Part shown: positions 1 to 40,619 of the stretch, piece after piece | Layout: each line of letters opens with the position of its first letter | Position numbering within the stretch: the first letter of the stretch is position 1 | Origin: an uncultured Alphaproteobacteria bacterium | GTDB lineage: Bacteria; Pseudomonadota; Alphaproteobacteria; Rhodobacterales; Rhodobacteraceae | Reading direction: 5' to 3' | DNA length: 40,619 nt | Assembly: GCA_902584635.1 (NCBI GenBank) | Contig: CACIAQ010000013.1 | Coordinates: forward strand, 1 to 40,619 | Notes under the pieces: generated by a model | Seen by the model: the letters and a program-made list of their open reading frames with translations, nothing else | What the model was told of the DNA's origin: nothing | Databases searched by the model: none | Translations under genes and position numbers: made by a program

Positions 1-264
1 CTTCACAATTGAATGAACATGAGCACCTCTGAACTTCTTTCCACGAACCGATAGGTAACCTTTCTTGTTAAACCATTCTGCGATTTGGTCAAAGGTCTTT
101 CCTTTCTTTCTTTGTTCGTTGATTGTCTCATAGAGAAAGAATTGATACTGTGAATATTGCGGAACAGTAAAAGGTGGACGGCGGTAAGTTATGGAGAAAT
201 GGAAAATCACGTCAGCATTTTTAAATACCCACCCACACCACTCAAACGCCACTGTGGAATAACT
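1..264 (-). CDS. Family A repeat protein copy 1 (recombinase-type helix-turn-helix, cut by window edge)
   Basis: Open minus-strand frame running off the left edge, so the C-terminus is missing. It reads STVAFEW, then FSITYRRPPF, then a module GKTFDQIAEWFNKKGYLS followed by VRGKKF and HSIVK. The pattern G-x-t/s-F-x-x-I-A-x-x-x-N-x-k-G-y-x-s-x-r-G-k-k-f-x-x-x-x-V-x-x-i-v-K is what the 'Recombinase' (PF07508-like) helix-turn-helix of large serine recombinases looks like, but there is no resolvase catalytic domain. No ATG lies in the open part; a GTG is available about 3 codons in. Four longer relatives and several fragments occur further right. Function is unknown; DNA binding is inferred from the motif only. 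Confidence 0.5.
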
Positions 265-368
265 TTAGAAAAATATATGGTAATTACGACCTATTCATTA
301 AGTACAGAGTTGTTATAGAAACCAAGAAATTATCCATCTTTAATCTAGATCCAAAAAGATTAAGTAGA

Positions 369-602
369 TTGAAACTTATAAAGTCCCTAAGTGATCAGGG
401 AAAGTCGTCAGTTGAGATAAGTGATTATCTTAATAGTTATAATTTAAAATCTCCTAGAGGTCATCAGTACACTCCAAAATTGATCTGGGTGACATTAGAC
501 AAGTACAAGAAGAGATTAAAAAGATTTGATAGTTATAAAATTGTCCATAATTCAGAGGAGTTATGTGTAATTTCAAGAAAATTGAAGACTTCAATGAACT
601 GA
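369..602 (+). CDS. Family B repeat protein copy 1, divergent from copy A1
   Basis: The 77 codons from a TTG belong to a frame that is open from about 225, so its 5' part overlaps the start of the divergent A1 frame. Residues 4-45 (IKSLSDQGKSSVEISDYLNS, then a P-R-G-H-Q-Y turn and a V-x-x-x-L-x-K-Y-K-K-R-L helix) match the layout of the better preserved B copies at 3866, 7695 and 14445: a short HTH like the serine-recombinase C-terminal domain. No ribosome-binding site or ATG is visible, so this may be a degenerate copy. The A-left / B-right head-to-head pairing recurs at 7334-7985 and 14165-14850. Confidence 0.4.
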   Translation: MKLIKSLSDQGKSSVEISDYLNSYNLKSPRGHQYTPKLIWVTLDKYKKRLKRFDSYKIVHNSEELCVISRKLKTSMN

Positions 603-715
603 AAATTTAATCCTAAAAATTTCAGGAAAAAATGGTGAGTTTCTTTTGTACTAGAAGAGTGGATTTTTTAGAGAGACAAACAAGATTTGAATAGTTTTGG
701 ACACGTGTGTTTCAA

Positions 716-1192
716 TCATCTCACTTTATAACACAATCCTGGTTTAAAAACCTTAGTTGACTCGGTCTCCCCACTTGTATTTAGTTTGGACTGTCTATCT
801 TGATATGTGAGTTTTGTTTCATTAAAAACAATTGTCCTCACGGAGGATTTTCCATCAAAACCCTTTCGTTTTAAATCAAATAAATAATCATGGTCATTTT
901 TTCTAAAAGTCAAACTCAGTTCACCCCCAGGTTTCTGATGAAGGTCAGATTGAACTGTCTCTTCAAAACTTTTAAATTGGTTTCCATTATTTAAAATAAC
1001 AACGTTTCCAAATTGGTCGAAGTGAATAAAATGGTAATAAATTAACTCAATGTGGGGTATATAAAAAATACTCCATTTTTTCGGACCACATATATATACT
1101 TTTGTATAAACAAAATCTTTTGAGGTCATAGGTTTTGAAAAACATGAAACCGAGACAAAAAATAGAAATATTGTTACAAACAATGTTCTCAT
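716..1192 (-). CDS. Small exported protein of unknown family
   Basis: 158 residues starting with a clear Sec signal: MR, a hydrophobic stretch of about 14 residues, then VSCFSK, with cleavage probably just after the Cys-Phe-Ser. The Cys is not in a strict lipobox. The mature part is mixed beta-like, with a Cys near residue 35 and one near the C-terminus (GLCYKVR) that could pair. I do not recognise a family. It begins 3 bases after the stop of the HNH gene, so it is the third gene of the minus-strand HIT-HNH operon and is probably co-transcribed with it. Confidence 0.6.
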   Translation of the reverse strand: MRTLFVTIFLFFVSVSCFSKPMTSKDFVYTKVYICGPKKWSIFYIPHIELIYYHFIHFDQFGNVVILNNGNQFKSFEETVQSDLHQKPGGELSLTFRKNDHDYLFDLKRKGFDGKSSVRTIVFNETKLTYQDRQSKLNTSGETESTKVFKPGLCYKVR

Positions 1193-1195
1193 ATA

Positions 1196-2128
1196 CTATC
1201 CTTTACAACCGACCCAAAAATACTTGACCCAATCTCTTTCTATAGAAAGTTCAAGATCTTCTGTATTTTTATCTTTAAAGTTCTTTTGATCAATTAATTT
1301 GGATAATTTTTTATTTCGTTCAACTAATTTTTTTATTGTAGACTCACTTGGAATTTTATTCCCCTTAGAGGAATTCTTGTCTTTATCTACATAAACAAGA
1401 TTCCATAAGTTGTCTGAGTAAAGGTAAGACCATGGAATTACATGATCTATTGATAACTTATTTTTCTTTATTGGTTGGTTCGAAATAAAACAGATTTGTT
1501 CTGGATTCTCCAAGTCGAGGTATTTTTGAAACTTTTTCAGATTTCCTCTTTTGACGTCTTCTCTTTCAGTTCCTTTAACCTTTTTTGATATCCGTGGAGA
1601 GTTATTGAATTCCTCAAGTTTCTGTATCCATCTGTAATTTATAATATCGAATAACAAATCCGAATATTCACTTATTAATCTGGAGTTTTTTAAAGTAACT
1701 GTTCTCTTCTCTTTGTCTAACTCATAAAGATCATAACTTTCATTTCCCACTTTTAAGAATCTCCAACAGACATCCTTTGAAAGAATCGTACTTATCTTCT
1801 TTTCTGGAATAGTGATCTTTGACTCTATTTTGGAAAACCATTCAGGTTTGGATCCATGTTGGTTTCTAAACTTATTGATTTCTTCACATACGAGTTGATA
1901 GATACCTGGTCTTTTTTTTGGGTTAGGACTCTGTTCTAAGTCAAAATAAATTGTCTGGTTCCAGTAATATCCAAAAATCTTTTTTGAAAGAGTATCAAAA
2001 TGAATTTCTCTTGTTTTTGGGTCAAGACAACAAGTTTCTACTATCGATCTTATCCAGACCATTTTATAGGTGTTCTCCATATCTCCATTTTGGATGACAT
2101 AGGAAAGATCTTTAATATATTGGTCCAT
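1196..2128 (-). CDS. HNH endonuclease domain protein
   Basis: 310 residues. An HNH fold occupies residues 211-262: ICFISNQPI (one Cys of the usual zinc pair), then IDHVIPWS (catalytic Asp228-His229), WNLV (Asn) and NSSKGNKIPS. Spacing and wording resemble the HNH_4 type found in Cas9 and stand-alone nucleases. Residues 1-200 are a charged helical region that I cannot assign. The ATG overlaps the stop of the upstream HIT gene in a TAATG, implying translational coupling. The most likely role is a DNA-cleaving effector or restriction-like nuclease, but the N-terminal targeting region is unidentified. A phage-defence role is inference from the architecture and operon. Confidence 0.8.
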   Translation of the reverse strand: MDQYIKDLSYVIQNGDMENTYKMVWIRSIVETCCLDPKTREIHFDTLSKKIFGYYWNQTIYFDLEQSPNPKKRPGIYQLVCEEINKFRNQHGSKPEWFSKIESKITIPEKKISTILSKDVCWRFLKVGNESYDLYELDKEKRTVTLKNSRLISEYSDLLFDIINYRWIQKLEEFNNSPRISKKVKGTEREDVKRGNLKKFQKYLDLENPEQICFISNQPIKKNKLSIDHVIPWSYLYSDNLWNLVYVDKDKNSSKGNKIPSESTIKKLVERNKKLSKLIDQKNFKDKNTEDLELSIERDWVKYFWVGCKG

Positions 2129-2514
2129 TAGTACTTCTGTTTAGAGGGTATTACACCTCTTACTCCACCTCGAGGATTTTCCATATCTCCCTTATACCTC
2201 GGTATTAAATGAATATGAACATGAGGAACGGTCTGACCTCCAGTTTCCCCTGAATTTATCCCAACGTTAAATCCGTCAGGTTGAAACTTTTCATCAAGAA
2301 GTTTCTTTGTTTCTAAAACTAATTTTTGAAGACCAAGGACTTCCTCACTAGTTGATTCAAAATAATCGGAATAAACTCTGTGAGGGACGATTAAACAGTG
2401 ACCTTTTGAAACTGGAAATCCATCATAGATAACAAACCCTACTTCATTTTCTAACAGTCTTTCTTTCTTCTCAAGAAATGGACTTTTAAATTCATTTGTC
2501 TCATTCATTTTCAT
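2128..2514 (-). CDS. HIT family nucleotide hydrolase/transferase
   Basis: 128 residues with the histidine-triad signature H-V-H-I-H-L at 98-103, the upstream GINSGETGGQTVPH strand and the family-typical C-terminus G-G-V-R-G-V-I-P. HIT proteins hydrolyse nucleotide phosphoramidates or dinucleoside polyphosphates, with the middle His as nucleophile. Full family length. Start is the first ATG of MKMNE; a second in-frame ATG lies two codons on. It is the first gene of a three-gene minus-strand operon (HIT, HNH, exported protein), coupled to the HNH gene by a one-base stop/start overlap. Confidence 0.9.
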   Translation of the reverse strand: MKMNETNEFKSPFLEKKERLLENEVGFVIYDGFPVSKGHCLIVPHRVYSDYFESTSEEVLGLQKLVLETKKLLDEKFQPDGFNVGINSGETGGQTVPHVHIHLIPRYKGDMENPRGGVRGVIPSKQKY

Positions 2515-2615
2515 TCACCAAGAAGGTCTTCTTTTTTACAACGAATGATTTTAGAGGTTCCTTTCAATTTTAGAATTGTATTTGATTTCAATGATATATT
2601 GGATACTATTTTTTG

Positions 2616-3329
2616 ATGAGAAAAATATTAATTATCACTGTTTTTATATCTCTTCTTTCCTTACCAAGTTGGAGTGAGACGTTTACATTTAATGATTTGG
2701 TTACAAGGAATAATCTCTACTACAAAAAGTTTTCTGATATTCCATTTACTGTTGAGATATCAAGTAAAGAAAGTGGAACGTTTAAAAAGGGGAAGAAAGA
2801 CGGTAAATGGATAATCTACCATAATTTTATTTCAGAAGATGGTAGGAAAAGTTTAAGACAGTTAATAGAAAAAGATAATTTCAAAGACGGAAGACCAGAT
2901 GGGTTTTGGGAATTCATCAACAAAGATAGTTCTCTCACTATAGAGGAAAAGTGGAGAAATGGTCATTTAAGAGAAAGAATTACTTTCAAAGATGGAATAT
3001 TAGATGGTGTTTGGGAAAATTATTCAGATTATGGTCAGTTAGAATCCAAATACAATTACAAAGACGGAGAACGAGATGGTATTGGGGAATGGTATTATAC
3101 AACTGGTAAGTTGTTTTACAAGGTAACTTATAAACGTGGAAAAAAAGATGGACTTATGGAATATTATTCTCCAAATGGTAAGGTGGTTTTTAGGGGAACT
3201 TTTAAACGTGGAAAGGAGAATGGTCTACTTCATTATTATACCCGTGACGGAGTTTTTCAGAAAACGGAAAGTTGGAAAAATGGTATTAAACAATTTGAGT
3301 ATTATACCAATGACGAAATTTTTGAGTAA
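2616..3329 (+). CDS. Exported MORN-like repeat protein (YwqK-type), C-terminus interrupted
   Basis: Signal peptide MRKILIITVFISLLSLPSWS with cleavage after WSE. Then about eight MORN-like units of 20-24 residues with the core F-K-x-G-k-x-D-G-x-W-x-x-Y (for example FKKGKKDGKW, FKDGILDGVW, YKRGKKDGLM). This resembles 'toxin-antitoxin system YwqK family antitoxin' proteins, though that family name does not establish function. Start is the ATG at 2616, preferred over a TTG one codon upstream. A 66-base tandem duplication at the 3' end carries a TAA at 3327 where the first copy reads AAA, removing about 12 residues (TETWKNGIKQE). Confidence 0.7.
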   Translation: MRKILIITVFISLLSLPSWSETFTFNDLVTRNNLYYKKFSDIPFTVEISSKESGTFKKGKKDGKWIIYHNFISEDGRKSLRQLIEKDNFKDGRPDGFWEFINKDSSLTIEEKWRNGHLRERITFKDGILDGVWENYSDYGQLESKYNYKDGERDGIGEWYYTTGKLFYKVTYKRGKKDGLMEYYSPNGKVVFRGTFKRGKENGLLHYYTRDGVFQKTESWKNGIKQFEYYTNDEIFE

Positions 3330-3359
3330 ACGGAAACTTGGAAAAATGGTATTAAACAA
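3235..3359 (+). repeat. Tandem 66-bp duplication at the end of the MORN gene
   Basis: Two units with a 66-base period (3235 and 3301) share most of 59 bases, including an identical core encoding WKNGIKQ. The second unit differs at about seven positions, one of which makes the TAA that ends the MORN frame. It looks like a repeat-unit expansion followed by a nonsense change. Confidence 0.75.
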
Positions 3360-3361
3360 GA

Positions 3362-3834
3362 ATGACCAATTATCTTTTGGATAACTATGATCTCTCCAAA
3401 CTCTTTGATAGTAAAAATAAACCCATAAGTTTCTCAGAAGATCCCACAAATCACATTCCAACCAAAGGTTCCATTATCTACACGATTTGGGACAATGACG
3501 ATAAGATCATCTATGTGGGTATTAGTGGTCTACAATCCTCAAAAGAAAAAGAAATCCAATATCAAGAATGATATCCCACAGATCAGGTAGAAGAAGTGGA
3601 GATCAATTTTGTGTTTATGTTCATGATTATTTTGTAATACCCGAACTTATTAGGGAGGGAACATACAAACCATCCAAAGGGTTTCTAGACGAAAAGACAA
3701 AACACTACATTCAAAAAAATCTTTCCTATAGATTTTGTGACTTTGTCGGTGACAACAGTATAGAGGTAGTGAGAGGTCTAGAAAGTAAGATTAAGAACGG
3801 TGTATTTGGACTCAAACCTCTCCTTTATGGATAA
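3362..3834 (+). pseudogene. GIY-YIG nuclease family gene split by a frameshift
   Basis: The first frame (from 3362) holds the GIY-YIG start: GSIIYTIW, then IIYVGISGL. It runs into a stop at 3571. The rest of the domain continues in the next frame from about 3545: RMISHRSGRRSGDQFCVYVHD, then TKHYIQKNLSYRF and GLKPLLYG, ending at 3834. The two frames join naturally in the A-rich stretch 3541-3558 (caaaagaaaaagaaat), giving one protein of about 155 residues. The ATG at 3568 overlaps the first stop by 4 bases, but starting there would leave the tyrosines of the motif on a separate peptide. Either a slippage-type indel, an assembly error, or a recently broken gene. Confidence 0.75.
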
Positions 3835-3865
3835 GACTTCAAAAGTTTTGAATTAACAGATTTGA

Positions 3866-4252
3866 TATATTATTCTCAAAGTATTCCGTCACGGTAGAGT
3901 AGCTGAGAATTGCTTCTTTTTTGGTGAAGAATACAAACAATATCTTACATTTTCAGTCGAAATAAGCACAAATACACTGCTTTGTAATTACTCTGAGCAT
4001 TTATGGAGTGATGAACAAGAACACACGCATAATCGTATTAAATCACTTCACGATAGTGGAAAAGGCTATAGAACGATTGCTAAGTTATTGAATGCAGAAG
4101 GTTCTCGCACTGCGAAAAATAAAGAATGGAAGAACTCAAATGTTTATGCAGTTCTTAAACGATACGCAGAGAGACAAGCACGACTAGAACGACAGTCTTA
4201 CACTTCAGAAATGAAGTTCAGTAAGATGAAGTTAGAGTGGTTAAAAGATTAG
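3866..4252 (+). pseudogene. Family B repeat protein copy 2
   Basis: The frame is open from 3866 to a TAG at 4250-4252 with no ATG, GTG or TTG in its first 110 codons. It contains VFRHGRVAENCFF, YLTFSVEIS and the HTH module HDSGKGYRTIAKLLNAEG, then NKEWKNSNVYAVLKRYAERQ. This is the best preserved B copy in its C-terminal half; compare 14445 (KDGLGYRRIAKFLNEKG) and 7695 (ETGMSYRRITKHLNDKG). It lies almost wholly inside the inverted-repeat-bounded element 3901-4748, and no A copy is next to it. The missing start suggests a truncated relic. Confidence 0.5.
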
Positions 4253-4748
4253 TTGCAAGTTAAATAATAATTTATCAAAATAATCGTATTTTGAACGACT
4301 ATTCAAAATTAAAAAAAATTAGAGAGATACAAACATGAAAAATTATTTTTTTTTAACGCTAATAATAACTTTGATTATGGCATCAAGTGGATACAGCCAA
4401 AGTAGTAAGAAAGCGACTGCTGAAAGCTTCAAAAAGCAAGTTGTAGGAAAAAAATTCTATGGCAAAAATGGTTTAATCATTAAATTTACTAATGATGGTT
4501 ATTTCTCTGGAGAATTAAAATCTAGTAAAGATGGAACAAAAAGAATTATTAACGGTAGTTGGACATTCAACAAAAAAGAGGGATTTTGCAGAAATCTATT
4601 TTTGACTAATCCAGCTAAAGGTATAACTGCTCCAAGGGGAAGAGAGTGCCAGTCAGTATCTCATAAAGGGAACGGAGTAATTATCGTTGATGGAGCGACT
4701 TGGAAGACTAAAAGATAAGACGTACAACAAAAGAAGCAATTCTCAGCT
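3901..4748. mobile_element. 848-bp element bounded by 20-bp perfect inverted repeats
   Basis: Bases 3901-3920 (agctgagaattgcttctttt) recur as an exact reverse complement at 4729-4748. Outside each end lies an 18-base imperfect direct repeat, 3883-3900 and 4749-4766 (15 of 18 identical), which coincides with the start of the R/A repeat sequence. Inside are a B-family frame and an exported protein, with no transposase. This looks like a non-autonomous element inserted in an R/A junction. A 23-base copy of the right end (as at 4720-4742) recurs exactly at 11831-11853. Confidence 0.55.
4335..4718 (+). CDS. Small exported protein of unknown family, cargo of the inverted-repeat element
   Basis: 127 residues with signal peptide MKNYFFLTLIITLIMASSGYSQ, cleavage near residue 21. 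The mature part has a G-x-x-F-Y-G-x-N-G motif, a central GSWTF strand and two Cys (GFCRN and RECQS) likely to form a disulphide; the C-terminus is DGATWKTK. It looks like a small beta-barrel (lipocalin-like) periplasmic protein, but I cannot name the family. Preceded by agagagat 7 bases before the ATG. It is the only intact gene between the inverted repeats 3901-3920 and 4729-4748. Confidence 0.7.
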   Translation: MKNYFFLTLIITLIMASSGYSQSSKKATAESFKKQVVGKKFYGKNGLIIKFTNDGYFSGELKSSKDGTKRIINGSWTFNKKEGFCRNLFLTNPAKGITAPRGRECQSVSHKGNGVIIVDGATWKTKR

Positions 4749-4750
4749 AT

Positions 4751-4846
4751 TCAGTCACTGTAGAATAAATTATTAATTTTATTGGGTTTCTTTGACCCTA
4801 CAGAGTGATAGAGTAAGTGTTTCTGTAGGTATGTGTTTCTGATATA
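4751..4846. repeat. R repeat copy 1 (solo 5' end of family A with conserved hairpin)
   Basis: About 95 bases shared with 9105-9196 and 14053-14149, and partly with 22000-22041 and 23715-23770. Read on the minus strand the left part encodes I-I-Y-S-T-V-T-E, equal to the start of the A frames (other copies have ATG: M-I-Y-S-T-V-T). The right part holds an 8-bp perfect stem, CCTACAGA at 4797-4804 with TCTGTAGG at 4822-4829, and a 17-base loop. It may be the A-gene promoter or operator, or a recombination site. Confidence 0.65.
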
Positions 4847-4909
4847 GTTGGAGTATGACTATTTTCAGCAAGTAAGATAAAAAAATCGATACAATGGGGG
4901 AGAAATCAA

Positions 4910-5212
4910 ATGGGTATCTTCAGAAATTTTGTAATTAATTTTAAGTCAAAGGACGATTGTGAAAACTATTTAATTCGTTCAAAAGATTTTTATCCCTCTC
5001 TAAAAGGAATGGGTATGCAAAATATGACTGTATGTCGATTAACTGAAGATTCTCTTCTTATGTTTGCAGTATTCAATACAGATAAAGACGCACTCGCAGT
5101 TATTGAAAAAACAAGCGAGTGGAGGAAAATAAATCGGTTCGAGTTTCTTGACATAATTGTCTTGGATGGGAAAATTGAAACTCACTATGATTTCACAGAG
5201 TTGGAAAAATAA
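4910..5212 (+). CDS. ABM-like small protein, paralogue 1
   Basis: 100 residues, MGIFRNFVINFKSKDDCENY to DIIVLDGKIETHYDF. Clear paralogue of 6648-6962 (MSIFRNVVLNLKTEQECD to DILVLDGQIEWHKNF), with remnants at 19456. The beta-alpha-beta-beta-alpha-beta pattern and size fit an antibiotic-biosynthesis-monooxygenase or dimeric alpha-beta barrel fold; that is structural inference, with no catalytic residues to name. Good ribosome site (gggggagaaatcaaATG). It stands alone just after R repeat copy 1 and convergent with the GST gene, 4 bases from its end. Confidence 0.7.
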   Translation: MGIFRNFVINFKSKDDCENYLIRSKDFYPSLKGMGMQNMTVCRLTEDSLLMFAVFNTDKDALAVIEKTSEWRKINRFEFLDIIVLDGKIETHYDFTELEK

Positions 5213-5216
5213 ATAA

Positions 5217-5840
5217 CTACTCGGGAGGTAAAGGTGCGGAAAATACTTCCGTTTTAAAAGTGCGCCTCTCTTTCAAATTAATATACAACTTTTCTAACGA
5301 TTTAAACTCTGCAATCTCTAAACCCAAAACCACACATCTATGTATCCAGCAACCAATGGGGATGTCTGCTAAACTAAGTTGATTTTCAAGAAGATAATTA
5401 GTTTTTTCTAACTGCTTATTTAATAATTCGAAGCATGAATAGATCTTCTTTTTTGCTTCAGATGCTAAAGCAGTGTTTCTTTGTTCAATGGGAAGCAACA
5501 TATTATGCACTGTATAAGTTGAACAGTTTAATCCAAAAACTGAACTCGACCAATCAATCCACTGATTATTTAATGCTATCTTTTCTTGAGTGTCAGACTT
5601 GAGAATATCAAACTTATCAGATATGTATTTTATAATTGAATTGGATTCATAAAGTATAAAGTCACCATCTTTCAAAACTGGAATAGTGCTATTTGGGTTC
5701 AACCTTATAAATGCTGGAGAGGTCAGTCCACCATACTTCCCTCCAACTATTTCTGTTTTGAATTCCAAGTTACCTTCACTACAAATCCAACGAACCTTTT
5801 GAACATTTGCGGAAGATTTTCTTCCATATACAGTTAACAT
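5217..5840 (-). CDS. Glutathione S-transferase family protein
   Basis: 207 residues. N-terminal thioredoxin-like domain (1-80) with MLTVYGRKSSANVQKVRW, the cis-Pro motif NSTIPVLKDGD and the glutathione-binding LYESNSIIKYI. C-terminal helical domain (90-205) with LLENQLSLADIPIG, the GST-C N-cap motif containing the conserved Asp. The Ser at position 9-10 is the probable catalytic residue. Length and domain order are normal. It is a single-gene unit, convergent with the ABM-like gene and followed upstream by a family A 3' fragment. Substrate unknown; a detoxification or dehalogenation-type conjugation role is the family expectation. Confidence 0.9.
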   Translation of the reverse strand: MLTVYGRKSSANVQKVRWICSEGNLEFKTEIVGGKYGGLTSPAFIRLNPNSTIPVLKDGDFILYESNSIIKYISDKFDILKSDTQEKIALNNQWIDWSSSVFGLNCSTYTVHNMLLPIEQRNTALASEAKKKIYSCFELLNKQLEKTNYLLENQLSLADIPIGCWIHRCVVLGLEIAEFKSLEKLYINLKERRTFKTEVFSAPLPPE

Positions 5841-5884
5841 AACAATCCTAGAATATTTTTATAAGAATTGAATGTAATTATTTA

Positions 5885-6095
5885 CTACAGGTTGGTCAAA
5901 TTTAAAAAATCTTCAGTCATATTGACTAAAGTCTTATCAACCACTTCTAAACTAAAATCAGACTACACCTCTGGATACTCTCTTTCTAACTTTTCATCTT
6001 TCAATCTTTTCTTCTTCACGATTGAATAAACTGATTACCTTTGAACTTCTTTCAACGTACGGAGAGGTATCCTTTGTTGTTCGTTGATTAAGTTC
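5885..6095 (-). repeat. Family A copy 2, 3' fragment
   Basis: Sequence matching the C-terminal half of the A frames in the same orientation: the ACCAAAGTCTTATC-like end, the SDFSLE region (ctaaaatcagac), KKKRLKDEKLE and the first part of the HTH. It breaks off near 6095 with short deletions (compare 7334-7560). No open frame survives. It lies between the GST gene and the DUF1330 gene. Confidence 0.65.
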
Positions 6096-6150
6096 AAAAA
6101 TAAAACTAAAATTTACGTGCAATTATATTCACTAAAAGGAGACGAGATAT

Positions 6151-6441
6151 ATGAAAAAGGGATATATAATAGGGCAAATAACCATTACAAATGCTGATAA
6201 TTATAAGGCATATGCTTCTAATACTGAACAAATTATAAAGAAGTTTGGAGGAAAATATTTGGTTAGGGGAGGAGAACAAGACGTAAAAGAGGGCAATCCA
6301 AGCGGTAATCGTAATGTGGTCGTTGAGTTTGAAAGTACCGAAAGAGCAAATGCTTTTTATAATTCGGAGGAATACGCAAAAATTATAGATATCCGCAAGG
6401 ATAATTCTGAAGGATATTTTGTTATAATCGAAGGTTATTAA
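6151..6441 (+). CDS. DUF1330 family protein
   Basis: 96 residues, full length for DUF1330 (PF07045). It shows KGYIIGQITITNADNYKAYA, then GGKYLVRGG, VVVEFESTERANAFYNSEEY and GYFVIIEGY, the order of conserved blocks seen in the family. It is a dimeric ferredoxin-like alpha-beta fold of uncertain biochemistry. Strong ribosome site aaaggagacgag before the ATG. Single gene between family A copy 2 and a gene fragment of the 91-residue membrane protein. Confidence 0.9.
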   Translation: MKKGYIIGQITITNADNYKAYASNTEQIIKKFGGKYLVRGGEQDVKEGNPSGNRNVVVEFESTERANAFYNSEEYAKIIDIRKDNSEGYFVIIEGY

Positions 6442-6532
6442 ACCCTTTCAAACTTGAATCAAACTACTTCAATGGGTCATCTCTCTCTAAATTCTCATGT
6501 GACTTTTAACTGTTTTGAGCACATATTTTTAA

Positions 6533-6604
6533 CTAGAAGTTTTTTGAAATATATCGAATTACTAAGAACACAATTAAAGGGATTAGATTAACATAGACGA
6601 ATAT
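6533..6604 (-). pseudogene. C-terminal fragment of a membrane protein like that at 11315-11590
   Basis: Minus-strand translation IFVYVNLIPLIVFLVIRY-ISKNF-stop is nearly identical to the C-terminus of the 91-residue membrane protein (GIFVYVNLIPLIVFLVIRY-TLKNF-stop). At the DNA level 6536-6604 matches 11318-11390 closely. The first two thirds of the gene are missing. It shows that a block containing this gene was duplicated and cut. Confidence 0.75.
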
Positions 6605-6647
6605 ACAAAAATCAAAATACGGAATTGAAAATTATAGAGGATCATGA

Positions 6648-6962
6648 ATGAGTATTTTTAGAAACGTTGTACTGAATCTTAAAACTGAGCAGGAATGCGA
6701 TAGAGTTATTGGTCTTTACAAAGAACAGTTATCATCACTAGAGAATGAGGGATTAGAAGATGTTTACATTTGTAGATTATCAAAGGATTCAGTTCTGTTC
6801 TTTTTAACTATAAATAACGATAAAAATGCAGAAAGGATTTTTGACACGATGCGAGCATTTAGAGAACAGAAAAATCTAGATTTAATAGACATACTAGTGT
6901 TAGACGGTCAGATTGAGTGGCATAAAAATTTTTCGATCTCGAAATTTGGTTTCAATGACTAA
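6648..6962 (+). CDS. ABM-like small protein, paralogue 2
   Basis: 104 residues, paralogue of 4910-5212: MSIFRNVVLNLKTEQECDRV, then VYICRLSKDSVLFF, FDTMRAFR and ILVLDGQIEWHKNFS. Dimeric alpha-beta-barrel size and pattern; function unknown. Ribosome site gaggatcatgaATG is weak. Its stop overlaps the start of the 39-residue membrane protein (ATGACTAA), so the two are translationally coupled, which suggests a shared role. Confidence 0.7.
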   Translation: MSIFRNVVLNLKTEQECDRVIGLYKEQLSSLENEGLEDVYICRLSKDSVLFFLTINNDKNAERIFDTMRAFREQKNLDLIDILVLDGQIEWHKNFSISKFGFND

Positions 6963-7074
6963 AACCTTCACTCTTCTCTTTTTATTTGCATGGGCATCAA
7001 TGATTGTTGGATACCTTTTAGGTATGTTGGAAATACCACCAACTATGTATCTCATTAATTTACTATTTGGATAA
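6955..7074 (+). CDS. 39-residue single-span membrane protein, copy 1
   Basis: Translation begins MTKTFTLLFLFAWASMIVGY and ends LINLLFG. One transmembrane span (residues 6-22), then a short E-x-P-P-T-M turn and a second hydrophobic tail. A 42-residue relative at 19897-20025 shares most residues (MTKTFT-FLFLFAWALMIVGYLMG and LEVPPTM-LLINL), mostly with synonymous or conservative differences. That is good evidence of coding selection for such a short frame. It overlaps the upstream ABM-like gene by 8 bases and is followed by two hairpins (7081-7113 and 7215-7289). Confidence 0.7.
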   Translation: MTKTFTLLFLFAWASMIVGYLLGMLEIPPTMYLINLLFG

Positions 7075-7080
7075 AAAAAG

Positions 7081-7113
7081 GGAGAACCCAATATATTTTA
7101 ATCTGGGTTCTCC
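7081..7113 (+). terminator. Perfect 10-bp hairpin after the small membrane protein gene
   Basis: GGAGAACCCA (7081-7090) pairs exactly with TGGGTTCTCC (7104-7113) across a 13-base AT loop, 7 bases after the TAA. No T-tract follows, so it may be a poor intrinsic terminator or an mRNA 3'-end stabiliser. Confidence 0.55.
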
Positions 7114-7214
7114 ATTCATGAGGAAAATATGAAAAAAAGATAGGAGCAATATCTGTTCCAAAAGTTTTTTTGACACCTAAAAAATTTGGTTCTGAATTAT
7201 CATTCTTGTGATTT

Positions 7215-7289
7215 AGGTCGTAAGTAGTATATGATAGGGAGGGGACTTATAAGGAACGAGATCAAATCATTTCCTTATTTGTCCGACCT
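7215..7289 (+). ncRNA. Candidate hairpin RNA H1 with conserved loop
   Basis: Stem GGACTTATAAGGAA (7243-7256) pairs with TTCCTTATTTGTCC (7271-7284), 12 of 14, around the loop CGAGATCAAATCAT. AGGTC and GACCT at 7215 and 7285 can close an outer stem. The paralogous hairpin at 20228-20264 has a different stem sequence but nearly the same loop (CGAGATCAAGTCATT), so structure and loop are conserved while stem bases change. A TTGTGA / TATGAT pair lies just upstream (18-base spacing). Strand inferred from that promoter and from the paralogue. Confidence 0.5.
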
Positions 7290-7333
7290 TAAAACACTCA
7301 CTCCTCAAAATTCTAGATATACTTTCTAATCTA

Positions 7334-7702
7334 TCAATCCTCAAACATATTAACCAAAGTCTTATCCACCACCTCCAAACTAAAATCAGACCACACTCTG
7401 GATACTGTCTTTCTAACTTCTCATCTTTCAGTCTTTTCTTCTTCACAATTGAATGAATGTGATTGCCTTTGAACTTCTTCCCACGAACAGATAGGTATCC
7501 TTTTTTATTTAACCACTCTGCAATTTAGTCAAAAGTCTTTCCTTTCTCTCTATGAGCGGTGATTGTTTCATAGAGAAAGAATTGATATTGTGAATACTGT
7601 GGAACACTAAAAGGTGGACGGCGGTAAGTTATAGAGAAATTGAAAGTCACATCTGCAGAGAACAACCCACCATTACACCGCACAAACGATACTGTTGAAT
7701 AA
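7334..7702 (-). pseudogene. Family A repeat protein copy 3 (full-length, broken)
   Basis: Longest A copy. Minus-strand reading: I-Y-S-T-V-S-F-V-R-C-N-G-G, ADVTFNFSITYRRPPFSVPQ, YSQYQFFLYE, then the HTH KTFD-stop-IAEWLNKKGYLS, KKKRLKDEKLE and, after a one-base slip, LVNMFED-stop. A TAA replaces the conserved Gln codon (CAA) in the HTH, and a base is lost in the YPEVWSDF block. It starts head-to-head with the B copy at 7695, overlapping its 5' end. No ATG at the start position (TGG instead). Confidence 0.6.
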
Positions 7703-7985
7703 ATCCAAATACGGATTTAGCGAAACAAAGTACTACCATTATTTATGTTTTAAAGTTTCAAACCGAACAAATAGATTCACTGCTCGTAATAGTAATAGAT
7801 ATTCTGAAAGACAAAAAGAACTGCATAACTACATTAAGAACTTGTACGAAACTGGCATGTCATATCGTAGAATTACAAAACATCTAAATGATAAGGGTAT
7901 CAAGACACACACTGGAAAAGAGTGGGGTGAAACTGGAAACTCTGTTTACTCAGTACTCAAGAAGTATCGTCTAAGAGAAGAGTGA
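7695..7985 (+). CDS. Family B repeat protein copy 3
   Basis: 96 codons from a TTG. N-terminal YYHYLCFKVSN corresponds to the YLTFSVEIS block of copy 2. The HTH is NLYETGMSYRRITKHLNDKG, then KTHTGKEW and NSVYSVLKKYRLREE. Shorter at the C-terminus than copy 2. The HTH matches the second half of a serine-recombinase 'Recombinase' domain; there is no catalytic Ser domain. Divergent from, and overlapping the start of, A copy 3. Sound frame but no clear ribosome site, so expression is uncertain. Confidence 0.45.
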   Translation: MNKSKYGFSETKYYHYLCFKVSNRTNRFTARNSNRYSERQKELHNYIKNLYETGMSYRRITKHLNDKGIKTHTGKEWGETGNSVYSVLKKYRLREE

Positions 7986-8144
7986 TTAGAACCTCTGAAT
8001 AGAGAGTACGAACTTGAGTGGGGAACTATGGAAGTTCGGTGGGAAAAGAACTAAAAGATGTTTTTTGAAGTATGGAATGAGCAACCATTATGAAACCATT
8101 AAATAGTTTTTTGCTTTTCAAAGTTTTTCAAATAAAGTGTGACG

Positions 8145-9068
8145 ATGAAAACTATAACCATGATTCAAGTTTTACTCTTCTCTCTTTTATTGGGAGCACC
8201 TTCTTATTCTGCTGACTTTGATAAAGGATTGACTGCTTTTCAAAATGGAGACTATGCGACCGCATTGAAAGAATGGAAACCTCTTGCTGAAGAAGGAAAT
8301 GCAAGTGCACAGACTAATTTAGGATTGATGTACGAAAAAGGATTAGGAGTTCCCCAAGATTATAAAGAAGCAGTTCGATGGTACAAACTTGCTGCTTTAA
8401 AAGGAATAGCAAGGGCACAGACTTTGCTAGGAGTGATGTACGAAGAAGGAAACGGAGTTCCCCAAGACTATAAAAAAGCAGCACGATTATACATACTTGC
8501 TGCTGAACAGGGAAATGCAATGGGACAGTATTATCTCGGAGCGATGTACACTTCTGGAGATGGTGTTTCCCAAGATCAAAAAGAAGCAATTCGATTATAC
8601 ATACTTGCTGCTGAACAGGGATATGCAAGTGCACAGACTATTCTAGGAGTGATATACCAGATTGGAAGCGTAGGCGTAGTTCCCCAAAATTATAAAGAAG
8701 CAGTTCGATGGTACAAACTTGCTGCTTTACAAGGAAATTCACTTGCACAGACTAATCTAGGAGTGATGTACGAAGAAGGATTAGGAGTTCCCCAAGATTA
8801 TAAAGAAGCAGCACGATTATATACACTTGCTGCTGAACAGGGAAATGCAAATGGACAGAACAATTTAGCAAATCGTTACTATAATGGGGAGGGTGTCATT
8901 GAAGATATGGTTTATGCACATATGTGGAAGAATATTGCTTCTTCGAACGGAGACCAAAAAGCAAAAGAGGATTTAAAGGTATTTGAAAAGAAAATGACCT
9001 CATCCCAGATAGAAGAAGCACAAAGACTTGCTAGAGAGTGTGTAAAAAAGAACTACAAGGGATGTTGA
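8145..9068 (+). CDS. Exported Sel1-like repeat (SLR/TPR) protein
   Basis: 307 residues from the ATG at 8145 (a GTG two codons upstream is less likely). Signal peptide MKTITMIQVLLFSLLLGAPS-YSA, then one TPR-like opener (DFDKGLTAFQNGDYATALKEW) and six Sel1 repeats of 36-38 residues with the core A-Q-x-x-L-G-v-M-Y-E-x-G-x-G-V-P-Q-D-Y-K-E-A, followed by a terminal helix pair (YAHMWKNIAS) and a Cys pair near the end (RECVKKNYKGC). Periplasmic protein-protein interaction scaffold. The DNA of successive repeats is very similar, so unit number may vary. R repeat copy 2 starts 37 bases after the stop. Confidence 0.9.
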   Translation: MKTITMIQVLLFSLLLGAPSYSADFDKGLTAFQNGDYATALKEWKPLAEEGNASAQTNLGLMYEKGLGVPQDYKEAVRWYKLAALKGIARAQTLLGVMYEEGNGVPQDYKKAARLYILAAEQGNAMGQYYLGAMYTSGDGVSQDQKEAIRLYILAAEQGYASAQTILGVIYQIGSVGVVPQNYKEAVRWYKLAALQGNSLAQTNLGVMYEEGLGVPQDYKEAARLYTLAAEQGNANGQNNLANRYYNGEGVIEDMVYAHMWKNIASSNGDQKAKEDLKVFEKKMTSSQIEEAQRLARECVKKNYKGC

Positions 9069-9104
9069 TAAATGAGTTCAACTTATTTCATCAGTCAAAC
9101 TCAC

Positions 9105-9196
9105 TCCGTCACTGTCGAATAAATCATTGATTTTATTGGTTTTTTTACACGACAGAGTAACAGGGTAAGTGTTTCTGTAGGGGGTGCGTTTCTGAT
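9105..9196. repeat. R repeat copy 2
   Basis: Matches 4751-4846 and 14053-14149. On the minus strand it reads ATG-ATT-TAT-TCG-ACA-GTG-ACG-GAG-stop (M-I-Y-S-T-V-T-E), showing the probable start codon of the A family with its body missing. The hairpin is weaker here (ACAGA/TCTGT). It sits between the Sel1 gene and the DsrE gene. Confidence 0.65.
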
Positions 9197-9286
9197 TTTA
9201 GCAAATAAATTTTCTTAAAGACACGCTTGGTTGAAACAGTTCAAAAAAAAACTATAAATTACATAAATAAATTTTTAGGAGAAAAA

Positions 9287-9649
9287 ATGTCTAAGGTACT
9301 CGTTCATATTCATAGCGATTTGGAATTCAAAAATAAAGTAACATTAGGTTTAATGGTTGCCCTTGCTGCAGAAAAAAGTGGGCATGAAGTGACTCTCTTT
9401 CTTGCGGCAGACGGTGTGCATATACTAAATTGCAAAAGTGCTGGTGAAATAGTTGGTCAGGGTACTGGAGATTTATATGAACATTTGGAAAGTTTAAAGA
9501 ATACAAATGCAACCATATTTGTCTCAGGAATGTCCGCTAAGGCAAGGGGTTACGATGAGACACTTCTTGATGGGTATAAAGCAGAGTTTGCCATGCCTAA
9601 TAAACTTGTTGAAGAGTCAATTAAATCGGATAGCGTCCTCTGCTATTGA
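9287..9649 (+). CDS. DsrE/DsrF-like family protein
   Basis: 120 residues starting at MSKVLVHIHSDLEF; this ATG is chosen because TTTTTAGGAGAAAAA lies directly upstream, while the frame extends 20 codons further without a start signal. Blocks ALAAEKSGHEVTLFLAADGV, then LESLKNTNATIFVSGMSAKARG and the end MPNKLVEESIKSDSVLCY fit the DsrE/F fold (PF02635). The penultimate Cys is the only one near the usual sulphur-carrier position; the Cys after 'ADGVHILN' is a second candidate. A sulphur-relay role is family-level inference. Preceded by R copy 2 and followed within 2 bases by a family A fragment. Confidence 0.85.
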   Translation: MSKVLVHIHSDLEFKNKVTLGLMVALAAEKSGHEVTLFLAADGVHILNCKSAGEIVGQGTGDLYEHLESLKNTNATIFVSGMSAKARGYDETLLDGYKAEFAMPNKLVEESIKSDSVLCY

Positions 9650-9650
9650 G

Positions 9651-9681
9651 ATTATCAACCAAAGTCTTATCAAAAAACTAA
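9651..9681 (-). repeat. Family A 3' fragment
   Basis: attatcaaccaaagtcttat matches the A 3' end (compare 10073-10093 and 7347-7367). It follows the DsrE stop directly and runs into the end of the YdhR-like gene. Too short to be certain alone; counted because the same piece follows several other genes. Confidence 0.45.
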
Positions 9682-9983
9682 GATACAACTTCGTTTATTT
9701 TATTATCAACTACAACAGGGTTTTCAAAATATTGTATTTCGGGAGCACTATACCTCTCTGTTATCCAGGCAATCCTTTCAGCATCAAACCATTTTTTGGC
9801 ATTCTCTCGTGTATCAAAACAATAAACACCACCAGCAATATTTTTTTTTGTATCTGATATGTAATTTTTTCTAATCAACCCTTCCGTATCTTTATAGATT
9901 GGAGCGGTTTCCAAAAATTTCTCTTTTAAAATATTATCGTCAAGGTCTGATGGAATTTTGAATTTTACAAATGCAATTATCAT
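9678..9983 (-). CDS. YdhR-like putative monooxygenase
   Basis: 101 residues: MIIAFVKFKIPSDLDDNIL, then TAPIYKDTEGLIRKNYI, AGGVYCFDTRENAKKWF and IQYFENPVVVDN. The FKI start, the G-L-x-x-K-x-Y/F-I strand and G-G-V-Y-x-F helix match YdhR (PF08803), a dimeric ferredoxin-like fold with putative monooxygenase function. Ribosome site TAGGAAAAAAAT before the ATG. Single gene, convergent with DsrE. Confidence 0.8.
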   Translation of the reverse strand: MIIAFVKFKIPSDLDDNILKEKFLETAPIYKDTEGLIRKNYISDTKKNIAGGVYCFDTRENAKKWFDAERIAWITERYSAPEIQYFENPVVVDNKINEVVS

Positions 9984-10048
9984 ATTTTTTTCCTACTAGG
10001 TTCGATTATCAAGGTCACAATTTCCTCTATCATATATTTGATATTTTT

Positions 10049-10312
10049 TCATCCAAGAAAGTCTGCAAACATATTAACCAAAGTCTTATCAAACACCTCC
10101 AAACTGAAATCAGACCAAACCTCTGGATATACTCTGTCTAACTTCTCATCATTCAGTCTTTTCTTCTTCACTATGGAATGAACATGATTACCTTTGAACT
10201 TCTTTCCACGAGCAGATTGGTATCCTTTCTTGTTTAACCGATTTGCAATTTGGTCAAATGTCTTTCCTTTCTCTCTCTGTTCAATGATTGTCTGATAGAG
10301 AAAGAATTGGTA
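10049..10312 (-). CDS. Family A copy 4, intact C-terminal two thirds
   Basis: The cleanest A body: QFFLYQTIIEQREKGKTFDQ, then IANRLNKKGYQSARGKKF, NHVHSIVKKKRLNDEKLD, YPEVWSDFSLEVFDKTLVN and MFADFLG-stop, with no internal stop. The N-terminal block (YSTV to RRPPF) is missing: the homology stops exactly where the DUF2938 gene begins at 10323, and an in-frame TAA lies at the break. No start codon, so probably not translated as such. It gives the reference sequence for the A HTH. Confidence 0.5.
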   Translation of the reverse strand, partial: YQFFLYQTIIEQREKGKTFDQIANRLNKKGYQSARGKKFKGNHVHSIVKKKRLNDEKLDRVYPEVWSDFSLEVFDKTLVNMFADFLG

Positions 10313-10322
10313 TTATGAATTT

Positions 10323-10808
10323 ATGGGACACCACATATTTGACCCAATAATTGCGGGATTTATCTGTTGCCTTGCTATGGACATATGGCAAAGAATTCTA
10401 TTTTTGGCATTTAATATTCCCCCTACTAACTGGTCAACTGCAGGCAGATGGTTTGTCATGTTTCTTAGGAACCAAATAGTATTTAATAAGAATTTAGATA
10501 GAGAAAATCCAGTAAAATATGAATTGGGAATTGGATGGGCGTTTCACTACTGTGTCGCTATAGGTTATGGGTTTGCTTATTATTTTCTTATGGTTGGTTT
10601 TGATATTTTATCTACTTCCATTTTATCTGGATTAACTTTTGGATTAATATCAGTAAGCATTCCTTGGGTTTTTTATCTTCCTGTAACCGGAAAAGGTTTT
10701 ATGGGAAATAAAACGCCAAATCCAACTCTCACTAAATTACTGTCTACTTCTAGTCATGTAGTTGTAGGTATATTTTTAGCGATTGGGTTCTCTCTTTTAG
10801 GTTATTGA
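10323..10808 (+). CDS. DUF2938 family membrane protein
   Basis: 161 residues with four predicted membrane spans (about 8-27, 76-96, 101-121, 139-159). FDPIIAGFICCLAMDIWQR, then NWSTAGRWF, GWAFHYCVAIGYGFAYY and FGLISVSIPW fit DUF2938 (PF11158). Inner-membrane protein of unknown function. The ATG sits at the very edge of truncated A copy 4 and no Shine-Dalgarno is visible, consistent with insertion of the gene into the A repeat. Confidence 0.85.
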   Translation: MGHHIFDPIIAGFICCLAMDIWQRILFLAFNIPPTNWSTAGRWFVMFLRNQIVFNKNLDRENPVKYELGIGWAFHYCVAIGYGFAYYFLMVGFDILSTSILSGLTFGLISVSIPWVFYLPVTGKGFMGNKTPNPTLTKLLSTSSHVVVGIFLAIGFSLLGY

Positions 10809-10919
10809 TTGAAAAAAAGAAAAGAATAAAAATCTAAGGATTTGTCGTATTAAAGTAATTGAAAGCAAAAGAAAAATAGTGAATGATTTAGTCTTTATAA
10901 AGCAAAACTGGGACAGGAA

Positions 10920-11216
10920 ATGTATATAAGGACGGCATCGATCAAGTTCCCTTCGCAAGAAAAGGCAGACGCATTCGTAGCAATGTCCAAAACTATTTGG
11001 TTTCCAAAAGTGGATAAAGAAGAATTAAATACGGAACAAATTATCGTTGAAACGGGAGAGGGTAAAATATTGGGTATTGGCATTTATTCTTCTGAAACAG
11101 ATTTTTTGAAATCGCGAGATGATGGAAAAAAAACATGGAATGACTTTATAAAATCATTTGATGGAATAGTAGAATGGCAAAATGGTCACGTTGTAGCACA
11201 CTATAAAAGAAATTAA
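10920..11216 (+). CDS. Small ABM-like protein
   Basis: 98 residues: MYIRTASIKFPSQEKADAFV, then ILGIGIYSSETDFLKSRDDG and FDGIVEWQNGHVVAHYKRN. The repeated beta-alpha-beta pattern and the end G-x-V-E-W resemble the paralogues at 4910 and 6648, but identity is low. Probably the same dimeric alpha-beta barrel class, function unknown. AGGA lies 5 bases before the ATG. Followed after 8 bases by a family A 3' fragment. Confidence 0.65.
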   Translation: MYIRTASIKFPSQEKADAFVAMSKTIWFPKVDKEELNTEQIIVETGEGKILGIGIYSSETDFLKSRDDGKKTWNDFIKSFDGIVEWQNGHVVAHYKRN

Positions 11217-11223
11217 TTATTCC

Positions 11224-11280
11224 GCTTTCAAACTAAAATTAGACCAAACCTCGGATACTCGTTTTCTAACTTTATCCACT
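11224..11280 (-). repeat. Family A 3' fragment
   Basis: ttcaaactaaaattagacca and the following cctcggatactcgttttctaac match the A 3' region around SDFSLE and YPE (compare 10103-10145), with small deletions. Directly after the ABM-like gene. Confidence 0.55.
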
Positions 11281-11314
11281 AGTGTAAATTTTGCTAAGTA
11301 TATACTGCAACCAA

Positions 11315-11590
11315 CTAAAAGTTTTTTAAAGTATAACGAATTACTAAGAACACAATTAAAGGGATTAAATTAACATAGACAAATATACCCGTTCCCGTAT
11401 TTGAGTATCTTATTACGCCTACAAATATTCCCCAGAGATATATTAAAATAACAAAGAGAGAAACCCAGTTGCCGACAATATCTCTAAGACGATTTAGGTA
11501 ATTAAAAATGTAGTTTTGAAGAAGAAAAATCCAAAACAAGATTATACATATCAAAACAAACCAACTACTTGTAAAAATTTTTTTGTTCAT
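11315..11590 (-). CDS. Small inner-membrane protein (three spans)
   Basis: 91 residues, MNKKIFTSSWFVLICIILFW to the C-terminus VIRYTLKNF. Hydrophobic spans at about 8-28, 40-60 and 67-87, short positively charged N-terminus. No family recognised. The C-terminal third is duplicated as a relic at 6533-6604, so the gene was once present at least twice in this region. Confidence 0.6.
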   Translation of the reverse strand: MNKKIFTSSWFVLICIILFWIFLLQNYIFNYLNRLRDIVGNWVSLFVILIYLWGIFVGVIRYSNTGTGIFVYVNLIPLIVFLVIRYTLKNF

Positions 11591-11698
11591 AAAAACAGAC
11601 GTACACTATCTCATAAAAACGTTCAATATTTCCTAATTTAAAAACAGTCTCTTTACCTCTTTGATCAAATTTAGGTAACATTGTATTTTTAAGAGAAT

Positions 11699-11824
11699 AT
11701 GAAAAATCTCAATTTTATGGAAAGGTATATAATGGTTATTTGGTTTGAAATTACAGCACTCGCTCTTTTACTATCGATATCAAGAAATCTTCAAAGAATG
11801 TATTTATTGATGAAAAAAAATTAG
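11699..11824 (+). CDS. Possible 41-residue single-span membrane peptide
   Basis: MKNLNFMERYIMVIWFEITA, then LALLLSISRNLQRMYLL, ending in MKKN. One hydrophobic span (11-27) followed by a basic tail. Another ATG at 11732 would give 30 residues. Upstream taagagaat is a weak ribosome site. The 23-base repeat 11831-11853 begins 6 bases after its stop, just as its other copy follows the exported protein gene at 4718. Confidence 0.35.
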   Translation: MKNLNFMERYIMVIWFEITALALLLSISRNLQRMYLLMKKN

Positions 11825-11830
11825 AATAAA

Positions 11831-11853
11831 ACGTACAACAAAAGAAGCAATTC
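11831..11853 (+). repeat. 23-bp copy of the inverted-repeat element right end
   Basis: Exact match over 23 bases to 4720-4742, which includes 14 bases of the right inverted repeat of the 3901-4748 element. The homology ends where the inverted repeat would continue with tcagct. Possible relic or second insertion of the same element. Confidence 0.55.
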
Positions 11854-12127
11854 AAACTTTATCGTCAGGTTCTGTCAAAAACTGAGAATAATAGAGGCAG
11901 ATGAACCAAATAGGAGATATATTCTCGAGGACCCAAAGGGGGTTATTTGGTAAAACGGTGAGAATGACAGATTTTAAGAAAAAAATGTTAGTTTGAGACA
12001 TAAATAATAATAATGACCCTGGTCAAAGATCCTTCTAAATTATACTAAAATTCAATGGCAGGAGTATCCAGAGGTGAGATATTTTTAAAGTGCTGAAATA
12101 TTTAAACATATCAGCGCTCTCAAAAAG
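11854..12127. other. Non-coding spacer
   Basis: No convincing frame. One 8-bp perfect inverted repeat, ACCAAATA (11905-11912) with TATTTGGT (11944-11951), around a GC-richer loop. Otherwise nothing seen. Confidence 0.4.
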
Positions 12128-12187
12128 CTAAATATAAATTAATTTCACAGCTGCTTGTTTTGAAAAAAAAGATACAGCAATGACTTT

Positions 12188-13690
12188 CTAGGCTAATCCA
12201 TTATTTGAACAAAACTCGGTTAATGCTTTATACTCATCTTGTTCCCATGTTTTGTTTATCAAAAATTCGTCAAATATTAAAATTGTATTCTCATCAATTA
12301 TCTGTTTTGAATAGTTCAACGCACAAATGGTCGAGGAATAGAGATCTGCATCAAAATTTATTATAGATGCAAGGGGTCTTTTTTGATTAAAAAATTTAGG
12401 AAGAGAACTTTCAAATTTCCCAACAACAAAGTGACCTCCATCTATTTTTGGGATATCTCCTTCACTGGAATAAGAGCCTTTTTTCCGATCATGCCAATCT
12501 TCGGGTAAGCCGGTAAAAGTATCAAAACCATAACCCATTTTGTAAGTTCCAATGAGAAATCTGAAAGAATCTCCTCGGAAGACACCAAATTCATAAAATG
12601 GTCTATCTATTATACTTTGTTTCATAGCATATTTAAAAAGAGACCACTTATTAAAAAATAACTTGGGTGTTTTAGGTAAGCTGAATACCCAATCAAATGA
12701 ACGCATGTAGTGGTGGTCTTTAAACTTTGAAGACTTCAATTCTTCTAAGTCTTTTTTGTCACCCTTATATGCTTTCAGAGCGGCAGATGTGAGAAGTGCA
12801 ACCTCATAGCTGCTGTCAGCTTGAAGGCAGCACTCAATCCAATACTGTGCTTCATTAATATTTGTTGATGTTCCATATAAATTCCAATATGCATTGGCAT
12901 AATTAGATTTAATCTCGACTGCTCTTTTGAAACTTATTGCTGCATTTTTAACGTCGCCTTTGTAAAGTTGCGCTACACCAATATTGTAATGAGTCTCAGG
13001 TATTTCAGGTCCAATCTTTAGCGAATTTCTAAAAACATCTATAGAACCATTTAGGTATCCTTTATCCAACAAAGCACTACCAAGGTTATTATAAGCCTGA
13101 GAATAATTAGGGTTAATTTTAATAGCTTTTTTGAAGTGTTCTATTGCTGCACTTGAGTTGCCTTCATCCCTTAAAATATTAGCTAAGTTATAATAGGCTT
13201 CTCCATAATCACTTTTAATATCTATAGCTTTTTTAAAATACTTGATCGCTGACGTCGGATCATCGTTATCTCTAAGCACATTTGCTAGGTTATAATAAGC
13301 TTCCGCATGTTTGGGCTTAATTTCGATAACCTTTCTAAAACAGCTTGCCGCTTCTTGGAATTGTAAAAGCGCTGCATGAGCCGCCCCCATAATGTTATAT
13401 AATATTATTGCTCTTGGATAAATTTTTAAAAGCTCTCTTCCATAAAGAAGAGCACTCTGAAAGTTTTTTTTTTGGTATAGGTTAACTAGTAGATTTATCT
13501 CATTTCTATTTGGATTTTCTAAAGACTTTAATCCTAGTTTAGCTTTAGCATTTCCGGGAAATTTCTTGAGAATTTCGTTATAAATCGATATTGCTTGGTT
13601 AACTTCTTTACTTTCAGATTTTTTCCTTGCCACTTTGAGAGCTCTATCAACGGTCATAACGTCTAAAATGTGTTTATATTTTTTTTTCAT
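12188..13690 (-). CDS. TPR protein fused to a TylF-type methyltransferase, with a nonsense codon near the end
   Basis: 500 residues. Residues about 40-275 are seven or so TPR units (NIMGAAHAALLQFQEAASCF, AYYNLANVLRDNDDPTSAIK and similar). Residues about 335-500 are a SAM-methyltransferase of the TylF/macrocin O-methyltransferase type: FYEFGVFRGDSFRFLIG (SAM-binding), YGFDTFTGLPEDW, and IINFDADLYSSTICAL with the metal-binding Asp pair. The frame stops at TAG 12188-12190, but the same frame continues with KVIAVSFFSKQAAVKLIYI to a TAG at 12128, exactly the kind of final strands this fold needs. So one nonsense change removes the last 20 or so residues. Probably modifies a surface glycan or lipid; it neighbours a YfhO-like gene. 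Confidence 0.85.
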   Translation of the reverse strand: MKKKYKHILDVMTVDRALKVARKKSESKEVNQAISIYNEILKKFPGNAKAKLGLKSLENPNRNEINLLVNLYQKKNFQSALLYGRELLKIYPRAIILYNIMGAAHAALLQFQEAASCFRKVIEIKPKHAEAYYNLANVLRDNDDPTSAIKYFKKAIDIKSDYGEAYYNLANILRDEGNSSAAIEHFKKAIKINPNYSQAYNNLGSALLDKGYLNGSIDVFRNSLKIGPEIPETHYNIGVAQLYKGDVKNAAISFKRAVEIKSNYANAYWNLYGTSTNINEAQYWIECCLQADSSYEVALLTSAALKAYKGDKKDLEELKSSKFKDHHYMRSFDWVFSLPKTPKLFFNKWSLFKYAMKQSIIDRPFYEFGVFRGDSFRFLIGTYKMGYGFDTFTGLPEDWHDRKKGSYSSEGDIPKIDGGHFVVGKFESSLPKFFNQKRPLASIINFDADLYSSTICALNYSKQIIDENTILIFDEFLINKTWEQDEYKALTEFCSNNGLA

Positions 13691-13861
13691 ATGCTTTTAA
13701 CTCTGACAAATTTTCTTAGAGCTTAAGCTCTTAACCATTATCTAAATCGATCTTAAATTTTATGGGATCCGGTTTAGTTTGCAAACTAATTTACAAAATT
13801 CCGATATGTTTAACCATCAAGGTTTAATAATGAAAAAGTGCGATTAAATTAAAACAGAAAT

Positions 13862-14098
13862 ATGTCTTTAGAATATTGTAGGTTAAGCTTTGTAAAAGAT
13901 TCTGCCTATAGAGTTACTACTGAACTATCAAGTGGGAATATTTATGAAATAAAGATGGAATATACAGCAGACATTACCAGAGAACTTAACTGCAATGGGA
14001 AGATCGGAAAAAAGCAGTTTGATGGGGTCAACTCTGTATTCTTTGGAAAACAATCCGTTACTGTAGAATTAATCATTGATTTAATTGGTTTTTTCTGA
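13862..14098 (+). CDS. Small uncharacterised frame running into R repeat
   Basis: 78 codons, MSLEYCRLSFVKDSAYRVTT to the C-terminus VTVELIIDLIGFF. The last 16 codons are antisense to the R repeat/A 5' end, so the natural C-terminus may have been replaced when R copy 3 arrived. No family recognised and no good ribosome site. It may be a relic. Confidence 0.3.
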   Translation: MSLEYCRLSFVKDSAYRVTTELSSGNIYEIKMEYTADITRELNCNGKIGKKQFDGVNSVFFGKQSVTVELIIDLIGFF

Positions 14099-14149
14099 TT
14101 CTACAGAGTGATAGGGTAAGTGTTTCTGTAGGTATGCGTTTCTGATATA
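14053..14149. repeat. R repeat copy 3
   Basis: About 97 bases, over 80 percent like 4751-4846. Minus-strand reading ATG-ATT-AAT-TCT-ACA-GTA-ACG (M-I-N-S-T-V-T). Hairpin CTACAGA (14101-14107) / TCTGTAG (14125-14131), same loop as copy 1 except one base. It lies immediately right of the frame at 13862 and 15 bases left of the 3' end of A copy 5, so two A units are in tandem here. Confidence 0.65.
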
Positions 14150-14164
14150 CCATTTTAAATTAAA

Positions 14165-14528
14165 AATAAAAAATTGTGTCATCCAAAGTCTTATCAACCG
14201 CCTCCAAACTAAAATCAGACTATTGCTCTGGATACTCTCTTTCTAACTTCTCATCTTTTAGTCTTCTCTTCTTTACGATCGAATGTAGATGGTTGCCTTT
14301 TAACTTCTTTCCACGACAAGATAGGTAACCACTCTTGTTTAACCACTCTGCGATTTGATCAAAGGTCTTTCCTTTCTCTCAACGCGAAGTGATTGTCTCA
14401 TAAAGAAAGAATTGGGTTTATGAATATTGGGGGAAGAGTAAAAGGTGGCGGTCAGTGATGGTAAAATTGTATGTGAGGCCAGCAGTTTCAACGACTGCAT
14501 TACACCTTACAAATGTCAAAGTGGAGTA
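14165..14528 (-). pseudogene. Family A repeat protein copy 5 (broken)
   Basis: Minus-strand: Y-S-T-L-T-F-V-R-C-N, then LTYNFTITDRH, HTH GKTFDQIAEWLNKSGYLSCR, KKRRLKDEKLERE, YPEQ-stop-SDFSLEAVDKTLDD. A TAG stands where other copies have Trp (YPEVWSDF), and the region 14385-14440 has lost frame. Its 5' end overlaps B copy 5 on the other strand. Confidence 0.55.
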
Positions 14529-15008
14529 GGTCAGATTGGACAATACTTTTCGGATGGCGAGTACTCAAATTATCTTTTCTACGAAAGTTTCAAGAGTTTT
14601 AACAATCTCCTTCAAGAACAAAATCCAACACTATATTCAGAAAAACAACTAGAGATTTATAGATATGTCCAATCACTCCATAAGGACGGATTAGGTTATA
14701 GAAGAATTGCGAAGTTCTTAAATGAGAAAGGTTTGACCACAGAAGAGGGACACCTCTGGAAGAATACTAATGTCTATTCGCTTCTAAAAAGATATTCAGA
14801 AAGACAACCTAGATTTAAGTTCAGAAGGAAGAAGTATACTTTTGTTCTTGGAAGGATGTTGATGGAATTTACAATAAAATCAATTTATCCTGCGCGTAAC
14901 ATTCTCTTTAAAGTTTTAATGGAGGTATTTTTCAATTCGTTCCATTTTTTTTGGTTATTGATTATTGTTTCTGCCCCTTCCATTAATTGTTTTGCGAGTG
15001 CCCGATAA
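14445..15008 (+). CDS. Family B repeat protein copy 5, C-terminus run-on
   Basis: 187 codons from a GTG. Core: GQIGQYFSDGEYSNYLFYES, then EKQLEIYRYVQSLHKDGLGY, RRIAKFLNEKG, HLWKNTNVYSLLKRYSERQP. Same HTH as copies 2 and 3. The first 28 codons are antisense to A copy 5. The last 40 or so (from about 14885) are antisense to the exported-protein gene at 14885-15346, so the native end is lost and the frame runs on. No ribosome site seen. As with other copies, there is no catalytic recombinase domain. Confidence 0.45.
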   Translation: MAVSDGKIVCEASSFNDCITPYKCQSGVGQIGQYFSDGEYSNYLFYESFKSFNNLLQEQNPTLYSEKQLEIYRYVQSLHKDGLGYRRIAKFLNEKGLTTEEGHLWKNTNVYSLLKRYSERQPRFKFRRKKYTFVLGRMLMEFTIKSIYPARNILFKVLMEVFFNSFHFFWLLIIVSAPSINCFASAR

Positions 15009-15346
15009 CAACTTACAACTTCTTCATAGACATCTGAAGTAAAATTTTCAGTGTTATGGGCATTGATTATCTTATCTACATTTCCGCCGAGTATTTGGTC
15101 TGCTACCTGTAAATCATTTTGTTGATATCCTCCAGAAAAGACCTCTGAAAGATATGCTGAGTATGCAATGTTTGCAGCAATATCAAACGATTCCTCATCG
15201 CCCAAATAAAAATCCACAGCACCATTCCCTATCACAACACCTGCGCACGCAGCAAGATTATCCAATTTTTCGGTCTGCGCCTTTGCAAAAGAACTCAAAA
15301 ATAAAAGCACCAAGAAAGCGGTAAAAACTGAATTTATTTTCCTCAC
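14885..15346 (-). CDS. Exported protein with Cys pair, unknown family
   Basis: 153 residues; signal peptide MRKINSVFTAFLVLLFLSSFAKA, cleavage at AKA-Q. Mature part helical, with LAACAGVVIGNGAVDFYLGD and EEVVSCYRALAKQLMEGAE; the two Cys probably form a disulphide. The layout (Cys in the first helix, VVSCYR near the C-terminus) resembles small periplasmic helical proteins found in alphaproteobacteria, but I cannot give a name. Convergent with the run-on B frame. Confidence 0.7.
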   Translation of the reverse strand: MRKINSVFTAFLVLLFLSSFAKAQTEKLDNLAACAGVVIGNGAVDFYLGDEESFDIAANIAYSAYLSEVFSGGYQQNDLQVADQILGGNVDKIINAHNTENFTSDVYEEVVSCYRALAKQLMEGAETIINNQKKWNELKNTSIKTLKRMLRAG

Positions 15347-15464
15347 GACGCAAATCCTTTATCTATTGTACAAATGTCATATTAAATAAAATACATAGTA
15401 TTGTCCAATTTTGCCCAATCTGTCACATTAGAGAAAGTTTGAATTGCTTCTTCAATTACTTCAT

Positions 15465-15989
15465 TCATCTTTTTAATATTGCATTATTGGAAACAACATA
15501 CTTATTTACTGCAAATTTTCATATCGGCATATCGTTATACGAGTCGCCTACATAGTAAAACTTTTTTCCTTTTGCCAATGTTTTTAAAGCGTCAAGTTTA
15601 TTTTTGCCTTTGAGATTATAATTTTCTGTAGAAACAAGCACTCCGGAAAATACCTTTAAATGTTTATTGATCTCTATCGCAGTAATTTTATCGCAGGCTG
15701 TAGATTGTATTGTATTCTTTCCTTGCGCTTGATACTCTTTTATAATTTTCAAAGCTTTATGATTGAATGGAAGAGTTTCAACTGGAATATAAACATATTT
15801 CTCCAAATACATCTTAGCTTTTTGGATATTGAAAATATATCTCAAAAGAATGTAAATTACTTTAAACGGGTTTTTCAAAAAACCATGTGCAATTCTTTCC
15901 CGAAAAACATCAGTCTTGGCAAGTGTTCTATCCAAATCAACAAATAGTGCCTTAGACTCTACAACTCCTTTTAAGACTTCCTGTCCGTC
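15465..15989 (-). pseudogene. HAD phosphatase fragment of a HAD-UbiA type protein, broken by a TGA
   Basis: The frame reads VESKALFVDLDRTLAKTDVF (HAD motif I, DxD), then IQSTACDKITAIEIN (motif II region), ENYNLKGKNKLDAL (Lys) and FYYVGDSYNDMPI (motif IV GDSxxD). This is the N-terminal HAD part seen fused to UbiA prenyltransferases of the decaprenyl-phosphoryl-ribose pathway type. A TGA at 15519-15521 follows MPI, where these proteins have Trp, and the same frame goes on with KFAVNKYVVSNNAI before stopping at 15465. No UbiA domain follows. No ATG upstream; the frame overlaps the end of the YfhO-like gene. Confidence 0.65.
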
Positions 15990-18624
15990 ACAATAATAGC
16001 TTCCTAATGACTTCGTAAAGTGGCGTTACCCCTAATAAGATCAAAATCTTTCCAAAGCCTAAATTTAGTGATAAAAAAGATACTATGGGTAACGACACTT
16101 CCGAAAAAACCTTGTGTTTCCTAAGTACGTAAAAAATTAGAAATAGAAAAGCAAAATAAAAAGCCAATGACATCAAAAATAAATCAAGATAACGGTCATA
16201 TTTTGTACCTTTAAAAGCAGTGTTAAATATAGGAAATGCAAATAAAGCCAAGCTAACTAAAATAGCTAAAGAATAATTGAGTAACTTTTCATATTTTTTA
16301 AGTAGAACCTTAGAATTTTTCAACAATGAAAGGAAGCTATCCGAAAGATTTACTTTCAATGCAAGTCTTGAAATAGGGGTGCCGAGTTTGTGCGCGTCAC
16401 CTATGAAATAAATAATGAAGCATAACAATAGAGATATGACGGATACAAAAAATCCTACTAAAAACAAAACAGGAATATGTACTACCTCAATCTCAGCCTG
16501 CGAGCCCTCTTTAAGTTTCAAAAGTCTTTTGGAATTGTCATATTTAATCAGTTTTTTCTCATTATCTAAAAGAACGAAGCTGAACGTTGATGCGATTGGT
16601 AAAAAATACTCATTTTCGAGCATGAAGGGTGAGATTTTTTTTGAAGGAAAAAAATTATCCAATTGAAATCTTTTAAATAGTAAAAATATTTTTTTTGCGA
16701 TTGAACTTTGCCAAAGCAGACTTTCTTTATTTTTATTTACGATATCGAACAAAGCTTTCTCAATGGCTGAGTCATCAACTCCTGCGTTATCATCAGTATT
16801 GACTATTAGAGAAAAAGCTTCACCTTTTTCCTGAATTGAGAGAAGACGAAATCCCATTTTATCTAAAGCCCATAATCTCTCGTTCAAACTCAAATCAAAT
16901 AGAAAGTTTGACAATTCATTAACCCAAATTGGTGTAATCGTAGTAGTTGTGAATCTATGATTTATATTGCAATTTTTTCCGTTTCGCGGGAAAGCCTGCG
17001 TCTGCGATCGTGATCCCAAATATAAATCGTTCGAACCCTCACCCCAAAATATCGGTTTATCAAAATTCGGCCAAGATCCTTCGAGAATGACCTTTTTATC
17101 GTCTGCATTGTCTTGGCAGAATTTGTCTATCTTTACTTGGGATTCTTCGTATGCTGTTTTTGAAAGAAAATAGTGATAATTAGGCATCAATTTTCCAATT
17201 GTGAACAACTCTAATATAGTCAGGAAAGAAAACATAGATATGAGAACATAAACGTGAGTGAAAAGTGAAAACAATTTGTAGATTATCAGGAGCGCAATAA
17301 TAGTGACGCTTGGGAGTAGTATAAAAAATATGTCTTCGCCCGTAAAAGGCAAGTAGCCACTTATAGGAGACTTGAATCCTGAATATATAGGAATAATCGA
17401 TATAAAAGTGCAAATTAGAATAAACACAAGCATTATTTTAAAACTTAAAATAATATCTTCATGATTAATGCGTTTCAAATTTGCAGCAAGAAAAAAAAGT
17501 AGCAAAATATCAAGTAAAAACAAATTTCTTGCTGGAACCCTAAATTGACCAAAAATTGGTAAAAAGTTGAGTAAGACATTGACGAAAAAAAATATTCCAA
17601 GTGCTTTTATGACGGTAATAAGAATTAATAGAGATAAATGACGTTGTGCTGAGTTATAAACATCGCTTCTACTTCTTAAAACAAATGCAAAAAAGAGCAC
17701 CAAAGGAAATGTTCCCAAAAAATGCGTATTTTCAATTAGATTGTGTATTCCAAAAACAACTGAGATTCCGTGGTTAAATTTTATAATCTCCCACCCTAGA
17801 GTCGGTGAAAAGTAATTTAACCATGTGAGAGGAGAAGCAGACCCCACAAATTTATCCATCCCCCCTGGCCCTGACCTAGAGGATTCCACCACTTGTCCAA
17901 TAGTCGGCAATAGTTGGAATGAACAAATTAGAAAAGATAGTGCCACCGAAAAAAGAAAGTAAAAAAGAACTGTTTTGACTTCTTTTACCTTGAAAAAAGA
18001 GTAGAGCAACAAAGTGAATAACATAAACCATTGCATTTGAAAGTGACCACAAAGCAAGCTCAAAGATGTCACAAGAGTAAATTTGAATGAACTCATACTG
18101 AAAGAGGAATTATCTGTAAAGCGTTTCAATAGAAGTAACTGATAAGGAAAATAAGCTAAGGGGCACATGAGATGAGGATGGGCAACATTAATAATACTTG
18201 CAGTATTCATTATATTCAGCAATCCAAAAACTATTGCCAAATGGCTAGGAAGGTATTCTTTACAAAAGAGAAAAACTCCAAAATATAAAATAATTAAATG
18301 CGTTGCAAAAAAAAGACTATTAGTCAACCACGGTTCAAAGCCTAGAAATAGAAGAGCCAACTTAATTGGGTGTGCGGCTGCCTGTTGGGACTCTGCCAAA
18401 ATATCTTGCCCAAGGTTAATTTCAAAACTAAAAAAGGGATAGATGCCACGTTCTAAATTGGCATTAAGTTCCTGAACCCAGGGTAAAAATTGCACTTCGT
18501 GGTTGCCACCGTAAAGAACTGCGAAAGGATCCAATGGGATTTTAAAAACCACAAAAAAAATAAATAAAATCAATGATGACAATAAAAATAAAGGAAAAAT
18601 TTCTTGTATTCTGAAATTTTGCAT
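15988..18624 (-). CDS. YfhO-like multi-span membrane protein (GT-C type)
   Basis: 878 residues with about 13-14 membrane spans. The first extracellular loop has D-x-x-x-V-L-Y-G-G-N-H-E-V-Q-F-L-P-W and NLERGIYPFFSFEINLGQDI, then AAHPIKLALL, typical of YfhO/GT-C membrane proteins that use a polyprenyl-phosphate sugar donor. A large soluble loop (about 480-690) is followed by four C-terminal spans. Full length; start ATG. Likely adds sugars to a surface polymer; substrate unknown. Its stop overlaps the HAD remnant by 2 bases, and the TPR-methyltransferase lies downstream, so this may be a degraded glycan locus. Confidence 0.75.
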   Translation of the reverse strand: MQNFRIQEIFPLFLLSSLILFIFFVVFKIPLDPFAVLYGGNHEVQFLPWVQELNANLERGIYPFFSFEINLGQDILAESQQAAAHPIKLALLFLGFEPWLTNSLFFATHLIILYFGVFLFCKEYLPSHLAIVFGLLNIMNTASIINVAHPHLMCPLAYFPYQLLLLKRFTDNSSFSMSSFKFTLVTSLSLLCGHFQMQWFMLFTLLLYSFFKVKEVKTVLFYFLFSVALSFLICSFQLLPTIGQVVESSRSGPGGMDKFVGSASPLTWLNYFSPTLGWEIIKFNHGISVVFGIHNLIENTHFLGTFPLVLFFAFVLRSRSDVYNSAQRHLSLLILITVIKALGIFFFVNVLLNFLPIFGQFRVPARNLFLLDILLLFFLAANLKRINHEDIILSFKIMLVFILICTFISIIPIYSGFKSPISGYLPFTGEDIFFILLPSVTIIALLIIYKLFSLFTHVYVLISMFSFLTILELFTIGKLMPNYHYFLSKTAYEESQVKIDKFCQDNADDKKVILEGSWPNFDKPIFWGEGSNDLYLGSRSQTQAFPRNGKNCNINHRFTTTTITPIWVNELSNFLFDLSLNERLWALDKMGFRLLSIQEKGEAFSLIVNTDDNAGVDDSAIEKALFDIVNKNKESLLWQSSIAKKIFLLFKRFQLDNFFPSKKISPFMLENEYFLPIASTFSFVLLDNEKKLIKYDNSKRLLKLKEGSQAEIEVVHIPVLFLVGFFVSVISLLLCFIIYFIGDAHKLGTPISRLALKVNLSDSFLSLLKNSKVLLKKYEKLLNYSLAILVSLALFAFPIFNTAFKGTKYDRYLDLFLMSLAFYFAFLFLIFYVLRKHKVFSEVSLPIVSFLSLNLGFGKILILLGVTPLYEVIRKLLL

Positions 18625-19455
18625 GCTAAGAGGTTCCTCACTTTAGGTATTCAGATTTGAAAAACTTCAATAGTGCATAGCGATTAAAAACAGCTGTGAC
18701 AATATATTTGTTTCACGAAACGCAATATTTTTCTCTTGGTTTAGCTCCTTTTGTCATTTTATAAAATAGACTAGTAAATAGTGGCTGAGATAGTGGCTGA
18801 TTTTTACTCAATTTTATATGTCTGAGTTTCAATAACATCACTTGTAGACACGAGACTATTTATTGTGAAATTGCCATCTAATAAAAGAAACTCGGAGAGC
18901 TCCTTTTCGCATTCTACCCGTTAGTTAATAAGAGCTCCCATGGGTTCACTTCTCCATATTACTTTATATCTATCAGCCCTTGTGTCTCTTAAAGCTTTGA
19001 GTTAGGCGTATGCCGCAAATAAATATCAATAAGAAATTGTAAATATGACTTGAAATTTTTGTAATCAGTAAAGTTTATTTGTGATAATGGACATCTTCAT
19101 TTGAAAATATTGATAAGCAATTCTTTTCTAAAGAAAAACTAATGCCAGGGAAAATTCAACCTAGCAATTCTCTTTCGCCAGCAAAGAGTTTTGTGGATAA
19201 AATAAGCATTGGAAAACATGTAAACCTCATTGAATAATTATTTTCATTTTTTGATTATTATAATTACAAAAGTTATCGACAACAATTGAGGTTCTGAATA
19301 TGCTAAATTATTTTGCAAATAATTGTGGGAAATAAATGTAAAAGAAATATCAAATGAACCCAAAATAAGACAAGAAAAAACAAAGTAAAGTTGAATAAAA
19401 ATGATATGTAAAACAAAAAAAGATGCTCGCATGTAGAAAACAACAGAAGCTTAGT
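18625..19455. other. Gene-free, AT-rich stretch
   Basis: No frame with coding character; a 62-codon minus frame at 19244-19432 is hydrophobic by base composition only. No tRNA or clear terminator. Probably decayed DNA between the glycan genes and the second small-membrane-protein module. Confidence 0.5.
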
Positions 19456-19520
19456 CTAGTCGAATCTCTTGTTTTAAATGGAAATATTGAATAGCATAAA
19501 AAACTTTTTGAATTTTTAAT
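19456..19520 (+). pseudogene. Remnant of an ABM-like paralogue
   Basis: Translation LVESLVLNGNIE-stop-HKKLFEF aligns with the end of the 6648 gene (DILVLDGQIEWHKNFS). The TAG stands at the Trp. It lies upstream of the second small membrane protein, as the intact ABM-like gene does at 6648, so the whole module was duplicated and this part decayed. Confidence 0.55.
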
Positions 19521-19621
19521 TGTAAACACAATTACAAAATTTGCTTAAAACGAAATAGGGAAATTGTCTAGATTTGATATGATTTTAAAACTCTTTGAGA
19601 CTAGAGATACGCGGCCATTGG

Positions 19622-19886
19622 CATGATGACTATATGCATCTTAGTGATAATCAGTTAGATGCCAAAAGACAACTTTGAGGTTTTTTGAAAAGTTTAGGGT
19701 ATAAAGGTTAGTCACTTCTTGATCCGAAAGGAAAACCAGAAGTAATTCATGAAGATGAAGATATTTCGGTTTTTAGACATTGGTGGACCAACCCAGATGG
19801 AACTAAATGGAGAATTACTAATCGCAGTTTTTGGAGAGATAATAAATGTTGGAAAGAAATGGTAAATGAAGTGGAAATAGGGTGAC
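19622..19886 (+). pseudogene. Degraded gene with two nonsense codons
   Basis: One frame reads HDDYMHLSDNQLDAKRQL-stop-GFLKSLGYKG-stop-SLLDPKGKPEVI, then FRHWWTNPDGTKWRITNRSF and WKEMVNEVEIG-stop. The Trp-rich end is clearly protein-like. Family not recognised. It ends 10 bases before the ATG of the 42-residue membrane protein, in the place where the ABM-like gene sits in the first module. Confidence 0.5.
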
Positions 19887-19896
19887 GGGCTAACTT

Positions 19897-20025
19897 ATGA
19901 CTAAAACCTTCACATTTCTTTTTTTATTTGCCTGGGCGTTAATGATTGTTGGATATCTAATGGGTAAATTGGAAGTGCCTCCAACAATGCTTTTAATTAA
20001 TTTAATAATCGGATGTATAACATAA
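19897..20025 (+). CDS. 42-residue single-span membrane protein, copy 2
   Basis: MTKTFTFLFLFAWALMIVGY, then LMGKLEVPPTM and the end LINLIIGCIT. Differs from copy 1 (6955-7074) by conservative changes (Ile/Val, Ser/Leu) while DNA differs more, mostly at third positions, which argues for a translated and selected peptide. Followed by a promoter and hairpin RNA at 20189-20275 as in copy 1. Confidence 0.7.
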   Translation: MTKTFTFLFLFAWALMIVGYLMGKLEVPPTMLLINLIIGCIT

Positions 20026-20188
20026 AAAATGATCATATTAATGTACTATGTAAGATACTTTTATCATATCGGCATAAGGTTTTATTATTGCGAGTATTAG
20101 AAGTTTCTGGTCGATGGTTGGCAGTGTCTTTTTCTTACTGGCGTCTTTGGTGTAATTAATCCCATTTTTTATAAAAGATTAGACTGAT

Positions 20189-20216
20189 TTGCAATCTCAC
20201 CTTACTCTGCTATACT
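20189..20216 (+). promoter_or_regulatory. Sigma70-like promoter for hairpin RNA H2
   Basis: TTGCAA (20189-20194), 16-base spacer, TATACT (20211-20216). A start at about 20222 would put the H2 hairpin right at the RNA 5' end. Confidence 0.45.
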
Positions 20217-20221
20217 TGTTC

Positions 20222-20275
20222 TCTGGACAGGTAGGAAACGAGATCAAGTCATTTTCCTTACCTGACCTCCTAGAA
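20222..20275 (+). ncRNA. Candidate hairpin RNA H2 with conserved loop
   Basis: CAGGTAGGAAA (20228-20238) pairs with TTTCCTTACCTG (20253-20264) with one bulge; loop CGAGATCAAGTCATT. Loop agrees with H1 (7257-7270) at all but one or two positions although the stems differ in sequence. Both copies lie about 140-200 bases after a small membrane protein gene. Function unknown; could be a small RNA or a processed 3' element. Confidence 0.5.
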
Positions 20276-20337
20276 CATAATATCATAAAAATCAGTTTTT
20301 AAAGGGTTCGTTTATTGATTTAAAAACGCCTTGTTAG

Positions 20338-20400
20338 AAACGTTTTTTGTTCATCTTTCTTTTCAACTATTGAATGAATTGATTAATCAACTACTTCTTA
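20338..20400 (-). repeat. Family A fragment (degenerate)
   Basis: tcatctttcttttcaactat and tgaatgaattgat followed by ctacttctt resemble the A segment coding HSIVKKKRLKDE (compare 10147-10205). Much altered. It ends 3 bases before the DUF4149 ATG. Confidence 0.4.
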
Positions 20401-20403
20401 AGG

Positions 20404-20823
20404 ATGTACATTGAATTTGCATTGTTGCTGAACGCATTTCTGCTGGGAGTAATGACTTCTTTCATGATAGTTACATCGCCCACGGTGTTCAAAACGCTTG
20501 ACGAAGAAAATTCTAAAAAATTTCTGAGATGTATATTTCCTCGATTATTTAACTTTTGCTTTCTCATTTCAGCATTTGTATTTCTGTTTTTCGCGTTGGG
20601 AGATTTTTTTTACGGGACCGTGGTTGCTATTGGTGTATCAATAAGTTTTTTAGTAAATACTAATCTTTTAACGCCCCGAATAAATATGATGAGGGATTTA
20701 TCACTCGCAGGCGACAAAACGTCAGCAAGGTCATTTAAGTACCTACACCTGGCATCAGTTCTTTTATATCTTCTCAATATGTTATTTGTGGTTTCGGTAT
20801 TTATTCTTTATTACATTAAATGA
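20404..20823 (+). CDS. DUF4149 family membrane protein
   Basis: 139 residues, four spans (about 5-25, 48-68, 70-90, 113-135). LLNAFLLGVMTSFMIVTSPT, then LDEENSKKFLRCIFPRLF and the loop LLTPRINMMRDLS fit the DUF4149/TMEM205-like fold, where P-x-x-F-x-x-L and the F-P-x-x-F motifs are typical. Inner membrane; function unknown. ATG follows taagg. Stands alone next to an A fragment. Confidence 0.8.
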   Translation: MYIEFALLLNAFLLGVMTSFMIVTSPTVFKTLDEENSKKFLRCIFPRLFNFCFLISAFVFLFFALGDFFYGTVVAIGVSISFLVNTNLLTPRINMMRDLSLAGDKTSARSFKYLHLASVLLYLLNMLFVVSVFILYYIK

Positions 20824-20883
20824 CACTAATTTATATCATATAAAAGGTATATTAGTTGCCCGTTCAATAGATGGTATCGAAAC

Positions 20884-21306
20884 ATGCGCCCCATAATTTT
20901 TGTATTTTCTTTTATTTTCATGTGTTCAAAATTTGCTGTTGCAGAAACTATTCAAATTGATTTTACTGCAGATGACTCATACAGCATTGAAGTTGCCAAA
21001 ATAGATGTTGGGGACACTATAGAGTGGTTACCTAAAAATGAAGGGCTTAACGTTGAGTTTCTCGGAGGTCCAGATTTTAATTTCTTGCCAGAAAAGTCAG
21101 ATTTAAATGCTTTTTATTCGGTCACTTTTAATTTTCCTGGAGTATATTTATATCATTGTACACCACACGGTAATATGGGAATGCTAGGTCTAGTTATAGT
21201 GGGAAATGATTTTCACAATTTACAGGATATTGAAGGGATAGAACTTTCCCGTATAGCGAAATCAGTCTTGCAAAGATTGATTAGAATTGCCCAATCAAAT
21301 TCGTAA
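20884..21306 (+). CDS. Pseudoazurin-like cupredoxin lacking one copper His
   Basis: 140 residues; signal peptide MRPIIFVFSFIFMCSKFAVA, so periplasmic. Cupredoxin fold: VGDTIEWLPKNEG, then the C-terminal copper loop YHCTPHGNMGM with Cys92, His95 and Met100 in the pseudoazurin spacing. The first ligand, normally the His of G-H-N-V-E, is Leu55 here (EGLNVEF, codon ctt), so a type 1 site would lack one ligand. Pseudoazurins carry electrons to nitrite or nitrous oxide reductases; this one may be impaired or altered. C-terminal helix SRIAKSVLQRLIRIAQ is normal. Single gene followed by an A fragment. Confidence 0.85.
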   Translation: MRPIIFVFSFIFMCSKFAVAETIQIDFTADDSYSIEVAKIDVGDTIEWLPKNEGLNVEFLGGPDFNFLPEKSDLNAFYSVTFNFPGVYLYHCTPHGNMGMLGLVIVGNDFHNLQDIEGIELSRIAKSVLQRLIRIAQSNS

Positions 21307-21312
21307 TTACTC

Positions 21313-21345
21313 AAAAACATCCTACAACATACTTACCAAAGTTAT
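21313..21345 (-). repeat. Family A 3' end fragment
   Basis: catcctacaacatacttacc and aaagttatat match the A 3' terminus (compare 10058-10093: gtctgcaaacatattaacca then aagtcttatc). Directly after the cupredoxin stop. Confidence 0.45.
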
Positions 21346-21411
21346 ATAAAAAAAAATGACTAACTTAGATCATCCTATCTTTATGTAGTTTTTGTTGATT
21401 TAGTTTTATAA

Positions 21412-21879
21412 ATGAACTATTCCGCTAGGGTAATAATATTTAACTTTTTTGGGGATTTAGATCTGAGCAGAAAATTAAACAAGGTTAAAGCAAAATTAAC
21501 TGCTGATCATGTTGACAGAAATGGACATGTTTCGGAAGTAGGTTATCTTAAAGTGGCAAATTGGGCATATTGGGAAATATGTGACCGAGTGGGTTTATTA
21601 GAATTATATAATCTGTATAAGGTCAGTGGAATTGTGTTTAATACTAATATGGAGTTCAAAAAAGAGGTTTTTGAAGGGGAACAGGTCACGATTCATTTAA
21701 GATTTTCTATTTCAAAAGATAATAGGAAAATTTTAAGACAATTAGATATTTATAATGATAAAAATGAATTAGTAGTCAAGATTATTTCGAAGGGTGGTTT
21801 TTTGGATCTAAACAAAAGAAAAATTATTGAACCCCCAAGACAAATAACAGATATATGTATTAAACATTTAAAAGAATAA
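21412..21879 (+). CDS. Hotdog-fold acyl-CoA thioesterase
   Basis: 155 residues. LTADHVDRNGHVSEVGYLKV is the 4HBT-type signature (H-V-D-x-x-G-H-x-x-x-x-x-Y), with the catalytic Asp in the D-R-N-G-H turn; GIVFNTNMEFKKEVFEGEQV and LDIYNDKNELVVK complete the fold. Typical length. The first 20 residues before KLNKVKAKL are hydrophobic and could be upstream extension; a later start is possible. Substrate unknown. Followed after 4 bases by another A fragment. Confidence 0.8.
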   Translation: MNYSARVIIFNFFGDLDLSRKLNKVKAKLTADHVDRNGHVSEVGYLKVANWAYWEICDRVGLLELYNLYKVSGIVFNTNMEFKKEVFEGEQVTIHLRFSISKDNRKILRQLDIYNDKNELVVKIISKGGFLDLNKRKIIEPPRQITDICIKHLKE

Positions 21880-21883
21880 TCTT

Positions 21884-21935
21884 ATCAATAACTTCCAAAC
21901 TAAAATCAGGCCAAACCTATGGAACCTCTTCCAAC
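21884..21935 (-). repeat. Family A 3' fragment
   Basis: cttatcaataacttccaaac and taaaatcaggccaaacctat match the A 3' region (10089-10130), with the following bases degenerate. Confidence 0.5.
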
Positions 21936-21999
21936 TTTGATTTCAATGTCGCGCCTTTTTGAGAAAGTTCAAGAAAAAATCACAAATTACATAATCAAA

Positions 22000-22041
22000 G
22001 TGATGGCAGTAAATGCTTCTGTAGGTGTATGTTTTTGATAC
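22000..22041. repeat. R repeat copy 4 (partial)
   Basis: gtgatggcagtaaatgcttc and tgtaggtgtatgtttttgata match the right half of R (compare 4806-4846). The A start part is missing. It ends 8 bases before the alpha/beta hydrolase ATG, so it supplies that gene's upstream DNA. Confidence 0.55.
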
Positions 22042-22049
22042 AATAAAGA

Positions 22050-22709
22050 ATGTTAAATTTAATTAAAAAGTGGTTAACACCATTAAAACAAGAAAATGAC
22101 CAGATGGTTTATGAGAATCTTGCCGTTATCTGGATACATGGAGCAAACCAAACAGGACTATCATTCCAATACTTAAGATCTTTGACTCGATTTAAAAATG
22201 AGTTGGTAGTTGAGTATGATACATCGAATAAATTCTTCAATAATCTAGAAATGCTTTCCAACAAAATTAACCAAGTGAGAGGTCCATATTTTGTTATCGG
22301 GCATAGTTTGGGAGGTCTATACGCTCTGCATCTAACTAAGCATGTGGACATAGCAGGTGCAATAAGCATTAGCACTCCTTTTGCAGGAAGTTGGACGGCA
22401 GATTGGGCAAGGTTTTTTGTGCCAACGTACCAATTGTTTCGAGAAGTAGGTAGAAGATCTATTCCTGTTAAAGAAGCTCAGGATATAAATCTCAAAGTTG
22501 AGTGGACACAGATAGTTAGTACAAAAGGAAATGTACCATATCATGGAGGTCAAAATGATGGGGTATGTACAATAAAAAGTATGAAATCCAGACAAGACAT
22601 GGAGTTGATTGAGGTTCCTCATACCCACTTTGAGGTTATGTGTTCTGACTTAGTGGCAGAAATAATATTAGATCGCTATCAAAGAATTTGTGCGGAGCAT
22701 ATCAAATAG
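22050..22709 (+). CDS. Alpha/beta hydrolase (lipase/esterase-like)
   Basis: 219 residues. VIWIHGANQTG (oxyanion region), FVIGHSLGGLYALHL with nucleophile Ser86 in G-H-S-L-G-G, Asp169 in QNDGVCT and His190/192 in VPHTHFEVM complete a triad. No signal peptide, so cytosolic. The small lid (WTADWARFFVPTYQLF) suggests a hydrophobic ester. It starts 8 bases after the partial R copy 4 and precedes the Nmad3 gene by 30 bases, which may share its transcript. Confidence 0.85.
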   Translation: MLNLIKKWLTPLKQENDQMVYENLAVIWIHGANQTGLSFQYLRSLTRFKNELVVEYDTSNKFFNNLEMLSNKINQVRGPYFVIGHSLGGLYALHLTKHVDIAGAISISTPFAGSWTADWARFFVPTYQLFREVGRRSIPVKEAQDINLKVEWTQIVSTKGNVPYHGGQNDGVCTIKSMKSRQDMELIEVPHTHFEVMCSDLVAEIILDRYQRICAEHIK

Positions 22710-22739
22710 AAAAGCCACATAGGGATTTTTTAATTTTTT

Positions 22740-23546
22740 ATGAAAAACTTGGTAATAAGTAGAAAGGGGTTCGACGCAACCTCTGGAGGACGTGCTTCTC
22801 CCATCTTTGCAAATGGAGATATTTTCTCCGTTCCTATACCTCAAAAAAAGCAATCGCCATCCAGATATCGGGAATTACAATTCAATGACATCTCTGGACG
22901 GGAAATTTTAAATTTTATTGGTGCTAAATCGATTTCAGATGACGATTTTTTTCATAATGATCCACAATTATCTGGGCAAAAAGGTATTTTTGGACAAGCA
23001 GGTGGGTCACAAGGGGAATTAGAGAATTTTGGTGTAGGGCGAGGAGACCTTTTTTTATTTTTTGGATGGTTCAAACGATACCATCAACGAGGACCAGATC
23101 TGCATCACCTTTTCGGGTGGTTGCAAATTGAAAAGATAATTAAAGGAAATTCCGAGATAACAAATTTTTTGTCTGAAAATGAGCTTTCACATCCTCATAG
23201 CACAACAGATATAACGCAATTTAAAAATAACACCATTTATATTGCATCTAAAAATTTAACATTCTCTGATAGCGTGCGAGATATAACGGGGCATGGTCTA
23301 TTTAAAAAAACCGCCGAGAGTCTGGTATTGACTGAAAAAGGTAATACTCGATCAAGATGGAAGTTCCCAAAAAAATATTTTACTGATACCAAAAATTTAT
23401 TCCGCAATAGATTAAAGTGGAAAGATGAAGAGAAATGTTTAGTAAATTGTTCCGGTGTTGGCCAAGAATATATTTTAAATGCTCAAGATAATCCGTCTGT
23501 AGTTAAATGGGCATCTTATCTCTTAAATACTTATGGAAGAGATTGA
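22740..23546 (+). CDS. Nucleotide modification-associated domain 3 (Nmad3-like) protein
   Basis: 268 residues. The opening S-R-K-G-F-D-A-T-S-G-G-R-A-S-P-I followed by GDIFSVPIPQKK is the hallmark of the Nmad3 family, described in computational work on DNA base-modification systems. Other conserved parts: FGQAGGSQGELENFGVGRGD, FLFFGWFK, DLHHLFGWLQIEKII and the C-terminal half CSGVGQEYIL. No catalytic mechanism is established. No modification enzymes lie beside it, only an alpha/beta hydrolase upstream, so here it is a solo gene. Start ATG, complete. Confidence 0.75.
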   Translation: MKNLVISRKGFDATSGGRASPIFANGDIFSVPIPQKKQSPSRYRELQFNDISGREILNFIGAKSISDDDFFHNDPQLSGQKGIFGQAGGSQGELENFGVGRGDLFLFFGWFKRYHQRGPDLHHLFGWLQIEKIIKGNSEITNFLSENELSHPHSTTDITQFKNNTIYIASKNLTFSDSVRDITGHGLFKKTAESLVLTEKGNTRSRWKFPKKYFTDTKNLFRNRLKWKDEEKCLVNCSGVGQEYILNAQDNPSVVKWASYLLNTYGRD

Positions 23547-23689
23547 AAATAAACTCAAAAGTTAGAGCATCCAAAAGTAACCCGTTGGTCAGGTCAGATA
23601 ATTCTATAGCAAGTAACTTTTATGAAAGAAGTGATTATAAGAGGAATGATGTTGCAGTTTTTGGAAAGAGACTTATTTCTGGCCACTAA
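23547..23689 (+). pseudogene. Possible gene fragment after Nmad3
   Basis: A frame reads SNPLVRSDNSIASNFYERSD and YKRNDVAVFGKRLISGH to a TAA at 23687. It has reasonable amino-acid character but no start of its own, and its upstream part is the Nmad3 gene in another frame. May be a trailing piece of a lost gene. Weak. Confidence 0.2.
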
Positions 23690-23690
23690 A

Positions 23691-24189
23691 TCATAGGACG
23701 GTCGTTGCAACAGGATCCGTTACTGTAAAATAAATTATTGATTTTATGATGTTTTTTATCCAACAGAGTATTTCGCTGGAGTCAACATATTCGATAGTTA
23801 TTGGGTTCTTTTTGCTCAGTACCTTCTTCAATTCATCCACACTCACCCAACCAATATCAATGGCAGTACGATGTCCCATCAGAAATTTAGATGTATATAA
23901 AACCTTCATGCTTATCTCGCCATCCATAAATTTGCTGGTTACCAAATTACCCTCTAGTTTTTTAAATTCAGGATGATCTATATACGTGTAAACGAACGTA
24001 AGGAGATTACCTTTTTCGCGATGCCCGTTGATCAAGAAAACATGAAGTCCATTTACCATGTGTGACATGCCAATTAACTGTCGCATGAACTGAATTTTCA
24101 GTTATTATGTTTACTACCCATTCGTCATCAATACTTTCTTCTGCGATCAACTCTCCGAATGCGGTTAATGACCAAATGACCCAGAGCAA
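23691..24189 (-). pseudogene. Exported protein gene with frameshift, fused to R repeat
   Basis: First frame: LLWVIWSLTAFGELIAEESI, EWVVNIITENSV (signal peptide then start of the mature part). It then continues in the next frame: SHMVNGLHVFLINGHREKGN, FVYTYIDHPEFKKLEGN, GHRTAIDIGWVSVDELKKVL and EYVDSSE. The shift is near 24075. After SSE the frame runs into R repeat copy 5 (IIYFTVTDPVAT), so the true C-terminus is replaced. No ATG at the start. Family not recognised; a small periplasmic protein in its intact form. Confidence 0.6.
23715..23770. repeat. R repeat copy 5 (partial)
   Basis: atccgttactgtaaaataaa and ttattgattttat then caacagagta match R (14053-14108). Minus-strand reading I-I-Y-F-T-V-T-D-P. 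It cuts into the C-terminus of the exported-protein pseudogene. Confidence 0.6.
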
Positions 24190-24232
24190 TGAGATAATTA
24201 AAAAATTTCGCGCTAACGGCTAGGATTTATAA

Positions 24233-25363
24233 TCAGACACGTTTTTTGTTTTGAATAGGCAATTTAGAATTTTTAAAAATACTAGTGCAAAGTGATGACT
24301 TCAAATTCTTTATAAAGCTTTGGTTGTCAGCTGCATAATGTCTTTGAGCAATCAGGTGATGAATATGCGGTTGAAAAATGCTTTTATCTGATGACATTAT
24401 TTTCCAATTTTTATCAAATGGATAGCGATCAAATCTATTTGAAAATTTACCAACTTGCTTAATGTACCTATTGAAGCAAACAAAGATACCATGTTCTTTG
24501 AGTGTAGAATGAATGGTATTAAAATAAAATTTCAATGTAGTGGCATTCATTTCCATCATGGATCTGATATTTATGAAGACGTCGACCTCTTGTTCTTTAA
24601 ATAACTCTCTAATCGTCCAAGTTGGTAATATCAAAAATTTAAACTTTTCCTTGAGAATTTTTCTCCCCAGTCTTTTAAAATCTTGAAAACCCAAAATTTT
24701 ATCCTTTGGAAAAACCTTAGATAAATAATAAGTTTGAATGGCGTTCACCTCTGGCAAATCAATAATAACAAATCTCGCATTCGGAATATTATTACGAATT
24801 TTGGTTTGTAGACCTCCATAACCCGCACCAATTTCGCAAAAAAGAGGCTTTTCAGGTAAGGAAACGCTCTCCAAAGATTTTAAAACTTGCCAGCAATGTC
24901 GTATATCATCCATATCATGCAGATTACAAAGAATTTCTTTTATCCCGAATTTACCGTTTGTTTTAAATTTTGCTGCTACGGGTGAACCGACATTAGATAA
25001 GGTATTCTGCATTACGAACTTTACGTCTGTAAAAGCAATAGTGGCCAATAAATTTTTTTCGTGAAATTTAATCGATTTTGTGTCTTCATCTTTTATATCA
25101 AAAATCAGGTCATCATATTCACCACTTTTCAGTCTTGCCCAAAGATTGTCATCAGCCTTAAAAAATCTTTCGTTACTGATTTTCGTGAGATTATCGTTTA
25201 ATCCAAGAGTCAGCGCGTTACGAAGCATTCGTTCCCAAATTCTTTTCCTTGTGATTACCTTATCAAAATTCGTATTAAAAACATCCCAATGCTCACTTAC
25301 AAATTCTCTTTTTTCAAGAGACTTTGAGAGACGGTAATTTTCTGCAATGGCATTAAAACACAT
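24233..25363 (-). CDS. Putative sugar O-methyltransferase
   Basis: 376 residues. SAM-binding motif I FCEIGAGYGGLQTKI in the middle (about 170-185), then FVIIDLPEVNAIQTYYLSKV (motif II with Asp) and a helix-rich tail with RSMMEMNATTLKFYF. This pattern (GxGxGG, DLPE-NxxxQxYYL, S-x-x-E-M) is that of the 'putative sugar O-methyltransferase' family that decorates surface polysaccharide. N-terminal 150 residues are helical. Complete. Single gene, but with the TPR-methyltransferase and YfhO-like genes it suggests surface-glycan modification in the region. Confidence 0.8.
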   Translation of the reverse strand: MCFNAIAENYRLSKSLEKREFVSEHWDVFNTNFDKVITRKRIWERMLRNALTLGLNDNLTKISNERFFKADDNLWARLKSGEYDDLIFDIKDEDTKSIKFHEKNLLATIAFTDVKFVMQNTLSNVGSPVAAKFKTNGKFGIKEILCNLHDMDDIRHCWQVLKSLESVSLPEKPLFCEIGAGYGGLQTKIRNNIPNARFVIIDLPEVNAIQTYYLSKVFPKDKILGFQDFKRLGRKILKEKFKFLILPTWTIRELFKEQEVDVFINIRSMMEMNATTLKFYFNTIHSTLKEHGIFVCFNRYIKQVGKFSNRFDRYPFDKNWKIMSSDKSIFQPHIHHLIAQRHYAADNQSFIKNLKSSLCTSIFKNSKLPIQNKKRV

Positions 25364-25659
25364 ATTTTCAAACCGAAATTATTTTAATTTAAAATATATC
25401 CGCTTTTTTGTTTTCATGTAAAAAAAACTGTTTGGAGCCTCAATAAAATGCATAAATTTCAAAGTTTCTTTCATCAACCCAAAGTAAAATTCAGAAAAAC
25501 CTCTGACTTATCTCGACTTGGGGAGCTTTTTGTGAAATATTTTCCCTTTAGAAACAACTAGAAGATTAAATTGAGTGTGAGTTGATTTATCACTAATTCT
25601 TTTTATCCTATTAAGTAGCGTAGTGACTAGAAATTATATTTACTTACTCAATCGTTGTA
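25364..25659. other. Spacer with possible weak A fragment
   Basis: No frame of note. tcatcaacccaaagtaaaat and tcagaaaaacctctg at 25469-25503 have a faint likeness to the A 3' end, too degenerate to call. Nothing else seen. Confidence 0.35.
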
Positions 25660-26022
25660 ATGCCTGGGTTTTCAAAACTAAATAATAAAGAATTTTTAAA
25701 AGCATTTCAGGTCACTGATATGATAACTCAAAATAACCAACCGCTATTCATGATAACTTGGATAGGTTCAATTATTGCAATGTTATGGATGATTATTATT
25801 TCAATTATGACTTATGGATTATTAGATTCATGGTTAATCATTGCTACTGGCACTACTTATCTGTTGAATGTCCAGGTTACAATTATCGCATTTCACCTTC
25901 CTTTAAATAATAAGATCGAGAAAATTGAAATTAACAAAATATCCTCCTCATTGTTGACAGAAGAAAGATCAAAACTTGAAACGAAATGCGATTACCACAA
26001 CAATATCTGCACAAGCATATAA
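25660..26022 (+). CDS. DUF1772 (anthrone oxygenase-like) membrane protein
   Basis: 120 residues with spans at about 33-53, 55-73 and 75-88; LNNKEFLKAFQVTDMITQNN, then TGTTYLLNVQVTIIAFHLPL and N-N-K-I. The FHLPLNN motif is typical of DUF1772. The usual second half of the last helix has conserved Trp residues (W-x-x-W-N-N-I-R-T); here it reads KLETKCDYHNNICTSI, with Cys and His where Trp is expected, and the N-terminal span is missing. The gene may be shortened or decaying. Start ATG gtaatgcctggg, no clear ribosome site. Confidence 0.7.
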   Translation: MPGFSKLNNKEFLKAFQVTDMITQNNQPLFMITWIGSIIAMLWMIIISIMTYGLLDSWLIIATGTTYLLNVQVTIIAFHLPLNNKIEKIEINKISSSLLTEERSKLETKCDYHNNICTSI

Positions 26023-26094
26023 TTTTCAATTAAGATTGTATAAATTTCAATTGTAGCTGCCCGATAATCTAAGAGATAAATAGCAAAAAAAATC

Positions 26095-26634
26095 ATGATT
26101 TTAATACTTGTAGCTGTTGAAGAAGAACTTGGTGTAAAAGACTTACCTGAATTCCAGATTCATTACACTGGTGTCGGAAAGATAAATGCATCTATAAAAA
26201 CTCTAGAGATAATACGTCACTACTCTCCGACCCAAGTGATTAACTATGGGACTGCTGGAAGTTTAAATAAAAAATTAAAGGGGCTAGTAGAGGTCACTCA
26301 ATTCTTTCAAAGAGATATGGACGCTACACCTCTGGGGTTTAAGATTGGGCAAACTCCATTTGATGAAATTGAAGAAATAGATTTTGACCCAAATGGATAT
26401 AGCTGTGGGACAGGCGATTCTTTTGTCACTCAGACACCAAAACTGAAAACAGATCTCGTCGATATGGAAGCATACGCTATTGCCAAAATTTGCTATTTGA
26501 AGGCAATTAAGTTTAGATGTTTCAAATACATCTCTGATAATGCTGATGAAGGCGCAAATGACGATTGGATTAAGAATGTTTCTATTGGTAAAAAATTATT
26601 CATTGAAAGAATGAGAAATTTAGTTATTTATTGA
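26095..26634 (+). CDS. Nucleoside phosphorylase-type nucleosidase
   Basis: 179 residues, short for the MTA/SAH nucleosidase class (about 230). ILVAVEEEL (motif 1), IHYTGVGKINASIKTLEII, VINYGTAGSLNKKLKGLVEV, TGDSFVTQTPKLKTDLVDME with the ribose-binding V-D-M-E-A and catalytic Asp near KYISDNADEGA. PNP/UDP family fold without phosphate-site Ser patterns that I can confirm. Cleaves or phosphorolyses a nucleoside, substrate uncertain. Single gene. Confidence 0.85.
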   Translation: MILILVAVEEELGVKDLPEFQIHYTGVGKINASIKTLEIIRHYSPTQVINYGTAGSLNKKLKGLVEVTQFFQRDMDATPLGFKIGQTPFDEIEEIDFDPNGYSCGTGDSFVTQTPKLKTDLVDMEAYAIAKICYLKAIKFRCFKYISDNADEGANDDWIKNVSIGKKLFIERMRNLVIY

Positions 26635-26705
26635 AAGTATCATAAGGATATAAAGACCTGTATAGCAATTACCCCAGTATTGTTTTTTATATTTTACTAC
26701 TTTTA

Positions 26706-26834
26706 ATGTTATCAAGTGGGATCATATACATTGCAAAGCAAAGTCCCCAAAGGTTCGTATTACAAATACTAATCTGGGCAGTAATTTTTATTGGGATTTT
26801 TGGTGTTATCACCTTTATGACGAATTCATGGTAA
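26706..26834 (+). CDS. Possible 42-residue single-span peptide or gene remnant
   Basis: MLSSGIIYIAKQSPQRFVLQ, then ILIWAVIFIGIFGVITFMTN and SW-stop. One span (20-37). The pattern 'R/Q-P-x-R-x-x-x-x-x-x-I-W-x-x-I' resembles the N-terminal anchor of alphaproteobacterial retropepsin-like proteases, whose catalytic domain is absent here, so it may be a stump. The antisense 84-codon frame at 26687-26941 is probably a shadow. Confidence 0.3.
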   Translation: MLSSGIIYIAKQSPQRFVLQILIWAVIFIGIFGVITFMTNSW

Positions 26835-27000
26835 ATACCTGTAAGATAAGCATTGAGTTTAAATTTGATTAGAATAGATTTAACTACAGTTGTTAAACCT
26901 CTATTAAACATTAAAAATGTGGAATTTTCTTGAGAAAACAAGTAAGCACTTCAAAAATTTCAACAGGTTAATACGCAAAAAAATTTGTAAACTATGTTAC

Positions 27001-27465
27001 TCAGTAAGTTTCTACAAACTCTAAAGCTCTGGCAGAACGAACAGTAGTTTCCATAAAATTTAGAAATTTAGATCTATCTGCTTTGTTAAAAGGAGTGGGT
27101 CCAGTAGTTGCCTCACCAATTCCGCGTATTTGCCCCATTATTTCTCTTGTAGCAATTGCCATACCTATATTGTCTTCAGTAAACCTTCTCCCATTAGGAG
27201 CTATTATTGACGCTTTATTCTTAAGGCAATGTTCAGCTAGTGGTATGTCGTAAGTTACACAAATATCCGCCTTTCCCATATGATCTATAATCCAGTTATT
27301 GGCAGCGCTAGGTGTCGTTTTTACAAAAAAAGTTTAATAAGAAGTTTGCGAGAGGGACGAATCCCACCGTTGCACACCATGTAAGTAATTAAATTATGTC
27401 GTGTCGCTATCTTTTCTATCCCGCTTTTAACTGGGCATGCGTCTGCATCTATAAATTTTGACCAT
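27001..27465 (-). pseudogene. YaiI/YqxD (UPF0178) family gene with two frameshifts
   Basis: The intact frame covers the last 60 percent: HMGKADICVTYDIPLAEHCL, then APNGRRFTEDNIGMAIATRE and TTGPTPFNKADRSKFLNFME, the UPF0178 signature. The preceding part, FIDADACPVKSGIEKIATRH and GGIRPSRKLLIKLF, lies in another frame, breaking in the T-run around 27330 (the reading then continues FFVKTTPSAANNWIIDH). A second slip sits at the start, where ATG-GTC-AAA-ATT-TAT is followed by a base phase change before GATGCAGACGC. Intact protein would be about 150 residues. Putative nuclease-like (PIN/TOPRIM-related) family of unknown role. Confidence 0.8.
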
Positions 27466-27698
27466 TTTTAAAATAACTTTTTTGAAACATTTTTACCCTA
27501 TATTCTTTTTAGTTTGTTTTCTGAGTTATAGAATTTATTGAATTGAGCACGACTTTACATACAATTTTAAAGCTGTCATCTCTATTTATTTGTTGAAAAT
27601 GGTATTTATTCATTTTTCTTGAGCGTTTGTTAAGATTTGTCGGTAATATTAATTTAAAAGGAGTGACTTTAAATTTTAGTGATCGGAAAATCAATAAT

Positions 27699-28547
27699 AT
27701 GGATAATAGAGATTATAAAAGCATAAAAGTAAGTCCAATATCGGGAGCTCTAGGAGCAATAATTACGGGAGTTGAATTAAATAACCAGCTTCGAGACTCG
27801 GTGTTTTCAGAAATATATAAAGCTTTTCTAGAATATAAGGTGATATTTTTTAATGATCAGGAATTAAATCCAGAAACTCAACTTCGGTTTGGCAGAATGT
27901 TTGGACAACCTATAATTTATCCCTTTGTTAAAGGTCTTAAAGATTTTCCTGAAATAACCCCTATTTTGAAAAAAGAAACAGACTTAAATAATTTTGGTGG
28001 CGTATGGCACAGTGATACGACTTATCAAGAAAAACCGCCTAAGGCCACTATGTTATATGCGGTTGAGGTGCCAGAGTATGGGGGTGATACAGAATTTGCG
28101 AACCAATCTATGGCACTGGATAATCTTTCTGAAGGTATGCAGAAATTTTTAAATGAGCAAAAAGTCATAAACACCTCTGGTAAGGGGAAAGTAGTAGCTT
28201 CAAGATCAGATGTTATGAAACACTCTTCGTCTGGACAAGTGGTTGATGAGTTAAGAGCAGTGCATCCGGTAGTAAGAACGCACCCCGAAACTAAAGAGCA
28301 AGCACTATTTGTCAATGAAGCACACTCTTTGCAATTCTTAAACTTGAGCTTAGAGGAGAGTGCTCCGGTTCTAGAATTTTTGTTTAAGCACCAAATTAAA
28401 TCAGAGTTCACATGTCGCTTTAAATGGAAAAAAGGATCGGTTGCGATTTGGGACAATAGGTGTACTCTTCATAATCCGATAAACGATTACCATGGAAAAA
28501 GAAGGTTAATGCATAGGATAACTTTCGCTGGTGATGCGCCTGTTTGA
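27699..28547 (+). CDS. TauD/TfdA family Fe(II)/2-oxoglutarate dioxygenase
   Basis: 282 residues from ATG 27699 (MDNRDYKSIKVSPISGAL); a longer reading from 27627 lacks a start signal. Iron ligands: His104 and Asp106 in VWHSDTTY and the distal His in TLHNPINDYHG; 2-oxoglutarate-binding Arg in RRLMHRITF. SPISGALGAIITGVEL and FFNDQELNPETQLRFGRMFG are family blocks. Likely oxidises a taurine-like sulfonate or other small acid, releasing sulphite or an aldehyde; substrate not deducible. Single gene, 23 bases before a small TTG-started frame. Confidence 0.92.
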   Translation: MDNRDYKSIKVSPISGALGAIITGVELNNQLRDSVFSEIYKAFLEYKVIFFNDQELNPETQLRFGRMFGQPIIYPFVKGLKDFPEITPILKKETDLNNFGGVWHSDTTYQEKPPKATMLYAVEVPEYGGDTEFANQSMALDNLSEGMQKFLNEQKVINTSGKGKVVASRSDVMKHSSSGQVVDELRAVHPVVRTHPETKEQALFVNEAHSLQFLNLSLEESAPVLEFLFKHQIKSEFTCRFKWKKGSVAIWDNRCTLHNPINDYHGKRRLMHRITFAGDAPV

Positions 28548-28570
28548 TCGTCCTCTGAGAACGTAAAAAT

Positions 28571-28798
28571 TTGAATAGAATAAATAAAGAAAAGATTTGG
28601 CGCTTAATTCAAAATATTGGGGATGGTTTGGCTGGAAAACTGCCTCAGCATCCTAATCATCCGAAAGGGAGAAATCCTTATGCTCATGTAGCGTTGAGAG
28701 TGAAGAAGCGTTTTGGTTCTAGTTATAAAGATATTGCGGATGAAAAGTATCAAGAGGTAATAGATTTCTTATTTCTTATACAAACAGAGGAAGGTTGA
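28571..28798 (+). CDS. Small protein resembling phage ORF6C-type domain
   Basis: 75 residues from a TTG. HPNHPKGRNPYAHVALRVKK, then FGSSYKDIADEKYQEVIDFL. The Y-K-D-I-x-x-E-K-Y-x-E-x-I-D-F-L pattern is that of the C-terminal helix pair in phage antirepressor ORF6C domains, and 'HPKGRNPYAHV' recurs in such small proteins. Probably a nucleic-acid-binding or regulatory protein; uncertain. Start choice: TTG 28571 with no ATG in the first 70 codons; atgta-like spacing upstream is weak. Between TauD and the HAD gene. Confidence 0.5.
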   Translation: MNRINKEKIWRLIQNIGDGLAGKLPQHPNHPKGRNPYAHVALRVKKRFGSSYKDIADEKYQEVIDFLFLIQTEEG

Positions 28799-28868
28799 AA
28801 CGTTTTTTGTGCTACTATTATATAATCAATAGATTAATAGAGACTGATCTTCTAAATAGGGAGAATAA

Positions 28869-29549
28869 ATGAAGAAATTATTTAATGATTCTTTTGAAAA
28901 CTGGATTTTCGATCTTGACAACACGATATATGATATAAAAGCCGGACTATTTGTCAAAATATCCGAGAGGATTACTCAGTATATAATGGAAGTTCTCTCT
29001 TTCACGAAGGAAGAAGCTAACCTAGTTAGAAGTGACATGTATAAAAAATATGGTCTTACGTTAACCGGTCTTATGAGAGAATATGAAATAGATCCTGATG
29101 AATACCTCGACTTTATTCATGATGTTACACACCCTGAATTACAATATGAAGAGCAACTTAAATTATGTTTAAATAATCTTTCTGGTAGAAAATTCATTTA
29201 TACAAATGCGTCTCAAGATCACGCAAAAAAAATTTTGTCAGCAATGGGGATAGAAGCTGAGTTCGAAAAAATATTAGATATAAAAGCTACACACTATGTC
29301 CCTAAACCTGATCCAAAATCTTATGATATTATGCTAAAAATTTTTGGCATTCTTTCAAATAAAGTAGAAAGTAGTATTTTTATTGAGGATACAGCAAAAA
29401 ATCTCAAACCGGCAAAATTACTGGGGCTGAAAACTGTTTGGATGGAAAATGAGCGTAATCTCGAAGATTACAAAAATCACGCTGAGTATGTAGATTACAA
29501 ATACTCTGATTTAAAGTCGTTTCTGAATGATATATCCTATAGCAATTGA
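28869..29549 (+). CDS. HAD pyrimidine 5'-nucleotidase-like phosphatase
   Basis: 226 residues. Motif I WIFDLDNTIYD (Asp15, Asp17), cap domain 25-100, motif II FIYTNASQ, motif III Lys in YVPKPDPKSY and motif IV FIEDTAKN. The 'F-D-L-D-N-T-L/I-Y' start and 'T-N-A' are typical of the SDT1/Phm8 pyrimidine 5'-nucleotidase subgroup. Ribosome site tagggagaataa. Dephosphorylates a nucleotide or sugar phosphate; exact substrate unknown. Single gene. Confidence 0.9.
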   Translation: MKKLFNDSFENWIFDLDNTIYDIKAGLFVKISERITQYIMEVLSFTKEEANLVRSDMYKKYGLTLTGLMREYEIDPDEYLDFIHDVTHPELQYEEQLKLCLNNLSGRKFIYTNASQDHAKKILSAMGIEAEFEKILDIKATHYVPKPDPKSYDIMLKIFGILSNKVESSIFIEDTAKNLKPAKLLGLKTVWMENERNLEDYKNHAEYVDYKYSDLKSFLNDISYSN

Positions 29550-29598
29550 ATGATTGGAAAAAACATAGATTTCAATTTAATTTAATGGGTAATAGAAC

Positions 29599-29778
29599 AT
29601 GATTGATAAAAAAGTGCTGGATTTAAAGGAAAGGCGATTTTATATAAGATTGATAGTCACAATTCTAATTTTATACATGGTGGGAACACTTTTCTATAAG
29701 TCAATTTCTCCATTCCATAATTGCATTAGAGACAACAACGCGAATGTTATTGAATGTACCAGCACTAGCACTTGGTAA
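29599..29778 (+). CDS. 59-residue membrane-anchored peptide
   Basis: Starts MIDKKVLDLKERRFYIRLIV; one span (about 17-35) and a short extracytoplasmic tail with two Cys (HNCIRDN and VIECTS). The charged N-terminus, single span and Cys pair look like a real small protein, but no homologue is recognised. Its 3' end overlaps the first possible start of the histidine phosphatase (ATG 29744), or ends 4 bases before the TTG at 29783. Confidence 0.5.
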   Translation: MIDKKVLDLKERRFYIRLIVTILILYMVGTLFYKSISPFHNCIRDNNANVIECTSTSTW

Positions 29779-29782
29779 CGTT

Positions 29783-30352
29783 TTGTTACAACGTATTTTA
29801 ATATGTATTATTTTTTCAATGCTCCTTTTTCGAATTGAAGCGCATGCTCGATCTGAATTAGAGACAATGAAGAATAGTATATCAGCAAATGTTATATTTC
29901 TAAGACATGCACTAGCCCCCGGTTTTGGAGACCCCGATAATTTCATCAAACAAGACTGTAGCACGCAACGAAATTTAAATAACAAAGGTCGTTTGCAGGC
30001 CAGACTTATAGGTCAATATTTGAAAGAAAGCAAAATACGGTTTTCCGAGATATTAACAAGTGAGTGGTGTCGGTGTGTTGATACAATCAAAGAGCTTAAT
30101 CTTGGAAAATGGGATACATTCTCAGGATTAAACTCATTTTTTGAAGGACACGAAAAAAAAGACAAGGTTATGGATAAGCTTCGAAAAAAACTTGGCTCCC
30201 TTGGTCATTCAGACCTCGTTTTACTTGTTACTCACCAGGTTGTTATTTTTGAACAAACCGGGATTGCACCTAAAAGTGGAGAGATGGTTTTATATAATTC
30301 ATTAACTAAACAAACGAGGCGATATATGTTGATTATTGATGATATTAAATGA
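29783..30352 (+). CDS. Exported histidine phosphatase family protein
   Basis: Preferred start is TTG 29783, giving a signal peptide LLQRILICIIFSMLLFRIEAHA; an ATG at 29744 would add 13 residues inside the previous gene. Catalytic region IFLRHALAPGFGDP: Arg-His in the RHG position but with Ala instead of Gly. C-x-x-x-Arg in ILTSEWCRCVDT and second His in LLVTHQVVIF complete the pocket. Length typical of SixA-like periplasmic histidine phosphatases. Substrate unknown. Confidence 0.8.
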   Translation: MLQRILICIIFSMLLFRIEAHARSELETMKNSISANVIFLRHALAPGFGDPDNFIKQDCSTQRNLNNKGRLQARLIGQYLKESKIRFSEILTSEWCRCVDTIKELNLGKWDTFSGLNSFFEGHEKKDKVMDKLRKKLGSLGHSDLVLLVTHQVVIFEQTGIAPKSGEMVLYNSLTKQTRRYMLIIDDIK

Positions 30353-31517
30353 GACTATTTCTTACCAACAAGTCAGAAATATTTTTCTTAAAAGGGAAAA
30401 ACCCCTTACTAGCAAACGGGAAAGCATATTTATCCCAATCTCTCATATGAAAAATGGTTTCAATATTATGTGACCGAAGTTCATTTATTACGTCACTTGT
30501 CGCAAAGTATTTATTCCCAACAGTTTCAAAAGGAAAAATTAAGTATTTCAATTTTTCACTTCTCGCCCAACTAATTAATGATTCTTTGCTTTTGCAGAAA
30601 TAATAGTCTGGCAATTCCAAACACAATTGTTCAATTAATCCAGTTTCAAATTTTTTCACCAAAACGCTTTTAGTAGGTTGATATTCTGGGTCATGAAAAA
30701 TACACCCTTTGAAATTTATATTATCCTCGCTTAGGTAGCGGTTGAAAGAGAGGTCATTCTTATTTATCACCAGCCCTATATTTTCAAGAGTAGAAAAATT
30801 CGGCTTTACATACGATATGTGAGGCGATCTTTCATGATCTTTCCATAGTGCGTCATCGAAAATTGGGCTTTCATCCAGTTGTCCGTCAGGTGAAAATTTT
30901 CCATTTGTAAACAGTTTTATGTTATCAGCTTTGGCAACATATATTTTCCCCCTTGTCTGTAGGCCTGCAACCCAACGCCAGCCAAGAGTATTTGAAGCAG
31001 GGCACCAATCAATGAGATAGTCTCTAAAAAAGTTAGCGCCAGAGACCCAGCTTTTTCTGAGAGTAAAAATCCAAATGCTTGCGTACCACATACGGGCATG
31101 ATTATGTAGATATCCTGTTTCTATCAGTTCTTCTGTCCAATGATCAAAGCATTTTATTCCAGTTTTACTGGGCAAATGAGAACCGTCGTTGTCGATTTCA
31201 TAGTCCTCGTAAACATCAGGTCTCATCTCCAACCACCCCTTCCAGTAAGTTCTCCAAAAAATCTCTTGAATAAATTTTTCTAAAGATGACGGTGAATGTT
31301 TTTTTAAAGCGATCCTCAACACATCGTTTTCCGACACTAGCCGTCTGCGAAGATATGGTGATAGCTTAGATACATTCTCATGCGGGTTACCCAAATCGAA
31401 ATTTCTCTTTTTCGCATATAAAGAAAGGTGGTGATCACAGTAATTATTGAAGTCTGCTAAAACCCTCTCTCTTGTACAAGGAAACAAGTCATAAATCTTA
31501 TTAACGACTTCGTTCAT
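30345..31517 (-). CDS. FAD-binding photolyase/cryptochrome-like protein without the N-terminal antenna domain
   Basis: 390 residues. Begins at once with the photolyase FAD-binding helical domain: RERVLADFNNYCDHHLSLYA, LSPYLRRRLVSENDVL, FIQEIFWRTYWKGWLEMRP, HNHARMWYASIWIFTLRKSW and CPASNTLGWRWVAGLQTRGK, the cryptochrome core motifs (N-x-x-R-M and the W-x-x-x-x-D-x-x-N-G-like loop with W-R-W-V-A-G). The usual Rossmann antenna domain is absent in front; instead a 180-residue C-terminal part carries an alpha/beta-like end, KYLIFPFETVGNKYFATSDV and RDWDKYAFPFASKGFFPFKK. This order is seen in annotated 'FAD-binding domain' proteins of alphaproteobacteria. DNA repair or signalling is inference. Confidence 0.85.
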   Translation of the reverse strand: MNEVVNKIYDLFPCTRERVLADFNNYCDHHLSLYAKKRNFDLGNPHENVSKLSPYLRRRLVSENDVLRIALKKHSPSSLEKFIQEIFWRTYWKGWLEMRPDVYEDYEIDNDGSHLPSKTGIKCFDHWTEELIETGYLHNHARMWYASIWIFTLRKSWVSGANFFRDYLIDWCPASNTLGWRWVAGLQTRGKIYVAKADNIKLFTNGKFSPDGQLDESPIFDDALWKDHERSPHISYVKPNFSTLENIGLVINKNDLSFNRYLSEDNINFKGCIFHDPEYQPTKSVLVKKFETGLIEQLCLELPDYYFCKSKESLISWARSEKLKYLIFPFETVGNKYFATSDVINELRSHNIETIFHMRDWDKYAFPFASKGFFPFKKNISDLLVRNSLI

Positions 31518-31551
31518 ATTAATTACTTGAATCTCCAGCCTGATTAATAAA

Positions 31552-31647
31552 TTAAAATCCGATTAGAAGAATAATTGCAAAGATACCTAATCCACCCCAC
31601 AAAAAGGGTGAATTTTCATTTTCGAGAAGCCACTTAAGTAAATTCAT
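31552..31647 (-). CDS. 31-residue single-span membrane peptide
   Basis: MNLLKWLLENENSPFLWGGL then GIFAIILLIGF. One span of about 17 residues. A strong ribosome site, GGAGGTAGAA, sits directly before the ATG, the best in this part of the window. Too short for homology to be judged; regulator or subunit peptide possible. Confidence 0.55.
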   Translation of the reverse strand: MNLLKWLLENENSPFLWGGLGIFAIILLIGF

Positions 31648-31812
31648 TTCTACCTCCGATATTCCATATCTAAATATACTAAAAAATTTATAAATCTAGG
31701 GCAGATAAAAATTTTTATTAGCGAACAAAAGTCTTTGATCATAAATAATAAAAATGCTTTAAATTTGTTGCTCAATAAATGAAGATTAAAATAAATGTAT
31801 GGAGAATGATTA

Positions 31813-32190
31813 ATGGAACCCTTTTTTGAATTGAGAATTTATGAAGTATATCCTAACAAAATGGCTAATTGGATAAAGTTTATGGATGCAGAAATTATTC
31901 CTTTTCAAAGAGAAAGAGGAATGGAAATAAATGCCACTTTTATCATGAATAGTTCTGATGAGTTCTTTGAACAAAGAGGGGAAAGAAAAATGCAGTCAGA
32001 AAAGAAAGGGTCAACTTATGTTTGGATAAGACGCTTTCTAGATCAAGACCATAAGAAGAGATTGTATGAAGCTGTTTATGACAGTAGTGAATGGATTGAT
32101 TATTATAGACCAAAAGTCAGCAAGCTGATTAATCTTAATACCATTATCGTCCATAATTTATCGGCAACTGCAATGTCACTTTTAAAGTAA
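31813..32190 (+). CDS. NIPSNAP family protein
   Basis: 125 residues, full length for bacterial NIPSNAP (PF07978). FELRIYEVYPNKMANWIKFM, then WIRRFLDQDHKKRLYEAVYD, then a C-terminal strand IIVHNLSA. Ferredoxin-like dimeric fold; function unknown but often near oxidative genes. ATG preceded by gagaatgatta, weak. Single gene. Confidence 0.85.
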   Translation: MEPFFELRIYEVYPNKMANWIKFMDAEIIPFQRERGMEINATFIMNSSDEFFEQRGERKMQSEKKGSTYVWIRRFLDQDHKKRLYEAVYDSSEWIDYYRPKVSKLINLNTIIVHNLSATAMSLLK

Positions 32191-32217
32191 CTTTGCCCGT
32201 TCCCCTAGTTGTTCAAA

Positions 32218-32934
32218 ATGCACATTAGAAAATTTGCAAATGAAACAGTTGATATTTGTAATGTAGGCTTGGAAGTACAGATAGAGCGTACTAATAGAAA
32301 AAGAACAATTTCACTGCAGGTAAAAGATAACAAACTGATCGTTAAAGCGCCAAGATCTGCATCTAGAAAAAGTTTAGATGATTTGATCAAAAGGAAGCAA
32401 AGCTGGATAAAGAAAAGGGCAATTTTAAGTGTTGAAGAACAGAAGTTAAGAAATAGAAAATTTATTGATAATGAGAAGTTTTATTTTAAAGGCAATGAAT
32501 ATCGGTTGTTTTTGATTTTGGGTTGTAAAGAAGAAGTAAAAATTTCCGAAGATTTTTTGATTGTTACTTGCAAAGATGATAGCGCGATGGGCAGTAAAGA
32601 CGTCAAAACATTCATTGAAGACTGGTACGTTAGAGAGTCTATTAAAATTTTAAATACAAGAACTTACGACTTCGCAAAGAAAATGAAGGTTCAGCCAAGG
32701 GCGATCACTGTAAAGAGCTATGTTTCAAAATGGGGGTCTTGTACCACAAGCAATAAAATATCTTATAATTGGCGTATTATAATGGCTCCAGATTGTATAA
32801 TAGACTATCTTATTATTCATGAATTGTGTCATATTATCGAACATAATCACTCTAAGAATTTTTGGTACCAGGTAGGAAAATACTGCGAAGATTTCCAAAA
32901 AAAAAAGAAAATGGTTGCGAGAAAACGGACATAA
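32218..32934 (+). CDS. YgjP-like (DUF45) zinc metallopeptidase, C-terminus shifted
   Basis: 238 residues from ATG 32218. IERTNRKRTISLQVKDNKLI, VKAPRSASRKSL and the zinc site YLIIHELCHIIEHNHSKNFW: HELCH at 201-205 and a third His at 211. KSYVSKWGSC is the conserved metallopeptidase block. After DFQ comes an A10 run; the frame then reads KKKKMVARKRT and stops. One base shift there gives KWLRENGHKLVL ending at 32947, which is the normal end of YgjP proteins. So the gene carries a homopolymer frameshift or depends on slippage. Confidence 0.9.
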   Translation: MHIRKFANETVDICNVGLEVQIERTNRKRTISLQVKDNKLIVKAPRSASRKSLDDLIKRKQSWIKKRAILSVEEQKLRNRKFIDNEKFYFKGNEYRLFLILGCKEEVKISEDFLIVTCKDDSAMGSKDVKTFIEDWYVRESIKILNTRTYDFAKKMKVQPRAITVKSYVSKWGSCTTSNKISYNWRIIMAPDCIIDYLIIHELCHIIEHNHSKNFWYQVGKYCEDFQKKKKMVARKRT

Positions 32935-33065
32935 GCTTGTTTTGTAGTCCACATTATAAGAAGTATTGAATCAACACAAACAAAGGTGCTATCTTTAGGT
33001 TGGTCCATGTAGAGACATAGCCATTTTCTATCAAATGTTCAACTTTGTAACTTTTAAGGCAAATA

Positions 33066-33509
33066 ATGTATTTTGAAGACTTTTATCAAGGGTACTCTTT
33101 TGAAACAAAAAAAAAGACAATCACCAAAAAAGATATAATTTCATTCGCTGAAAAATGGGATTATCAACCTTTTCACATTGATGAGAATTTGGCAAAACAG
33201 TCCCATTATGGTGGCCTTATAGCAAGTGGCTGGCACACTATAGCGATTGCCCACAGTTTAATTTTAGATACTCAAAAAACTTCGAAATGTTCAATGGGGT
33301 CTCCAGGTCTAGACAACGTTAATTGGTTTAAACCGGTCAGGCCAAATGACACTATTCATTGTTTAGTAACCGTCAAGTCGTCGCGCAAATCAAATTCAAA
33401 ACCTTTTGGAGTGACAACAATACTAGTCGAAGTTTTCAATCAGGAGAAAGAACTAGTAGCGGATATGACTGCAGTCTGGTTTTTGAAATTAGGAAAAAGT
33501 CAAAGGTAA
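33066..33509 (+). CDS. MaoC-like dehydratase
   Basis: 147 residues. FEDFYQGYSFET, ITKKDIISFAEKWDYQPFHI with the hydratase Asp/His pair in P-F-H-I-D, HYGGLIASGWHT and the helix IAHSLILD. Hotdog fold hydratase acting on trans-2-enoyl thioesters or related acids. Full length. Convergent with the cupin gene, one base apart at the stops. Confidence 0.9.
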   Translation: MYFEDFYQGYSFETKKKTITKKDIISFAEKWDYQPFHIDENLAKQSHYGGLIASGWHTIAIAHSLILDTQKTSKCSMGSPGLDNVNWFKPVRPNDTIHCLVTVKSSRKSNSKPFGVTTILVEVFNQEKELVADMTAVWFLKLGKSQR

Positions 33510-33510
33510 A

Positions 33511-33876
33511 CTAAACAGTCTCAGTATCAAAAGAAGCTGGGTTTGTTATTTCAAGAAGCTCTAAATCTTCTGAATGCTCTATTTCTCTATGCGATATTTT
33601 TGGGGGTTGCAAGACGGAGTCTCCTTCATGAAAAGTAAAGGTTCCTTGGCCTTCATACTCGAAAGTAACCCAACCTTTAAGTATATAAACCATTTGAAAA
33701 TTTAGCTTATGTAAATGCCACTCGCCCTTAGAATGTTTTCCTGGAACAGCTCTAATTACATTTGCCCCATAATTTCCTTCTGTAGCAGCGTCTATTCCGA
33801 GGTCTCTGTATTGAAAGAACCCTCTAAGACCCGAGTCGAATTTAGATTTTTCTTTTTGTGATATTGTAAATTTCAT
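33511..33876 (-). CDS. Cupin domain protein
   Basis: 121 residues from ATG MKFTISQKEKSKF (a longer frame upstream lacks a start signal; ribosome site TAAGGGAGAGA fits this ATG). VPGKHSKGEWHLHKLNFQMV is cupin motif 1 with H-x-H; GEGDSVLQPPKISH-like FHEGDSVLQPPKISHRE is motif 2. Small single-domain cupin, metal binding likely, substrate unknown. Confidence 0.85.
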   Translation of the reverse strand: MKFTISQKEKSKFDSGLRGFFQYRDLGIDAATEGNYGANVIRAVPGKHSKGEWHLHKLNFQMVYILKGWVTFEYEGQGTFTFHEGDSVLQPPKISHREIEHSEDLELLEITNPASFDTETV

Positions 33877-34075
33877 ATATCTCTCCCTTATAATTAAATT
33901 GTGTAGATCAAATAGTAACAAAATTTCGCAAAAATTTTAAATTTACTATGAGCAAATTGATAATTCATCTTGCTGCCATTAAAAAAAGAAATTTGTTTAA
34001 CTGATTTTTTGCGATACCATTAAATCGCTGTAGTGTAAAAGTGGTATCAATTACAAAAAATGGAAGTCAGGGTAA

Positions 34076-34441
34076 ATGAGAAATAAGGAGAACGTTCTTA
34101 AAGTAGTAGAGAATTATATAAATAGTGCGCACGAATCTGATGGAGATATGACAAGGAAAATATTCGATGATGATGCTAAGATTTCCGGTCATATAAACGG
34201 TAAGCTGATAAGACAGACAAAGGAGGACTGGGCAAAATTTGTTGAAAAAAATTTACCGTCACCGAAGGAAAAAGGTAATACTAAGGCATACGAAATATTG
34301 ATGGTTGATGCTGGAGAGGAGACCGCGGTAGTGAAAGTAAAAAGTGAATATATAAATACCATGTTTACAGATACACTTTCTTTTCTCAGAATTGATGATG
34401 AGTGGAAAATTTACAACAAGGTATTTGAGGCGACGAGTTAG
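34076..34441 (+). CDS. NTF2-like (lumazine-binding type) family protein
   Basis: 121 residues: VVENYINSAHESDGDMTRKI, FDDDAKISGHINGKLI, YEILMVDAGEETAVVKVKSE and MFTDTLSFLRIDDEWKIYNK. Classic NTF2-fold order of a helix, then alternating strands ending in W-K-I-x-N. Used as small-molecule binding or isomerase modules; role unknown. ATG after gggtaa. First of four co-directional genes with the exported protein, SABATH methyltransferase, SDR and cupin. Confidence 0.8.
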   Translation: MRNKENVLKVVENYINSAHESDGDMTRKIFDDDAKISGHINGKLIRQTKEDWAKFVEKNLPSPKEKGNTKAYEILMVDAGEETAVVKVKSEYINTMFTDTLSFLRIDDEWKIYNKVFEATS

Positions 34442-34464
34442 ATTGTAAGAACCGAAATTGTCAA

Positions 34465-34869
34465 ATGAATTTTTTTAATATTCTTTCCATATGCACTATC
34501 TTCCTATCCTTTAGCGTTTTTAAAGCAAGTGGTAATGATCTAGACGAGGTCATTTGTAATGCTATGAAGGGTATGCAAGCACAAGAAGAAAAAAAAATCC
34601 CTTATCATATAGGTGACTATGAATTAATAGGGATCACAGTTGATTGTAAGAAAAAAGCTCTAATAACAGAAAAGAAACACATTCAATACTCGGCTTCAGA
34701 CTTCGCCGATGATTTTAAGACTAATTCAATAAAAAATTGGGAAAACGCAAATTGTAAAAATATGATATTTAACACAAACACGGGCTGGTCAACTACCCAG
34801 ATTATAAAAGATGTAAACAAAAATGTAGTTTTAAAGTTGGAAGCAAATTTTAATATATGCTCTCAATAA
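34465..34869 (+). CDS. Exported protein with paired Cys, unknown family
   Basis: 134 residues; signal peptide MNFFNILSICTIFLSFSVFK, cleavage near ASG. Four mature Cys (VICNAM, TVDCKKK, ENANCKNM, FNICSQ) suggest two disulphides. YELIGITVDCKKKALITEKK and TGWSTTQIIKD recall small periplasmic proteins in marine alphaproteobacteria, but I have no family name. 24 bases after the NTF2-like gene. Confidence 0.65.
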   Translation: MNFFNILSICTIFLSFSVFKASGNDLDEVICNAMKGMQAQEEKKIPYHIGDYELIGITVDCKKKALITEKKHIQYSASDFADDFKTNSIKNWENANCKNMIFNTNTGWSTTQIIKDVNKNVVLKLEANFNICSQ

Positions 34870-34924
34870 ATGTTAAAAATAAATAGAACACTTAAACCAA
34901 ACATCTCAAAAAATAAATACAAAG

Positions 34925-36043
34925 ATGATTAATAAGCTTGAAACACTAAATACACAAGATGTACTGTCGATGAAGGGAGAGGGCTACTATTCAAAAAAGA
35001 CGGCAGGAGCTAAAAATGCTATAGACTCGATACAGAAAATTATGGAAAGATCTATACTTTCTCTTCCCAATAGAGAAATATTGAGATTTGCTGATTTTGG
35101 TGCGGCAGACGGAGGAACAAGTCAGCAGCTTTGGTACAATTTGATAAATCTTATAAGAAGTAGCGGAGATGGCCGAGTAATTGAGATACTTTACACCGAT
35201 CTGGCCTCAAACGATTTCTCGACTCTTTTCAAAAACATGCAGGGGATGCGTGGCGAAAAAGGCCTTGCTTACCAAAAAATATTTGATAACGTTTTTGTGC
35301 ACGGGTGTGGTACTGGGTTTCATCAACAATTACTAGCAACAGATAGCTTGTCTTTGGGCTTTTCTGCGACAGCAATGCACTATGTTTCAGAAAAACCTTG
35401 CCAGATAAAAAATCACGTACATATGATTGGGGCTGATATAGCAGAAAAGAGACAGTTTATGGCACAAGCGGCCACAGATTGGGAGTCAATCCTTCTTGCA
35501 AGGGCTAAAGAACTTGCATCGGGGGGACGCTTTGTATGTATGAATTTTGGGATTGATGAAAAAGGTCGGTATCTTGGCAATACCGGAGGACATTCAATGT
35601 TTGACAAATTTAATCAGCATTGGAGGACCCACTTGGATCAAGGGATAATAACAAATGAAGAATATATTAATACGACATTTGCTCAGCACTATAGAACGGT
35701 GGATGAGTTTAGCGCTCCGTTTAATGATAATTCTTCCAAGATTTCAAAAGCTGGGTTGAAGCTTTTATCTTGCAGTACCAAATTGACAAAATGCCCCTAT
35801 CGTGAGGCTTATGAAAAAAATATTCGGTCAATGTCAAAAAAAGATTTTGCTGATAGTCTTATTCCAACTACTCGAAGTTGGTCAGAGACAGTCTTTCGTA
35901 CTGCTTTATTAAAAAGAAATGAAAATGAGAGGGACAACATAGTCGACTCTTTTTATGAGAATTATAGGGCAGAAGTTGAAAGAGACCCGGACGGTCACGC
36001 CATGGACTATGTTCATATAATTATGGAAATAGAAAAGATATAG
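34925..36043 (+). CDS. SABATH-type carboxyl methyltransferase
   Basis: 372 residues. N-terminal MKGEGYYSKKTAGAKNA, then SAM-binding FADFGAADGGTSQQLW and DLASNDFSTLFKNMQ; active-site region SLGFSATAMHYVSEKPCQ and GGRFVCMNFGIDEKG. These are the diagnostic SABATH blocks (S-x-x-x-x-H-W/Y-L/V-S). The family methylates carboxyl groups of small acids (salicylate, jasmonate, indole acetate in plants; related acids in bacteria). The bacterial substrate here is unknown. Full length, single domain. Confidence 0.88.
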   Translation: MINKLETLNTQDVLSMKGEGYYSKKTAGAKNAIDSIQKIMERSILSLPNREILRFADFGAADGGTSQQLWYNLINLIRSSGDGRVIEILYTDLASNDFSTLFKNMQGMRGEKGLAYQKIFDNVFVHGCGTGFHQQLLATDSLSLGFSATAMHYVSEKPCQIKNHVHMIGADIAEKRQFMAQAATDWESILLARAKELASGGRFVCMNFGIDEKGRYLGNTGGHSMFDKFNQHWRTHLDQGIITNEEYINTTFAQHYRTVDEFSAPFNDNSSKISKAGLKLLSCSTKLTKCPYREAYEKNIRSMSKKDFADSLIPTTRSWSETVFRTALLKRNENERDNIVDSFYENYRAEVERDPDGHAMDYVHIIMEIEKI

Positions 36044-36119
36044 TTTTAATCTTTGCTTAAAACAAATTTAGGTAATGAATGATTAGATTTTTAATATTTT
36101 TAAAAAAATTCTTATCACA

Positions 36120-36860
36120 ATGAATAAGGTTGCAATTATTACAGGAGCTGGCACAGGAGTGGGTAAAGCTACTGCTGTCAAGCTTTCAGATGCTGGTTTT
36201 AGTGTTATTTTGATAGGACGACGTAAAAATAAATTAGATGAAACCAAGAAAGCCTGTAATAATGAAGCAATAGTTTTTCCTATGGATGTCAGTAACGAGA
36301 CCGATGTTAAAAAATGTTTTGAATTGGTTCAGAAGGAGTTTTCTCGTGTGGATCTGCTTTTCAATAATGCCGGTACATTTCTTTCTTCAAAAACCATAGA
36401 TAGAATCAACTTCAATGAATGGAAAGAGGTTATAGAAGTCAATCTTAATGGCATGTTTCTTTTCAGTAAGTATGCATTTTCCGTTATGAAAAACCAGTCT
36501 CCTATCGGGGGTCGAATAATTAATAATGGGAGTGTTTCTGCATATGCTCCAAGGCCCGGATCAATCGCGTATACGGCAACCAAACATGCTGTTACAGGAA
36601 TGACAAAAAGTTTGTCGCTCGACGGAAGACCATTCAGTATTGTTTGTAGTCAAATTGACATAGGTAATGCTGATACACCAATGACAGAGGGAATTAAAAA
36701 GGGAATAATTCAGGCGGATGGTTCAATTAGAAGAGAGCCTACTTTTGATCCAGAACATATAGCTGATGCAGTTCTACATTTAGTAAAACTTCCCTTAGAC
36801 ACAAATATTCTCAATATGACAATGATGGCAAGCAATATGCCCTTTATAGGGAGAGGTTAA
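36120..36860 (+). CDS. Short-chain dehydrogenase/reductase
   Basis: 246 residues. NAD(P)-binding T-G-A-G-T-G-V-G at 8-15, Arg36 (favouring NADP) in GRRKNK, NNAG at 82-85, catalytic Ser138, Tyr151 and Lys155 (Y-T-A-T-K). The Asp-Ile-Gly-Asn-Ala motif in SQIDIGNADTPM is the SDR C-terminal region. Substrate unknown; 77 bases after the SABATH gene and 8 bases before the cupin gene, which suggests a small operon. Confidence 0.92.
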   Translation: MNKVAIITGAGTGVGKATAVKLSDAGFSVILIGRRKNKLDETKKACNNEAIVFPMDVSNETDVKKCFELVQKEFSRVDLLFNNAGTFLSSKTIDRINFNEWKEVIEVNLNGMFLFSKYAFSVMKNQSPIGGRIINNGSVSAYAPRPGSIAYTATKHAVTGMTKSLSLDGRPFSIVCSQIDIGNADTPMTEGIKKGIIQADGSIRREPTFDPEHIADAVLHLVKLPLDTNILNMTMMASNMPFIGRG

Positions 36861-36868
36861 TTAGAAAA

Positions 36869-37168
36869 ATGCATAGGGATAAAGCTAAGACAAATATTCA
36901 AATTGATAATGAAAGAATAAGAGCAACAGAATATGAATTTAATAAAGGCGATGAAACAGGGTTTCATACACATAAATGGGACTATGTAGTTATTCCACAA
37001 ACTAATGGAAAATTATTACTTGTTGATGATCATAAGATTGAAACGACCGCTACACTTATTAAAGGCGAGCCTTATTACAGAAAGGCTGGTATATCGCATA
37101 ACGTAATTAACAATGGAAACGAAAAGCTAGTTTTTATTGAGATAGAAATAAAAGCTCATCCTGTTTGA
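36869..37168 (+). CDS. Cupin domain protein
   Basis: 99 residues; NIQIDNERIRATEYEFNKGD, GFHTHKWDYVVIPQTNGKLL (motif 1, with H-x-H and E-like Asp at D-Y) and YYRKAGISHNVINNGN (motif 2, His). Compact single-domain cupin, probably metal-binding. It follows the SDR by 8 bases, so may share its pathway. Confidence 0.85.
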   Translation: MHRDKAKTNIQIDNERIRATEYEFNKGDETGFHTHKWDYVVIPQTNGKLLLVDDHKIETTATLIKGEPYYRKAGISHNVINNGNEKLVFIEIEIKAHPV

Positions 37169-37227
37169 GTGCTTACAAACTGTTTAAACCCAGCACGTTT
37201 TTTAAAAATTTTGTTAGTGACAACTTA

Positions 37228-37554
37228 TTAGAAATAAACATCATGTAAAATAACCCCTCTATTTGAAAATAGCTTCTGTGGTATTTCAGTTTTATTAAAC
37301 TTTTGTTCTGCCTCTCTAAAGAGTAGCTGGCAATCTACAAATGCTTTTTCATCAGTATATTCCCAGAGGTTACCTAATCTTTGAATGCCATCTTTATTGA
37401 AAACTTGGCTTACACTTTGTCTTATAGCTCCTGCTTTAGCAAATTTTGATTGCATGTCTAATACCACCTTTTGCCATTCTTCTCCTCCCACTATTAGATC
37501 GCTTTTCGACTGGAAATCTTGGGTTATATAACTCATAATTTTTGACTTGATCAT
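37228..37554 (-). CDS. Small ABM-like protein
   Basis: 108 residues: MIKSKIMSYITQDFQSKSDL, KVVLDMQSKFAKAGAIRQSV, LGNLWEYTDEKAFVDCQLLF. Alternating beta-alpha order with a central W-E-Y strand and a helix like antibiotic-biosynthesis-monooxygenase folds, but no conserved residue allows a firm call. Convergent with the cupin gene. Confidence 0.55.
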   Translation of the reverse strand: MIKSKIMSYITQDFQSKSDLIVGGEEWQKVVLDMQSKFAKAGAIRQSVSQVFNKDGIQRLGNLWEYTDEKAFVDCQLLFREAEQKFNKTEIPQKLFSNRGVILHDVYF

Positions 37555-37629
37555 TCTTCACTCCTCAGATTTTTTCTATATCGGCAAAGAATATTGAAAT
37601 TCATAATTGATTCCATTACAACTTAATTC

Positions 37630-38466
37630 ATGTTGAAGATAATCTTTTATATTAAAAATGCTATTCATCGAGTTTTAAGAAATCTGATTATTATAGGTAT
37701 TTTATTTTTTAGTTACTTACAAATAGCACAATCTGCCGAATTGACACTCGATGTAAGCTCTTACTCATATCGTGAAGTAGATCAGAACCAAAACTTCTTT
37801 ATGGAGGATAAATCTGATCCATTTTTATATGGAGTAGGAATTAGAGACTGGGGTAATGATAAGGTAAATCCAAAAGTAAGAAATATTAATTGGATACTTC
37901 TATATACGGTTGAGTATAGTTTTGGAAATATTGACTATACCTCTATGGGAACTGGTACAATGAAAAAACAATATTATAAGAGTAGGTTTGAATCTTATAT
38001 AAGCACTAATCGTGGAGTAGGTGCTAATGACTTATTGCCCTTCATCGGTGTGGGGTATCGTGATCTACTAGATGACAGCGGTTTCAAGACGTCATCAACA
38101 AACCATCTCGGTTATGATAGGCTTTCTCAATACTATTATATTCCGATAGGAGCGATTTGGTACATAAGCGAGAGCCTTTCTTTAAAGTCTCAGTACAATC
38201 ATTTCATCGAGGGTAAGCAAACTAGTTTCCTGAATGAAATTCTTCCCAACACTTATTCCATTAATCCTATAAACACGCAGCGTATTGGCTGGGGAATTGA
38301 TTTAACATTACGCTCGAAATTAAATAACAAATGGTCTTACTACGGCTTTTATAGGTCGTGGGGCATTGAAAATTCAGATATAACTTCGTGCTCTCCACTC
38401 ATATATTGTATGGAACCAAAAAACCAAACACATGAAATCGGCGCTGGAATATCATATCATTTATAA
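37630..38466 (+). CDS. Outer-membrane beta-barrel protein
   Basis: 278 residues. A long N-terminal hydrophobic run MLKIIFYIKNAIHRVLRNLI ending IAQSAEL is a signal peptide, then alternating aromatic strands (ELTLDVSSYSYREVD, LLYTVEYSFGNIDYTS, RFESYISTNRGVG, IGWGIDLTLRSKLNN) and a C-terminal strand HEIGAGISYHL, typical of a porin-like or OmpW-like barrel of about 8-10 strands. Exact family uncertain. Confidence 0.75.
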   Translation: MLKIIFYIKNAIHRVLRNLIIIGILFFSYLQIAQSAELTLDVSSYSYREVDQNQNFFMEDKSDPFLYGVGIRDWGNDKVNPKVRNINWILLYTVEYSFGNIDYTSMGTGTMKKQYYKSRFESYISTNRGVGANDLLPFIGVGYRDLLDDSGFKTSSTNHLGYDRLSQYYYIPIGAIWYISESLSLKSQYNHFIEGKQTSFLNEILPNTYSINPINTQRIGWGIDLTLRSKLNNKWSYYGFYRSWGIENSDITSCSPLIYCMEPKNQTHEIGAGISYHL

Positions 38467-38536
38467 TGCTTTAAAGATGTATATATGGATAAATCAGGCG
38501 CAGAGAGATATCAAAACAAACAAGGTTTAACAAACA

Positions 38537-38941
38537 ATGAAATTAAAATTGCACCACATAAACTTATCAACACGAGATGTCAAAGAGTTAAACAGATTTT
38601 ATAAAGACATTTTATTCCTAGACACCCAGACAGAGGACTTACCTACTCTCGAAAAGGAGAAGGGATATTCAGGCGACGTATCTTTTGTAGGTGATGGTGG
38701 AGTGCAGATGCATCTAGCACAAAAAGATTTATCTGTAAATTTCAAAACGGGGCATTTTATAAATCCAGTTGAAAAAGGCCATATCGCTTACCGAACAGAT
38801 GACATCGAAGCCTTCAAAAACCATCTTAAGAAAAATAATGTTGATTTCACAGATTGGGGTGAAATCGGAGTTTCAGGATGGCACCAAATATTTTTTTATG
38901 ATCCTGATGGAAATGTTATTGAGGTTCACCAAAAAATATAG
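38537..38941 (+). CDS. VOC family (glyoxalase/bleomycin resistance-type) protein
   Basis: 134 residues, one VOC module pair: LHHINLSTRDVKELNRFYKD (metal His near residue 7), VSFVGDGGVQMHLAQKDLS, GHIAYRTDDIEAFKNHL and FFYDPDGNVIEVHQ (metal Glu). Dioxygenase, glyoxalase or resistance-type enzyme; substrate unknown. Single gene. Confidence 0.88.
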   Translation: MKLKLHHINLSTRDVKELNRFYKDILFLDTQTEDLPTLEKEKGYSGDVSFVGDGGVQMHLAQKDLSVNFKTGHFINPVEKGHIAYRTDDIEAFKNHLKKNNVDFTDWGEIGVSGWHQIFFYDPDGNVIEVHQKI

Positions 38942-39031
38942 TTTTTAGTGACTCCTTCTACCAGTACATACGGCATTAGTTTAAATATCTTGAAAATCTT
39001 CCCCTGAGCATTAATCAGTCACTTTAAGTTG

Positions 39032-40507
39032 CTATTTAATTATAAATGGATTTGCTGTGGACGTTTCATGGCTAATCCATACTGACTTTGTTTCTAGAAA
39101 TTCTTTTATACACTCTTGCCCACTTTCACGACCTTGACCTGATCTTTTATAGCCTCCAAAAGGCGACATGTAACTGACTGCTCTATAGGTGTTAACCCAA
39201 ATGGTCCCAGCTTTTAGCTTGTCGGCCATTCTAAGAGCTCTACCTATATTACTTGTCCAAACGCCAGCAGCAAGGCCAAAAAGAATATCATTGCCGAGCT
39301 TAATGGCTTCCGCTTCATCTTTGAAGCGAATAATTGAAAGAACTGGCCCAAATACTTCTTCTTGAGCAATTCTCATGTTGTTTTTTACATCTGTAAAAAT
39401 TGTAGGTTCTATAAATCTGTTTCCTTTTGAACCAGGACCATTGTATCTATTTCCTCCTAATACACAGGTAGCGCCCTCAGTTTTCGCTATATTAATATAG
39501 TCGATAATCTTTTTGAACTGTGGTTCTGTGGTTACTGGTCCAACATTAGTAGTTTCTTCCATTGGGTCACCAATGGAGGCCTCTTTGGCAACTGAAACTA
39601 ATTTGGCAACAAATTCATCATGTATGTCCTGATGGAGAAGTAGTCTTGAGCCAGCTATACACGTTTGGCCGGTAGCGGCAAAGATGCCTGAAATTACACC
39701 CATAACTGCAGCATCCATATCGGCGTCATTGAAAACAATGTTTGGAGATTTCCCCCCCAATTCTAATGTTACTGGCATAATTTTTTTCGCAGCACTTTCA
39801 TATATTTTTTGGCCTGAAATATCTGATCCAGTAAATGCGATCTTGCTCACATCTTTATGATCAACTAAGGGTTGTCCTACCTCCAGGCCGAAGCCAGTTA
39901 CACAATTAATAACTCCATTAGGAAAACCTGCTTCTTCAACCAAGTGCATGAACTCAAGGGTTGAAGCTGATGTGAATTCGCTCGGCTTTATAACCGCCGT
40001 ATTTCCTGCTGCGAGCGCAGGGGCTAACTTCCAAGCTAATAAAAGGAGAGGGGAGTTCCATGGAGTAATAAGTCCGACGACCCCAAAAGGCTCGTATTTA
40101 GTATAATTTAGCATTCCTGGTTTATCAATAGGGATTACGGACCCTTCAACCTTATCGGCTAGCCCTCCAAAATACCTATACCACTCTGCAAGATACTTTG
40201 TTTGAGCACCCATTTCAGCAAAAAGTTTTCCATTATCCTTCACCTCTATTTCACCCAGCCTTGTTGCTTCTCTTTCAATAAGTTCTGCCAGCCGAACTAA
40301 TATTTTACCTCTCTCAGTTGGTTTCATTGGTTCCCAATGGTCTTCAAAAGCATTCTTAGCCGCCGTTACTGCTAAATTTATATCTTCTCCATTGCCTCTA
40401 GCAATATTTGCCCATACCTTACCATCGTATGGATTATCAGAATCAAAATAATTTCCAGAAGAAGGCCTTTGCCATTTTCCATTTATATAAAGGTCATATT
40501 TTTCCAT
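39032..40507 (-). CDS. Aldehyde dehydrogenase, NAD(P)-dependent
   Basis: 491 residues. TPWNSPLLLLAWKLAPALAA with K174 (VIKPSE), catalytic Glu249 in LELGGKSPN and nucleophile Cys283 in AATGQTCIAGSR, FTGSDISG (NAD-binding), and QEEVFGPVLSI near the C-terminus. All ALDH blocks are present. Substrate unclear; the closest architecture is the betaine- or 5-carboxymethyl-2-hydroxymuconate semialdehyde-type subgroup. Full length; ribosome site GGAGCAGAT before the ATG. Likely core-like metabolic gene. Confidence 0.95.
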   Translation of the reverse strand: MEKYDLYINGKWQRPSSGNYFDSDNPYDGKVWANIARGNGEDINLAVTAAKNAFEDHWEPMKPTERGKILVRLAELIEREATRLGEIEVKDNGKLFAEMGAQTKYLAEWYRYFGGLADKVEGSVIPIDKPGMLNYTKYEPFGVVGLITPWNSPLLLLAWKLAPALAAGNTAVIKPSEFTSASTLEFMHLVEEAGFPNGVINCVTGFGLEVGQPLVDHKDVSKIAFTGSDISGQKIYESAAKKIMPVTLELGGKSPNIVFNDADMDAAVMGVISGIFAATGQTCIAGSRLLLHQDIHDEFVAKLVSVAKEASIGDPMEETTNVGPVTTEPQFKKIIDYINIAKTEGATCVLGGNRYNGPGSKGNRFIEPTIFTDVKNNMRIAQEEVFGPVLSIIRFKDEAEAIKLGNDILFGLAAGVWTSNIGRALRMADKLKAGTIWVNTYRAVSYMSPFGGYKRSGQGRESGQECIKEFLETKSVWISHETSTANPFIIK

Positions 40508-40619
40508 ATCTGCTCCTACTAAATAAGGGACTACACATTTTCAATAGATTGAGGTACCAGTGTATTGTGTATAAAACGTTAATCAATTTAAATATCAAAG
40601 GAAAAGTTTATAAATAATT

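Follow-up and report, generated by a model that had tools for sequence, protein, structure and literature searches.

The window, by which we mean the whole 40,619-nucleotide stretch that was analysed, probably carries in its left part a site-specific array of gene cassettes anchored at glmS. The anchor, a short core, the cassette end repeats, the exchange point, the free combination of ends and the recurrence of similar cassettes at differing positions and across lineages are read from the sequence itself; from these we infer an excised circle, the role of a small HTH protein and the class of the enzyme. The combination of matching ends and one exact joining point suggests a gene-swapping system. 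A cassette array had been proposed in an earlier, sequence-only reading of this DNA, with the expectation that gene content would differ between strains, and strains do hold different cassettes behind the same anchor; in 11 genomes of the same genus, the sequence after the glmS end differs.

That reading had noted at least 12 places with pieces of one repeat family (A, B and R), mostly in the same orientation. Both the repeats and their orientation are real: there are 16 such places in the window, in a single shared orientation, comprising seven A copies or pieces (1-262, 5905-6081, 7336-7705, 10058-10320, 11229-11272, 14160-14456 and 21859-21929), four B-type frames (about 261-602, 3889-4252, 7689-7985 and 14516-14873), three R copies (4751-4846, 9105-9196 and 14052-14149) and two R pieces (21999-22046 and 23715-23757, the latter within an ORF at 23691-24086). 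They do not form a single punctuation element, as had been supposed. R repeats the glmS 3' end and runs on for about 85 bases; it is the glmS end joined to the left end of a cassette. A and B encode proteins, and what punctuates the array is a short core, which all of them share, that mimics the final glmS codons (S-V-T-V-E-stop). The core occurs in the window five times on the plus strand and never on the minus strand, against a mean of 0.31 and a maximum of 2 in 100 dinucleotide shuffles, and a further count gave 60 observed against 6.2 in shuffles. The AC of the core was considered as a special dinucleotide and rejected, because a search that left the dinucleotide free returned AC in 105 of 114 cases, while leaving GT free returned GT in 105 of 109. 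There were no Rfam matches in the window, and the count of promoter- or terminator-like sites around one R (3850-5300) was not above that of shuffles.

From left to right (plus strand unless a minus is given), the array begins with an A-type HTH gene of family F000 (1-252, minus, identified by translation), at the right end of a cassette truncated by the contig start. Core 1 (249-262, found by motif search) precedes a cassette at 263-3888, recognised by gene content and end repeats (257-278, IR score 12.5, and 3865-3886), that carries an F064-type HTH gene (369-602), an ORF (716-1192), and genes for HNH_4 (1196-2128), HIT-like (2128-2514) and MORN-like (2613-3329) proteins, followed by F046 pieces (3362-3834). 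Between core 2 (3889-3902) and core 3 (4755-4768, which begins the R at 4751-4846) lies the best preserved cassette of the window (3903-4754), with a B-type HTH gene (3908-4252) and a 127-aa ORF (4335-4718); its 24-bp end repeats (3897-3920 and 4729-4752) have an IR score of 21.5, rank 1 of 92. This cassette is 852 bp in size. The R...A unit that follows (4769-7688) shows no end-repeat match and probably represents fused cassettes, with an ORF (4910-5212), a GST-like gene (5217-5840, minus), the A piece at 5905-6081, two further ORFs (6151-6441 and 6648-6962) and the A copy at 7336-7705 (minus). Core 4 (7689-7702) opens a hybrid cassette (7703-9108) whose left and right ends are of differing types, containing a B-type HTH gene (7695-7985) and a Sel1-like gene (8139-9068). 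After core 5 (9109-9122), which begins the R at 9105-9196, comes a series of fused or decayed cassettes (9123-14057) with a DsrE-family ORF (9287-9649), A pieces, DUF2938 (10323-10808), an ORF (10920-11216) and a TPR protein gene (12188-13690, minus). Core 6 (14058-14071), recovered with a relaxed motif and the R match, is mutated and begins the R at 14052-14149. It is followed by an A remnant containing stop codons (14160-14456), a degenerate core with AA instead of AC (14516-14529) upstream of a B-type frame, and the final B-type HTH gene of the array (14541-14873).

Inverted repeats of about 17-24 bp are found at the ends of many cassettes. In 30 of 92 cassettes, the two ends match each other above the 99th percentile of crossed pairs, where 0.92 would be expected, and the end-repeat mean was reached by none of 10,000 permutations. 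Across 132 junctions, left and right ends combine freely. The switch of identity falls between core bases 2 and 5, and base 5 goes with the right element. The junctions are exact, a point that the earlier reading had wished to see tested. Its suggestion that homology drives the shuffling is insufficient on its own, because the exchange maps to so few bases. When the two ends of a cassette are joined as in the inferred circle, the junction forms a palindrome, in 28 of 28 strong cases centred on the core AC, the place at which the exchange interval lies as well. A partner of the left end was sought behind glmS in eight stretches; it is plain in G162, exceeds the null only narrowly in G156, and was not found in the other six.

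Similar cassettes have other neighbours from one marine alphaproteobacterium to the next. A blind search recovered the HTH family from 12 further genomes of the class, and in 10 of these it begins at the glmS stop. A search of the phylum matched the family in 5 of 397 other genomes, only G623 having it at glmS; the other four matches lie on a stretch without a glmS end. The sister genome G795 is cassette-free. The reach is wide, since a cassette of this genus (G019) shares 90% identity with one from a SAR116 record, whereas the GlmS proteins of nine SAR116 records match that of G021, also of this genus, at only 43-45% identity. Queries against viral contigs (B and A), phages (A) and plasmids (B-type) returned no relative or match. 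Seen in single-cell genomes from several marine lineages, with restriction, nuclease and small metabolic genes as cargo, a site-specific system at glmS would be a concrete vehicle of gene exchange in the open ocean, and its core would serve as a marker for reading cassettes from metagenomes.

A and B belong to one family of 100-130 aa proteins that resemble a portion of the Recombinase domain (PF07508) of serine integrases; six of seven A/B-type proteins tested exceed its curated cut-off, over the first half of the profile only, and no catalytic domain was seen in the family. In many cassettes, such a gene sits at the right or left end, and the proteins are under purifying selection (nine valid pairs). 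Under the explanation that we favour, the window would hold one portion of an array in which small mobile cassettes stand in tandem behind the glmS 3' end, each lying between two core copies that imitate the last glmS codons. An excised circle would carry a single large palindrome, centred on the core AC and arising from the cassette's own inverted repeats at both ends. On integration, DNA would be exchanged at or beside this AC, such that glmS stays intact and cassettes stack in one orientation. The A/B protein may bind the end repeats of its own cassette and confer specificity, with the cutting enzyme acting in trans; a serine-type mechanism is our first guess. More tentatively, it is possible that this is a distinct and widespread form of cassette recombination, in which cassettes bring their own end repeats and a free-standing recombinase-domain protein, either a specificity subunit or one half of a split serine recombinase. 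Attachment would be at the codons of an essential gene, and the catalytic partner would be shared, borrowed or from a family not yet recognised. If so, it would constitute an integron-like gene-exchange system in streamlined ocean bacteria, and the possibly split recombinase might be usable as a tool.

The earlier reading had looked to a recombinase encoded elsewhere in the genome, and all PF00239 (serine) and PF00589 (tyrosine) matches of this genome are indeed on other contigs, the latter on C2, C24, C26, C54 and C63 and none on C13 or C62, with a general PF00589 profile and a genome that is 78% complete. Given the same completeness and a profile that is not IntI-specific, no intI was found beside the array. 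The pairs of tyrosine recombinase and resolvase on G000:C24 and C54 were set aside, having no A, B or R match nearby. A resolvase type, F043 (at least 82% identity), is present in eight genomes (G003, G006, G009, G011, G012, G015, G017 in part, and G019), sometimes within arrays of this genus; as the array enzyme it was rejected, since it is missing from the arrays examined in other lineages. Among 26 further genomes, 15 gave no PF00239 match. In G355, a match lies 4.3 kb behind glmS. It is unlikely, but worth weighing, that the same array is moved by a tyrosine recombinase, either the host's XerC/XerD or an integrase supplied in trans by an island, with the HTH protein as an excisionase-like helper. 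PF00589 matches are found in all 22 same-genus genomes and PF00239 matches in only 13. Against this, tyrosine recombinases usually have an overlap of 6-8 bp, and the exchange interval here (bases 2-5, with base 5 going with the right element) is narrower; the core also has no known resemblance to dif. In favour of this rival, SE elements, as far as the available part of their description goes, combine 19-bp inverted end motifs with tyrosine recombinases (PMC9345347).

Insertion of a TIR transposon (casposon-like or Tn7-like) with target-site duplication, directed to the glmS end, would account for the inverted repeats at the ends and for a recurring target-like core, and glmS is also the destination of Tn7. 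We consider it improbable: the right-hand part of the core goes with the right element, which a plain target duplication would not show, and Cas1 was found in 0 of 22 genomes (58-91% complete), with the control positive in 9 of 14. For TniQ, 0 of 22 genomes matched, but the control was silent too, and this count says nothing either way. Nuclease genes are frequent cargo (LAGLIDADG_3 adjoining the glmS of this genome, GIY-YIG, NucS_C and HNH_4), as would be expected if cassette nucleases cut the glmS end and host repair copied the cassette in. Such homing is also improbable, given that 46-bp gene-free cassettes occur in more than one genome, at different places, and that an exchange confined to a few bases can do without long homology. 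Scarcely credible is the reading of the repeats as ordinary paralogous genes compounded by assembly artefacts of single-cell genomes. Contigs often end within the array, many A copies are decayed, and a glmS remnant on G005:C6 is flanked by array genes on both sides; yet the same arrangement is present in near-complete genomes from other families, and the end-repeat statistics, exchange mapping and palindrome-centre statistics contradict it.

Among the matches listed in a literature search, nothing resembled a cassette system at glmS, most subscription papers being outside its coverage. The proposed glmS cassette array shares with integron arrays the tandem small cassettes in one orientation, site-specific joints, a fixed chromosomal anchor and a folded or palindromic site on the cassette. 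It differs in that the anchor is the end of a housekeeping gene, the window holds no integrase gene, the repeats cover the two ends of a single cassette, and the cassette often has its own HTH gene. The staphylococcal cassette chromosome (SCC) also has its elements in tandem at a conserved gene's 3' end, with inverted end repeats, and its serine recombinase chemistry would fit here; SCC, however, has large serine recombinases (ccr), whereas PF00239 matches in the 22 same-genus genomes are all in open frames of at most 215 aa. With Tn7-like elements at attTn7, the array shares glmS as target gene. Tn7 inserts slightly downstream of glmS, unlike the insertion here, right at the stop codon and with a repeated core, and transposition genes were not seen. 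In additive flexible genomic islands, recurring 20-bp tRNA 3' ends mark the island (PMC10872708), comparable to the recurring gene ends here, but the gene is a tRNA gene, and the available part of that source mentions neither cassette-specific end repeats nor HTH proteins. GInts, which include a small helix-loop-helix protein (PMC5385486), and SE elements, with their inverted end motifs (PMC9345347), are likewise site-specific islands; as far as described in the portions available, both differ in encoding their own tyrosine recombinases.

The array had been drawn as extending over 1-25660, which holds up to about 14.9 kb. The DUF4149, cupredoxin and thioesterase genes (20404-21879, plus) and the genes from 22050 come from gene families that stay together as a conserved block in 9-12 compared contigs, and the array proper therefore ends near 14.9 kb. 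The conserved right flank starts, by gene-family comparison, with F010 (14885-15346, minus). Past about 15 kb, most of the window is conserved flank, and most of the genes between 20 and 25 kb are chromosomal flank. Relative to the compared contigs, gene order in the block is rearranged, with F006, F004 and F007 accompanied by the A piece at 21859-21929 and the R piece at 21999-22046. From 26095 to 40507, outside the array, gene families are mostly shared in order with related contigs.

The abrupt ends of A copies within cassettes look like deletion scars. Among 84 A matches (at least 72% identity, leaving out those at a contig edge), 47 retain only the end on the upstream cargo side, five only the core side, 21 are internal and 11 are full. 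DUF2938 (PF11158) had been described as beginning exactly where an A copy is truncated, and it does start two bases after the end of the A piece at 10320; the junction falls at the same place in A (query position 266-267) in G003:C3, G011:C3 and G021:C8, and so looks like one inherited event.

The 3' end of glmS holds a site-specific array of cassettes, many of which have symmetric, cassette-specific ends. A cassette is here the stretch between two successive cores, the core being a short motif that imitates the last glmS codons (S-V-T-V-E-stop). The cassette array proposed in the sequence-only reading is thus upheld, but the punctuation, which it had assigned to pieces of the repeats A, B and R, is reassigned. 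Written as N[ACT]AC.GT.GARTRR, as derived from the glmS codons, the core motif was found 60 times in 30 stretches (528,731 bases) compared with 6.2 (sd 1.9) in ten shuffles, so that some six of the 60 may be chance matches.

R itself, as seen in G021:C14 (locus L041), consists of the glmS end (...NLAKSVTVE-stop) and about 85 further bases. Part or all of glmS is present in 12 of the 22 same-genus genomes, in 11 of them with sequence downstream of its 3' end; the coding end is intact in all 11, and the sequence behind it varies. Behind it lie R in three genomes (G003, G017 and G021) and an R-like variant in G016; G011 and G014 have a B-type frame there, contig C62 of the window's genome (G000) a different B-type, G005 and G006 an F064-type HTH gene, and G018 and G019 unrelated sequence. 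The glmS of G005 is a remnant containing stops, and array genes flank it on both sides on contig C6 (L098, L049), an arrangement that may reflect an inversion or a single-cell assembly chimera. Contigs G019:C6, G016:C2 and G011:C2 each carry glmS, array and right flank together. The genome of the window (2.0 Mb, 78% complete) has its glmS on C62, a 6.5-kb contig with cassettes behind the gene, and it is plausible that C62 and the window, which is the entire contig C13, are pieces of one array. Arrays are also found at a second site, not at glmS but beside a SIS-domain protein gene and its neighbour (F052/F053), in G011:C3 (L055), G009:C2 (L056), G019:C15 (L053) and also G015:C52 (L099); the first three of these loci have a degenerate, glmS-end-like sequence of ~40 bp near the array start.

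All 16 places with A, B or R in the window have the same orientation. Two well-preserved cassettes (263-3888 and 3903-4754) are followed by an R...A unit with a hybrid (4769-9108) and then by successive fused and decayed cassettes (9123-14873); from 14.9 kb onward, most of the contig is conserved right flank. Of the truncated A copies, 47 kept the side adjoining the upstream cargo and five the core side, a bias expected if neighbouring cassettes were fused by deletions, though divergence near the core may have inflated the count of 47. Between F010 and rearranged flank genes, the window encodes an 878-aa membrane-like protein (15988-18624) with no Pfam match and no family mate among the compared contigs.

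The exchange point was located from 132 junctions (the 30 stretches and 32 other loci), with left and right ends clustered separately. Left ends of the glmS type (n = 30) are followed by 20 right types and A ends (n = 24) by 21, while R (n = 23) has seven multi-member left types in front of it, plus seven singletons. When two junctions share only the right end (281 pairs), core base 5 is the same in 64%; the figure is 33% where only the left end is shared, glmS excluded (382 pairs), and 32% for unrelated pairs (7540). Base -4 agrees in 92% of pairs sharing the left end, 33% of those sharing the right end without R, and 48% of unrelated pairs. This opposite behaviour places the exchange point between core bases 2 and 5, the bases fixed by the motif being uninformative. 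In an initial pass, 11 of 40 same-genus stretches had matching ends. The left end of each of 92 stretches bounded by consecutive cores (relaxed motif, 40-5500 bases) was then scored against its reverse-complemented right end. Own pairs averaged 9.29, a value that no permutation of 10,000 reached, and crossed pairs 5.87 (sd 1.60); 30 stretches exceeded the 99th percentile of crossed pairs (0.92 expected). About two thirds of the 92, R...A units included, failed this strict test. With the two ends joined to mimic a circle, 28 stretches matched at 19 or more of 30 positions, and in all 28 the palindrome centre, among 49 centres tried, fell between core A and C, as it did in 14 of the remaining 64. 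The symmetry centre coincides with the exchange point, the two having been located by different methods. Cassettes would probably be excised as circles.

Nine pairs of alike stretches (79-100% over at least 70%) occur in different genomes. Their downstream neighbours differ in all nine; upstream, one pair shares a neighbour, one shares 21 bases and seven share nothing. A gene-free 46-bp cassette (46/46) adjoins the glmS end in L180 and lies 4 kb downstream of it in L190, and a 412-bp cassette (388/412) has different neighbours in L179 and L188. G795, of the same genus as G162, has no cassette behind glmS: similarity between the two breaks off at the glmS stop and resumes after 162 bases in G795 and 6.0 kb in G162, of which 5.0 kb is a cassette with matching ends and 0.95 kb lies outside it. 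The same fusion of A with DUF2938, a marker of cassette movement, occurs with differing neighbours in four genomes (window 10058-10808; G003:C3 9609-10359; G011:C3 26165-26901; G021:C8 12501-13040). In named records, the A protein has its relatives mainly in single-cell genomes (AG- isolates) of uncultured marine Alphaproteobacteria; other record names are SAR116 and OCS116 cluster, one Hydrogenophilales and one Rhodospirillaceae, and there were two weak matches in Bacillales.

Among the 25 families listed of the 100 matched by the 134 cassette ORFs, MORN (9), DsrE (5), Adhesin_E (3) and GST (3) are the commonest, and several are nucleases and methylases; Resolvase accounts for one ORF among the matches listed. 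PADLOC matches listed (25 of 61 models) include restriction enzymes and methyltransferases. The cassette adjoining glmS on C62 (L060, 3004-4365) encodes a 454-aa protein with a LAGLIDADG_3 domain and several HTH matches. In G294 (L250, 5203-6540), a cytosine methylase gene itself ends in codons that mimic the GlmS tail and overlap with the core.

The enzyme responsible may be of the serine type, and a role for the HTH protein is likewise suggested. Serine recombinase (PF00239) matches, in short frames, occur in 13 of the 22 same-genus genomes, and tyrosine recombinase (PF00589) matches in all 22. The HTH family also occurs in 26 more genomes, 11 of them with completeness figures; 15 of the 26 gave no PF00239 match, including seven that are 89-100% complete. 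G355 carries a full serine integrase 4.3 kb behind glmS. Some same-genus arrays contain a small serine resolvase, F043 (PF00239 and HTH_7; L053 9713-10249, L091 10250-10786, L046 10088-10624, L054 12505-13041), a possible catalytic partner that was not found in the arrays compared from other lineages. In islands elsewhere, a long tyrosine recombinase (607-677 aa) is encoded next to a small serine resolvase (L147 in G000:C24, L148 in G000:C54 and L152 in G007:C20).
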